A DNA stretch of 64,000 nt, taken from Tribonema minus (taxonomy: Eukaryota > Sar > Xanthophyceae > Tribonematales > Tribonemataceae). Positions 1 to 64,000 of the stretch are shown here, piece after piece. How positions within the stretch are numbered: position 1 is the first letter of the stretch; each line of letters opens with the position of its first letter. The position numbers and the translations under genes are program-made. The DNA is taken from NCBI GenBank assembly GCA_017506865.1, contig JAFCMP010000541.1, positions 372,001 to 436,000 of the forward strand, read 5' to 3'. The notes beneath the pieces are model-generated. The model was not told the DNA's origin, did not search any database, and saw nothing but the letters and a program-made list of their open reading frames with translations.

Positions 1-3000
1 ACGTGTGTACGCCATGACGCGCTCCGCCAACTCCCGCGCCAGCGATATGCTCAGCTCAATGAGGATCTGACGCTTAGCTAACCCGGCCTTGCGTAACACA
101 TCTGCCTTCCCCCCCCCTGAGCACAGTGCTGAGTGCATTGCCAACTCCTTAACAAAAAGGCTTGTCTGCTTGCCCAGCCGTCCGTACGACTCCTGCACGA
201 ATGGCACAAAAGCCCAAGATGACGTCAAGGTGCCGGTGTGGTGCTTGACCTTCGCGTCCTCCCCCACCCCAGCAGCATAGCCGTCCGTGTTCGAGGCATT
301 TGTTTTGCCTGTCAGGTACGAGCTCGCTGTGGGCGCGCGCACACTTGTGTCTAGCACTATTCCCTTGTTACGGTATGCACTGCTAAAGTGCAGACACCCT
401 GGGTCAATGACTGTGTCCGCCCGATACCCCGGTACCTTGAAGACGCTAGCGTCCTCATTGCGGACAATAGAGACATGGTGCTGTCTCAAGATGCGCTGCA
501 GGCACCGCTTTTGGGCAGTGTGTGTCGCGTTGTGCCCCCGTATGTGCTGGCTGGGGCAGCTGATCGCATGCGTGGAGGTGGGGCTCACATCACTGCACCG
601 CCATGGGCACACCTCGCCCTGTATGCCCCACCCGTCTATGAAGATCGCAATCAAAATCATCGTGGCTGCTGCCATACTGGACATGGGCGCCGCACCCGGG
701 CGGTCATTGGCAGTGGGTGGCACGCTCATCCACGCCATTGCCCCGGACGCACGCTGGCTGCGCAGCTGCGCCAGGACCCGTGCGCTAGCCTGTTGGCGGC
801 GGCGGCTGGTGTCGCGCGAGTCACCAATAGGTGCAGCCTGCGTCGGCTTGCCCACGGCACCAGCCGAGGCAGCCTCTAGGTCCTCCACCAGGCAATCCTC
901 GTATTGACGTCGAAGAACATTTGAAAGGCCGGCTTGTAGTCCGTGCGTGAAGTGACCGCGCCGGCGGCGGGGCACTACCTTCCTGCAGATCTCATCAGCA
1001 TAGGCCTCCCAGTCGTCGTCGTCGTCCTCCTGCCCGCCGCTGCAGCTGCTTTCTTCCGCGCTAGTTTGTGTTTTAGCGGGCGTGGAAGGGGCAGCCGCGG
1101 CAGCGGCTTGAGGGCCAGGTACGGTCGCCGCCGCAGCGGCCGCCTCGGCGCCAGGCACAATGCCGTGGGTGTGTGGGGCTGGCTCAGTGGTCACTGTCTC
1201 CGTGACGGCAGTTGCGGCGTAGATCGCTTGCACCGCAGTGGGGAGCGTCGACGCTGCGGCCGTCGTATCTGCTGCCCACCGTAGCAACGATGCTGGGAGC
1301 TGCTCGGCCACAGCTGTGCGTGATTTTTCGCCGCCATCAGCTGTCAGCGCTCGCGTAGAGCGTCGCACGGCCTCGATGATTGGCGGCAGTCCCTGGTCCT
1401 CGCGTATTGCGCATGAGTGCTGCGCGAACCAGGTGACTGCGCCGTGTTCGTCAGTGCCGAGCCTCAGGGCCCCTGCTGCCACAGTGGCATGAATTATTGC
1501 CGGCCTCAGTGTTGTGCATGCCTGGGCCGTGTATGCGGCTGGTGCCAGTAGCCCCAAAAGCGGCATGCCCAGACCGCCTCGTCGCTCCGGCAACCGTGAC
1601 GCCCGCAGTGGCACTGCGATGTCCGTGAGTTCTGGCGGGCCCAAGCGCGGCAATACCAGCACGCTGCCACTGCTGGCTTCCTCATTGTCACCAGCAGTGC
1701 AGGCGGCCAGCAGGTGTGACTTCATGGCTGCCGCGGTAGAGCAGCCGTGCAGATGCAGCATGCGTTCGAGCGTCCATGCACAGAACCCGTCAAACGCGTG
1801 CAACCATGTCTCACTCAAAGCCGTGTCAACGACCCGAGCTAAGAAGCCCATGCGCTTCGTCAGTGACCTGCGTAGAATGAACTGTGCTGCCTGTAGGTGA
1901 TGCCGCGCCATTCCAGCTAGCTGCCACGACAATCGCCATGTCCCTGCGTCGACAAGATGCTTGCTCATGGCAGCGTGCACATAGGCTGGGTGCCCTACCG
2001 GTACCCCGACCGACGTAAAGCCCTGACTGGATTCTGGCATGGTGGTGTCCACAAACGGTATGTCAAGGGCGCGCAGGCGTGCTCTGGCCGCTTCATCAAA
2101 CACTGTGCCGCGCATGGCGATGGCCAGCGACTTGTCTGGTCGAACGCGTAGGCCCCCTGCCGCCAGCCGGCGGATCACCTCTGCCACCCCAGCGGCCGCT
2201 GCATCGTCGAAGTAGGCAGCTTGCAGCACGTTGAGGTCATCCAGGAAAGCGCAGTGCGGGGCTGGCGGTTCCGCTGTGCTGTGGCCGTAGGCCGGCATAC
2301 TGCCGGGCGTCGCATTCACTCCATCAGGGTAGAAGAGTAGGAAGGCCGCTGCCACTGCAAAGTACAGCGGCCCTAGAGGGTCCCCTTGCTGGCACCCTAG
2401 GTGGGAGCAGATAATGCGAGCTTCACCGTTCACCTCCACCCGCATCTCTGGGGCAGTGTCACCACAGTATACGGACTCAAAGTGCGGGAGCAGCTCCGGA
2501 CAGAAGAGCATAAGCCCCCGCACAATGGCGGCGCGATCCACACTGTTAAATGCGTTCTCACAGTCCAGTTGGATAGTGGTGCCATACAGCTCGTGCCACA
2601 CGCGCGCGCGCGCTGCCACATGCTCGACGCCAGACCGGTATCCTACGCCAAACTGCGACATGGAGGCCAGCAGCCCCGATATCTTGCCCTTGACACTCCG
2701 TGCCGCTGTGGACCCGAGGAGTCTGCGCCAGACACTGGAGCAGGCGATCGGACGCCGCTTCTGTCCTATGCCTGAGAGGGCCGCGGCGCGGAGAAGCCGT
2801 TGCGATTGCTCCGGCAGCAGTTCGGGCTCAACAAGCAGCGTCGTGAACACCTTGGCCAGGTGATGAGCGAATGCCGGTTCCATCACATCTGATTCTGAAT
2901 CACCAGCTAGTCCTGGCGAGGCACTGCTCACGGGGCGGGTGGCTGCTTTCACTGGTGCACCAGGCCCAGCGGCCATCAAGAGGTGTTCATAGCGTAGGCC

Positions 3001-6000
3001 GTCCAGCCCTCCTGCCTTCCCCGCCCCTGCTGCGGACAAGGTCGACAGTATGTCTGCCGCCTCCACCTCGAGGCGCCGTCCGGCTGCGCTGGCAGCATCC
3101 TCAGGCCTATCGCTGTGATCATGTGCCTGACCCGATTCGAAGACAGGACTGCCGCTGCCAGCTGGCCCGGTGGTCGTTGCCACCCCTGCGCTGTGTAAGC
3201 AGTGCCGCCGGGCGTCGCGTACCAGGCCGCGCACTTGCTCCATTGGCGTATCGACTACCCCCGGCCGGGTGCCAGTTTCAGGGTGCTTTGCTGCCAGCAC
3301 CTGTGCCGTGACCTCGTCTGCTGGGGCGCATGCTTCACGCGCCTCTAGTCGTGCGGCAGCCAAGCCTACCCCCCGTCGCTTGCCTGAGAGGGCAGCGCAT
3401 GCTGTTTGCTGCCTGGAGTCAGCCTCCGTCCAGTCGGCATCGAAGTTCGTTTGTGCCGACGCCATAGCTGCGTTGTTTGGTTTGGGGGCCCGCAGCGCCG
3501 CTGCTGCTGACAGCGTCTTTCTCAGTAGCTCCGCGAAGTCGCCAGACAGCAACGCTGCCAGCCGGGCCGCAGGCGGCATACCGGTTCCCTCCGGTTGCCT
3601 ACCAAAGGCCATCGCTGCTAGCAGGTGCAGCAGCCTGTAGCCGCGCTGCACTAGAGTCTGAGAAACCTGATGAGCAAACGCCCCGGCACCATGGTGGAGG
3701 CGCACCCGTGCCGCCTCACGTGCACTGTCTGTGGCGTCCGCCAGTAGTCGTGTGGCGTGCTCCACTAGCCGTGCCCACTGGGTGCACTGCAGCTGAGTGC
3801 GGAAGGGGTTGGCAGTCGTGGTGAACCGCAGCAGCAGTAGATCCGCCTCATTGGTCTGGTCAAGTGCGTGGACGACCGAGGGCGTCGAGAGGTCCCAAGC
3901 CAGGGATGCTCGTGCCTGGGGCTTTGAGGGCCTGCCACTGGTGGTGGTGGTCGGGGGGGGCGGTGACGCGGCATCGTCCGGCGGGTCCACGTCCATGTCC
4001 GCCCATCCCACGGCCGTCCCGTGGGGGGGGCTGCTGTCCTGCAGCCTCAGGCTGTCAGACTGAGTGCGGCTGCCGGCGCTGCTAGGCGGTGCCGCAGCAG
4101 CTGCCGTTCGGCGCCGGCGTTGCGCGCCGGTTGCCGTGGCCGCCGGGCGTTTCTTGCTAGACTTTGAGTTGGCAGCGCCACTAGCCGGCACCGCCGGTAG
4201 TTTTGGAGGTGTCGCTGCGGCAGCCCCCGCCGCCGCGGCCGCGCCGTCGCTACCCGCACCCCCGCCCTCGGACTGGCCCGGGGGTACTGCCGGGCGTGCG
4301 CGCGTGGGGGCGCTTCCATTCCGTCGACACGTGTGGCATGGCGAGGTCAGCGCGCATTGCCTCTGCCCCGCGCTGGCTGACATATGGACCAGGCCGCAGG
4401 CACCTGTGCATGCACTCAGCTTCCTTACCGCCCGTAGGAAGTCTTCTGCCGTGCAACCATACATGGTGCTCATCTCCTGCACATGCTTGGCATGGTGTGC
4501 CCCAGTGCTGCAGGTACTGCTGCCTGAAGGGGCACGGTCACCGGATGGGTCGTGATCAACCTGCTGCCGGATGCCCTTGGCGTATGTTGCCGCCGGATTT
4601 TGCTGACAGTGTGATGTGCTCGCCTCAGGGTTCAGCATCGACCTCGTGCAGCTACCACCGTTGAAGTGGGCCACTACCGGTGCCATGCGGCTCGCAGCTG
4701 ACAGTTTGCCTCGCTGTTTGCTGTCCTCTTTCTGACCAAGCTGCCAAAATGCCAGTGTGCATAGTGGACACCTCAGTGGCTCAGGCTGCTGTGGCAACTG
4801 CAGCGCAGTACGGGGCTGTGTCCGACTCGGAGCCGTGATGTGGGTGCTGTCAGCTTGAGTGGTCGCCGACGCTGTCATAGTGGTTGGCAAGGGCGGAGCT
4901 GCCGCAGGGGCGACAAGCAGTTCAAAGTGTCCCACATTTGTATATAGCCCAGGCGGCGTCCACAGCACATCCAGATGGCAGTCAGGCTGAGCTGGAGTCG
5001 CCGGTGCGAATACCGCTGGCAGCCCCATCAGTTGTGCCAGCACCAGCCCTGTTGATTTTTGCGTGCTGCCAGTGGCCTGAGGCTTGGCCTGCCACACCGT
5101 CACCGAGACCGCGTAGACCGCTGCAACAATGGCCCACACAGACAAACCGAGGGGCCGTCCCCACACGCCCTCTTCCTGTAGGCGTTGCAGCAGGAGCGTG
5201 TGCCCGCTGTCCTTGCTATCCGTTTCATTTGTGCCGTACTCGATTGCGAGGCAGCGAGCGCGTGTCCCGTACGTGTCGAATTGTTCACGTGTACACGCAG
5301 GTTGGGCTGCGGCATGCGCGGTCAGTTGACGCATCGATGACATGCTGGCCCCTTGTTTGCCCGCCCCCTGCGTGACGTATGCCACCATCCCGTCCAGCAG
5401 TGCCTCTCGCATGGCAATCACCAGCGCTGGGGCCGGCAGTCCGTGCTCAACTGCGACGCTGCCTATGCCGTGTAGAGCTGTATGAATCAGGCAGTTGCCG
5501 TTGCCCACGTTGCTCACGGGGCGAAGCTCCCCACCACGTGCTAGCGTCGCTGTGTTTTCCCCAAGCGCCTGTTTGTGGAGTGCCTGCAGGCCCGTGTGCC
5601 AAGTGGAAAAGCCATAGTTGGTGGCTTTTGCCAGCGCGTCTTGCTGCTCCTCCACGGTGACTGTATGGCACACGGTTGAGGGTATCCGGGTCGCCACCGT
5701 CACGGTGGTGACCTTCGCCGGCCCGGATATTGGTGCTGAGGGGGCAGAGGCACCGCCCCTTGGCGGTGTGGTGGCTGGTGCCAGCTGCCCTAGGGGTGCA
5801 GGAGAATTGTCGCACTGGGCCTGTCGCTCCTGCGTCCGCCGTCTGTGTTTACCTCTGCGTCGACTGCGCTTTCCACTGGCAACCATAGCCGTGACAGATG
5901 CTGTCTCGGTCATTGTTGCGTGGGTGCTGTTATCACCGGCCTGCGTTACGTCTGACTCGCCATGTTTCCCGGCTGGCTGGCGAGGCGACCTGGCAACGAC

Positions 6001-8751
6001 CGGTTCCCTAAGGGAGAGTTGGTCAAACACCGCTGCCAGGTCGTTACCCTCTTCTCGGAGGGAGAGCAAGCTGAACGTGACCGTCAGGTCATGCATCTGA
6101 TTCACCAGCGGTGCGCAGGGAGTCCGGCCCAGCAGGGTCTGTGTTGCTGGCGCGTGCAGTCGGCGTGACGTGCGGCCGGGTTCAAGCTTGGTACCCGTCG
6201 GCCAAGCGCAAAGCACCGTGACGCGTGCCCGATTGGGGGCAAGGGCCAGTGCACGTACCCTGCGCGCGAGTGCGCCAGCCGCCCCCAGCAAGCCTTGCCA
6301 GTGAGATCCCGTCGGGTCCCTGGGGCATTCGCTAGACTGAGCGCCCGCTGCGACAGCAGCTGCTGCACTGCCAGGTGTGCTGGGCACACGATCGTTGCTT
6401 GACATCGTTGCGCCGCTATCGCTAGCACGACTTTCGCCAGGCAGCACACCCATTGTGCTGCTCCGGGTCAGTCTCGGCAGCGGCGCAACTGCCACACCGT
6501 CCAACGTAGATGCATGGGCTTGCCTGGGGTCCACCCCCAGGTGCTCGCATCCGAGGATTTTGCGTATGGGACCACATTTGCTAGCGGCGGCGAGCAGCGC
6601 GGCTGTTGGCTTCAGGCTATTCCCCCCACCAACAGCTGCACCACCCGCTGCCGCCGCGCATGTCGTTGGTCGGGTGTGTATGTCAGCAATGTGATCATGG
6701 CCTGATGCACGGTCACAGCCTGACAGTGTGCATGCTGTCGCGGCGACCGGGCCTGCGAGGCAGTCGGCGCAGCGCCACACGTCGCACTGGTCCAGGGCCC
6801 CTAGATCACCAGATGGTGTCGTGGCGCTTGCTGCTGTGCGTCTGATGAAGAGGTTGCCGCACCCATCGCAGACCTGCTCCAGGCCGCCGCATATTGGTCG
6901 GTGGTCTAGGAAAAGCTGAACATGCAGTTCTGCAAATTGCTTCCCTTTCCCTGTGTGGCGCGTGCGCTGGTGTGCACATGCGTGTGCCGCTGGGCAATTC
7001 TTGTCCAGGGCGCGAGGATTTGCTCGCACTATGAACTTGTCGCACATGCGGCAGTCCAGCCCCGGGATATTGACCTTCCGGTTGGCAGCGTGTATCTTGG
7101 CGGGCGCCAGATCTGTCCTAGCGGTGATGCCGGATATTGGGTGCCCGTTGCGACTGTTACCGTCAGAGGTGACGCTGCCGCCTGACAGAGAGGCGCCGCT
7201 GCCAGCTGGCTGCAAAGACCGGGACGTGATTTGTCTCTGGTGACCCGCCGGCCCAGGTTCGCCAACTTCCATCGGTACAGGCATGGTTACGGTGACCGGC
7301 TTTGCCAGCGCACCGCCAGACTGTGGCTCTGGGCGGGTGACGCTGCCAGTGCTTTGGGCGCTGGCGCGGCGCCGACCCCGCCGGGGTGCAGCCGCCCCAC
7401 GTTCGCCGCCCGGTGCAGCAGCGGCCGCTGGTGCTGTTGTCACCATGTCTGCAGCACATGGGGTTGCCGCTGCGGTGACCTCCATCGGCTGAGGACCGGG
7501 ATGCCACTGGGGAGAGGCGCCGCTGCTAGCTGGCTGCGAAGGCCGCGACGTGATCCGTCTCTGGTGACCCGCTGGCCCACTAGTAGGTTCGCCAACTTCC
7601 ATCGGTACGGGCACGGTCATGGTGACCGCCTTTGCCAGCGCACTCAGTTTGCCACACGGCGACTCTGGGCGGTTGATGCTGCCAATGCTTCCGAGGCGGC
7701 CCAGGGGCGGCCCAGCGTTGGCGCCGCGGCGCCGACCCCGCCGGGATGCAGCTGCCCCGCGTTGGCCATCTGATGCGGCAGCGGCTGCCGGTGGTTTTGG
7801 CACCATGTCTGCCGCACGTGGCGTTGCCGCCGCCGTTAAGTCGGAGGTAACCTTGCGACCGCATGCAGCGGCGGCTGTGACAGTCGTCCGTGGCTGTGCA
7901 ACCACCTGGTTGGCCGGTGCGGGCCCCGCCGCTGGTGCGGCAGTGGCAGCCGTCACTAAAGGCGTTTTCCGCCGCGATCGTCGTTTTGGCATTGGCGTTG
8001 TCGCTACTGGTGGATCCGGCGGCAGTGTCGCCCGACGGCGTGTACTTGCCGCTGGTGGTGGTAGTACCACCAAGCTCAGTACAATTATCGCTGTTGGCGG
8101 CAGAGCCTCCCGTAAACTCGCCGCTTGAGACTCCGAGTCACTGGCAGGCTGATGCCGCGGGCGCTTCGTCTGTGAGCATCCCCTGTTACAATGATTACTG
8201 GCACCTGGGCTGGTCAGATGGCGGCGGCGCTTCTTGCCGTGCGCATGGCTGCCACTGCCCTGAGGCTCGTCCGAGTCGGCTGACGACAAGTGTAGTCTGC
8301 GCATGCTTCTGCACAGCTCTGCAACCTGACTGCATACTGGCACCTCTGGCATCGGCCGCGGTCTAGAGCTCTGGGCCATCAGCTGAGGTGGTGGCGGGCC
8401 GGGTATCGGCGGCGGGCCCGGAATCGGTGGCGGACCCGGGATCGGCGGCGGGCCCGGTATCGGCGGCGGGCCCGGGATCGGTGGCGGGCCCGGTATCGGC
8501 GGCGGGCCTGGGATCGGCGGCGGGCCCGAAATTGGCGGCGGGCCCGGGATCGGTGGCGGCGGCGGTATCGCTAGGCGTACCCAACGGCCAACACCATGGC
8601 GGCGTCTGCGGCGTGTGTCAGATTGGCGTGCAGCTTTGACCTGCCACCACCACAAGCCAGTATTCAGCCCGTGGTTGCGCTGTCCCCGTTTGCGTTTCAG
8701 AGGTGACCCCTCCCCATGTGAGGCAGGGCTGGTAAGCCAGTGGAGGGCCAT
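1..8751 (-). CDS. Giant non-LTR retrotransposon polyprotein: OTU protease, reverse transcriptase, endonuclease (partial at left edge)
   Basis: The frame is open without a stop from the ATG at 8749-8751 to the window edge, about 2,917 codons, and looks whole as far as it can be seen. In order it has a PGPPPI repeat (residues ~64-117); a low-complexity Ala/Pro/Arg region; Cys/His fingers with CxxC pairs such as LDCRMC and VCDGC (~560-640); and an OTU cysteine protease with NGNC (Cys ~1087) and GHFELL (His ~1275). Then come reverse transcriptase motifs GLDGLRYEHL, IQLDCENAFNSVDR (Asp ~2063), CQQGDPLGPLYF and FLDD (~2171), followed by LPERRGGLGM. The C-terminal part has a CPWRC...C...H finger at about 609-520, then ADTVID and IVLDTSV, which fit a restriction-like endonuclease. 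The domain order fits LINEs with a C-terminal endonuclease. Reading of RT and OTU is firm; the endonuclease and exact clade are inferred. An in-frame stop upstream near 8840 limits the start. Confidence 0.9.
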   Translation of the reverse strand, partial: MALHWLTSPASHGEGSPLKRKRGQRNHGLNTGLWWWQVKAARQSDTRRRRRHGVGRWVRLAIPPPPPIPGPPPISGPPPIPGPPPIPGPPPIPGPPPIPGPPPIPGPPPIPGPPPIPGPPPPQLMAQSSRPRPMPEVPVCSQVAELCRSMRRLHLSSADSDEPQGSGSHAHGKKRRRHLTSPGASNHCNRGCSQTKRPRHQPASDSESQAASLREALPPTAIIVLSLVVLPPPAASTRRRATLPPDPPVATTPMPKRRSRRKTPLVTAATAAPAAGPAPANQVVAQPRTTVTAAAACGRKVTSDLTAAATPRAADMVPKPPAAAAASDGQRGAAASRRGRRRGANAGPPLGRLGSIGSINRPESPCGKLSALAKAVTMTVPVPMEVGEPTSGPAGHQRRITSRPSQPASSGASPQWHPGPQPMEVTAAATPCAADMVTTAPAAAAAPGGERGAAAPRRGRRRASAQSTGSVTRPEPQSGGALAKPVTVTMPVPMEVGEPGPAGHQRQITSRSLQPAGSGASLSGGSVTSDGNSRNGHPISGITARTDLAPAKIHAANRKVNIPGLDCRMCDKFIVRANPRALDKNCPAAHACAHQRTRHTGKGKQFAELHVQLFLDHRPICGGLEQVCDGCGNLFIRRTAASATTPSGDLGALDQCDVWRCADCLAGPVAATACTLSGCDRASGHDHIADIHTRPTTCAAAAGGAAVGGGNSLKPTAALLAAASKCGPIRKILGCEHLGVDPRQAHASTLDGVAVAPLPRLTRSSTMGVLPGESRASDSGATMSSNDRVPSTPGSAAAAVAAGAQSSECPRDPTGSHWQGLLGAAGALARRVRALALAPNRARVTVLCAWPTGTKLEPGRTSRRLHAPATQTLLGRTPCAPLVNQMHDLTVTFSLLSLREEGNDLAAVFDQLSLREPVVARSPRQPAGKHGESDVTQAGDNSTHATMTETASVTAMVASGKRSRRRGKHRRRTQERQAQCDNSPAPLGQLAPATTPPRGGASAPSAPISGPAKVTTVTVATRIPSTVCHTVTVEEQQDALAKATNYGFSTWHTGLQALHKQALGENTATLARGGELRPVSNVGNGNCLIHTALHGIGSVAVEHGLPAPALVIAMREALLDGMVAYVTQGAGKQGASMSSMRQLTAHAAAQPACTREQFDTYGTRARCLAIEYGTNETDSKDSGHTLLLQRLQEEGVWGRPLGLSVWAIVAAVYAVSVTVWQAKPQATGSTQKSTGLVLAQLMGLPAVFAPATPAQPDCHLDVLWTPPGLYTNVGHFELLVAPAAAPPLPTTMTASATTQADSTHITAPSRTQPRTALQLPQQPEPLRCPLCTLAFWQLGQKEDSKQRGKLSAASRMAPVVAHFNGGSCTRSMLNPEASTSHCQQNPAATYAKGIRQQVDHDPSGDRAPSGSSTCSTGAHHAKHVQEMSTMYGCTAEDFLRAVRKLSACTGACGLVHMSASAGQRQCALTSPCHTCRRNGSAPTRARPAVPPGQSEGGGAGSDGAAAAAGAAAATPPKLPAVPASGAANSKSSKKRPAATATGAQRRRRTAAAAAPPSSAGSRTQSDSLRLQDSSPPHGTAVGWADMDVDPPDDAASPPPPTTTTSGRPSKPQARASLAWDLSTPSVVHALDQTNEADLLLLRFTTTANPFRTQLQCTQWARLVEHATRLLADATDSAREAARVRLHHGAGAFAHQVSQTLVQRGYRLLHLLAAMAFGRQPEGTGMPPAARLAALLSGDFAELLRKTLSAAAALRAPKPNNAAMASAQTNFDADWTEADSRQQTACAALSGKRRGVGLAAARLEAREACAPADEVTAQVLAAKHPETGTRPGVVDTPMEQVRGLVRDARRHCLHSAGVATTTGPAGSGSPVFESGQAHDHSDRPEDAASAAGRRLEVEAADILSTLSAAGAGKAGGLDGLRYEHLLMAAGPGAPVKAATRPVSSASPGLAGDSESDVMEPAFAHHLAKVFTTLLVEPELLPEQSQRLLRAAALSGIGQKRRPIACSSVWRRLLGSTAARSVKGKISGLLASMSQFGVGYRSGVEHVAARARVWHELYGTTIQLDCENAFNSVDRAAIVRGLMLFCPELLPHFESVYCGDTAPEMRVEVNGEARIICSHLGCQQGDPLGPLYFAVAAAFLLFYPDGVNATPGSMPAYGHSTAEPPAPHCAFLDDLNVLQAAYFDDAAAAGVAEVIRRLAAGGLRVRPDKSLAIAMRGTVFDEAARARLRALDIPFVDTTMPESSQGFTSVGVPVGHPAYVHAAMSKHLVDAGTWRLSWQLAGMARHHLQAAQFILRRSLTKRMGFLARVVDTALSETWLHAFDGFCAWTLERMLHLHGCSTAAAMKSHLLAACTAGDNEEASSGSVLVLPRLGPPELTDIAVPLRASRLPERRGGLGMPLLGLLAPAAYTAQACTTLRPAIIHATVAAGALRLGTDEHGAVTWFAQHSCAIREDQGLPPIIEAVRRSTRALTADGGEKSRTAVAEQLPASLLRWAADTTAAASTLPTAVQAIYAATAVTETVTTEPAPHTHGIVPGAEAAAAAATVPGPQAAAAAAPSTPAKTQTSAEESSCSGGQEDDDDDWEAYADEICRKVVPRRRRGHFTHGLQAGLSNVLRRQYEDCLVEDLEAASAGAVGKPTQAAPIGDSRDTSRRRQQASARVLAQLRSQRASGAMAWMSVPPTANDRPGAAPMSSMAAATMILIAIFIDGWGIQGEVCPWRCSDVSPTSTHAISCPSQHIRGHNATHTAQKRCLQRILRQHHVSIVRNEDASVFKVPGYRADTVIDPGCLHFSSAYRNKGIVLDTSVRAPTASSYLTGKTNASNTDGYAAGVGEDAKVKHHTGTLTSSWAFVPFVQESYGRLGKQTSLFVKELAMHSALCSGGGKADVLRKAGLAKRQILIELSISLARELAERVMAYTR
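8401..8566 (-). repeat. In-frame PGPPPI proline-rich repeat array in the retroelement
   Basis: An 18-base unit coding Ile-Pro-Gly-Pro-Pro-Pro is repeated about nine times in frame, with mostly third-base variation. It forms a short extended proline-rich segment near the N-terminus of the retroelement protein. It may be a linker or a ligand for SH3/WW-type domains; that role is inference. Confidence 0.85.
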
Positions 8752-8782
8752 AGCTTTGAAAGGCAACTTTGAGGGGCGAGAG

Positions 8783-8808
8783 AAAAAAAAAAAAAAAAAA
8801 AAAAAAAA
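8783..8808 (+). repeat. A26 homopolymer (T26 in retroelement sense)
   Basis: A run of 26 A on the plus strand lies about 30 bases upstream of the retroelement start codon. In element sense it is a poly-T tract read in frame as Phe codons. It may be a poly(A) remnant of another insertion or part of the element's leader. Confidence 0.8.
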
Positions 8809-8840
8809 GAAGCCCAGGCTCGATCTCGAAAGCGCGGCTG

Positions 8841-9677
8841 CCTACCGCGAACTCGTCCCTGCACAGCTATACCACTTCCAGTTCAAAATCTCACCCTGCT
8901 CTGGTGTATCTGGTGAGGTGCTTTTCACGCCGTCGTGAAACGAGCGGTGGTGGAACGAGTCGGTGTGCTCAAGCTCTCTGCCTCTGACCAACACAAGGCA
9001 GCTAGGTTGAATGCAATGCTGTGCAATTCGTGTCCTTGCCGCTGCAGTGTCGTGATCCTGTCGTGTCTGTGCGTGTGCTGAATGCAGTCAGTCTCTGCCA
9101 GGCGAGGTCCCTTGTGCGGCTGCAAATCAAGCTGGTCAGCAAGCGTTCAAACCTTAATCTGGTGAACTGCTATCTTCTGTCCTGCGATCCAGTGTGCCCT
9201 AGGTTCCCCCTTCCCGATCCGTCGACGGCGATATCGTCTGATGTTTTCTTTTTTTTTTTTGGTTTAGTTTGCCCTTCTTGTGCTTCGGCCGATGTCGCTG
9301 TGTGCGTAGGTAGCTTTAGCAAAATCAATGCGAGGCTTACTTGCTGTCACCGGCGACCCACGCTGCGTGTCTGGCCTTGTTCGCCACAGGCCCGCGGTGG
9401 AGCGAAATCCGCTCTCTAGTCCTCGGGCTGTAGCCAGGCTGACAGGTTGAGCGTGCGGTGCTGCTGTGCCCTCAGTGTCCCCTGTGCATCCTCGCCTTCC
9501 GCGCCGCCGCTCCGCCAGCGGCTCCTCCTAACATGCTGTACACACGCAGGTTGGGCTGTCATTGTACTCGCACAGGCAACCTGTCTTCATGTGCCTGAAC
9601 TGTGTATGCTGTGAAAGCAAGCAACAGCTGCTCCCGGGTCGATGACTTGATAGGGCTTCATTTGACTATCTGCTGCA
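8841..9677. other. Non-coding stretch upstream of the retroelement
   Basis: No convincing coding region is seen. Open frames here are short and lack recognisable motifs or codon bias. A T11 tract lies near 9249-9260. The stretch may contain the promoter or 5' leader of the minus-strand retroelement. Confidence 0.4.
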
Positions 9678-9923
9678 TTGGTAACGCCTCCAGATGCCCT
9701 GGCCTGCTTTGACTCACAGGACGCGCATATTCGACATGCAGCCTCCAAGAAAGAGCTTTTCTTGCTCTACTGCGAGCTGATTGGCCGGGAAGTGCCCGCG
9801 AATCTCATCTACAGTGTCCTGGCGGGGAAAGCATTTCTGGAGGAGCGTCAAGCATTTGCGCTCAAGCAAGGTTTGCTGGTGCTCGCGCCTGGTGGGTCCA
9901 ACTGGGTCTTGCGGTGGGATTAG
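9678..9923 (+). CDS. Possible isolated exon or gene fragment, unknown product
   Basis: About 80 codons are open and end at TAG 9921-9923. The peptide has balanced composition, unlike the Ala/Arg shadow frames around it, with segments such as KKELFLLYCELIG and LAGKAFLEERQAFALKQG that look like amphipathic helices of a real protein. There is no ATG at the beginning; it would have to be a terminal exon with an acceptor near 9693 (CTCCAG), or the remnant of a gene interrupted by the neighbouring retroelement. No family is recognised. Confidence 0.3.
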   Translation: MVTPPDALACFDSQDAHIRHAASKKELFLLYCELIGREVPANLIYSVLAGKAFLEERQAFALKQGLLVLAPGGSNWVLRWD

Positions 9924-11323
9924 CCGCAAGACTAGGTTCGGACATGATCACAAAACCAGGGGTAACAGGGGGGGGGGGGGGATGCCGTTGGTGTGGGCAT
10001 TTGGCTGAAAGGTGTTGTGTTCATATGAATGTTTATATGTCACATGCTGCAGTGGCAGCCAAGCTGCAAATAGTGGATGATGTGTGTGCATCATGCCGCA
10101 AGACACGTGGACAATGGACCATACCTACCCTGGCTGGCCATACATACCTGGCAAGTGTGCATTCATCTGCTCATGTCTCAAGGGCAGACACCATTGGTCA
10201 CCAAGTCCTACGTGCCTTCCATTCTTCCATGATAGGTGTGTCACAGTGCTTGCTTGATGCGCTTCATCTGGTGCTTGTTCTAGGACTAGACCACACTTGA
10301 CTCCACTCGAATGGGGCAAGGGGGTGCACACCATCTGGACTAGAGCAAGGACTACAGCATGTAGAACTTGTTGACTGGACTGTTATGTTGCTCACATGAA
10401 ACACTGGCAATGGTGCAATCACCGGCAAGATGTGCAGAGCGGCCAAGTATGTGTGGATGTTGAGGTTATCAATGCCGCTGCCGCTGCATTTGAGAGCCAA
10501 CGTTTGCAAACAATGCAATGGTGAAACCTATGTACACAAGGATTTTATGGACCACCAATAGTTCTTGACCCAGCAAGCGTGCACGCGGCTGCCAACTTGA
10601 GTTCTGGCTTCTGTTGCGTGGATGTGCATCAACACTTTCTCAGTTGTGACATGTTCTGGCAACTGTTGCGTGAATGCACATCAATTTTTTTCTCAGTTGT
10701 GACATGGCAGCTGTGACATGCAGTGGCAGGGGCAAAGTGAAGGCGCGTAAACACTTGCAAGGCTTCAGTGATCATTGTTCAAGCGGACTGAACACACCCG
10801 CGCGTATGTTCGCATTATCGTACATGACAGCCACAGTAACGACCCTGGTGTGTGCCGGACAGAGCCATTGGTACCTCATCTGCAAACATACAAATCGCCG
10901 TAATCTAGGGGCTGGCGGCGCGAATCAAGCGCCTCCAGGGGGGTCAAAACGTCAGGAAAAAAGGGGGGGGGCTACGCGCGCGCGGCAGCCGCTCAGCGCC
11001 CGTAACCCTGATGTTAGGGTTGGGGTACCTGAGCACTGAGGCAGCGTCGCGCGCGCGCGCCCCCTGCGCTGTGTGCGGCAGGCCGCAGCACACACAGCGT
11101 CGACGACGGGAGTAAACGGGGCTAGCGTCGACTGGGGGCATACAGTAACACCTCAACCGCGCAGCGCCTGCGCAGGCTGGGAGGGACGAACAGGGGCGCG
11201 TGTACCTTCAGCATTGCGCCTAGAGTGCGCTTCCAGGATTGGAGCAGCAGAGCCCCCCCCCTCCCCCCCCCTGCAAGCCGCGGTCTCCAGGGTCCATCGC
11301 CGGCAGAGGGTAGGTAGGTATGT
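9924..11323. other. Intergenic region, no gene seen
   Basis: This stretch holds short homopolymers (G13 near 9968, G8 near 10964), a single imperfect TTAGGG-like unit near 11010, and AT-richer DNA than the flanking genes. No coding motif or RNA gene was recognised on either strand. Confidence 0.5.
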
Positions 11324-14300
11324 CTACCAGAAGCTGACCATGCCGACGATGAACTGAGCGAGGATGACCGTGCTGGCGAGGTAGATGACGCCGTCTTGCA
11401 CACTGTGATCCCGCCTGAGGATGGCCAGCTCGTTGACGAGCGTGCTCATGGTCGTGAGACTCGCGCAGAAGCCGGTGACGAATGCCTGCACGTGCGCAGA
11501 GGGGCAGTGCGGCAGGGCTGTCAGTGCTGCGCTGTGCGTTTTCTGCGGTTGAAATGTAAGCTGTGATGTGCACTTTCACACATGTTGACACGTATCGTTG
11601 ACAAGCATGCTCATGGTCGTGAGGCTTCGCGACGAGTGCTGTACTGTGCGGGACGAACTGCGGGTGAGAAATCAGCTGTGATGTGCGGATTCACATGTGT
11701 TGACTTCATCCAATGCAGCGGTATTTGGTGATTTCGGTTGAAGTATGATGCTTCCAAAGCAGGTGATAATCTATTTAAAAAAAAAACTGCAAAGCAGAGG
11801 GTATTGTATGTGAACTCTGCAAAGTATGTGATGACTTGAATAAATGCCCAACCGAGTAAAGCCAGCAGACGGCCAGGTCACCTGGCTTCCACGGCACCTT
11901 TGATGGGCATCGTCAACACAAGCATGCCCAATATCAAGGAACCACCAAAAGTATGACGTGCCAAGCGCAACCTCACAACATAGCGCGAGCGCAACGAGTG
12001 CACCGCGAGGGTGCCCTCCACACTCACGTGACTCGCTGACTGAGTTGACTCACACACTGACTCATCAACTCACCCTAGCAGCGGTGTCGTCCCATTCCAA
12101 CACCCTCCAGACTCACTGACTCACTCACTGAATGACTTGACTCACTCACTGACTCATATTAACTCACCCTGGCAGCGGTGTCGTCCCAGTCCGACGCCTT
12201 GGTGAACTCGTGCGTAACGAGCGCGCACGCGAGGGTGCCGCCAATGTTGGCCAGGAACGTTCCCAGGGGGAAGCGGCCGCCGCGGAACTTGTTGAACTGG
12301 CGCGCGAGCGCGTAGCGCAGCGACGCCCCCGGGATCGCAAAGAGGCCGCTGAGCCAGTAGCGCTTCTCGAGCCAGCTGTTGTCGTTGACGCCGAGCGCGA
12401 TGGAGAGGCCGATCGCTGTCGCCACGAGCAGCACGCCGTTGACAATGGCGATGATACCCTGCACGCGGGGGAAGGGGGGGGGGGAGGAGGGGAAGATGAG
12501 TAATTGCATGCAAGTTTGGGGGAATGTAATCAGAAATTGCCTTCCTGAGGTGCATGACAGGATCAGGCGTGCACCGACACCAGAGGATGGATTGTTGGCA
12601 CCAGGCAGTGGATGTTTTCAAAAGCAGGACTTGCTGCAATTACTCTCATCCTGATTTGTGGATCATAGGCTTGAGGGCAGTGGATGATTGAGCAACCGCT
12701 GCTGCCATTTTCAGGACAGCGCAGACGCAATTGTGATGGTTTAGCTTCACATTGTGAGGGTACAGCTTCACATGAGTGAGAAGAGACAATGATGACCTCT
12801 AGCCTGCCTTCAACATTTCACAGGTTATATGCCAGCATTTTAACCCTCTACTCAGACGGGCTGCACACCTCGCCAATGCCGGGGGCGCGGCCTTCCGCAC
12901 ATAGCCCGTGGTAACTTCCAGGAGAAAAGCTCATGACCTACCTTATGGTACAGTGGTCATTGCCCACCTAGCGGCACCTGCCTGCACACTTGTGACCTCA
13001 CTTTGAACACTCCTCAGTTGCCCAAATGTCAAGCCGCTACGCGGATGCATGCGCGTACCTCGCTGATGCCGGGTGCGGCCTTCTGTACAGCGCCCGTCAG
13101 CAGCGCTCCGACGTCCGCGCCGACGCGGTGCGCGACGATGAACGTCGCGATGCTCGCAAAGATGTAGCACAGCGCCGCGATCTGCGGCTGCGGAACGTCG
13201 CTGGTGGGCGCGATGAGCAGCGCGTTGGTCTGCAGCGTCCACGCGCTGAAGGTCGTGTACGCGCCGCACAGGCCGACGGACATGCCTGCGGGGGCGGCGG
13301 ATGCGGAGCGTCACGTCAGGTCACGTCAGAAGTAGAGAAAACGAAGTACGTGCATGTTTATTCAAGTGATAAGTTGAGAAAACTAAGTGCTGTTTGGTCT
13401 GCAGCGTCCACGCGCTGAAGGTGGTGCACGCGCCGCACACGCCGACAAACATGCCTGCGGAGCGCGGCGAATGCAGGGATGAGAACACTGAATAGTTCTT
13501 GCATTTCAGGTGAGAAGTTGAGCATACCAAGTACGTGTCAGTGGGTCGCATACGCGCCGCAGAGGCCGACGGACATGCCTGCAGAGGCCGCGAATGCAGA
13601 TAATTAGGCCAGCAGTTGAGAATACCAAGTACTTTTTGATACAGCACATGTGTGCATGAGGTACACATTTCCATAGTTTCGCCCCTCAAGCGAAAGTAAA
13701 AAGTACTTTTTTGATCATTCAAGTGAGAAGTTGAGTACTAAGTACTTGTTGGTGGGTCGTGTGCGCGCCGCAGAGGCCAAGAACATTCCTGCGGAGGCGC
13801 CGCATGCGGAGCGTCACGTCAGAAGTTGATGCTACCACGTACTTGTCAACTGACTTATTGATGAGCAAAGGAGCTGGCGCAAAAACGTGCTGGGTGCACC
13901 AGAAGCATCGTCAATTGGTCGCCTCACAGTCATCCGTCGCTGTGGCTGAATGCGCTGGCCAATAAAACAAGCTCAGTCTGAAGCAGGCATAAGGCCACCT
14001 GACGGTTAGGCTAAGGGTGAGTTCAGGAGTTTTATTGCTTGCAGCGTCTCGCAGTTCAAGCAGCTATGTTAATGTTTGTGATTTGGCCAATTAAGCCACC
14101 TGCCATATATATGTATACCAGAGAACTGCACTTGCTTTAGCAGCGGCACTTGAGACTCGCCAGCCCTATAGTCAATACTAATGTAATTTCTAGTATGTAT
14201 TCAATACTGACATGATTTGGAGCTGCACCCGTTGACCGCTGAAGCCGAGCAGGGGATGGTGACAGGACACATCGTGTCAATTCAAGGCAATCATTGCCAT

Positions 14301-14864
14301 CATAAATGGTCATACTCAGTCTGGCGGTTAGACAGGGGGACATGGTCACCTACGGCTGCACCATTATTGCGGGCAGGGCTGATCAGCATGTTTTTGGAAT
14401 CACCTGTAAGGAGTACCAGCGCGCCACCACCCTTGGACATCGTCGTCGAAGCCGCGACCAGGAAACCCAGGATCATGGATCCCGCGACGTTGTCGAAGAA
14501 GGAGGGCACCAGCAGCGTGTCTGCAGATGCGCGAGCAGAGCGGGGCAGCGATACGTGAGAGCCTGCAGCTCGTCCGCGAGGTGGAGAGTTGAACATCAAG
14601 CCGAATAATGCATGGCGAAGTGCACTCACCGGCGTCTATCACATCGGCAGCGGTGCTGCCAAAGAGGCGCTCAGTGAAGATCCTCGCATAGCAGCCCGCA
14701 ATAGCCCAGAGCGCAACGCTCACGTACAGGTTCACGACTGACGGTTCTTGAGGTTGCGGTTGCGGCGGCTGCTTCAAGTTCTCCTCCGTAGACGCCAACG
14801 GAGCCGCGTAGGCTGGCCCCTTGCCGGCATTCGCGTTCAGCAACTGATCAGAAGACGACACCAT
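11324..14864 (-). CDS. FEX: Fluoride exporter, two-domain CrcB/FEX family (5 exons)
   Basis: Fluoride channel/exporter of the plasma membrane that removes toxic F- from the cytosol. Exons in gene order are 14864-14630, 14520-14404, 13285-13059, 12458-12168 and 11485-11324. All phases agree, giving 343 residues. After a ~45-residue hydrophilic N-terminus the first CrcB domain shows WAIAGCYAR, FFDNVAGSMILGF (pore Asn) and LCGAYTTFSAW (~123-133). The second shows FAIPGASLRYALAR, FPLGTFLANIGG and TGFCASLTTMS (~294-304). A single chain with two domains is the usual eukaryotic FEX form, whereas bacterial Fluc is a dimer. Start ATG 14862-14864 was chosen because it is the first ATG followed by the hydrophilic leader; an ATG at 15026 would add 54 residues. 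Introns 2 to 4 carry junction echoes. Confidence 0.93.
11588..11640 (-). repeat. Junction echo of FEX exon 5 start
   Basis: The segment CATGCTCATGGTCGTGAG and flanks repeat the start of exon 5 (around 11433-11475), located upstream of the real acceptor in gene sense. Confidence 0.6.
12063..12105 (-). repeat. Junction echo of FEX exon 4 end with copied donor
   Basis: It is a near copy of 12163-12200, covering the last codons of exon 4 and its GTGAGT donor, about 95 bases further into intron 4. It could act as a decoy 5' splice site. Confidence 0.75.
12866..12912 (-). repeat. Junction echo of FEX exon 3 end
   Basis: This segment repeats, with changes, the 3' end of exon 3 at 13055-13100 (CCTCGC..ATGCCGGG and ..GCGGCCTTC..), placed downstream of the exon in gene sense. 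The real donor is GTACGC at 13058. Confidence 0.7.
13398..13830 (-). repeat. Junction echoes of FEX exon 3 start (three degenerate tandem copies)
   Basis: Three decayed copies of the acceptor plus the first bases of exon 3 lie in FEX intron 2, around 13398-13480, 13521-13600 and 13750-13830. The parent junction is at 13285. The first copy still reads MFVGVCGACTTFSAWTLQT in gene sense, against MSVGLCGAYTTFSAWTLQT in the real exon. Copies are separated by a shared spacer related to AAGTTGAG...CCAAGTAC. Confidence 0.85.
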
Positions 14865-17800
14865 TGCGTCCAACTGGTTTCGGTGTGTCGGCAGTGGAGT
14901 GGAATGTGAATGCAGTCGAGACACCGGCGGCTGGCTCTGCCAGGAAGCAAACGAGCTGAATGCACCGCAAGGCGGCAAAGCGATGGCCGGTGAGGATTGA
15001 AAAAGTGCGCTGGATGGCATCTTCACGGTTCAACTTCACCAGTGAGATTTTTGTTGGAGATTGCCCGAGGAAGAGTCCGGGCACCCAAAAGGCCTTGTCT
15101 CGTTACGTTGGGACACCTGCAGCGCGTGCCAGCCTGCAGCGTGCTGCCTCCCAGCGCCTGCGCAACACTCGACATGGTAGCCAACCAGCCCCAAGGGAAC
15201 TAGACAAAGGAATGTCACATTTTCATTTTCATTTCATAAAAAAAAACTTCTCCGAGGGTCCTGCCGGTCATGCCGGACATCACAGCGTGATTGCTGTCAC
15301 AACTATGCAGTGTCCCCGCACTGTGCGGCGACAGACGTTGACATGGATCATTTGCAACGCTGGTGAAACCCATCAAAGCCATTGCTATGCAGGAGCAATG
15401 CTCTCAGTAAAGAGCGCAGGCAATGCCAGGCATGGAGATCTGCATGGAGACCCAAGGTCTACGTCCCAAAGGCCATGCCGCTTGATGCTGTAGTTTGCGG
15501 GTTCATGGAGATGATGCTTCGCGACAAAGCTAGCAGGTTAGCTGGTGGTGTTGGGCTAGCACTTCAATTTCCCAAATATTCAGCCTTACATAGAGCGATC
15601 ATGAGCCACATGGAGACATGAGCCATGAGACATGAGCCCGTCACCAGCATGACAAGAAATTCGGGAGATAACCTATGACGTGAAGAGCCTGATTAAAGGT
15701 AACTGCAACTGCACCTTCTGCAGTTGCAAGCCAGGCCACTCACTCACCCGAGTAGTCTTACTTGTTTATTCATGTGTGGTACTTGAACATTTTTCTGTAC
15801 AGATGCCCAAGACCAATGTGAAGGTGCCTTGGGGTTGACCTAGGCTAAAGCTTTGCGTCTTGCTGTATTCTGCATGCATGACATGGCTGTGTTGTTGTCT
15901 ACACTGATGCATCTTAGAGGGTGCACAAACATTTTAGAGAGACTCAGTGCAAAACTGGTAGTGGTAGCAGCAGTCAGCATCATGATTGGGGTCCCCCCCC
16001 GGGGGTGAGTGTGGTGCTGATGCTTAGCCTAGCTGATGATCGTTTGTATTGCCGTGCCGCAGTGTTGTCCAGGACTATGCATATATGCGTCATGTCCTAA
16101 GAACTTAAGTAAAAATGCAAGTGCTGCAGCGACGACCGACATCAATAGCACCAAGTAACTGCATAAATCCGATGGCACACAAATTTATCTCAAGAAGATC
16201 TGCATCTGCTTATTCATCATTGCCCGTAGAGAGGCTGCAGATCACCTCAGTAATCATCAGCCTATAATTTTCATATGGCCTTTGGTCCTGCCCCCAATTG
16301 AATTTGGCCAATGGCATGCAAGAATAACGAATCCAGCCATGCACGATCTCGCAGCGCGCATCATTTCGTACACATGGAAGTGCATCCTCCCGCAGTGAAC
16401 ATGTGATTTTGGAAACATGAACGCCGCGTCCAGCAATGAGCACTCAGCATCCGACTGAGTGAGTCACTGGTGCATTGCCGAACCCTCGGTGCTGTGGCCA
16501 TTACCGTTCAAAATATTACATGACTTATAAGTTGAAGTTACACATGCATGCAGGAACCCAAGAGGCGTTGTGTGCATAATAGCCCTGCGGGCTGGGGGAG
16601 AGTCCTAGGGACTCAAGCAGATAGAGTGCACCATAATGCTACAAAAAGTGACAAGAGCATTGTGTTTGCTCACAAGCTGTGGAACTTTGATGTCAGGGTT
16701 GTTGTATTGCAAACATGTTAAAAGCTAGCCATGCAGACAGGCACACCGTCGTCAATGCACAGCAGCAGAGGAAGCAGGGGGCACAGGAGGTGGCACATGT
16801 GACAACGTGTGCAATGAAAGAAGTAGTATCTTACAACTGCAAACGCTGGTTGCAAACACGGGAGCCCCCCCCTAAACTTGAGAGACTTCAAGCGCACACG
16901 TCAGCCACGCTGAGCTGCAGGTAAGCAGCCATTCCGTGCATTTGAAGGGCTGCGCGACTCCACTGAGGTCTGTAATGACTGCTCCACCGCCTGGGGTCAT
17001 CAAAGGCATGACCACACCCGACGCTGCTTCATTGCACACTGCAGGTGTGTATGTTGACAAGCAGGGCAAAGCAGGAGTTCAGCACACAATGCATCATTGA
17101 TGCCACATTATGTAGCTTCAAATACATACACTGTCCAGAGGAATGCACTTACTCCATGCAGGTTTCATGGCGATATCAGAATTGTGCTATTACGTCCTGC
17201 TGTGCCGGCTTGGTCTGCGCCTCAGCTGCTCTCATACCGCATGATGCTGTTGACACCAGTGCGCTGTTGGAATCACCTGGCCTCTTGAACAACGCATTGC
17301 CATGGCACCTGCTGCCAGATGGCAGTCCAACGCTCACGACGCACCAAGCCAACCGAGCACAACTTGCTGCATGCTCTGCAGGAACCCAAAGCGGCGTTGT
17401 GTGCACCAGACTGCTGCGAGCACACGTGACGCACCTTGCCTTCAAAGTTTGCCCATGCTGCTGCATATGCGGTTGTGGGCCGCTCACGTTGTTCTGTGCA
17501 ATTGGCAAGTATCACAAATGATTCATGATGGATATTATCATAAATACGCCTCCAGATCAGATTCACGTCCCTGGCCGGCCATTCTCAGAATTATTCTATT
17601 GCGAGAAGTCGTAGTACTTTCAAGTCATACTATGGGAAGTGGTATGCATCACAACGCATTCATGACAGAGGTGTGCATCTTGCAATGCCATTGGAGAGCA
17701 ATCAACAATGACAAGGAGAAACAGTGGCGCTTCAAGGAAATTGAAGTTGTCCATTCTAGCTTGTGCTTGCAGAAACGAAGTAGACGCCGTTCACTATCTG

Positions 17801-18459
17801 TTGCGCTTGTGCCCTGTCACGTTCCTCGCAACACCAACTTACTTATAAGGTGCTGCTTACATCAATTCAGCAGCTGCATTAGCCTGAGCTTGAACAGGAC
17901 TCAATATGCACCGACATCAGACTCCAGCAACAGCGGCGTGCCCCAAGCAGCTACTTAGAGTTCATCATCAGACCAACTTGAAGCACTAAACTCAGCGTAC
18001 ACTGCACGTCAACATGATGGCACACCATCAACTGGCACCACGGTCTCTTGGAACATGTGCGGCTGCACGCTGTTGTTATCAATTGTCTGGACGTCTATCA
18101 TGATGTACTCAAAGCACCACTGATGCCCCCAGGCATTATCTGCGAATCGTACACCAAGACATTAATCCATCAATGGACACACAAGGCAACACAAGTTACT
18201 CTCTCAGAGGCTATCGCAGCACAAATACTGAAGTAGTGCAGCTACTAGTAACAGGCACGCTCAGGCTGCTGCAGCACCGAGTGTGGGCCTGGCGCTCAGC
18301 GCAGGGCGCACAGCCGCCGCCGCCGCCCCTGCCACCGCCGCCGCTGCAGCTGATGCCGCGGAACGCCACACATTGCGCATTCGCTGTCAGCATGGGCGCC
18401 TTCTCGCACCGTGGCACGCATATGCATCACGCCACGCGCACGCGCCCGCAGTCGCACGC
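14865..18459. other. Long intergenic region, no gene supported
   Basis: About 3.6 kb of DNA that is AT-richer than the genes. Frames of up to about 200 codons occur but lack motifs and codon structure. 14865-15250 is the likely upstream region of the FEX gene. C7-C8 tracts near 15997 and 16866 are the only clear low-complexity sites. Confidence 0.5.
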
Positions 18460-19338
18460 TCAGGCGCTTGAGCGGTAGTTGGCCACGTAGAGCCTGTTGT
18501 CCTGCAACACACGGGCGTTGTCGCGCGTGGCGCTGCCGCGCCTGAACAGCAGCCAGTAGCTGTCCCAGTCGGCAGCGCTGGAGAAGGTGGCGAGCCGCAC
18601 AGTGCCGAGGCAGCGCGGGGAGCTAGCGCCCATGACGGTCTGGTATGCGAAGGGGGCGCCCGCCACGCCGCTGGCGGTGTAGGCGTGCGCATACGGCCAC
18701 TCGGAGGCAAAGTCGGTGCTGCGCGCAGCGAGCGCGCGCGCGGTAATGCGCAGAGCGTGTGAGGCGGGATTTGCGCGCGCGCAACGCGGAGAGCGGTGCG
18801 AGAGACGCTGCACTCGTAGTGCGCCAAGGGGCACAGGCTGCCCCGGCTGCGCGCGTGTGTCAGAGGCGCATCGCTTGCGTTGTCGTTGTGTCAGCAGCGC
18901 TAGCGCGCGCACGCACGCGTCCCACAGCAGACGCACGCGAGGACACAGTCAGAGAGAAGCCTCATGTAGCGCAGGGTATTAAAGTACACGCGCGTGAGGA
19001 CCAGCTCAGAGAAAAACGCGACGCAGCGCATGGGTGGCAGCGTTGCGCGGCACGTGGCACAGCAAGCCGTACTTGCAAGGATGCCCACATGGCGCGCAAA
19101 CACAACACAGAAGCGGTGCCCCAGGGTCGATCACGCACACGACGGATGGGGCTGAACTGCACATAAAAAGGTGCATGTTGATGAGAATTCTTGAGTACAC
19201 ATTGTGGCGTACTTCTGTGCAGTCGTTGAGCTTGCCGTCTGGACAAGCGCCGAAGTCTTTGATTTGGTTGAGGATGTTGTCGCCAGCTGCCGCCGCCAGC
19301 ACGCAGCTCATGGCCGCCACCTTTAACGCGTTGATCAT
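18460..19338 (-). CDS. Putative small secreted protein, unknown function (2 exons)
   Basis: Exon 1 starts at ATG 19336-19338 and codes an N-terminal hydrophobic segment (LKVAAMSCVLAAAAG) that looks like a signal peptide, then GACPDGKLNDCTEVRHN. Exon 2 is 18718-18460, acceptor GCGCAG, with TDFASEWPYAHAYTASG, DWDSYWLLFRRGSATRD and LYVANYRSSA before the TGA. The donor that keeps phase is GTACTC with exon 1 ending at 19199, giving 132 residues. A donor at GAA|GTACGC would not keep phase with this acceptor. Two Cys in exon 1 and one in exon 2 suggest an extracellular fold. The family was not recognised; a middle exon cannot be excluded. Confidence 0.5.
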
Positions 19339-20021
19339 GTCACGTCTGTCTTTGAGGTCGACTTGTCAGCCAGCAACCTCTAGAGATAATGGATGGGACT
19401 GTTCTTAGCTGCTGCTGATGTTGTGTTTTAGCTGCCTGCTTGTCCAAAGGCAGCGGCCGCTCGGCAGAAAGAAGCAAGCCATAAGGAAAAACAGCCCTCC
19501 ATAGCCATTTGCCATTGGCTCGGTAATACTTCGCTTTGGTGTGCCGAGCGAAAGTGTCTACTCCAGAAAGCATGAGAGGGTTGTGAGGTATGATCGGTAC
19601 AAGAGAGCGGGGATTTCCGCGCTTGAAGCGGTGCCAAAAAACGTTTATTCCAAGTTGAAGTTCAGGAACCGAGGGCGAAGGGTTAGGGTAAGGGTTTGTA
19701 ACACTCACCCTAGGCAAGACTCGCGAGAGAACTCGCGAGTTATGAGTGATTCTCATGAATAACCTTGCGAGCGTCGCCTGTTGCACCACGAGTCACTTGA
19801 GCCGCCAGCTGGCGCTACTGGCGCAACTCACTGGCACAACCTGTTTGGCGCAATAGTTTAGTGTAGGCGCTAGCCCAGGTAAGCGGCGTGCTTTCAATGC
19901 TACCGGCGAGAGTCTCAGAGCTGTGCGTGCGTGCACTCTACAATATTGACTGGTAAGCGCGCGCCTGCGCGCAACAATCTGTATCATCTGCACATGAGAG
20001 CAATGGCCCGCAGCACACTGC

Positions 20022-20122
20022 ACTCGTGAGGATTGTCGGACGGTAGGTTTGTCCAACAGTAGGTTTGTCAGTAAGTTTGTCGGACAAACCTACATGCATA
20101 CCGTCCGACAAATCTCACGAGT
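20022..20122. mobile_element. Small foldback (MITE-like) element, 101 bp
   Basis: Terminal inverted repeats of 24 bases lie at 20022-20045 and 20099-20122 with one mismatch and start ACTCGTGAG. An inner pair, AGGTTTGTCC / GGACAAACCT, lies inside. There is no coding capacity. The size and long near-perfect arms fit a non-autonomous DNA transposon or a foldback sequence. A target-site duplication was not identified. Confidence 0.6.
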
Positions 20123-20282
20123 CACCCGTATTGCACCCATGCTTTATAAATACAAGTGAGGTCGCTCAGTTGCCGACTGACTGGTAACAAGGGGCTTTCA
20201 TGACACATCCGCAAGGCGCACAATGACTCATGATAGTTATCCATGCATGCATTCAGTACCGCGTCGTACCCCAACATCGAAC

Positions 20283-20371
20283 GTCGCGGACACTGGCTTT
20301 GCTAAACCCCCCCCCCCCCCCCCCCATCGCGGACACTGGCTGTGCTAACACCCCCCCCCCCCCCCCCCCCC
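20283..20371 (+). repeat. Direct repeat plus poly-C tracts (C19 and C22)
   Basis: The segment TCGCGGACACTGGCT.TGCTAA occurs twice, each time followed by a long C run. The second run ends in CAG, like the 3' splice sites of this window. No downstream exon could be supported. Confidence 0.7.
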
Positions 20372-20914
20372 AGGGCGCCGGGAGCACGTGCGATGTTCAC
20401 TGCCAAAAGTGAATTTCCTGGCTGCACCATGATGCTTGGCACACAAGATCCTGCGCAGTAAATCCCTCGCCCCCCTGCACAAACAGACTAGTCTACTTGA
20501 AGATATTTCAATAAGTTGAGGGTACGCATGTACGAGCACCAAAGAGGCTGGTTGAGCAAAGGCTACAAACGACAGCCACTATGCGAATCATGTGCATCGC
20601 CAAGTGCTCGCAAACTTGAAAGTTCACTTTCCATGCGGCCTGGAGTTGCGGCTTGCAGCAGCTTAGGGCACCGCTTCAGGCAAATAACTCATGTGCTGAG
20701 TCGTGTGCGCAGATGCGCGCATATATGTTATTATTTGTTGCGGTCTGGATGACTAACTTGAAGTGCGCGCTGCCGCTTTCTGCCTGCACCAGCTTAAACT
20801 GAAAATGTACTGTAAAAATGCTTCAGTAGTCTAGGAATGTCTCATGTCTGCCAGTGTGGAACTTCAATTGGATGCAAAGTGACAGTGTAGACGCCTGCGA
20901 GTAGCGCAGCCCCG

Positions 20915-23900
20915 TCATCCGTCGAGGGAGGAGCTGCTGCTGCAGCCTTCTGAGACGCACGTCACGGTGACTGGCGTGCCAGAGCTCGATTGTCCGCACG
21001 CATCCCGGTGGTGTGCGCCGCCAATCTCCGCACCGCTGTCGCCGCCACTGCTGCCGCCATCGCAGCCGCTGCTGTGTCGTAGCAGCCGCTGCAGCGGCGG
21101 CGGCGTGGCATCCTGGAACTCTCCCCAATCGCGTGGCTGCTGGGCTGCAGCGCTGCCGCCGCCGCCGCGTCCGTGATCGTCGCTCCCCCAGCCGCAGCTG
21201 CCGCCGCCGCCGCCGCTGCCGCTGCTGCTGCTGTCGCCGCTGCAGTAGCCGCCGTCGTGCCGGCATCCGCCGTCTGCGTCGCCGCTGCTGCCGCCGCCGC
21301 CCTGCGCGTCCGCCGCGTCCAGCAGCAGGAGCAGCCGCCGCTGCCGCAGCGGCGGCGACTGCGGCGAACGCTGCGCGGCGGCTTCCTCGCCCTCAAGGCG
21401 CAGGTGCCGCAGCTCCGTGCGCGCGCCGGTGGCGGGCGGGTCCGAGTGCGCGCGCCAGGCGGCGCGCTGCGGCGCGGCGCGCGGCGTCTCCAGCAGCGGC
21501 GGCGCCGCTGCTGCCGCCGCCGCCGCCGCATCCGCCGCCGCGAGCAGGTCTGGATGAGCAAAGGTGGCGCTGCGAAGCCTCTGCCAGTCCGCAGAGTCCC
21601 CCTCCAAGTCGCCCAAGAGAGCGCGCCCTGCGAGCGGGTGGCGGCGGCGCGGGCTGCCGTAGTGCGCGGCGAAGCACGGGGACATGCGGCGAGCGCCGCC
21701 GCCGTCGCCGCTGTCGCCGCCGGCGCCGGCAGCATCGGCGCCGCCGAAGCAGCGGGCGCTGCCGCCGCTGCGCTGCGGTTGAGCGGCACTGCCGAGCTCG
21801 TCACGCTCGCCGGCGAAGATGGAGTAGCCGTCAAAGGCGGCGTACGCATCGAAACCCGCCCCCGGCGCCGAGGACGTCGACCAGCTGCGGAGCCGCCGCG
21901 GGCGCGGCGCGGGTGGCGGCTGCGGAAATGACAGTTACAACAAAAGAGACGCTTGATGACCAATGGTTGTCCTGAGAGAGCTTGCCAGGAGACGCGGGTA
22001 GAGATGGTAGGCTGCGAGGAACAAGCCGACAGGCGGTACTCGACACAAGCGACCTAGAAGGTGTATCAGCCCAGGGGACACCGCAGGGGGAGGGGGAGGT
22101 GATGTACCTCAAATACGGACATGCATGCCATCATCAAGAATCCTACAAGTGCGCCGGCATGAGCTGGTTAGCGTGGGGGGTATTGCGGTGTTTGCGCTAC
22201 CGCCGCTTCTCTCGCTGATCGCGCACTCGCACAGAATCGCAAGCATCACCACGCGCGCGCATCCAAGACAGCGGCCGCCGGCTGTACGGCATCTCGCCAA
22301 ACTGTGCACTTTGCACAGCCGCAAGGCTGTATCGGCGCGCTGCTGCTGCTGCAAGCAGCGCGCGCCGCTGCAAGCAGCATGCGCCACAGCGCAGCGCACC
22401 TCGAGATACTCCTGCCGTGCACCTAGCACCGCGGCCGCGGCGGCGCCGCTGCTGCCGCCGTCGTCGGCACTGACGCTGGACCCCCGCCAGTGGCGCGCGC
22501 CGCCGCCGCCGCGGCGCTTCATGCTGACGTGCCGTGCGAGGCGGTTGCCCTCGTCCGCCACCTTCTTGCCGACCTGCGCCGCGATGCGCGCAACGACAAT
22601 TCGCGCGCTGAGTGCAGGGAGAGAACTGCAAAGCTGACATAAATGTTCGACGCGTGGCCAAGTGCCGCAGCAGCGGCAACCACGGTTATTGATGGAAGGC
22701 TTTTGCGGCTAACCACACCTTGTCACCTAGCGCTCTACGATCTTTTGATTCGTTTTCATAAAGAGCGGTTGTGATGTCAGATTTTGTGGATGCTTCTCCC
22801 CCACTGTCGTCATCTGATGGAGGCGCCCGTGAACCTCTGCCGGTGGGCGGTGCAGTCGCGCTTAACGGGCGCGCAGCTTGGCGCTCCTGCGGCACGGCGA
22901 TCGGGAGGTAGGAAGTTACGCGGTGTCGCGTCGTGCGCGCGCGGACGCGAGGCTCGCTGCTGAGTCATGATGCAACCATCTCGCCTGCGCGTCGGTGCCG
23001 TGCGACGCGCACGCAACAGTGCGCTACGTCGAGTGCAGAGCGCTACGTCGATGAAGGGCGCGCCGCGCGTAACGCTCCGCAGCACTCAGCGGCGGGCCAA
23101 TTAGGGAGATAGGCACGTACACACGCAATGCTCACAGTGTGTGCCGTTGACGTGCACACACCGGTGTGCTGAGTACTGAGCGGAGAGTCGGTGGCCGATG
23201 GAGAGCGCGCCGCACGTGCGCTCCGCAACGCGCAGCGGCGGGCCAATTAGGGGGCATGTGAGCGCAGAGTTCACGGTATGTGTCGTGCACGCGTTTCGCT
23301 ATGAGAACAGCGCGCACTTCAGCAGCGGACAGTGCGCCGCGCGTTGAGATGCTGCGAAAATGTGGGGGCGGTTCTGCTGGCCACGGGCGAAGGACGGGGA
23401 GCCCATGCGATCTTCAACAAGTGTTGGAGGTTTCACGCGGGCTGAGACCCCACTTCAATCAGCGACCGTCCCGACCAGAGGCAACATTAACAGCGAGTGC
23501 ACCACACATGCACTGCAGGAGTACTGCACACGCACTCTCCTGTCCGTACATACATTAGAGCCTACGTGTTCTGCATACCCGGACCTTACTGGTTTACATT
23601 TCAAGAAAGAGCATATTGACATCCCTATCCCGGGCCCTAGGGTTAGGGTCACCTGAGCCATGTTGGGCGCAGCCGGCGGCCTGAGCAGCACCCACTTGAC
23701 CATGTCCCACGCGCGGCGGCCGCAGGCGGCGGCGGCGCCGCCGCCACGCCAGAATGCCTGCTCACACACGTGCACGCAGAGCACACCAAGTAGGAGCCGG
23801 GTGAAGAGAGCACCAGTCAACAGGTCTGGACTTTTCACCTTATTGAACAAGCTTCTTCATTTTTACTAGATCATGCGAACAATTGAGTAGAGAGTCTGAT

Positions 23901-26900
23901 TGATTGTTCTGGCGCCGCCGCGCCAGAATGCCTGCACACGCGCGCGCACACGCAGAGCCCAGCGAGGAGGGATCGGGAGAAGAGAACAGCAGGGGATAGG
24001 TGTCCAGTCATACACATGAGATACACCGCGGCGAGTGCAACATCGTCATCACGGAAGGCCCTGCGCGAAGAACACTCTGAAGTTGAAGTTGCGCATGCGC
24101 GCGCGGGCAGCCCAGCGAGAAGGAATCGGGCGAAGAGAGCATCAGAGAATAGGCTTCCAGTCATGCACATGAGATACAATCCCGTTGAGACAGGGCCTTG
24201 ATCATATTTATCAAAGATATGACATGCACCGCGGCGTGTGCAACCCCTTCATCATGGACGGCCTTTGTGCAAAGGGCGGTGAGCACGCTGAAGTTGAAGT
24301 TGAAATGCAGGCGGCGACTGCCGCGGCGGCTTCATAATGCACATGCGGCAGAGGCAGGGGCAAGACACGCCGCAGAGTTACAGGGCACGGTGCCCGTTTC
24401 GAAACTCCCGATGAAGCATCAGGTACGCAACTTCAAGTGTGTGGTCGCCGAAATGAGTCACAAGAGAGCGATCAGCAAAGCCACAAGTGGCGCTGAATCA
24501 TGTAATAAACTACTAAGCTACAAGCTCTTGAGGCCCAGGCATTACGTCAAGACCACCGGCCAAGAACATGCGGTGCTCTCATTACAAATGTTGATGTACT
24601 AGTCGTTCTACCACACTGATTTGAAATGAGACCGACATTGCCGTATACCTAACCCTGATTGCCGCGCGATCAGGCCGCAGCTATTGACTGGAAAGAGCCA
24701 CATGATGCGACAACCAACCCTGCATTTGACACATAAAGTCACTTCCAGGAACGAGGCAAGTGTTAGGCTTCTGGACGTTGCGGTGGATTGAACATCAGCA
24801 TCGCTTCAAGAGTTGAGATAGTACACATTCGCAAACAGCTGACTGGCTGCTACACACTCCATAGCTGCAGTTATTGGTTCTTAGATGTAGGGCAAGCTGA
24901 CCCCAAACAGTAAAGCTCCAGATGCGGTCACGTAGCGTTTTGCGCTGCGCAAGCTTATCAGAGTACTGCACAATGTCATGGAACCTTCAGCAAGGGTCTG
25001 TATGGGGAGTGCACTGTGCTGTGGCACTTTGCAGCAAGTTGGAGTCGTGCTTGCAGAAAACATGCACGCAGGAGATGGATACTCATCGAAGCAATGCCGT
25101 GAGACGACACACGGCGTTGCTCAGCACCCGAGCGCTGGCCCCGAAGTAATACCTAAATTCTATATTTACTCATCGAAAAGCTGAAGAAACTTGTTGCAGT
25201 TGAAGTAGATTGAAGTTGACGTAGGTGCATTGAAGTTGAAGTAGCACAATTCAATGACGATACCTGAGCGCTGCCCCTGAACGCGGCGCCCGCCTCCGAC
25301 ACGGCCCACTGCCCCAGCTGCAAGCAAAACGCAGGAAATGAGCGAAGCCATCTGTCAATGACACTCACTGACCCTGTGGCACCACTAGTACACACAGTCT
25401 GTTTTTGTTTCTACTTCAAGTGAAGTGCGAGCCATGAGTCGGAAACGAATCACACAATTGTAGAGCTCTAGATGACAAGGTGTGGTTAGCCGTCAATTTG
25501 AATGCCTTCCACCAGTGACCGTGGTCGCCGCTGCAGCAGCAACGAATACGATGCACATGGTTTTACCTAGTTCACGGATATGCGATTCGCCCGGATCAGC
25601 TCGTTGCGGTCAGCGAGTGGCAGTGCACATTAACAACGCGTAAATGTGAGTATGACGCACATGGTTGCACCTGGTTTACGGATGTGCGATTCGCCCTGCC
25701 CAGATGGTTGAAGTGAGTGAGAAGTGCACGGTGGCAGCGCACATCACAGAGGTGCCAATCGAGGGGCGTCTTGGGGTGCGCGGGATGACGAGGGCCTTGC
25801 CCTAACCCTAATCTAAAACCAACCCTTGGCGCAAAAAACAATGCGCTTTCGACATAGCAACGAGCGTGGCATGACAGGCGGATGCCGAGCGCAACCCACC
25901 GCTCAGCATGTACCGTGGCAGCGCCTTTTGCTGCAAACCAATCAGCTAAGTAGCACACTTACACTTACTCACACTTACTGCTTGTTTCTGGCCCTAACAA
26001 ACCCAAGCCCAACCCTAATCCTGCCCCTAACCCTAACCCTAAGAATGCATGGGGTATGTACGATTGCGCGCATGCGATGAGCGCCATCGGTCCGAGAAGA
26101 CGAAGAAGGGGAGACACCTGTGCACTGGGACGGGGTACCACAATACCTCAACTCTGCTCATCCACTGTGCCGGAAGACTGAGCATCATGGGCAGCTCACG
26201 AGAAAAGTCAACATCGACTGCCGTGTTGAGCCTCGCGCACAGCGCTCGTGCGCGGCACAGTCCATGCGTGCAGTACACGGTGTACTGCGCCGTGTTGCAG
26301 TGGTGTACTGAGTGTCCAGGGGCGCACACCAGATGCACTCGCATGCAGCGGCAGCACATGTGCACATATACCTCAGAAGTTCTCGTTGAAGTACGTGTCG
26401 AAGTGACTCACCTGCACGCAAGCCTTGCAGAGGCCTACAGCGAGCGTCCACGCGTGCGCAGCTGGCGCGACCGCTGCGACGGCAACCTGCGGCGGAGGCG
26501 ACGGCGGCGGCAGCGGCGCGGTGAGGTTTCTGGCAGTGTGCCGCCGCACTCGGTGCCAAGGGATGAGATGCCGATGTTGAAGTTTTGCTCTGAAAGTATC
26601 AACAACTTTTGCTTGATTCGCAGTTGCGACAGCTGCACGGCAGTTACGCTTGAGGAAACGATGAACACGAACTCCGCGGTACGTGCATTTGATGCCGGCA
26701 TTCGTGTGCAATGAGATTAGGAAGCGCACGGCGCATTGGCACACAATAACTGTGTCAGCTGACCCTAACATTAAATTGTAACCCTCGGCACCGTCCAGCA
26801 CTACACGTGGACGCAGCGCATGGCTGTAGCGGCGCCCTCTGTTGCGGTGAAACCCGTGCCAGCGATGTGTAGGCGACAAGATGTGCAGCGGTGGGGTATG

Positions 26901-29900
26901 AAGGGGCAGCATATCACCAGAATATCAAATTGAAGATTGCACACATGCCGCCAGCTGACAATTGATGCTGCACAGAGCGGTGCAGCACTCTGTGCATACA
27001 GCTCAGGCTGCATTGAGCTGCTTCCTGCCGTATTCAATGCATACGAAAGTCAAAATAATATCCGGTGACTGTAATGGCAATACCGGAGCACAATTTCATT
27101 TGAGGGGACCGAACAGTGTTGGCTGCCTGGACTTGCGCGCACTGCTCAGCATAGGTTATAGCGAGGATGCCTGCAGAATGGACCAACCCAGCAGTCGTTG
27201 CAGGATAAGACTCTTGCTCACCTGCCAGAGCAGTTTTGCTGTGTCTTGATACAGTGCCACCACGCTCTGCGCAGCGGGCGAGCAAGGATACTTTTTAAAG
27301 TTGAGAGAAATTTAAAGAGGATTGGCAGTTGCAAGTTGAAGCTTTCGGTCCCGACAGCGGGATTGAGTTGCGTCTGGCAATCACAACAGCTCAGTCCGTT
27401 GAGGCCAGAGCGGGTGCAGCACGGCTCAGCAGCAGCACCACGGGCAGCGCGGCTCAGCGGCGACAACTCATGCAGCACAGCTCAGCACGGCTCAGCCACC
27501 ATGCAGCACAGCTCAGCTGTGGCAACTCAGGCTGCACGGTTCAGTGCCGAGACAACGCGTGCAGCACGGCGCGGCGCCCTAACGATGCAGCCGCAACAGT
27601 AGCAGCAGCATCAGCAGCAGCAGCAGCAGCACCGCGCATCCATCTATCTGCTACGCCCGCTGCTGCTCCGCAGAGCGATGAGTCTCGCACATCCAGCTAG
27701 GGTCAAAGTTGCAAAGTCATAATCAAGATTATCTACGTAGAAGTACGTAATGGAGTAATCGTCAATGCAATGCGCCACTGAGACACTTCGTCGCAAGCAG
27801 TGCATGTACATTATGCTAGCAAGCTCAACACCAATCATCTGGAACCTTTCGAACCCTGATCGAGACCCACAATTTAAGTACCTCTTGAGTACATGCATGC
27901 ATACCACTAAGGAGGGGGCGTCACGCACCTGCCGCAGGCACGACCACGACTGCGCCAGCAGCCGCACCGGCGCGAGCTTTGCGCGTAGGTACACAAACAC
28001 GTAGTCCGACGGCAGCAGGAAGCGCAGCGCGGCGGTGTTGGCGGCACGCGCCGCCGCCGCGACCGCCGCCACGAGCGCGCGCGCCGCCGCCGCCGCCGCC
28101 GCTGCCGCGCCGCGCGCCGGCCCCGCCGCGGCGCGCGCGCAGCGCAGGATGAGCGCTGACGTGCCCGCGTGCGTGTGCGCGCGCGCCCAGGCGAGCGCAT
28201 GCGCGAGAGAGGCGCACAGGTGCCGCGCCACCGCCTCCGCTACCTGCAGTGCATGGTGATTGAGAGCGGGCGTGGTTATTGCGCCGGGCAGTTCTTGTGA
28301 TGCGGACAAAGGCAGACTTCTTGATCACAACGTGCTGATGCAAACTGCAAGCTCTGCTTGAAATCTGGAAGTACTGCCAGTGCACAAGATTATAGGTGAG
28401 GTGCCGCGCCGCCGCCTCTGCCACCTGCGGTGCGGGATTTCAAGAGCGTGAATGAGGGTGACTGGTGGCGGCGGCGGCGGTGCGGGGGTGGTCGCTGCGC
28501 CGTGCGGGGCTCGTGGCGTTTGCGAAGGCAGATTGTTGAAGCACGGCATGGCGGCGAGCCGCCGCGTGCAGGCATCACCAGCTCGCGCAGCGGACGACAC
28601 GCGCTCAATATGCTGGCACTCCTCATATGTGCGCAATAGTGACCGCGTCGGCGTTATTGACCTCAAGCTCGCGCATGGGCCTCGCGTCATTACGCCGCCT
28701 CATCGAGCATACACCGTACGCGCTCTTACTTCAAAGTTGTGACACAATTTAGAAAGCGCGGACTTCGACACGTGAGCGCGCGTGCGGGGGGGGGGGGGGG
28801 GGGGAAGGGCGGCGTCACGCACCTGCCGCTGCGAACGCAGCACGCGCAGCGCGCGGCGCGCACAGACGTCGCCGCGCAGCAGCGCGCAACACTTACGAGT
28901 CAGCACCGAGCCAGCGCGCATGATCTAGCCTCAGCACAAACACCGCATAAGCGCATATGTGGGCATAGGTAGGTTCGTACGCACCTGTCGCTGCGCGCGC
29001 AGCACGCGCAGCGCGAGGCGCACGCCGACGTCGCCGCGCAGCAGCGCTCACCACTAGTAACAACAAAATCAACACCGAATCAGCGCCCACGACCGAGCGT
29101 CAGCGAAAACGTCGTATGGGCTCGTGTGTGGGCGTAGGTACGTGCGCACCTGCCGCTGCGCGCGCAGCACGCGCAGCGCGAGGCGCACGCCGACGTCGCC
29201 GCGCAGCAGCGCCAGCAGCGCCGCGGCGTGGCGCCCGAGGAACGGCAGCAGGCTGCAGAGCCCCTGCAGCACGGTGTACGCCGGGAGGAAGTAGTCCAGG
29301 AGGACGTGCAGGCCCCAGCGCAGGCGCCTGCGGCAGTGCGAACGATGAGTATCGCAGCGGCGGCGGCATGAGCGCGTGTATGGCATCAGCGTACCGTATG
29401 CAATCTGGTGTACGCCGGCAGGAAGCAGTCCAAGAGGACGTGGAGGCCCCACCGCAGGCGCCTGCGGTAGAAGCATACGCGATGCGCAGTCGCGGCGGCG
29501 GCGTGAGCGCATGTGCGTTGTCAGCGTACCGTGTGTACTTTGTAGCATGCTGCGATGCTGCGAATGCTGGCCGGACAATGTCGAGAGCGTCGCGCGCGCC
29601 CCAGCGCAGGCGCCTGCGGCAGCAGCGCGCGCGAATGCGCATCGCAGCGGCGGCGTGAGCGTGTGCGCGTTGTCAGCGCACCGTATGTGTTTTGCAGCAT
29701 GCTGCGGTCCCGCAGCGCGCGTGCGCCGGCCGGACAACGGCGAGAGGGACACGTGGGCCCCAGCATTTGCTGCAGATCACGTCGGCGTACGCGTTGGCAC
29801 GTAAAAGGCGCACGCAGCCGCTTGCGCAGTGCGGAACGTGCCGGTGCCACCATATACCCCTGTACAGCCTGAGTGTATGTATGTGACATACGGTATGTAG

Positions 29901-32900
29901 CAGCATGCGTTATCCACCATGTGTTCCCAAAGGACGCTCGCGTGCAGAGAGGGTATGAGAGTGAGCACAATGTGGATCTTCGAGGGACGTAACTGACTCG
30001 GTTGCGCACCTTTGGAGCTTGCGCACGTGCATCACGTCAAGTGCCTGCGCACCGGGCCACGGAGCATGTGCAACGGCGCTTGAAGTTGAGGTTATGGCGG
30101 CCGTCGCAACTGGCAATTCGCACGGGAGCTGCCGCCCCAGTTCTTCAGCTCAACTGCTTTTGGAGCAGCAGCCTGAGACGCGCATCACCGCACGACACAC
30201 AGCCCCACTGCAGCTGCACGCGGCGGTGCAGCACATACTTCAAAGTACTTCGTACACGCTATGCTAGCCCTGAGGTTGACGACATGTGCCCAAACGGCGG
30301 CGGCAGCAGCACCAGCGGCGGCAGCAGCAGCAGCAGCAGCAGCGGCCGCGGCAGCAACAGCCCCACGACGCCAGCGCATGGGCCGACAGGCAGGCTGACG
30401 ACGGCAGGGGCGCCTTGCCCCGCAAAAAACGCTTCTTAACCGACCAAGTCTTGCGATTGCGTCACAGCGAGCACGTCCCTGGTGAATGCGACCGAACGCC
30501 ACGCGATCCATCGGGTACGCAACGCGGCGCTAGTGGCAGCAGCAGCAGCAGCAGCAGCAGCGGAGACAGGTGACCGCTCCGCTGCTCAACCGCCAGTTCC
30601 AGAACTGTTTGCTGCACCTTTTTAAAATGAGGTCCGGGAAAACCGCCGCTTTCACGTGATGGAGGAGCACCCACTGCCGCCAATCCAGCTCTGAAAATGC
30701 CTGTAAAAGCTGCAGAAATTTCCGGCTCGCGCGCGCTCTCCTGCTGGCGTAGATCGGCGCGGGCAGCAGGCTGAGGACACTCTCCACTGCCGTGCCGCCG
30801 CCAATACAGCTTCAGACAATGCCTTCAGAATTTGCCTGCAGATGCTGCAGAAAATTCCGGCGCGCGCGCGCTCACCTGCTGGCGTACATAGATCTGCGCG
30901 GGCAGCAGGCTCACCATGGGTCTCCACCGCCGCGCCGCCGCCGATGCAGCTTCAGAACATGCCTCTCAAAACATGCCTGCGGATGCTGCAGAAAGTTCCG
31001 GCGCGCGCACTCACCTGCTGGCGCACATAGATCTGAGCGGGCAGCAGGCTCACCACGGTCTCCACCGCTGCGCCGCCGCCTCCACCGTTGCGCCGCTGCG
31101 ATTCTGAAGCAGCTTTAATAAATAATATTTCCGATGTGTGCGCTCACCTGCTGGCGTAAATCTGTGCGGGCAGCAGGCTCAGGACAGTCTCCACCGCCGC
31201 GCCGCCGATCCACACGTCGCGCACGAGGCCGCGCGTGTCCTCCGACTCCCACAGCAGCGCTCGCACCTGAGGATGAGGATTAGAGGGTCAGACAACGGGC
31301 GACGCGTCGTGCGCAGCGTGAGCGAGGGTGCACCGGTATTGTGCCGGTTCCTTGCTATGTTGCCACGTGGTATGGTGGTGATGGGGACAGGAGGAGTGAC
31401 GGTCCAGTGCCGCTTATTCTCTGTGTACTTGTTCCTGATGCTGACCCTGACCCTAGCCCTGGTCGTGAAAACACGGGTGCGTGCCCTCAGCGCATGACAA
31501 TGGCAGATGTGGTCTCGGCCGCCGACGGTTTGACAAAAAAAAAAGGCCACTTCACAATGCGCCACCGAGTTGAGAGTCGGCACTGGTGCTTTGAGCCTTC
31601 CAGGATCACATTTGTGCAGTGCTCTGCGACGATGCATGCGGGTATTTACGAGCAAGCGGCAAATTCTAAGTTCCCGCCGTACATTGTGCGCTGCGCGGCT
31701 TCAAGAGGGTCTGACATGGAATGCCGCGCGAATTACGTGCCTCCGCCATGTCAGACATGCCACGTCTGCATGCCAGCAGTTGAGCGTGTGCAGGAACCTG
31801 AGAACTCAGTCGCGCGACTGAAGTATGAATTCACAATGACTCGCATGCATTCTACCCAACGCGTCCGCGTGCGCGCAGGCCCTCCTGCCTTAACCCGCGC
31901 GCAAACCGCTCACAGACGCACCGCTCGCACGCGACACTGTTCCGACTGCCTCTGAAGGGGGCTGCTCCTGAGAGATGAGCCAAAATCCCCAACGGGCCGC
32001 AGGAACCGCGCCTTCTGCAACGCTGATGGCTCACCTCAAACATCTGCCCAAGCTCGTACTGCGTGAACTCCAGCACGAGCGGCGCCACCGGCAGCGGCAG
32101 CGGCGGCGGCCGCCACACCCGCGCCGCCGCGAACGCGCCGCGCAGCTGCGCCGCCGCCGCCGCCGCCGCCGCCACCGCCGCGCCCTTCCACCGCAGCGCC
32201 TGCGGCCACAGCCACGCCAGCAGGTGCTCGCAGAGCAGCCGCGGCGGCGCGGCGGCGGCGGCGCCGAGCGCGAGCGCCAGCGCCGTGTAGCCGAGCGCCA
32301 GCTGTGCGCCGCTGAGCGCGAGGTGGCGCCGCAGCAGGCGCGGCAGCGCGCAGCACAGCGCCCAGCGCGCGGCGAGCGCGGCGGCGGCAGCGGCGCCGCC
32401 GGCGACGCGCACGCCAAGCCACGTGTCGCGGCGGCCGGCGCTGCGCGCGACGTCGAGCGCCGTCGCCGCCGTCACCGCGATGCAGCTCCAGAGGCCGAGG
32501 GACGCGCCCACGAGCGCCGCGAGCGCGGCCGTGTACGCCGCCAGCAGCGCCCACGCGCGCCGGTGCTCCGGCGGCGTGCACGGCGCCTCCAGGACGACCG
32601 TGACGCGCCCCACGGGGGCCTCCCGCGCCTTCTCCGCGTGCACCTCGAAGCTGACGCCGATGATCTGCGAGGTGCGCAGGGTGCGGGGGGGGCGCGCGCC
32701 GGCGGCGGCGGCGGCGCTGGCGGCGATGGCGCCGCCGCTGATGGTCAGGACGCCGCCGCTGAGGCTGCTGCTGGGCGCGCGCGCCAGCGGGGAGGAGCAG
32801 GGGCTGCTGCCGGTGGGGCTGTGGTGTCGGCAGTTGAAGTCTTCTGCTCGCCCCCACGGACTGCGGCTGCGACGTGCGTGGACTCGCAGCGATGCCATGG

Positions 32901-32994
32901 GGGTCACGAGCTCGTCCTTGCTGAGGATGCAGCAGTCGCCATCAGTGACTGCTGCGGGCAACGCCGTGTCTGGTGAAGCTATGAAGTCCCTCAT
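20915..32994 (-). CDS. Multi-pass membrane protein of unknown family (9 exons, ~994 aa)
   Basis: Exons in gene order are 32994-32035, 31266-31148, 29327-29150, 28243-27929, 26486-26412, 25317-25264, 23757-23653, 22573-22400 and 21919-20915. Every junction has GT-AG ends and phase closes to 995 codons including the stop. Residues 1-140 are hydrophilic. Hydrophobic segments follow at about 147-180, 193-222 and 226-250, with more in exons 2-4 (VETVLSLLPAQIYASR, LHVLLDYFLPAYTVLQGLCSLLPFL). Exons 5-8 are short and code a helical stretch ending in basic VGKKVADEGNRLARHVSMKRR. The last exon is a 334-residue Ser/Gly/Ala-rich tail, probably cytosolic and disordered. No family was recognised. Several introns carry junction echoes. 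The short exons 6 and 8 are the least certain parts. It shares an upstream region with the rhomboid gene. Confidence 0.7.
22651..22760. repeat. Dispersed repeat family, copy 1
   Basis: One of four related ~110-bp copies (others near 40979, 46096 and 59098), recognisable by CCACGGTTATTGATGGAAGG, then TTGCGGCTAACCAC, CCTTGTCACCTAG and GATCTTTTGATTCGTTTTCA. It lies upstream of exon 8 of the membrane-protein gene. Confidence 0.8.
25991..26043 (+). repeat. Interstitial CCCTAA array
   Basis: Imperfect then perfect CCCTAA units lie within an intron of the membrane-protein gene. They match the vertebrate/haptophyte-type telomere unit. Confidence 0.75.
28396..28450 (-). repeat. Junction echo of membrane-protein exon 4 start
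   Basis: This repeats the acceptor and first codons of exon 4 (parent around 28215-28265), including GGTGCCGCGCC.CCGCCTC and CACCTGC.GTGC, placed upstream of the exon in gene sense. Confidence 0.7.
28818..29055 (-). repeat. Two junction echoes of membrane-protein exon 3 end
   Basis: Copies at about 28980-29055 and 28818-28890 repeat the exon 3 end (parent 29150-29215), still readable as LLRGDV...ALRVLR.QRQ followed by a donor. Spacing to the parent is about 165 bases per step. Confidence 0.8.
29400..29770 (-). repeat. Junction echoes of membrane-protein exon 3 start
   Basis: Copies around 29400-29480 and 29550-29630, with a weaker one near 29740-29770, repeat the acceptor plus RLRWG...LLDYFLPAY of exon 3 (parent 29270-29335). 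They lie upstream of the exon in gene sense. Confidence 0.75.
30740..31090 (-). repeat. Three junction echoes of membrane-protein exon 2 end
   Basis: The exon 2 end at 31148 is followed in gene sense by copies ending near 31014, 30876 and 30740, a period of about 136 bases. The first reads AVETVVSLLPAQIY before a GTGAGT donor. The most distant copy has lost its GT donor. Confidence 0.85.
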
Positions 32995-33549
32995 CGCTCG
33001 CCAAATGCGGGTTCACTGGGCAGCTTTGGAACTCCAGTTCTGGCAGTTCACCAGGGCAGCTTATCTAAGTCCAGTGCAGCTGTCGCGGGCGCCACGCTTC
33101 CTGACGCTCCTCAGGATCGGCCGTAGCCTGTGACAGCTGCCTCTCTGCGATCAGTGGCCAGACTCTGATGCTCGCTACAACCGACCGAAAGCTACAGTTA
33201 CGTCTTTTAGAGAGACGCCCCTGGCGCTACTGCAGCTGCTCCTGGAACTGCTGCTGCTACTGCTATTGGAGCAGCAGCGGCAACATGATTCTGTCCACAC
33301 CATGCATCCCAGCGCATGCATCCCGCAGGCGGCTTGGCGTGACCCTCACATTGCAGTCTAAACTTCACAATCAACTTGAAGTTGATTTTATTTTTTTTCT
33401 AGCAGAAAATTCATAGAGACCCCAACCCAGCTGCTAGAAGAGGCACCATGCACTAGAAGAGGCACCATGCACTGCTGAGGACCGAAAAAGCTCTCTCGCT
33501 TTCCAGCCACCAGCCAGCGCGCTCGTGAGGCTTTAGCTGCTCACAGGCT
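32995..33549. promoter_or_regulatory. Shared upstream region of divergent membrane-protein and rhomboid genes
   Basis: 555 bases separate the two start codons, on opposite strands. A bidirectional promoter is inferred from layout only; no core promoter motif was identified. It holds an inverted repeat with arms AATCAACTT / AAGTTGATT near 33370 and a tandem pair of AGAAGAGGCACCATGCACT near 33440. Confidence 0.4.
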
Positions 33550-36500
33550 ATGAGCCGGCGATTCCCTGCGCTTTGGCTCTACACCAAGGCTCTAGGTGCC
33601 CTGCTGGGGCTGTGTCTCGTCAGCTTGTGGTACCATGCTGGACTGTGGCGAGGTGTGGTGGTGCAAGGCGCTCGCAACCCCGCCCTTGATGGCTACTACC
33701 ACTACAACTTCGCCGATGAACCCACGCAGCCCATGTACGTTCAGAACGCCAGGAGACTGGGGCCCAGGCTGCCGGACGTGTTCGGGCTCAGCGCTCTGAC
33801 ACCCGTCACCGCTGGAGAGGATGCGAAGCAGTACTTACTGCAGCAGGGTAGGTGCGCGGCACGCACCAGCTGCATGTCGAGCGCCGGTAATAGTAACAGT
33901 CAAGACATCAGACCTGGCACTCTGCGCCACCATCGCAAGCTCGCTGCACTGCGCTGCGATGTCCTATGCACCAGTGCTTGTACTTGAGGTGCAGATCAAC
34001 GATTCCGTGCTGGTGCTTCCGCTGGTTCATTCATCCGTAGTATCAGTGCATCAGTGCAGGCTCTTCACCAAGTGGTCACAACATGCTGCATCGAGCGGTC
34101 TGCAGCGTTTTTCATGTATTCAGGGGCACCTACCCCCAATCGCTCCTCGAGCATGCTTCATGTATTCAGGGGCACCTACCCCCAATCGCTCCTGGGGCAT
34201 GCCGGTCATGGGATGTCCGGCAGTGCTGTGCTGCGAGAGACAGTGGCTCAAGTTGATTGCGCCCTAGCACATCTGTTGCCTGCTAGCGTAACTCATTGTC
34301 TGGCTTCTGAGCAAGCAGCGCAGCAAGCGTGCGCCGCTTCCTCAAGCGTCAACAGCATGCAGCAGCCGCAGTTGCACGGTACGAGGTGCCTTTCACGTGC
34401 AACTGCGGTACGAGGAACCCATCTGTCTACGTTGCTCTGGCCTACACGGGCCTGACCTGCACTTCTTTGACTTTGCACTGACCGTTCTGTGCACGTGACT
34501 TCAGCCTTCAACAAACAACCTCTATCATCTGAATTTTTTCTCCACTGTGAGCCACCCAAGAGTGCACGCATCTCACGCATTGCAGCCTTGCTTCCTCAAC
34601 AAGTCCTTGGCATGTGCTCATGTGGGTGCACAAGGCGTGCAGTGTGCACCATACCCCCGCTTGCAGCCTCGCTCACGCTCGCAGTCACGCCACCAAGCTG
34701 CGCCACCGCGCACAGGTCCCGCGTGCATGCAAGCACTGCAACTCTTCTATCTACTGGAGCGACATACATGTCCAGCTAGATTGGTGGAGCGTTCATATTC
34801 GTAAAACCACACTCTGACGGCAAGCAGCGATGCGCCTGCGCAACATTCACTCCAGCTTCTGTCCTGTTGAAACCGTCAAGCTGTTGCCGGCGGCGGCACG
34901 GGGGCAGCCTTCCGCCCATGTGCACACACACACACACACACGCGTGCACCGCAGCTCCCCTCTCTTGCTGCAGAAATTGCTGCCGCCGATAACGGCAGCG
35001 GAGCGCCCGCTGCCGCCCTCAACACATTCTGTTCTGACACATTCACACCCCTGTGTGGCAAGCGGGGCTTGTTGCCGCACCGCGCAGCGCTGCGCGTATC
35101 CCGCCACTTCCGCCAAAACTGCCGCCGCCGCCGCGAGGCCACGCGCCAACCTGATCACTGCCCGCGCAACTCATGCCCCCCCCCCCCCCCCCCCCCCTCG
35201 TCCCCCTCCCCCGCATCGCCGCCGCATGCGCGCGCGTGCACTTGCAGACAACAGAGGGCACTGGGGCCTAGGCCTGCGCGGCGCGCTCACCTCGCACTAC
35301 GTGTCCACCGACCCGTCGCCGCCGGGCACCGAGGCGCCGCCGCAGACCGGCTGGGTAGCGGTGCGCGCACGCGCCAGCGGAGCGCCGCCAATTATCCGTG
35401 CCGTGTGGCGCGCTGAGCCGGCGCCGAAAGAGTGGAGGGGAAGGAGGGGGGGCTGGGAGGGGGATGGGGGGGGGCTGGCGGCGCTCGCGGCGATGCCGGG
35501 GACGGCGGTGCTGCTGGCGGTGAACGTGGCGGCGGCGCTGTGGCTGTGGGTGCGGCGCGTGCCGCCGGAGGCGGTGGCGGTGAGTGCGCAGCGGCGGCAG
35601 CAGCAGCGGCAGCGCTTGGCGAGAGCGCCGCGGCGGCGCCGGCTACTGAGCCCCTGGGCTTAGGTTGTTGACGTGTCGTCGCGGCTGAGCACTGTTGCAA
35701 CATCGGGCTAAGGACTGATACCGGGCGGTCGCGGCGTGCGTGAGGAGGGCTTGGTGCTCGCGTGTTGTGTCGTTAGTTGCGGGGCGCTGTCGCGGCGGCG
35801 GCCGTGACGCGTGCTGCCGCAGCCAGGCGCTGCGAGGGCAGCGCCCAACGCCTGTGCGAGCGCCGCTCTGAGTCTTTTACTCGGGCAGCGGCGCAAAGAC
35901 GTCGGCCCGCGTGCCTGCACGCACAGACGCCAGTCACAGCAGCAGCGCTCATCCGCTCGGGCGGCGTGCGCATGGCCGCCTGTCTATGCAGCACTGCTTC
36001 TCTGATTGAGTGAGGTGGCTCGCGCGCGCCCATCTGCCTGTGCACGTCGGCTACGGGGCAGTCATTCAGATAAGAATTGAAATAGGGGTAGACGAAATGC
36101 AGTCTGGTGTGTTCTACCAAGTCACAGTTCAGCCCGGCGTAGGACTGCATGCGCCCGTCTGCGAAGGCGCCGCCCGCAGCAGCGCTCCTCACTCCTGCCG
36201 CTGCCCTGCGTGGCTTGTCCGTCTGTGCACCTGCTCCTTCGTACGACCGAGCGACACTCGTCTCGACACCCGTGACCCCGTCCTGGCGCGCAGACCCACT
36301 CTGCTCCTCTGATGGGACGTCATGCGTGTGCACACAGCAGCGCTAAACATGCACTGTGCACAGCAATGCCTCATCCGCGTGACGTGCGCGTCCTCCGTCT
36401 CCGACAGGTCAGCTACGCGGCGGTGGTGCAGGACAAGCAGTACTGGCGCTGCGTGACGGCGTCGTTCTCACACTTCGAGCCGCTGCACCTGGGCTTCAAC

Positions 36501-39500
36501 ATGATGAGCCTCTACAACTCGGGCCCTTTAGAACAGGTAAACGCAGGAAAACTTCAACAGTGACTTGCCCTTCAAACACTGGCTTCTACATGATGAGCCT
36601 CTACAACATGGGGCCTTCAGAACAGGTGAACCCATGCTGTAGGGCTCAGGAAAACTTCAATAGTGACTCGCACTTCAAGCCGCTGCACTTGGACTTCAAC
36701 ATGAAGAGCCTTCACAACATGGGGCCTCTAGAACAGGTGAACTCATGATGTACTTCTGAAGTAGGACACAGGAAACTTCAAGAGTGACTCACACTTCGAG
36801 CCTCTGCACCTGGGCTTCCACATGATGAGCCTCTACAACACGGGGCCTTCAGCTGTGCAGCCGCAAGGTGTGATGTACCTTGCTCCGCAAATGGTTCTGT
36901 GTCTGATGTCAACGTGACAGAACCAAGGGCTAATGGCAGCCTAGTTCTGTTGACATCAGACCGGGTCCAGTGTCACGTTTCTTGATTTACGTGCATGAAG
37001 TACGGGTCCAACGTGCAAACGTGGTTGCAGTGGAGGCCACAGGATGGCACACGTCGTGCCAGCGGTTTGACGCGCACCTGACGGCCCCCATGACGGCTCT
37101 GGCGAATGTGGACAGAACCGGCTCGCAGTAAACATCACGAGTGCGTGGGAAGGCGATTTGTTAGGGTTAGGATTGGGGACCAGTTGTGCCTCCCTTGTTG
37201 AGAGGGATTTTTGCAGGCACCCCAGAGGTATTGTTGAGATTAAAACTAGGGTTTGGTCATAACCCTAACGCTATCCTGACCCTCACCCATAACCCTAACC
37301 CCAGGTTTTTCAATGCTCTCCAGACCTCGTTGGAGGACTAGAGACCACATCTACCTCCCTTGTGAATTTGACTGCCGGTCCGTGGCTCGTGGCATGTCAC
37401 TGTGCCCATGCAGTAGCCAGCCTAACCGACAAAGTGCATTGTGTAGCGTGCTGTTTATCAAAAAATAGGTGCTCGCCGCATATGTCGCAATCGTCATGTG
37501 GGCCCAGCAAACAGCATGTGCACAGCAGGTACCTTGCTAATCGAATTGACTGGACAAGAGCCAATGTGTCTTCCATGAGAAATACGGTTCTTCCTCAGCA
37601 TATCGCTATTTGCAGCTCACGGTGCCCGCATGTCAGCCATCAACCATCTCCTAAAACTTTCTCATCACCTACCTGGTACACATGCGTGAGCTACATGCTA
37701 CCTTACCTCAACACCAATACTGCAAGGAGCCCATGGTAAGGATATGAATTCGCCCAGGTGTTGAATGCAGCATACGAGGCCTGATTGACCTTAGCTCAAT
37801 TTTGTCCCAAACTCCAAGATCAAACCAGTGTGCCACAAGCGCACTCAAGTATTGTGATCGAGCTCGAGCAACAGGTATGGGTGGATTGGTATCTATTTGA
37901 ACTTGAAGATGAATGTTGCAGCAGCGCTCAGTGATGAGCTGTTGCAGGTATCGCACGCGCAGCTTACAAGGCATGTCATCAGCTACATACACCTCAGAAG
38001 AAGGAATCAGTAGAGGGCACAGCGAGTCAATTGCTGCGACGTCACTGTTGATGCTGTCCTCACCAACAGACGCTGCATACACACGAGCACGCCTACATAC
38101 CAATGCTTCAAGTACACATGTCGAAGTACACTGATGTTGGTGAGAGCGTCCACTTGGCCCTAGTACGCTGTCAATGAAGCTTTCTGTCGACTCGCAGGTC
38201 AGGTGAGTGCACACCGCCAGATTGCTAGAAGTATTCAGAGTGCTGCATGCGCTTAGGGTTAGGGTTAGGGTTAGGGGTTACGCACCTTGCACGCCCTCTT
38301 GAAGAAGGACTCTGGAGCCCCCTCCTCAGCTGCAGCCGTCGAGATGGCGGAATCCCTGGTGATCTACATGGAGGCAATCGCCCTCAGAATCCTCTTGGCG
38401 CGAACTGCACTCCGCTCTGCAGCAATAATTGGGGACATGTGGAAATGAGCATGATGCCCTGGTTGCCGGCGCTAATGTGCTCTGACTGAGCAATGTCAGC
38501 GGACGCTACCTACAGTACATGGCAGCATTCGATTCATACATGCGCACCCGAACATGATGCAGTGCTCAACCAAACAAGCAGCAGCAGCACAGTGCGCGCG
38601 GCAGTCATGAAGTTCAACACGGCATGACCGAACTGCAACAGAACCCTCGCGTAGTTCGCCATCAGAATCGCCTAGACAAACCAATGACAAACACCGTGTA
38701 GTAGCTCTACAAATGCGAGCAGGAGCTGCAGACCGTGCATGTGTGAGGTTTTGAAGTCGAAGTCACAAGTAAAGTGAAGAAGTTGGGCAGCGCTGCATGC
38801 CAGTTACATCTCAGTTGACGACATTACTCACTATCAACTCCCAAAAGATAGCTCAGTACAGAGCAGCCATTCATGTTGACGAAGGGCTTGGCTAGGGTTA
38901 GCCTCTGAGTCAGTGCTAACTTGAGGGACAAAAGCGAGTGCGTCATATGTTCAAAGCATGACTGTATTATTGGCTGGACTTATACAGTAGGATTAGCAAG
39001 CCCTAGCCCCCTGGATCTACCCTTGAGTAGATTGAGACATAAGGAACTCATACAGTTAATTTACGGTAGCTGAATTTTGCTCAAGTGTCTCAGACAGGCG
39101 TCGCCACTTGCACCGTGCAACTGGCAAAGCCAACTGCCGTGAGCTGGGACCCCTCGACAGCACTGGTGGTCTGGCAACCTCCAAGGGTCAAGGCGGCAGC
39201 GCTCACCTTTGGCTCGTTTGCGCACTTCAAGAGAATCCTCAACTGTGACTATGGCAGCGCGGCCTACGTCCGGAATCTGTTGTGCCGTGGGCAGCACTCT
39301 TGAGCCATGACAGCGCAGTAATGTGCAGTGCAGTCATGTGGTACAGCGCAGTAATGTGCAGTGCAGTCATGGCTCAAGAGTGCTGCCCACGGAACAACAG
39401 ATTCCCAACGTAGGCAGCCCTGCCGGAGCCACAGTTGAGGAGTCCATCGAAGAGCGCACGCGAGCGACAGGTGAGCGCTGCTGCCTTGCCCCTTGGAGGT

Positions 39501-42500
39501 TGCCAGACCACCAGTGCTGTCGAGGGGTCCCAGCTCACAGCGGTCGGCTTTGCCTAACCCTAACCCTAACCCTAACGGTGCGGGTGGCGACGCCTGAAGC
39601 GTGCGCACACGCAGGAACATGAAAGAAATGAACGTCACGCGTGTTCACGTAGAAATTTGACAGGCTGTGCGTCGCCCACCCTATGAATACAATCTTTTCA
39701 TAGGTTGCTGGCGCTAGTTGTTCTCTACTGTTCACGCTGTGCTTCGCGTAGGAATTGAACTCGCGTTCAAGGCCGTAGCTGCCCCATCTCGCATCCGCTG
39801 CCCCGCCTCAAGCAGCCTGCCGTCTGTCGAACCCTAACCCTAACCCTGACCCTAACCCTAACCGTCGACTCAGTCATCAGGCTCATCGACATGAAGACCG
39901 TCGGCCGTCTTCATGTGGTCCACGACAGAACACTAACCCTAACCCTAACCTTAACTCTGTAAAGGGATGGCCGCCGCGTCCCCCCAGCGGCGGTCTTCAA
40001 GCATCCCGTGGCCGATCATGGCGCAGTAAAAATCCGCCATCGGGCCCTCGACTGCGTGCGCACACGGAACAATGTGCCGAGCAAGGTACATCACATCTTG
40101 CGGCGGCAGTCATGTGTCTGCACAGCGCAACCATTGCGGCGCTCCACCGAAGTTGAAGGCGCAATGATGATCATCAAGCATAACGACACCACGATGTCGA
40201 CGGCAACAATGATCAACCGTCACGCAGCTCACATCTGCAGCGGCAGAGGCGGTTGGCGCACAACTGTCACCATGACTGTCATATACACAGGACAGGGACG
40301 CATCTGCCTGGAAGCGGAGCCGCGATCGCTGTGTAACTGACAGCCGCTCACTAGTTTAGTTGAACCACTGCTGTGCTGCTTATTAAGCCGCTTTCTCAAA
40401 GATACCCACCGCCTGCACAGCGACGTCACGGCGCAACTAACGTGGACCTCGGACCCTCCGAACACTGCGCTGTGGATTCCTTACATACTTGAGGGTCAGC
40501 AGCGCTTTGCGGTAACACAACAGCGTCAGCGCTCAAAGACAGGTGGCAGTACTCAACAGCAGTTCCGACGAGCGGAGCGTCACTGGCGACATGCGGTGTC
40601 AGCGCTCAACAAATGCGGTGGCAGTGCTCAGCAACAGTCCCAACGCTGGCGTATGCCGTGTGGAGGGGCGAACTGCGTGGTAGAGGTAGAGGTGGGTTAG
40701 GGTTAGGGTTAGGGTTAGGGTTAGGGAGGACAGGAGCGTTCCCATACGGCAACGGCGCATTGCAAGGCAGCGGAACTGCCATTGTGGGGGCCATTGACAG
40801 CACGGCAGAGGTATACGTAGATTGGGGGCGGCATTTTTTTGGAGGGTTTAGGGGGCCGGGGGGCGCCAGTGCTAGCGACGACATCAGACCTTTCCATACT
40901 GAACACGCAGGCCCCTCGAACGCTGAGAACCTTGCACACAGAAGTCCTTCAACTACTGTGTATATGATGGCACTGTTTGACTCGTGGCCAATGACTGCAA
41001 CAGCGGCGACCACGGTTATCGGTGGAAGGCACTTGCGGCTGACCACTCCTTGTCACCTAGAGCTCTACGATCTTTTGATACGTTTCCATCCAAATGTGGG
41101 TCATGGTCAGGATGCGAGCACTGCACATGAAGAGTTCAGGCCATACACTTCGTGCCCTGCAATGCCTCTTCATCAGGTGCGGCACTCAACGCTCCTCCCT
41201 CCAAACCCTCCCACGAGGCGCCACCCCCCCCCCCCCCAGCACGTGCCCCTGACCCCCACAACCCGCCCCGCCGCCGCCGCACGCCGCGCGCCGCAGCACA
41301 TGTGCGCCGTGCGCTACCTATACCTTTCGCCGCGGTGCTCGTTGCCGCCACCACGGCAACAGTCGTGCTGCCTTTGCCATGCCTCATCGTCACGCGCAAT
41401 GCACCACATGTCAACACCACAACGCGCTTCACCGTCACAGGCACAACCCCCAAAACACAGCTTCCCTCCCCCCCAAAATCAACACAGCTTTGAGACCACT
41501 CACTGGAGCCCCTCCCTCTTCCCCCCCCCCTGCCGCAGTACATGGGCACTGTGCGCTACCTGTACCTCTCCGCGGCGCTCGTCGCCGCGACCATGGCGAC
41601 GGTGCTGCTGCTGCAGCGCGCCGCCATCGCGCGCAGCGCGCCGGACGCCGCGGAGGCGCTGCGCAGCTCGCGCGCCGTGGGCTACTCGTGCGTGCTCTTC
41701 GCGTTCATGACGGCCGAAGCGGTGCTGCAGCCCGAGTTCTGCCCGCTGCCGTTTGCAGAGGGGCTGTGCTTTGCGACACACGCGCTGCCGCCGCCGCTGC
41801 CGGCGGCGCTGCGCGTGAACGCCGGTCCGTTCGCGCTGCTGCTGGTCGTGCAGGCCGTCATGCCGCGCGCCGGGTTCCTAGGGCACCTCGCGGGTGGGTG
41901 AGCGCTGCTGCGCTGCTGCAACTTCAAGTAGAGTTTGAAGTTGTGTGATTGCCGCGCCGTTCGCGCTGCTGCTGGTCGTGCAGGCCGTCATGCCGCCCGC
42001 CGCGTTCCTGGGGCACCTCGCGGGTGGGTGAGCGCTGCTGCGCTGCGTCAACTTCAAGTAGAGTTTGAAGTTGAGGGAGTGCCACGATAGGTAACGCGGT
42101 ACTCATCGATTTATGGGCTGGTCTCAGAGGCTGTTGCCGCGGTCTGCGCTCGTTGTGCAGCCGCGCACCGCGCCCAAAGGCCAGTACGTAGCCAGGCTTG
42201 AAATCAGCAGCAGAACTTGGCGTGCGAGCGCTGCAACACGCAGTGCAAGGCGCTCACGGGGCTTCGATGTTTTGTGCTTGCGCGACCTCAGATGAAGTTT
42301 TGCACGTGCGCGCGGGCAAGCCCGAGCGTTGCATGAAAAAAAATAATACCGTATGTGGCGCGTTCACACGGGTGTCTACGTTTTCGGTCCAGGGGGTCGA
42401 TGGTTATAGCTGTCCGGGCGCATGCATCTGCGCTTTCAGTTCAAGGAGCGATGATCGCACCGGTCTTGGTGTGTCATCTTGCGGTGTCTGCGTCGTGAGC

Positions 42501-44941
42501 AGAGGGGCGTTGGTGGCGATGGCAGCATTGCCAGTCTTGGCCACACCATTAATCGCAGTGTTGCGGGCGCGAATGCTCACCGCGCGGAGCGTGCGCATAT
42601 GTGGGGCGGCGATTGATTAGGGTCAGGCTTAGCTCAGGGCTGCGAGCACTGACACTTGGGGTTAGGGTCAGGGTCAGGGTTTAGTGGCGTCGACTGCCGC
42701 TGCCGGCTCTTCCAGCAACCCCTGCCGCGAAGAACCGTGCGCCGCCGTCGCACATCTTGTGGCGCGGCGCAGACGCTATCGCAGTGGTGCCGCAGCGTCC
42801 GTCTGCTGCAGTTGTGCCTCTCACCGCGGTACCGCTCGAGCCGCTCGCTGACTGCGCATGGCGATGTATATACTACCCCCCTCTTCCCGCCATTGTGCAT
42901 GGCGGCTGGTCGCGCCCCTTGTGCGCCACACAGGACATTGGATGAAGTACAAGTTGAAGTGCGCTCGTGCTGCTGCTCATCGTCGCCTGCCGGCCTGCCT
43001 GCCGCACAGTGCATCAATACGAAGCACAACTTGAAGCGCACTCGTACCGCTGGTCTCCATTCATCGCCCCCCCCCCCCCCATGCGCGCTGCGTGGCGCGG
43101 CTGTGTTTTTTTCTTGATTTCAGCTCTTTTTTCAAGTTTGAATCCAAAAGTCAAACTTTTCTCAACAGAATTATTACTACTACCTGCTGCTTTTCAAAAA
43201 TAGTGATGCAGAGAATTAAGATTTGAAAGCAAACAACCTACTGCCGCCGCGCGCAGGCATCTTCATGGGGTACCCCCTCGCGTGGGGGTGGCTCGACTGG
43301 CTGCAGCCGCCGCTGCTGACCGCGCTCTGCGCCGTCGCCGCGCTGCACCACTACGGGGCGTTGCCGCGGCGAATCTTCAACATCCGCGCCTCGCTGCGGC
43401 AGGTGCACGCGGGCGGCGGCGGCGTGGACGCCAAGGTACTGAAGAGGTGAGACTTGAAGTTTGAGAGGAGCGTCGCCGCAGCGCGCGTGTGTTGAGCGCT
43501 TGTGTTGCGGCGTCTTGCAGTCTTGCAGTTAGGGTTAGGTTTGGGTGAGTGTTAGGCAGGTTAGCTGCAGCGGGTAGCGACGACGGTGCGCAGCCGTCTA
43601 GTAGAGAACGAGCAAATGGGTCTGCTAGTGAGGAATGCCGCAACTGCATCCTCCTGATGCTGATGCCCAAATCCATGTTATTGCGTACTTCTTTAAGTTT
43701 TGCCGGCCTCCAGCATCGTGGCGGCCAGTTGCCCTCCACCAGCGTGGTACCGCTGCGTGTGATTCGCCAGCTGATGCCCCGCGAGCATCGGGTGTTGAGC
43801 GCTGCACAAGCGCTGCCACACGGGTGGTTTCGAGCGCCGTGTTGACTTGAGCACATGCACTGCCCCACATGTGGTTTTGAGCGCTGCGACCGGTCACCGC
43901 ACGCTACGCCAGCGCCGCCACACAAATGTGGGTGTTGAGCGCTGCACTTGCAGTAGCTACCGCACGCTACGCCAGCACCGCTACCCGGATGCTGCGGTAT
44001 TGAATACTTCTTGGAGTTTTATTGATCTTCAGCAGTGCGTGGGCCAGTACGGGGGCCAGTTGCCCTCCGCCATCGTGTCACCGCTGCGTGCACAACACGC
44101 GGGTCGTAGCATTTTCGCACTGCACAAGCGCTGGCCACTGCATGCTGCGCGAGCACTGCCCCACAGATGGTTAGGCGCTGCGACCAGGCAGACCGTGGAC
44201 GTTGCCGCGCGTGAGCGTCGTGCGCCGCCTTTGCAACGCAGCTCACCTGCCTCACTGCAGCCTTTCCAGCGCTGCAACCGAGGATCTGCTGCTGCTGTCA
44301 TCGCGACTGCGGAGTGCCTTATCACTGCGCTTGCGCACGCGTGGCGCCCTTCGGCACGCTCGTCGCACGGACGGCAGCAGCAGCAATGCTCAGCCCTTGG
44401 GCAGCGTTTGTCTCAGCTCGCTGCGCGCTGACAACCGTCTATCATGCACGCGGGCGCTTCGGCTCTAAGCAATAGTCGTGGGCGTGGGCAACGATGCTCA
44501 CGCGCCGCTGATCGCACACGGGGCAGGCGCGGCCCTCAAGCGCTCCCCTCACGGCGCTTCTGCCAGCACGGCGCAGGCGCGGCGCGCGCAGCATCAGCAG
44601 CGCTCAACGTTCGGGCTGAACACGGTCGGAGGCAAGCCTGAAACACGTCGTTGCGCTATAGCCATCTCCCGCTTCGCGCAGCGCGCCTGACCCCTGTCGT
44701 TGCGCCATCGCCGTCCCCCCCGCTGCGCGCAGCTGTCGGCCCCTGTGGGCGGCGTGCGCCGCGCAGGCCGCCCTCGCCGCGCTGCGGGCCCACGCCTTCA
44801 TGCCGCCGCTGGCGGCGGCGGAGGCGCTCGTGTGCGTGGTAAGCTTTGCGGCGGCGTGCGCTGTCACCGCGGCGGCGGCAGCACCCACGCAGCCGCCGGG
44901 GTCGAACGGCAGCGCCGCCGCCGCGGGAGACGACGCGCGCA

Positions 44942-44978
<37 letters not shown>

Positions 44979-45450
44979 GGCGGCGCTGAGCGCGGAGGCG
45001 TGCGCGTTGGCGCTGCTGCGCGCGCTGTGCGCCGCGGCGGCGCTCCTCGCCGCCTGCGACGCGCTCACACTCGGCGCTGCCCTCGGCAAGTTCGACTACA
45101 TCGCCGCGATGGCCGCGGCGGACGACGCCGCCGCCGCGGTGCAGGCGCCGTCCGCCCCCGAGCGCATGGGCGCGCTGTTCGCATCAGCTGCGCTGCCAAC
45201 TGGCCCAGCCGCCGCCGCCGCGCAGATGGCGGTGGCGGCGGCGGCAGCGGCGGCGCTGCATGCGGCGGCGGCGGTCGCGGCGGCGGCGGCGGCGTGGCCG
45301 CTGCCCGCGGGGCGGCGCGCTCTCGCTGCAGCCGGGCTGGCGCAGCTGGCGGCGTGGCGCGCGCCGGTGGAGGCATTCCCGGGCCGCGGCTTCAGCTTGA
45401 TGGCGCCGCGGGGGGCATCGAGCAATGGCGCCGCGGAGATTGAGGTGTGA
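33550..45450 (+). CDS. Rhomboid-family intramembrane serine protease (6 exons, ~658 aa)
   Basis: Exons are 33550-33847, 35248-35579, 36408-36536, 41539-41893, 43257-43435 and 44767-45450; phases agree throughout. The protein resembles the RHBDD1/plant RBL14 group. A hydrophobic segment GTAVLLAVNVAAALWLWV is followed by QYWRCVTASFSH, HLGFN (the HxxxN element, His ~237, Asn ~241), catalytic Ser ~303 in AVGYSCVLFAF, and His ~369 in FLGHLAG, continuing over a splice junction to IFMGYPLAWGWLDWL. It therefore has the full Ser-His dyad and should cleave transmembrane substrates in an organelle, ER or plasma membrane. The ~99-residue exon 1 with one N-terminal hydrophobic segment (KALGALLGLCLVSLWYHAG) and the 228-codon Ala-rich last exon with extra hydrophobic stretches are unusual additions. 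Intron 3 is 5 kb. Confidence 0.88.
34117..34202 (+). repeat. Tandem direct repeat in rhomboid intron 1
   Basis: A unit of about 46 bases containing GGGGCACCTACCCCCAATCG occurs twice back to back with few differences, indicating a recent local duplication inside the intron. Confidence 0.85.
35176..35198 (+). repeat. Poly-C tract ahead of rhomboid exon 2
   Basis: A run of about 23 C lies some 50 bases upstream of the exon 2 acceptor at 35247. Similar C runs mark several 3' splice sites here and probably act as polypyrimidine tracts. Confidence 0.7.
36565..36855 (+). repeat. Three junction echoes of rhomboid exon 3 end
   Basis: Directly after the exon 3 donor at 36537, copies at about 36570-36625, 36662-36745 and 36783-36855 repeat the exon end (parent 36466-36545), readable as HF.PLHLGFNMMSLYN.GP.EQ with donors GTGAAC in two of them. 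The third has lost its donor. Confidence 0.9.
36900..36962. repeat. Short inverted repeat in rhomboid intron 3
   Basis: TCTGATGTCAAC and its complement GTTGACATCAGA lie at about 36901-36912 and 36950-36961, with additional GTTCTG/CAGAAC pairing inside. Confidence 0.6.
38253..38280 (+). repeat. Interstitial TTAGGG array
   Basis: Four consecutive TTAGGG units in rhomboid intron 3. Confidence 0.9.
39123..39553. repeat. 187-bp inverted repeat with 59-bp spacer
   Basis: Left arm 39123-39309 and right arm about 39369-39553 are complementary over nearly their whole length with scattered mismatches. The spacer holds a direct duplication of CAGCGCAGTAATGTGCAGTG. The right arm abuts a CCCTAA array at 39553. 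The left arm is open in plus sense (VSWDPSTALVVWQPP), so the arms may derive from a coding exon elsewhere; that is inference. It lies within rhomboid intron 3. Confidence 0.85.
39553..39576 (+). repeat. Interstitial CCCTAA array beside inverted repeat
   Basis: Four CCCTAA units immediately follow the right arm of the 187-bp inverted repeat. Confidence 0.9.
39831..39955 (+). repeat. Two interstitial CCCTAA arrays
   Basis: Arrays at 39831-39863 and 39933-39955, mostly perfect CCCTAA units. Between them lies a short inverted repeat GAAGACCGTCGG / CCGTCTTC. Confidence 0.85.
40694..40727 (+). repeat. Interstitial TTAGGG array
   Basis: Five perfect TTAGGG units in rhomboid intron 3, opposite in orientation to the arrays near 39.5-40.0 kb. 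Confidence 0.9.
40979..41090. repeat. Dispersed repeat family, copy 2
   Basis: It shares with the other copies GGCGACCACGGTTATCGG, GGAAGGCACTTGCGGCT, CCTTGTCACCTAGAGCTC and TACGATCTTTTGAT. Similarity to the 59.1-kb copy extends to the left through ATATG.TGGCACTGT.TGACTCGTGG, suggesting a unit longer than 110 bases. Confidence 0.85.
41289..41375 (+). repeat. Junction echo of rhomboid exon 4 start
   Basis: Repeats the exon 4 start (parent 41539-41620), readable as CAVRYLYLS against MGTVRYLYLS, preceded like the parent by poly-C and CAG. Confidence 0.85.
41950..42078 (+). repeat. Junction echo of rhomboid exon 4 end with donor and intron start
   Basis: A near-identical copy of 41823-41945. It contains FALLLVVQAVMP.A.FLGHLAG, the GTGGGTGAG donor and the following CAACTTCAA...TTGAAGTTG hairpin. 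Because the catalytic His segment and donor are both duplicated, this echo is young. Confidence 0.92.
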
Positions 45451-47299
45451 GGGGGTAGTGTGTCGCAACCGCGGCCGCGCTGCCGCTGACACGGCACATG
45501 CATCAGCACTTGATTGTAGTGAAGTGCTCCGGCGACTGGCGCTGGCGATGCACTGCGCACTGGCGGCGGCACATGCTGTGGGCTTCGGCGCGTCGTGTCG
45601 AGAGCGCCGTGCTGCTGGGTCGATCGTGCTGCGGTCACGCGGCTTTTTTGGCATGCGACTGTACGGTAGCCGCAGCAAAGACGAGCCATCAAGCCGCCAC
45701 GCAGCGCTGCTGCTGCTGCGGCTGCAACGGCGACACTGCCGCTGCGGCGGCGCGAGCGCACTGAGGTCGGCGGACGGATTAGCACAGTCTGCAGCGGCAG
45801 ACTGCAGTTTCGGTTGACACAGTTGACTCACAGGCACCGCCAGCGGCTTGAAGACATGCGTCAGCGCTCACAGCAGTCCCTGAATGCATTGCAAGTATGA
45901 GGCGCCATTTATATGGGATTATCCCAGTTCAACTGGCTGGCGCTCCTCCGGGGCGCTCACGCGGCGGTGCGCGCCGCGAATTGCGCGCCCTCCTTACAAG
46001 GATGGTGCATGTGCACATACTGAATCTTGTACTGACTGTTTGTGACAAAGTGCGGATCGCACACGCTGTGAAGCCGCGGGGCTGGGCATGGTATCAATGA
46101 CTGCAGCAGCGGCGACCACGGTCATTGGTGGAAGGCACTTGCGGCTCACCATCCCTTGTCACGAGAGAGCTCAACGATCTTTTTGATTCGTTTTTCATCA
46201 GGTTTGCGGCATGCATACGCCGCCAGCTCTACGCACAATTGTCTGTTGAACGTGTTGTGAGGTGTGCGCGCTCCCTTGGGAGCGTTTACCCGGGCTACAT
46301 GTGCAGCTTAATTAAAATCGCCATCTGGTCATGACAACCTACCTGCTGTGTGTGTGGTCATGCTGCTGTGCGCGTGTTTGGGTTGAGGAACATGCATGCT
46401 GTGCACTGTTGCCGCTCAAAGTGTCAGCAATACCTAAGTGCCTTTCAAGCAGCACACTGTCACAACTCTTTCAAGTAGCACACTGTCACAACTGTACACT
46501 TGCACTGCAAAATCCCAGCGCACAACCTGCATGATGGGTTCAAGCTATTCGCACTTTGCACATTTGGTGTTGCGTTACCTACTGCATGCTTACCAAGGCC
46601 CTCACCGCACATCAAGTCACAGCCTCTGGGCTTATAGCACCCCAAGCGCCGGTGCTGCCTATGTAGAAGCGTACTTCGAAAGTATGTCTGTGCTTCTTTT
46701 CAGGTGACGACCATCAGCTTCAAGGTGCTGCACGCAGAAAGCATATGACTTTAGACGGCTTACATGAACTACATGTGCATGCAGCAGAGCGCAATGTTGA
46801 TTGTCGTCAGAAGCACAGGCACTAAAATGCAATGCAGTACATCAGCAAATGCTGTGCCCAAGATTCTCTCATGTGACTGATGACGTTGGCTGCAGTGCCC
46901 GGGTGCATCACAACATTCAGAGCAAACGCAAGCAAGAGGGAGCTGCAGACGCGCAACAGCAGCACAGGGCAATGAACATGTGGGGTAATCTGTGCATTTA
47001 CTCATTGTCCTGCAATATCGACGCCAGTTTCCAAATGCTCAAACAAACGGCAGCGCCAGTTCGCTTCTTTATACATCCCTCTGGATTTGCACACGACAGA
47101 ACCCCTCGCCATCATGTGCAACACCTCACCCCCCTTCCTCCATAACTTCAACTTCAACATCTCGATCGCGCCATTCACACCGCAACTCGACCGTTACCGC
47201 GCGCGCGCTCCGAGCAACGAAGCGCGTCGCACCCAACTTCAAGTCTCTTGTCGACGTTAGCACCCAACTTCAAGTATGTTGTTGAAGTTGAGGGGAGCG
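45451..47299. other. Intergenic region between convergent genes
   Basis: No gene was recognised. 45.5-45.8 kb is GC-rich with frames lacking motifs; 46.2-47.1 kb is AT-richer. It contains copy 3 of the dispersed repeat and TTGAAG-type short repeats near 47140-47290. Confidence 0.5.
46096..46200. repeat. Dispersed repeat family, copy 3
   Basis: Matches the family core CAGCGGCGACCACGGT, TGGTGGAAGGCACTTGCGGC, CCCTTGTCAC and GATTCGTTTTTCA. Confidence 0.85.
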
Positions 47300-48626
47300 T
47301 CACGCCCCGCGCCGCAGCCGCGTCGACTCCGTGAGCAGCCCGCTCGCGCGCGCCTCCGCCTCTGCCTTGCTCGACCGGCGCGCCCCGGGCGCGTGCGGCG
47401 CGACAGCGCTCGCCCCCGCCTCCACGGCGCCGCTCTTCAAGTTGTAGTACAGCGTTGCGGCGGTGCGCGGGTCCTCGATGCGGATCCAGCCGTCGGCGCG
47501 CGCGCGCGGTGCGGCGGCGGCGGCGACGGAAGGCGGCGCGTTCAGAGGCGGCAGGTCCGCCTTCATGATCTCGCGCTGCAGCTGTGGTGAGGCGGCAAGC
47601 GGCGGCGCGTGCAGGGGCGGGAGGGGGTGTGGTGAGTGCCGATATGTGTCCAGTGACCTCTCAAGGCACGCGCAAGGGGTGGTGGGGTAAGGGCAGAGGG
47701 GGGGGGGGGGGGGGGGGGATAGCGGAGCTCTGAGCGCTGCGGAGACTGGCGGCGGGGGCATGGCGATGGGGGCGGAGATGAGGCGTCTACGCACCTCGCA
47801 GCACGGCACAATGTCAAAAGCCAGGCATGCGGATGCTCGCGCCGAGCTAGCTCTCGGCTACTGCGATGCACGCTGCTGCCAAGCTTGTTGCAACGAAGCG
47901 TGCGCCCAGGTGTTGCGTTGTATCGAGACCTGGGCGCACAGAAGGATGAAGTAAAGAGTGCATGTGTACGATGCAGCCCTGCCCGTTGCTGCCTGAAACT
48001 TGTACCATATGACTGCGATGTTGCTGCTGCAGTTGTACTCATGTTTTGCGTCAGCTAAAGTGATGGGGCGTGCCCAGGCAAAAACATCCTTTGAATGCCG
48101 AATGCTGCACCGGTTCGGACATCCTGTGTGCAGCACCAGCTGTCTGAGCCATCGCTGACACTCTGCACCAGACACAGGAGCTGGTCTTCACAATCAATGC
48201 AATTTGTTCAGGGGTCAATCCTTAATGAACACCACTACTGCTGTCATGCACATTGTCGCCAACTCGATGCGGAGGTCACGAGGCTCGGCCTTCCGCTTTC
48301 CTGCGCCCATGCTCGAGGACAACGGAACTACACAGAATGCTGTGCACGATGAGCTTCTGCGTGGACGCGTCCGCTGGCTAGGCAGTCGTCCTCTCTGTGT
48401 GCCTCTGCTTGCTCACCTTCATGAAGACCGTCTTGAATTCGGCCATGTGCTGCATCACCATGGTTCCCAGGACAGGGTCGGCTGAGCTCAGCCACTCAAT
48501 GAACTGGTACACATTGCCTATCCGCATGGCCTCCTCCCAGTGAGGAAATTGCTCGGCATTGAGCCAGTCCACGCCGCTGGCGGGAGCATCAAGAGCAGCT
48601 GCGGTGTCAAGTTGTGGTGTCGCCAT
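47300..48626 (-). CDS. Small protein with WW-like segment (2 exons, 163 aa)
   Basis: Exon 1 is 48626-48417 (ATG start, GTGAGC donor) and exon 2 is 47581-47300 (acceptor CCACAG); phase 0, TGA stop. Residues 1-70 are acidic and helical (WLNAEQFPHWEEAMRIGNVYQFIEWL). Exon 2 has DGWIRIEDPRTAATLYYN (Trp ~102, Tyr-Tyr-Asn ~115-117), the first half of a WW-type domain where a Trp, two Tyr and Asn bind proline-rich partners; the second conserved Trp/Pro pair is not seen. The C-terminus is basic and Ala-rich. Function unknown; a short adaptor protein is the most that can be said. A 20-G run (C in gene sense) lies in the intron upstream of the acceptor. Confidence 0.7.
47699..47718 (-). repeat. Poly-C tract (gene sense) in intron of WW-like gene
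   Basis: About 20 G on the plus strand read as poly-C in the minus-strand gene, roughly 120 bases upstream of the exon 2 acceptor. Confidence 0.7.
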
Positions 48627-49784
48627 GCTGTACAATGCCTTGCCACTTGTATGTAGAGTGATGGATGGGCCGCGGTGTGCGCTCGTGCTGCAAGTCGCTG
48701 GGGAGCGCGAATCTGCGCCTCCTGGCCATGTAAATTGCAGCGGTCTAGCGAAAGCAAGCTGCACGTGGCACCGAGGCCAGATATCGTGGCGAGTATACAT
48801 TTTACGTCTTCCTTACAGTTACATTTTTGAAACTGAAGAAGTTCTGGCATGAATGAAATGAATGAATGAATCAGCACCAACTGCAACTGTCAACTGCTGC
48901 ACTGCACTGCCTGAGAAGTTGACACACAGCACACAAACTGTTTGCCACACAGTGACATGCAGCCTATTCATGCATATATCTAACTCATGTAGTCGACAAG
49001 GCAAAGTCATTCAAAGGCAACATGTAGCGAACAAATGGCCTGATACAGCTTTGAACAAGTAGAGTCTGTGACCTCGTTCGATGCACAATGCACACATGTG
49101 AGAAGACTAGCAGTCTACTGCGAAACGCATGCACGCCTGAAGCAGTATGTGCTGCAGGTAGACAACACGGCAAATGCTGTTTGCTGAACACCAGGTCCAA
49201 TCATTACACAGTGCACCAGCAGGAGCAGACGCTGAGACCATCAAGAGCACAAGGTGAAATTGACCGAGAGTGGATGATGTCTTAGCAAACTAAAGCGATT
49301 CGCCGTGTCGACCACCAAGGTGGCGACCCCAGCATTCTGCCGCGGTGGACGCCGATGAAGTGTCATGATGATGCTCATCATGAACAGCATCCAGGTGACA
49401 AGTGACACACACGAGCTCACGCATGCCCCGCGCTACGCAGGATCGCCAGCGCAGCAGCAGCTGCTGCTGACGGCACTTGTGAACTGCCGCCGACGCAGCA
49501 GACACAGCGGCGGCGGCAGCGCAGCGGCGGCGGCGGCGGCAGCAGCGGCGGCGCGGCAGCGCCACCTCGCCAGAGGCACCTGCACGTCGCCGTGTGCCGT
49601 GCCATGACGCGACGAACAGTGGCCACTCAAGCGCCTCCGCGCCGCCTGTGTTAACGTCTCTGTGAAGCCGCCGGCCGTGGCCCGCTGATGATACACGCGC
49701 GCGTCGCGTGGCAGTTCAGCCCTAAGCATAGGGTTACGGCCCTAGGCATGGGGTTACGACCCTAGGCATAGGGCCAGCGGCACG
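48627..49784. other. Intergenic region, no gene seen
   Basis: It holds the upstream region of the WW-like gene and the downstream region of GTP cyclohydrolase. GC-rich Arg/Ala frames at 49.3-49.7 kb lack motifs. A short imperfect tandem near 49720-49775 is listed separately. Confidence 0.5.
49718..49776. repeat. Tandem palindromic repeats just past the GTP cyclohydrolase stop
   Basis: Three units of about 22 bases built on CCCTA.GCAT.GGGTTAC, each partly self-complementary (CCCTA/TAGGG). They start within ten bases of the stop codon in gene sense. A role in 3'-end formation is possible but not shown. Confidence 0.6.
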
Positions 49785-51976
49785 CTACTTGGACAGGCCG
49801 ATGAGGCTGAAGAACTCTGCGCGCGTGCGCGGGTCCGCCTGGAAGCAGCCGAGCACGCTGCTCGTGACGGTCGTCGCGCCGCTCTTCTGCACGCCGCGCA
49901 TCACCATGCACATGTGCCTGCGCGCGCAGCAGTGATGGCGTCAGGTCAGCGCCAAGGGAATGTACGCTTCGGCGCTGTGTGTGCGTGTGCCTGTAGAGGC
50001 TGCATGGCATGTGTGCAGGGCGGCAAGTGCGGCGGCTGCCGGTGCCGGTTCGCAGCGCACATTGTAGGTTATACGATTTGGTGCGCTAAGCTGGTGCTGC
50101 GCCGTGATGCATGTCTGTCGCACGCGCAGCGGCGATGGGGCGCAGCGTCGGCTCTCAGCATCTAGAGCATTTTCACCTCTGCGCTGTGTGTTTGTGTATG
50201 TAGAGGCTGCGTGGTATGTGTGCACCGAAAAGACGCACCTAATCGACTGTGAAGGCGCCTCCCCGCCCCTCCCGCCCTCCCCAACCCAAATCACCCCTCG
50301 CTGTCGCACACCAGCCGTCGCCCGCGACGCATTGATTAGCGATGAAACTACAGCCCTGCTGAGCACTGTCACGTGTGGCGCGCGCGGCGCCGGCAGCGTG
50401 TTCACACATGGACGCCAGGACTGGTACTGTGTGGCGTGATGGACGTCTATTGCTCACATGCTGCACCGCGGAAGCAAACAGCGAACTACCGGGGCTGCCA
50501 GGACCCTTGTGTGATCCACCTGTCGACCGTCGTGTGTCATACCTTCAGAAGGCCTGCAAGCTGGAAACGCTGAATAACCCTGCTCATATGGCGGCGCCCA
50601 TCATACTGTCCAACTTGAAAGCACGTTGCTTCACCTTCAAATCGGAAGTGCAACTTGAACTCAAATTGCTTTGAACTGCAAATAAGAAGTGTACTTCAAA
50701 CTCACGTTGCTTCCACCACGACCCCCACGCCCAGAGGGTTTATGGCCTCGTAGATCGCCTCCGCAATCTGCTTTGTCAGCCGCTCCTGCACCTGCAGTCG
50801 CTGCGCATACATGTCCGCGATCCGCGCCAGCTTGCTGAGGCCCAGCACCTGAAGTTGCGGTTGCAGTTGCAGTGCGGAGGCTCAGCTGCTGAGTGCGAGC
50901 TTGCTGAGGCCCAGCACTTGAAGTTGCAGTTGAAGCTACAGTTGAAGTGGCTGTGCAGGGGCTACGGCTGCTGAGTGCAATGCGTCAGAGTACACCACTG
51001 CTGATGCTTCAAGTGTGCTTTGTCCTGCAGTATATCATTATGTGGGTACATGCGAGACCAATCACTGCGCATGCAGTAGATGCTTCAAGGGCATCACGCG
51101 AGGTACAGTGACATGGGCAGACTTCAGGTGGTATGCGTATTACAATACGTAGCTCTGAATGGGGTGTGCATGCAATGTGCGCCGAGGGATGTCCACTTCA
51201 TCCAATACCTTTGACCACAGTATGTACGAGAAGGGCACGAGGTGGTACTCGCACATCTGACCGGGGTATGTACCTCTACACTTGTTCCAATACATACCTT
51301 TGACCGGGGTTTGTACACAATGTGCGCACGTCCGTGCCGTTGACCAGGGTGTGCATACATTGCCCAATACGTAGTGGTAGCATCATAACAAATAATAATA
51401 CCACCTTTGATGTGGGTACGTATGCAATGTGCGCGCGTCCATACCCACTACATACCTTTGACTGGTGTTTGTAAGACTGATACCTACTCCAATACTTCAA
51501 AGTACGCACCTTTGACCGCGGTATGTACGCAATGTGCGTGCGCCCGTAGAACGGCATGAGGTGGTGGTCGCACATGTGATCAGGGTATGTATACTTATTT
51601 AAATACATACCTTTGACCGGGGTATGTACGCAATGTGCGCGCGCCCGTAGAACGGCACGAGGTGGTGCTCGCACATGGAGTACACGTCAATGTCCTTCAC
51701 CAGTATCATCTCGTGGTGATGCTCCTCGAAGATGGCGCCGTTGATGACGTCGTCCAGGCGCTTCTCGTAGCCCTGCGCATACAGCAGCAGCCGCAGCAGC
51801 AGCAACAGCGGCAGCATCAGCAGCATCAGCAGCATCAGCAGCAGCAGCAGCAGTTTGATGCGCACATTTCATGAGCACCAGCAAGTGGTACTTGGCGATG
51901 TGCATGCAGCAGCAGCGGCGGGTCGAATGCGCACGGCTCATGACGCCCACAGCAAGCGCCACTGGGCGATGTGCAT

Positions 51977-52010
<34 letters not shown>

Positions 52011-53796
52011 GTCGAATGCGCACGCTTCATGAACACCAGCAAGCGGCATTTGGCGATGAGAAGGCGCTTCCAGTGGCACAGTCAGGGCTTGGCATACTCC
52101 ATTCATTTCATTCTGAAGGCCTAACGCAAGCGGCAATTGGCAATCGATCAGAAGCCGTGTCCAGTGGCACAACAGAGGCTTGACATATTTCAGAAAGATG
52201 CAGAAGTATGACTCTGAAGGTATGATGCCGTGCGGTGGCGGCGAAGCGTACAGCAGACGGCGCGGGGTTTGGTCTGCGAAGCCACAGCCCATGTGCACGA
52301 TGGGCGCAATGCATAAAGTGTCGGCGAATGCGAGCAGGGCCTGCGAGCGCGCGCGCGCAACAGCCACGGTGTCTGTCGCGCCCCTTGCGGTGCGAAGCGC
52401 GCGCATGGAGGCCTAGGTACAAAGGTCCAGTAGACAGGCCACAGGAGTGGCGCAACAAACACATGCTGTCCAGCAGTGCTAGGTGTTGCGACGCAGCAGC
52501 GTGTGTTGACGTGATTGGCGGGCCGGTGTGTGAGAAAGCCACATTGGACGCTGCCCTTGCCAACAGGAGGATCCCCAAATGAGTACAATGAGCACAAGTG
52601 CAGCACTGTTGAAAACACCAAGATATCCATGAGCACGGGTGCTGCTGCAGTTAGTCGCTGTTGCAGTTGTGTTTGTGCTGTTGTCTGTCTAGTTGTTTCT
52701 TTTGCAGTTGCTGAAGCGCGCAGTACATGGGATGAGCAGTGATGACGGCGAACGACGCGGCGATGTCCCTTGGACGCCGCCCTAGCCACCTTTAAACATG
52801 TCCCGCCCGTGGGCTGCGCACCTGAGCTCACTGTATCCAATAAAATTGCAGTGTGCAACTGCAGCATTTGATCACAATTTTGTCTGGCATTGGCCTGGCA
52901 ATCACGTGAACACACTCGTGCTGTGCGAAGCACCTCAAACTGCTGGACAGCATCTCTAATTGAGCTGCTGCCACTGCTTTGGCGTTATTGTGATATCGCT
53001 TCACCTGTGCAGGCCTCCGTTCACGCGCTGCGCACTGCGCGCAGCCTTTTCTGCATTTCTTCATGAGCATTGCACGCACGATCTTGGGACTGCCTGCACT
53101 TGCTGGAACCTGTGCTACCATCCGCGCAAGGCACGCGAATCTTGGCTTTATTCAAATCTCAACACGCCCATCAGCTGTGCGCGCCGCAGTTACTAGGCCT
53201 CACTGCGCACACTGGCGTGCATGCCGGCCTTGTACGCATTGGCAATGGCACCTCCGTGAACATCATCAGTCGGCGGCAGTGCCGCTTAACATGGTGGTCG
53301 GGTCGCTTGCCTCACTGAAGGTAGGGCCCCCGGTACGTCAGCAGAGCTGGCGACACCTCAGCTACCGCGTCGATTTTTCAGGTCCTACTCGGTGCTGAGC
53401 CACAAGCGTTATTTAAAACAGTATGCGACAGCTGCGGCAGCAGAATTCCAGCCGTATTCTCAAGCTCGGGCCATCAGACAACTCCCGTGCTGATTCATCA
53501 CACCAACTGACCTTCGTGCAGTCCAATAGAGCTCTGGCCATGCGATATGGCGTTCTGACCAGGCCCTCTCTGGTCGGGTCCTCCCCCATGCACGTGAGAA
53601 GTGTGGACACAGCAGCGGTCATGGTGGCTAATCTCTCCTCCTCAGTCTGAGATGATCGCCTCGCCGCCACATCCTCCCCGGCACGAGGGCCGTCATCGCC
53701 ATTGGTGCGCTTGCTCGCTGCTCCCATGCCGTCCAGGCCGCTATTTTGATCCGGCAGCGATATTGCTCTGCTTCTGTTGCTCTTGACGGCCTCCAT
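49785..53796 (-). CDS. folE: GTP cyclohydrolase I (4 exons, 240 aa)
   Basis: Converts GTP to 7,8-dihydroneopterin triphosphate, the first step of folate/pterin synthesis. Exons in gene order are 53796-53512, 51772-51611, 50848-50706 and 49917-49785, in consistent phase. After a ~55-residue variable N-terminus it shows [18 protein letters not shown], then [55 protein letters not shown] and HMCMVMRGV, ending FFSLIGLSK. Zinc ligands Cys ~129, His ~132 and Cys ~200 are all present, so the enzyme should be active. The start is the only in-frame ATG ahead of the conserved core; the open frame continues upstream to about 53940 without ATG, so a longer N-terminus from another exon is possible. Introns 1 and 2 hold junction echoes around exon 2, and intron 2 also one of exon 3. 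Confidence 0.95.
50895..50940 (-). repeat. Junction echo of GTP cyclohydrolase exon 3 start
   Basis: Repeats the acceptor and LGLSKL codons of exon 3 (parent 50829-50868), including GCTTGCTGAGGCCCAGCAC, with the flanking TTGCAGTTGAAG repeat. Confidence 0.85.
51200..51590 (-). repeat. Four junction echoes of GTP cyclohydrolase exon 2 end
   Basis: After the exon 2 donor (51611 in gene sense), copies around 51509-51585, 51420-51480, 51297-51350 and 51200-51265 repeat the exon end with donor-like GTATGTA. The nearest reads [22 protein letters not shown] against [19 protein letters not shown] in the exon. Decay increases with distance. Confidence 0.9.
51778..52060 (-). repeat. CAG/CTG tracts and ~100-bp tandem repeat ahead of exon 2
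   Basis: CAG runs at about 51778-51856 and 51972-52012 alternate with three copies of a unit containing CATGA.CACCAGCAAG.GG and GGCGATGTGCATG (about 51860, 51930 and 52030). In gene sense this is the pyrimidine-poor CTG-rich region before the exon 2 acceptor. Confidence 0.8.
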
Positions 53797-54184
53797 TCCG
53801 TGCGCCTGCGTCAACTTTGAAGCTCGCTGTTCAACTTGATGATCCTGGTGTGCGTTCTGTAGTGTAGTGTGAAGACTAGCCGCTGGCGCTGCATGCAAGG
53901 CTAGCGCGGTGTCACCTCTCGTCTCTCTCAAGCCTTTTGAGAAGCATTACGACACGAATGACAGGGTTTGAGCGCGCGTGACTTGGCATGCCGCCTGGAT
54001 GGACCAAATTTGGTTGATGTTTTGACTTCAAGTGGGGGAGACTTGCCACTGTCTCGCGAAGAGGACGAAATCGGAGACGTGAACAACACCATTTGTCCGG
54101 GCTTGAGTGCGGCGCGTCGGGGAACGGCGGGACTGTTCAAAGGCTGCTCGCCTCCTGGAGCGCGGCGTGCGGAGCTGCGGCGCG
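53797..54184. promoter_or_regulatory. Shared upstream region of divergent GTP cyclohydrolase and permease genes
   Basis: 388 bases separate two start codons on opposite strands. A bidirectional promoter is inferred from layout; no TATA box or other defined motif was identified. Confidence 0.4.
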
Positions 54185-57100
54185 ATGGGGTTCTCGGAGT
54201 CTCTGGATCGGTATTTCAAAATTACGGAGCGTGGATCCAATGTCACCACGGAAGTGCGGGCAGGCGTTGCCTCATTCCTGACCATGTCTTACAATCTGCT
54301 CGTCAATCCACAGGTGAGTCTGAGTATGCCTTGAAACGTTTACAAGCACGCATCAATCCAAGCACCGCCATGTCCGTGAACATGCGAGAGGTTTGTCAGC
54401 TGAAATCACCTCCCTGCTGCATTTGTACGTACTTGTTTGAAGTGTTTCAGCAGTTAACTTCAATCACATCACATTTTTCAATGCTGTTTTCATGGCAACA
54501 ACGTGGTTGCACCTGTTAATTGCTGACAACAGCAACTGCAAAATTTAATTAAGTCATATGTAGCGCTTTGAACTAAGTCAAATCTGTGCTTGCTGGCGTG
54601 ATGCGCTGCGTCGTGTGACTGTGCCTGCAGATCATGAGCAAATGTGGCATCCCAGTTGAGGTGAGCAATGCTGACATGCGGTAGCTCGGCACCAACGCCT
54701 GCCCTTCATATTGCACATCTCCTTTGTTACAGTGCAAAAGTAGAGGTACGCATGCAGCGTCGTGCTCGCAGTGTGAATGAGGCTCAAGCCAAGCTTACTT
54801 CATTAGGAGAGTGCACGTGCGTATCTCTTGTAAACATGTTGGCGAACACATACTTCAGTTTTCAAGAGTTTGAGCAAGCACGTGGCCTGCTGCAAAGCTT
54901 TGGTGGCATGCGGATGCTGCTGAGGAAGACAAGCAGCTGTTAAACACATGTAAGCCATGCCATCACAGGAGTGGACAAAAGGGGGTGGTGGAGCGAGGTG
55001 CGGTCTGCTGAGCTGCTGGGTGGAGGTGTATATATGTTTGCAGTGGCTGATGTATGTATGCATAGGCGGTTACAACAACGGATGATGGAGCGAGTACATG
55101 GCGGCTTCCGCTGAGCCGCTGGATGGAGGTCAACGTTTGTATTATGTTGTGGGAAATTGCGGCGCCAGTGCAGCACGCTAATTCACAGCGCCATGTGCAT
55201 TCGAAGCCGCCAGCGAGCCTCGCAGCAGGCGCGTGCCTGTGGCGCCATCGTCCCCATCGCTCCGCGCATCGCAGGCGCGCTCCGCCCTGCGCCGCTGTCG
55301 TGAATGAGCACGCGTCGGCGTTGGCGCGCTTGTTGGAGGCGTTTCTGTGCGTGGCTTCCTTCTTTGCTTGCGAACTTCTGCTATGGGCTATGTTGCTCGC
55401 GGGATTGTGTTTGCATGCAAGCTCAAGGCTCAACAGCTGACCGGCCTGTTGGCTCATAGTCAAAAGCATGTACAGATGTAGAAGTACTTGCTTCACAAGG
55501 CGCTGAAAACATTTGTATACTGTCCCCATGATCAAACATGCGAAGACGTGAACTGGAACTGCCGTATCCCAGAGGCTATGTAGAAAGCTGCCGCTTCGGA
55601 ACTACGCACACAAAGTGCCCTCGTTGCGCTGCAGTTTTGGTTCACAAGGTGTTGCGCTGTACAAGTACTTGCTTGCGGCGACCCGCTGCGCACCAGGTGC
55701 GGTGGTGGTGATGAGCACAAGCAATAGTTCGCGGAGCGTCCCCTTGTGCTGCGGACGACAGCCTCTGTCAGTAAAGCTATGCGGTGTGCTGATCAGCTTG
55801 GCAGTCTGTGCTTCATGTATGTGTGCTCAACGCAGTCCCTCCCGCGCCACCTCAAGCTGTATGCAATCATGGCTGTGGCGGTGGCAGCGGCGGCGGCAGC
55901 GGCGACGGCGGCAGCGGCAGCGGTGGCGGCAGCAGCGGCAGTGGCTCCCGCTGCGGCACACACCTGCGTGTACGGACTGCGCGTTCACGATGCTGCCGAC
56001 TCGAAGCACCTCACAGGGGTGAAGCATCTCACAGCCACCATGCCTCCGCGCCGCGCGCCGCTGCTGCCGCCGCTGCGCGCAGGACGTGGTGGTGGCGACG
56101 GCGGCAGCGAGCTGCGTCGCGAGCGTCCTCGTCGGCCTGTTTGGCAACCTGCCCTTCGGCCTCGCCCCCGGCATGGGGCTGAGCGCGTACCTCACCTTCG
56201 GGCTCGTGGTCGGCGGCGACCTCACGCGCGTGCAGGCGCTGACGTCGTGCCTCGTGTCGGGCGCGCTCGTCGCCGTCGTGACGCTCACCGGCATCTCGCA
56301 CTTCCTCATGCGCATCACGCCGCACCACGTCAAGGTACGTGGCCCCATGGGGGTCGTCTTTTTGTTTTCTAAAATGGTCAATTTGCCTTTAAGTTGGAGT
56401 GTCAAATTTGATATTGAAGTTGAAGTTTGACTTGAGGCGCCATGCCTCGCGGCGGGCGCGCTCATCACGGTGGTGATGCACTTCATCACGCGCATCACGC
56501 CGCACCACGTCAAGGTGCGCGGTGGCCGCGGGCTGGTGCGGAGCGTCGTCTATCTGATTTAACTTGGAGAATGTCTTCACGTTTAAGCACTGTGCCTCAT
56601 GCAGAGCGCACTTGTCGCCGTTGTGACGCCGACGGACATCTCGCGCTTCCTCATGCGCGTCACGCCGCACCACGTTGAGGTGTGGCGGCAGACGAACCAG
56701 TGCAAGTTGAGGTTGCCTCGCGACGTGCGTCCATGTTGTAGTCGTGATGCTAGCGGGCGTGGTGTGCCCTTCTCATGCGCATCACGCCGCACAAAGTCAA
56801 GGTGCGCAAGCGCTTGCACAACAGTGTGCACAGCGCCGCGCAAGCGCACGCACAACAGTGTGCACAGCGCTGTCCGTTACTTTTTTTGGCGGGCCCCCCA
56901 GTTGAAGTTGAAGCCTTCCATTTGCATTCAAAGTTGTGAGCGAGGCGAGAGCCACAGCCTCTGACGTCATGCCCCGCACCGCCGAGCCAGCGGCGTCTGC
57001 CACGGTCACGGGCACGTCGGCTACCACAGTTGAAGTTCAACTTGCACCCCGCTTGAAGTCTCTGACCACTGCCTCCCGCGCGTCCACACCCGCTCTCTCG

Positions 57101-60100
57101 CCGCTTTCAGCTGGCGATCGTCGTTGGCATGAGCCTGCTGTTTGCGCTCATAGGCATGGTCGCCACCTCTCACCGCTGCGCAGGTGCTGATAGGCATGGT
57201 TGCCACAACTGATCCACTGTTCATCCGCCTGTGCTCTCACCACCTGCACTTGGCGATTGTCGTCGGAATGGGCCTGCTCATCGCGCTCATAGGCATGGTT
57301 GAAGTCGACATCATCGTCTTCAGCGGCGACGAGTCACTCGTCGCACTTGGCGACCTCTCCAACACTACCGCTATGCTATAAAATGCCATCAACCTGCGCT
57401 AGTCTCACTCGTCACACATGGGACCAATCCGCTTCGTACTTTGCTCTCACCACCTCACAGCTGGCGATTGTAGTGGGCATGGGCCTGCTCATTGCGCTCA
57501 TAGGCATGGTCGAAGTCGACCTCGTCGTCTCCAGCGGCGACGAGTCACTCGTCGCGCTCGGCGACCTGTCCGATTGGAAGATCTGGCTTGTCATGAGCGG
57601 CCTCCTCCTCATCGGCACGCTAACCTACCACCAGATAGAGGGCGGCATCCTCATCGGCATCATGGTCTGCACGCTCACGTACTTCAGCGTCACGGGCGAG
57701 TGGCCAAAGAACTTTGTCGAGGTGCCGCGCATCGAGAGCGCGTTCTCGGAGAACGTCGACCTGTCGTCGCTCGACTCGGGGTGAGTCATTTGAGCACTTG
57801 AGTCGTCAGTCGTTGAGTACGCGAGTACGTGAGTCGATCACGACTCGCGGCGCGTAGTCGATGTCCGTCGGACAACCTGCACTGCTGACTGCAATGGTGG
57901 ATATTATTTGAGCAAGTCGGTGACTAACGAGAGCGCGTTCTCTGATAACGTTGACCTGTCGTCGCGCGACTCGGGGTGAGTCATTGAGCACTGAGGTGCC
58001 GAGTCTGTGTGTCTCGCATTGCACGCCAGCCCAGCCCACCGGACCACCTGCGCAGGTGCTTTTTTTTATTACAATGTCATCTGAGCGCGCGGCGACTGAC
58101 TGCATTGTGATGCGGCGCACCGCCAGCGCGTTCTTGGAAACCATCAAGCTGTCGTCACTCGACTCAGGGCGAGTGTGTTGTTCAGAGTGGGTGAAGTTGC
58201 AGGGCGCGGTACTGCCACCGCGCTGACATATGCGCGGCACAAGAGACACAATCTGAACAAGAGCCGGCCATTGGGTGCTGACAATAAGAGCCCCCCCCCC
58301 TCCTCCCCCTCCCTCTTGCATACCACCACCAACACGACACAACAATCCACACTGGCATATCACGTGCATCCATCTCACTCCCCACCATCCCCCCCCCTCT
58401 CTTGCAAACCACCACCACCACAACACACTCCACGCTCGCACATCAAATGCGACCATCTCACCCCCCCCCTGCCCCCCCATCCCCCCCCTGCGTCCGCAGC
58501 TGCATCATGCCGATGTTCGCCTTTGTCCTCATGGCGCTGTTCGACATCAGCGGCGTCATGTACGGCCTCGGCTCACTCGCATATCAGCCCCCCCCCTTCC
58601 CCCGCCCCATCCCCCCCCCTGCCCCCCCCCCCCCCCACCCCCTTTCGCAGCTGCATCATGCCGATATTTGCCTTCGTCTTCGTGGCGCTGTTCGACATCA
58701 GCGGCGTTATGTATGGCCTCGGCTCACTCGCATATCAAGTGCGACCATCTCACCCCCCCCTTTCCCCCGCCCCATCCCCCCCCCTGCCCCCCCCCCCCCC
58801 ACCACCCCCTTCCGCAGCTGCATCATGCCGATATTTGCCTTCGTCTTTGTGGCGCTGTTCGACATCAGCGGCGTCATGTATGGCCTCGGCTCACTCGCAA
58901 AGCTGGAGTCCGGTCCCGCAGGGCTGCCCGGCGGCATCTGGGGCTTCCTGGGTTCCGCAGTGGGCACCGCCATCGCCGCCGCGCTTGGGTGCTCGCCGAT
59001 TATTGTTCAGGTATAATATGAAATGCCTCGAAGGCTATAATATAAAGCTTGCACACAGCAATGTTTTGAATGCTAAGGATATGGTGGCACTGTCTGACTC
59101 GTGGCCAATGAGTCATGTCTGCTGCAGCGGCGACCACGGTTACTGATGGAATATATTTGCGGCTAACCACACCTTGTCATTTAGAGCTGTATGATCTTTT
59201 GGTGCATTTCTAATCATGCTTCAAAGTAGGCATAATAATCTTGTGGTTTCATGTATGCGCACTCAGGTGGAGAATGTGGCGGGCATCAAGGAGGGCGGCC
59301 GCACGGGCCTGACGGCCTGCGTTGTCGGCGCGCTCTTCGCTGCGAGCCTGTTCCTTATATAAATAATGTAGAAGTATTTATTTATAATGATAATCTAGTT
59401 ATTATTTGTATGTATGCGCACTCAGGTGAGGAACGCGGCGGGCATCAAAGAAGGTGGACGCACGGGCCTCACGGCCTGCGTCGTGGGCGCACTCTTCGCC
59501 GCGAGCCTGTTCGTTGATATAGTAATAGAAGTATAATAATAATTTAGTAATTTTTTGTATGTATGCGCACTCAGGTGGAGAACGCGGCGGGCATCAAAGA
59601 GGGCGGACGCACGGGCCTCACGGCCTGCGTCGTGGGCGCGCTCTTCGCCGCGAGCCTGTTCCTTTTTATAGTAATAGAAGTATAATAATAATTTAGTGAT
59701 TGTTTTTATGTATGCGCACTCAGGTGGAGAACGCGGCGGGCATCAAAGAGGGCGGACGCACGGGCCTCACGGCGTGCGTCGTGGGCGCGCTCTTCGCCGC
59801 GAGCCTGTTCCTTATTATAATAATGATCTCGTGCTTATTTGTATGCATGTGCACGCAGGTGGAGAACGCGGCGGGCATCAAGGCCTGTGTGTTACCTTGT
59901 AATATCATCAGTTCATAAACCCGTGTTATTTTTACATATATATGCGCACTCAGGTGGAGAACGCAGCGGGCATAAAGGAGGGCGGACGCACGGGCCTCAC
60001 GGCCTGCATCGTGGGCACGCTCTTCGCCGCGGGGCCTGTTCCTCATTATAAAAAAAGTAGAAGTATTTATAATAATAATCTAGTGATTATTTATATGTAT

Positions 60101-61377
60101 GCGCACACAGGTGGAGAATGCGGCGGGCATCAAAGAAGGTGGACGCACGGGCCTCACGGCCTGCGTCGTGGGCGCGCTCTTCGCCGCGAGCCTGTTCCTT
60201 GCGCCGCTCTTCGGACAGATCCCCAACGCCGCCACCGCGCCAGTGCTCATCCTGGTGGGCGCGATGATGACCAACGAGTCCAAGCACATCGACTGGCACA
60301 ACATGAAGGCGAGTCACCGCCGCTGCTGCTGCGGGGGGGGGGGGGGGGGGGGCGTTGGTGTAAGCTGAGCTGGTGCTGCAGTTTTTGTTCTTCAAGCTGT
60401 CTGCCATCAGGGCGTGACTTGGGTGTTGCTGGAAGCGTTGGTTGTCAGGACTATGAGTAGTTTTGCAGGCGCCATTGCCGCTCTAAACGATATGAAGGTG
60501 CGTGACTGCCCTTATCACAGGCACTGCCGTTGGCGCAACACCGCCACCTGGGAGGTTTTGCCAGCCCTGCTGACTACCCAGAGCGTCTGCTGTCTGGATG
60601 TGGCTTGTCTGTGCCCCAGCCATTCACTGTCAGCGAAACAACTTCCCCAGCCATTCACTGTCAGCGAAACAACTTCCGTTGCAAAGGCTGTCGCAGCTCC
60701 ACTGGACGTGAACAATTTCAACTTTGGTCTTTGTTGAAGTTGACGCTCTGTTTCCTCCACCTGTGCTCATGATGGATGGAGACGCTGAGCCACGGTCTGT
60801 GCCTCAAAATCAGAGTGCATGCATGTACAACAAAATGTGTGTATGCAGACACTTCAGCCCAGCCGTGTCTTGGCGACAGCGTAGTCATACACTCTCATAA
60901 AAGCAAAACCTTGACGCACGCGCTTACTCTCATTCCCTACCCTAACCCTACTCTGACCCTGACCTATCTCGTCCCTAACCCTACCCTTAACCCTAACCCT
61001 ACCCTGACCCTAACCCTAACCCTCATCCCCCCCCCCCCCCCCCCCCGCAGCAAGCGCTCCCCGCGTTCCTCTGCATCGCCATGATGCCCTTCACCTACTC
61101 CATCCCGAACGGCATCCTCTTCGGCATGCTCTTCTCCTTTGCCTTCTTCTTCACGAGCGGCGAGGCCTTCGAGCGCTGCCGCGGCCTCGGGCGCCGCGCG
61201 CAGTACGCGCCTCTCGACGCCGGCGGCGGCAGCGGCGACGGCGGCGGCGTCAGCGCCTTTTTCGACGACACGCAGCTCAAGCGCAACCCCTCGCTGCTCG
61301 TCAGCAAGCGCGAGGCGGACGAGGCGGAGGCCGCCGCCGGCTACGGCGCGGGGGCGGCGTCGGTGTCGCAGTACTAG
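54185..61377 (+). CDS. azgA: AzgA-type purine (adenine/guanine/hypoxanthine) permease (7 exons, 482 aa)
   Basis: Proton-coupled purine transporter of the AzgA branch of the NCS2/NAT superfamily. Exons are 54185-54313, 54631-54660, 56083-56334, 57461-57780, 58818-59010, 60111-60308 and 61051-61377; all phases agree. Diagnostic segments are LDRYFKITERGSNVTTEVRAG at the start, FLTMSYNLLVNPQ, GLFGNLPFGLAPGMGLSAY, VVGMGLLIALIGM, FVLMALFDISGVMYGLG, GIKEGGRTGLTA and PAFLCIAMMPFTYSIPNGI. The C-terminal ~50 residues are hydrophilic and Gly/Ala-rich. The start ATG precedes the conserved N-terminus directly; an upstream in-frame ATG at 54107 is less likely. Intron 6 begins with GC rather than GT. Exons 3-6 are surrounded by junction echoes. 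Confidence 0.95.
56435..56810 (+). repeat. Three junction echoes of permease exon 3 end
   Basis: Copies at about 56440-56520, 56595-56685 and 56755-56810 repeat the exon 3 end (parent 56250-56340), readable as LVAVVT.T.IS.FLMR.TPHHV. followed by GTGCG or GTGTGG donors. Confidence 0.9.
57105..57380 (+). repeat. Two or three junction echoes of permease exon 4 start
   Basis: Copies near 57108-57190 and 57225-57365 repeat the acceptor and LAIVVGMGLLIALIGMVEVD of exon 4 (parent 57450-57560). The second copy is long (about 120 exon bases) and remains open. Confidence 0.9.
57920..58185 (+). repeat. Two junction echoes of permease exon 4 end
   Basis: Copies at about 57925-57995 and 58125-58180 repeat ESAFSENVDLSSLDSG and the GTGAGT donor (parent 57730-57790). 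The second has GCGAGT in place of the donor. Confidence 0.85.
58500..58760 (+). repeat. Two junction echoes of permease exon 5 start
   Basis: Copies starting at 58500 and 58651 carry poly-C, CAG and the exon 5 start CIMP.FAFV.MALFDISGVMYGLGSLA almost unchanged. The full exon starts at 58818. Spacing is 151 and 167 bases. After ...GSLA the copies run into poly-C DNA instead of the rest of the exon. Confidence 0.95.
59098..59215. repeat. Dispersed repeat family, copy 4
   Basis: Matches GCAGCGGCGACCACGGTTAC, TTGCGGCTAACCACACCTTG and ATGATCTTTTG, with GACTCGTGGCCAATGA to the left shared with copy 2. It lies at the start of permease intron 5. Confidence 0.85.
59267..60060 (+). repeat. Ladder of six junction echoes of permease exon 6
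   Basis: Copies start at 59267, 59426, 59575, 59724, 59859 and 59954; the full exon starts at 60111. Each has the TGCGCACTCAG-like acceptor. Five keep about 90 bases of exon in frame (V.N.AGIKEGGRTGLTAC.VG.LFAA), while the copy at 59859 keeps only about 26. All then meet AT-rich DNA with an early stop. No copy has a donor. Spacing is 159, 149, 149, 135, 95 and 157 bases. Confidence 0.97.
60309..60314 (+). other. GC-type 5' splice site of permease intron 6
   Basis: The exon ends ATGAAG and the intron starts GCGAGT. Only this junction keeps phase to the next exon (QALPAFL), so a GC-AG intron is inferred. A G16-18 tract follows about 30 bases downstream. Confidence 0.7.
60935..61046 (+). repeat. 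CCCTAA-like array and poly-C tract before permease exon 7
   Basis: Degenerate to perfect CCCTAA units at 60935-61024 run into about 20 C that end in GCAG at the exon 7 acceptor (61050). The telomere-like array thus forms the polypyrimidine region of a working intron. Confidence 0.85.
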
Positions 61378-63493
61378 AGCTAGAGCGCGGTGCGCGTGCG
61401 CGTGCGCGCGCCGCCGGCGGAGCTAGAGCGTCTTCTGCTCGCGGGCCGCGAACGCGCGCAGTGCACGGTCGCTGTACGTGTGCGATGCGCGTGCGGTGGC
61501 AAACGCCCCGCGGCACTGTGCGGGGTGCGCACTGAGCGCGTGCGGTGCGGCGCGCGCGGGGCTCTAAGATCAGAGATTTGCCGCCCTGGTGTTGGGGCGG
61601 GAGACGGGCGTGCGCCGGGGCTGTGCTCGTTATGCGCAAGGTCAGTCCAAGCCCCGCCCTTGCTTCAGGGGGTTGAGAGCCGCGGACAGCTGGCTGCCCC
61701 TGGGGTGTGATTCGGTGGCACGCCTCGGTATTGCAGTATAGATGCGCGCACAGCTGGAGCGCCGGGTGCCGCGTGGAAGGCCCCTCTGGAACATTCCTCT
61801 GGAGCGTTCCCGCTGCTTATGTTCTGGCGCCGAGCGCGAGGTGCGCGCCGCCGCTGCGAGAGCACCGCCAAGAAGGTTCTGACTCGTTTTGTCGTTGGGG
61901 AAAGGGGGGTGCACACACCCCCAGGTGGGAATAGCAAGGTGGCACTGAGTGGTATGAGTGGCTGCACATCGAACGGTGGCGATGTGCACTGTGGGGGGAC
62001 GCGTTGGGGGTTCAAGGGGGGGGGGGGAGAGGGGGGGTTTATCCATTGCAGGCAGCAGCGAGCAACGTCCAATGAAGTGCGTGTGGTGTCCTCTCATTTC
62101 AACAGTAGCGCTAGTAACTTCAAGTAGCCGTAGGGTAACAGCCGCACTTTACTTGCCGGCCGCTGCTCCGAAGAGACTGGCCATGGGTAAGGGTTAGTGT
62201 TTGCACAGTGCTCAGGCGGCGGCGGGGCGCGCTCCGGCGGTCGCGTTGCGGGTGCTGCTACGTCAATCCTCTAGCGTGCCGTGCCTGTATCGGGCTTCCG
62301 CAAGCTGGGTATTCCCGCTGCCACGACTGGCGCGCCGTCCTTGCTCAAATCCCGGCGCTGTTGCGCAGCCCTCATTTTGCGTTATGTTGACGCTGGTGTG
62401 TGACGGTTGCTGCTGCCTTTTGCGACAGGAGACTGATGTACATCACAACTGCCTGCGCGTGGTCTCGCACCTGTGTTGTCGACTGTTTCTGTATGTATAT
62501 GGTGGCAGGCTGGCAAGCCTTCACCAGACTGTCACCGTGGGGGGCAGACATGGAGGGGATGAAAGCAACAGAAGACAGGCGCCAGTCGTGTGCCGCCAGA
62601 ACTGCATGTGCCTTGGGCTTCCGCCGCGAAGTGTAACTGCCGTAACTGTCAGTGCGCGACAGCAATGAGCATGCAACTGCGGCCATGCTTTCAGCATACT
62701 GGCGGTATGAAGCTGAGCAGTGCCCCTTGCGCGTCAGCCTCCGCAAATATCGTACTTACAGGCGGCGGTCATGATTGCCCCATCGGATGGTTGGTGAATG
62801 TAGGCAGTCGCATGCCACGCAGCCGCCACTCAACGCTGAACCGCATCACACGGGGCTGGCCACTGCATGAGCTGCATGCACCCCACAGTATTCCTGCTCG
62901 TCACGAGTCGCAATTCACTCGCTTGAGCGCTGTGACACATCAGCCCCTAGGTAGGTACGTATGCGTTCGCATCGGCTTTCGCTGTTGGTTTGCTACCTAC
63001 AGTAGCGTGCTTTTTCTCTCTGTCTGTGTGCTTTCGCTGCAGCTGTGGCCGCCATGTGGATTTCGCAGACATGGTCGTAGCTGGGGTTATGCAGTCTCAA
63101 TTACACACCATGCGGCCCTTCTGAGGTCATGTGTATGTAGCCCCACGAGTCACTTGCTACTGTAACGGCATAGTGACTAGGTACACCACAGACTCTAGAC
63201 TGCATCAAACATCTTTACAGCAGCGTAATGCGAGAGCAGAAGGGCAGAAAATGCAAGAGAGCGGGGGAGAACAGGCCACGCACAGATTTGACGGAGGAGT
63301 ATTTTGAATCAACAGCAACCTGGTTACGAGGCATTGCCTCGTGGTGCATTGTGGGTTTGCACCGTGATGCAAAATTTCACAGCCACACGCCCCGTCTTCA
63401 ATCTGTTTCACCAACATGGACCCGGACACAACAGTGTTTTTTCGACGATGCGAGGCGTACTCATTTTGACCCCCCTGTCCCCCCCTTGCGCAG
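61378..63493. other. Non-coding stretch downstream of the permease
   Basis: No gene was supported. Frames of 100-190 codons occur but have no motif and many Cys/Arg/Ser shifts typical of chance frames. G runs near 62024-62036 and a lone TTAGGG-like unit near 62190 are present. Confidence 0.5.
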
Positions 63494-64000
63494 CACGCCC
63501 ATCACCGCACGGCAGCTACAGTAGCCCCCGCTGTCTGCATCCCGGCGCGCAGCAGCTGGCAGTGCTGCTGCGCCGCCTGCTCACGTTGATTTATCCGCCA
63601 GCCTTGGCAAACCGGTTTGCCCTTGTATTCACTGGCACGCTGCAAATGGGACCCTGCAGCGGCTGCCTCCGCCGGATATCTGCACAGCGGAGGTGGCACA
63701 TAATGTGCCCGGACTTGTGTCGCCTTGTGTGCGCATGCACTGTATCTGGGAATGCGTGCACGTGGATGTGTCCTGTGTCGATGGGAAGCGGGAGCGGAGC
63801 GCACAGCGCACAACGGCGGGATGAAATGCAAGAGTCGCCAGCTGCTCCGCAGGCTGCACTGCGGCGACCGGGGCGCGGCGCGCAACGCAGCTGGTGCTGC
63901 CGTTCAGCCGCCACGCACTCGACACTGCCGCTTGGCGCCGTAGTGCGCGTCACAGCGGCAGCAGCAGTGCGTGCCGCAGCGCATGCCGCGGGGGCAGCAG
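63494..64000 (+). CDS. Possible exon reaching the right edge, unknown product
   Basis: A pyrimidine-rich run ending TTGCGCAG at 63493 resembles the acceptors of this window. From there one plus frame (codons starting at 63496) stays open for about 168 codons to the edge. It contains a Cys-rich part PCSGCLRRISAQRRWHIMC and then an Ala/Arg-rich part. No family was recognised; it could be chance in GC-rich DNA, since minus frames are open here too. Confidence 0.25.

What the first reader, a model, noticed from the sequence alone, without database searches (positions are those of the whole stretch)
11324..60308. Junction echoes: introns filled with tandem copies of the adjacent exon edge, always spanning the splice site
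In four of the six spliced genes with good models and in a fifth of unknown family, introns next to an exon carry one to six tandem, progressively decayed copies of that exon's edge. Echoes after an exon include its donor; echoes before an exon include its acceptor. Repeat periods are 95-170 bases, and decay generally grows with distance. This looks like a systematic process that duplicates exon-intron boundaries and lengthens introns, leaving ladders of decoy splice sites. I know of no named system with this pattern.
Basis: seen in the sequence. Interest (0 to 1): 0.92.

Follow-up and report, generated by a model that had tools for sequence, protein, structure and literature searches.

The report
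Exon-edge copies that lengthen algal introns
[quoted passage not shown] they behave like ordinary local DNA duplications that survive there because splicing removes them, but they cluster at junctions more than chance alone seems to allow.

Summary
Three window genes match annotated Tribonema minus proteins (xanthophyte alga). I modelled 45 introns: 13 in three window genes, 32 in kinesin and myosin genes chosen without regard to repeats. Self-alignment gave 41 duplication families: 26 span a splice junction, 12 are intron-only, 3 touch an exon with little or no intron part, none is exon-only. In the unbiased set 17 of 64 junctions carry echoes. Most of the 'always spans the splice site' pattern follows from geometry: a tandem duplication containing exon must straddle the junction to survive. 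Simulations of random duplication, exon purging and decay predict 35-50% junction families; 68% (26 of 38) are seen. Families with one or two matching pairs fit the null (9:11), but those with three or more are almost all junctional (17:1; null 46-66%). Echoes look like neutral debris: splice dinucleotides are intact in 52 of 67 copies, as mean identity predicts, and codon positions 1 and 2 differ equally. No intron-birth signature and no shared introner element were found. Best reading: frequent short tandem duplications lengthen introns and persist and multiply where an exon anchors one copy. Known event type, unusual prevalence; part of the junction excess is unexplained.

The parts
54185..61377 (+). 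AzgA-type purine permease gene; exons 54185-54313, 54631-54660, 56083-56334, 57461-57780, 58818-59010, 60111-60308, 61051-61377
   Evidence: model; 99% to annotated T. minus protein P0001; Pfam PF00860 E 4e-30 on P0001
56478..56806 (+). three donor echoes of exon 56083-56334 (up to 88 bp of exon tail plus 5-9 bp of intron)
57095..57360 (+). two acceptor echoes of exon 57461-57780
57928..58174 (+). two donor echoes of exon 57461-57780
58461..58817 (+). two acceptor echoes of exon 58818-59010, period about 150
59251..60044 (+). six acceptor echoes of exon 60111-60308, period about 149-158, one truncated
49785..53796 (-). GTP cyclohydrolase I gene; exons 53512-53796, 51611-51772, 50706-50848, 49785-49917
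   Evidence: 100% to annotated P0126
51143..51576 (-). donor echoes of exon 51611-51772 (seven aligned pieces)
50895..50942 (-). acceptor echo of exon 50706-50848
11324..14864 (-). CrcB/FEX-type gene; exons 14630-14864, 14431-14520 (annotated protein implies 27 more bases at its 3' end), 13059-13285, 12168-12458, 11324-11485
   Evidence: P0121 97%; PF02537 on P0121
13394..13822 (-). three acceptor echoes of exon 13059-13285
12014..12104 (-). donor echo of exon 12168-12458, head-to-tail, offset 94
11595..11631 (-). echo of exon 11324-11485, 20-55 bp inside the exon; the aligned piece does not reach the acceptor (scored X, not junction)
41945..42086 (+). donor-side echo, period 130, of the rhomboid-like exon ending near 41896 (not modelled)
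   Evidence: PF01694 E 1e-4 on 41494-41901
41290..41371 (+). acceptor-side echo of the rhomboid-like exon at 41532-41611 (not modelled)
28817..29212 (-). donor-side tandem echoes, period about 165, of an exon of an unassigned gene (not modelled)

Best explanation
These are tandem DNA duplications of roughly 60-190 bp arising frequently along Tribonema genes. Those inside coding exons are removed by selection. Those that straddle a splice junction are tolerated, because the intact outer exon edge is still spliced correctly, so the extra copy, splice site included, becomes intron and decays neutrally. Introns thereby grow. A copy held constant by selection (the exon) keeps its echoes recognisable longer, and probably keeps them recombining (exon-to-echo exchange is harmless, echo-to-exon exchange is purged), which favours repeated expansion at junctions. 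Shown: local direct copies, head-to-tail in the clearest cases, the splice site inside the unit, absence from exon interiors, neutral decay, absence of the extra copies from the annotated proteins of three window genes. Inferred: the mutational route (for example fill-in repair of staggered breaks) and the exon-anchored expansion.
For: Of 41 families none is exon-only; duplicate coverage falls from 0.31 at the exon edge to 0.00 beyond 150 bp. In 6 of 26 nearest echoes the matched stretch fills the whole offset, so they are demonstrably head-to-tail (7 if a 12-base gap is allowed; my reading). Differences between exon and echo by codon position are 118, 117, 206 of about 1230 sites each: echoes unconstrained, exon constrained. 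Splice dinucleotides are intact in 52 of 67 echoes, 77% expected. Families with one or two matching pairs are J:I 9:11, near what random placement predicts. The farthest echo is more decayed than the nearest in 15 of 20 arrays. Annotated proteins P0001, P0121 and P0126 contain each echoed segment once. P0122 (341 aa on a 1066-base JGI record, 89-92% identical) also carries it once; I take it for a spliced transcript of a relative, which is inference.
Against: Junction families are 26 of 38 (68%); simulations with random placement, purging and decay give 35-50% (12 settings). Multi-copy families are 17 junctional to 1 intronic; a simulation with homology-driven exchange and exon purging reached 38:20 at most, so the anchoring idea does not by itself reproduce the effect. 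In 19 of 26 nearest echoes the matched stretch leaves about 20-135 bases of the offset unmatched, so head-to-tail structure is not visible there. Homology often stops soon after the splice site on the intron side (intron part 20 bp or less in 44% of 71 real against 22% of 542 simulated echoes), which plain duplication with my decay rates does not predict. The gradient of decay is weak.
Confidence: 0.6

Rival explanations
1. Pure survivorship and detection bias: duplications fall at random, exon-interior ones are purged, junction ones stay visible longer; nothing favours junctions.
For: Explains absence of exon-interior copies and the 9:11 ratio of families with one or two pairs. Two of 12 simulated settings give a junction share of 0.50; there 26 of 38 would have P about 0.02 and 17 of 25 about 0.05 by my own estimate (no call).
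Against: 26 of 38 observed against 0.35-0.47 in 10 of 12 settings, P 0.007 or less in the eight where it was computed; kinesin/myosin alone 17 of 25, P 0.0008-0.03. Counting only the 21 of 26 junction families whose intronic part alone is at least 28 bases (my count) leaves 21 of 33, P 0.0007-0.04. Simulated coverage rises from 0.11-0.16 at the intron end to 0.42-0.54 beyond 300 bases; real coverage is flat at 0.24-0.34. Families with three or more pairs are 17:1.
Confidence: 0.2
2. A process aimed at exon-intron boundaries (for example breaks tied to transcription, splicing or nucleosome edges) duplicates junctions recurrently.
For: About threefold excess at junctions; multi-copy families almost only there; even intron-only families lie close to junctions (KS P 0.007, 12 families); a G+C step lies at the junction (0.62 to 0.52 at donors, 0.66 to 0.63 at acceptors).
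Against: The exon share of the unit averages 0.50 with wide spread, as for random breakpoints; families with one or two pairs are not enriched; no targeting sequence identified.
Confidence: 0.13
3. Intron birth by duplication of an AGGT-bearing exon segment (Rogers-type), followed by expansion.
For: Many splice sites read CAG|G or AG|GT.
Against: The intron head matches the downstream exon head in 1 of 45 introns and the intron tail the upstream exon tail in 1 of 45, both short.
Confidence: 0.03
4. Functional decoy sites or alternative exons kept by selection.
For: 52 of 67 echo splice dinucleotides are intact.
Against: That equals the neutral expectation (0.77); echo codon positions 1 and 2 differ from the exon equally.
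Confidence: 0.02

Closest known systems
Tandem duplication across an intron-exon boundary in a potato RdRp gene (PMC4974935, passages read)
   Same: Tandem unit made of intron end plus exon start, splice signals copied with it
   Different: One event that created a new intron and inserted exon sequence; here several genes, copies stay inside existing introns, up to nine pieces
Rogers-type tandem genomic duplication with AGGT (PMC3443670 and PMC2891723, passages read)
   Same: Local direct duplication meeting splice sites
   Different: That unit is exonic and makes an intron; tested and not found here
Small tandem duplications from CST/Pol alpha-primase fill-in at staggered breaks (PMC8355091, passages read); patch-mediated repair in rice (seen only as cited there)
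   Same: Plausible source of short direct duplications
   Different: Not tested here; described there as short (<100 bp) insertions, with no link to splice sites in the passages read
Minisatellite (VNTR) overlapping an exon edge (general knowledge)
   Same: Arrays such as 59251-60044 are tandem repeats of nearly constant period
   Different: In other arrays copies differ in extent and spacing, and the end copy is a constrained exon
Introner elements (recalled family)
   Same: Intron content made by a repeating process
   Different: No sequence family shared between introns: 2 short hits among 45 introns

Membership tests
Tandem genomic duplication crossing a splice junction | Two or more direct copies, head-to-tail | tested here: met
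   Direct copies throughout; matched stretch fills the offset in 6 of 26 nearest echoes (7 with a 12-base gap; my reading); TRF arrays. In the other 19 the head-to-tail form is not visible
Tandem genomic duplication crossing a splice junction | Unit includes exon, splice site and intron | tested here: met
   67 of 75 echo copies (25 of 26 arrays examined) reach the splice dinucleotide
Tandem-duplication intron gain (Rogers model) | Intron flanked by copies of one exonic AGGT segment | tested here: not met
   1 of 45 head and 1 of 45 tail matches, both short
Tandem-duplication intron gain (Rogers model) | Intron absent in relatives | not testable with these tools
   No DNA of a eukaryotic relative was at hand
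Introner elements | Similar sequence in many introns | tested here: not met
   2 short cross-intron hits among 45 introns; not searched genome-wide
Assembly artefact | Copies identical or absent from reads | tested here: inconclusive
   Copies differ by 3-30% from the exon, unlike assembly stutter; reads not available
Functional decoy splice sites | Splice signals preserved above neutral | tested here: not met
   52 of 67 intact against 0.77 expected

The most novel reading that the evidence does not exclude
Exon-intron junctions in this alga are recurrent duplication sites: a process tied to the boundary itself, or to an exon held constant by selection acting as a permanent template, stamps out copies into the intron, making junction-anchored repeats a main route of intron growth.
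Probability: 0.2. Interest if true: 0.8.

Novelty: new variant of a known kind. Interest (0 to 1): 0.52.

Why it matters
How introns become long is an open question, often answered with transposons. Here 26 of 90 junctions (17 of 64 in the unbiased set) carry datable, apparently neutral copies of a constrained exon edge, so the rate, size and order of intron-lengthening duplications could be read from one genome. It also suggests that splicing tolerates many intact duplicate splice sites near the true one, a natural test of how the right site is chosen.

Tried and rejected
Naive null: placing whole arrays at random in present-day introns gave 7.5 junction families expected against 26. I do not rely on it, because it ignores intron growth and the slower decay of exon-anchored copies; the simulations replace it.

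Forward simulations use parameters I chose to resemble the intron lengths and family density; none was fitted, and several ended with shorter introns or fewer families than the real set. One search picks introns without length weighting, which raises the expected junction share.

A first count on 30 introns with a 12/12-base rule gave J 16, I 9, X 1; I then loosened the rule to 10 exon and 8 intron bases, after seeing one donor echo with only about 8 intron bases. The decay and splice-site analyses use arrays with at least 15 exon bases, 25 of 26.

Dropped before counts: one of 26 candidate kinesin intron pairs had no consistent splice pair (L053, a region with repeats), and one of three L030 exon joins gave none. 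Single exons or exons not adjacent in the kinesin profile (L040, L044, L054, L058, parts of L053, L056, L057) were not used. The last array in L050 was left out because no downstream exon was found. The rhomboid-like and unassigned window genes are outside the counts. The CrcB exon 2 donor was 27 bases off in the counts; no family sits there.

Considered and dropped: haptophyte origin, Rogers intron gain and introners, functional decoys, duplication driven by exon sequence (exon share only 0.50).

Full report
WHAT THE WINDOW IS. The window is G000:C538:372001-436000 of a 158-Mb, 554-contig genome. The permease gene at 54-61 kb matches annotated P0001 of Tribonema minus at 99%, on a contig of 632,972 bases, the length of C538. 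GTP cyclohydrolase I (P0126, 100%) and a CrcB-type protein (P0121, 97%) of the same species lie on a contig of the same length. The host is therefore taken to be this xanthophyte (taxonomy).

CHECKING THE OBSERVATION. Self-alignment of the window gave 55 local direct pairs. I modelled three genes exon by exon; the annotated proteins confirm the models with small differences. Echoes carry the donor when they follow an exon and the acceptor when they precede one. The annotated proteins hold each echoed segment once, so the annotation treats the echoes as intron. Whether that annotation rests on RNA is not known to me.

IS IT GENERAL? This gave 32 introns, plus 13 in the window: 45 in all, median 702 bases. 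Families of self-matches were called junction (J) if an aligned copy held at least 10 exon and 8 intron bases. Result: 41 families: J 26 (13 donor, 13 acceptor), intron-only 12, X 3, exon-only 0. In the unbiased set: J 17, I 8, X 1. Judging from their coordinates, two X families have an exon-edge copy with 4-6 intron bases, and the third lies 20-55 bases inside an exon.

IS IT MORE THAN CHANCE? Three levels. (a) Exon interiors: duplicate coverage is 0.31 within 20 bases of the junction, 0.08 at 50-100 and 0.00 beyond 150 bases into the exon. That is what coding selection should do to tandem duplications, and it removes most of the mystery of 'always spanning': a tandem copy with exon in it can lie in an intron only if the unit straddles the junction. 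(b) Junctions against intron interiors: simulations of random duplications with purging, neutral decay of introns and near-constant exons gave junction shares of 0.47, 0.39-0.45, 0.35-0.42 and 0.39-0.50, against 0.68 observed (26 of 38). P was 0.007 or less in the eight settings where it was computed; for the unbiased 17 of 25, 0.0008-0.03. At a share of 0.50, P would be about 0.02 and 0.05 by my own estimate, not from a call. Counting only the 21 junction families whose intronic part alone is at least 28 bases (my count) gives 21 of 33, P 0.0007-0.04. The coverage profile agrees: real coverage is flat along introns (0.24-0.34), simulated coverage rises inward (0.11-0.16 to 0.42-0.54), so by my arithmetic the junction is about threefold high relative to the interior. 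(c) Copy number: families with fewer than three matching pairs are 9 J to 11 I, near the null; those with three or more are 17 J to 1 I (Fisher P 0.0014), where the simulations give 0.46-0.66 J. The excess thus sits in the multi-copy arrays. Part of this is linkage: an exon that stays constant ties independent copies into one family; the simulations include that.

WHAT THE COPIES ARE. Of 75 echo copies in 25 arrays 67 reach the splice dinucleotide, and 52 of those have it intact, 0.77 being expected from the mean identity: neither kept nor avoided. Exon-echo differences fall 118, 117, 206 on codon positions 1, 2, 3, so echoes are unconstrained while the exon accepts mainly silent change. Nearest echoes average 89.3% identity and farthest 83.8%; 15 arrays fall, 5 rise, but neighbouring steps are not ordered (29 to 20, P 0.25). 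The exon share of the unit averages 0.50. In 6 of 26 nearest echoes the match fills the whole offset, the mark of a head-to-tail duplication (7 with a 12-base gap); in the other 19, about 20-135 bases remain unmatched (my reading).

MECHANISM. The evidence fits ordinary tandem duplication, tolerated because splicing still uses the intact outer edge. PMC8355091 (passages) gives a repair route to small tandem duplications; its use here is inference. [quoted passage not shown] that T. minus does is not tested. For the multi-copy excess I propose an exon-anchored ratchet: exchange from exon to echo is neutral, the reverse is purged. A simulation of this moved the multi-copy ratio only to 38:20, so it is at best part of the answer. 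The other open point is that homology often ends soon after the splice site on the intron side (44% of 71 against 22% of 542 simulated); faster intron decay by insertions and deletions would explain it, but I did not measure that.

AGAINST OTHER READINGS. Rogers-type intron birth: 1 head and 1 tail match of 45, both short. Introners: 2 short hits among 45 introns, not searched genome-wide. Assembly stutter: copies differ from the exon by 3-30%; reads were not available.

LITERATURE. PMC4974935 (passages) describes a single tandem duplication crossing an intron-exon boundary that made a new intron in potato, and cites multi-copy exonic duplications with introns in fission yeast; PMC3443670 and PMC2891723 (passages) discuss the tandem-duplication model. 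My searches (listings only, open-licence papers only) showed no title or abstract start describing junction-spanning echo arrays across a genome or in Tribonema. I saw no T. minus genome paper in those listings.

LIMITS. 45 introns from a few gene types; families within one intron are not fully independent; simulation settings are mine; window genes were chosen because they show echoes; no relative's DNA, reads or RNA were available.

Noticed in passing
60935-61025, 38253-38276, 39552-39954, 40694-40726, 25800-26042 and others: Interstitial telomere-type CCCTAA arrays: 35 matches with up to one mismatch against 0.06 expected; the 60.9-kb array lies in the last permease intron.
   Followed up: partly
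window, e.g. 56414, 56902, 57030, 41917, 42047, 47147, 24294, 25230: A short motif close to TTGAAGTTGAA recurs across the window: 25 matches with up to one mismatch, 0.52 expected, largest shuffle 3; it also lies inside the rhomboid-gene echo unit. Origin unknown.
   Followed up: partly
60290-61060: The annotated T. minus protein reads ..MKATLPAF.. where two homologues (P0002, P0003) read MKEALPAF; a GC-AG intron (60309-61050) giving MKQALPAF fits them better, so the annotated last junction may be wrong.
   Followed up: partly
30295-30365: A GCA-rich stretch inside the 30000-31000 query matches many places in the genome (99 matches listed, nearly all this stretch).
   Followed up: no
L057 and L032: Large arrays outside the window: nine acceptor-echo pieces before one kinesin exon (L057) and four before another (L032).
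   Followed up: yes
8393-8559: An 18-base repeat, 9.3 copies, reading as GGGPGI units in one frame; gene not assigned.
   Followed up: no
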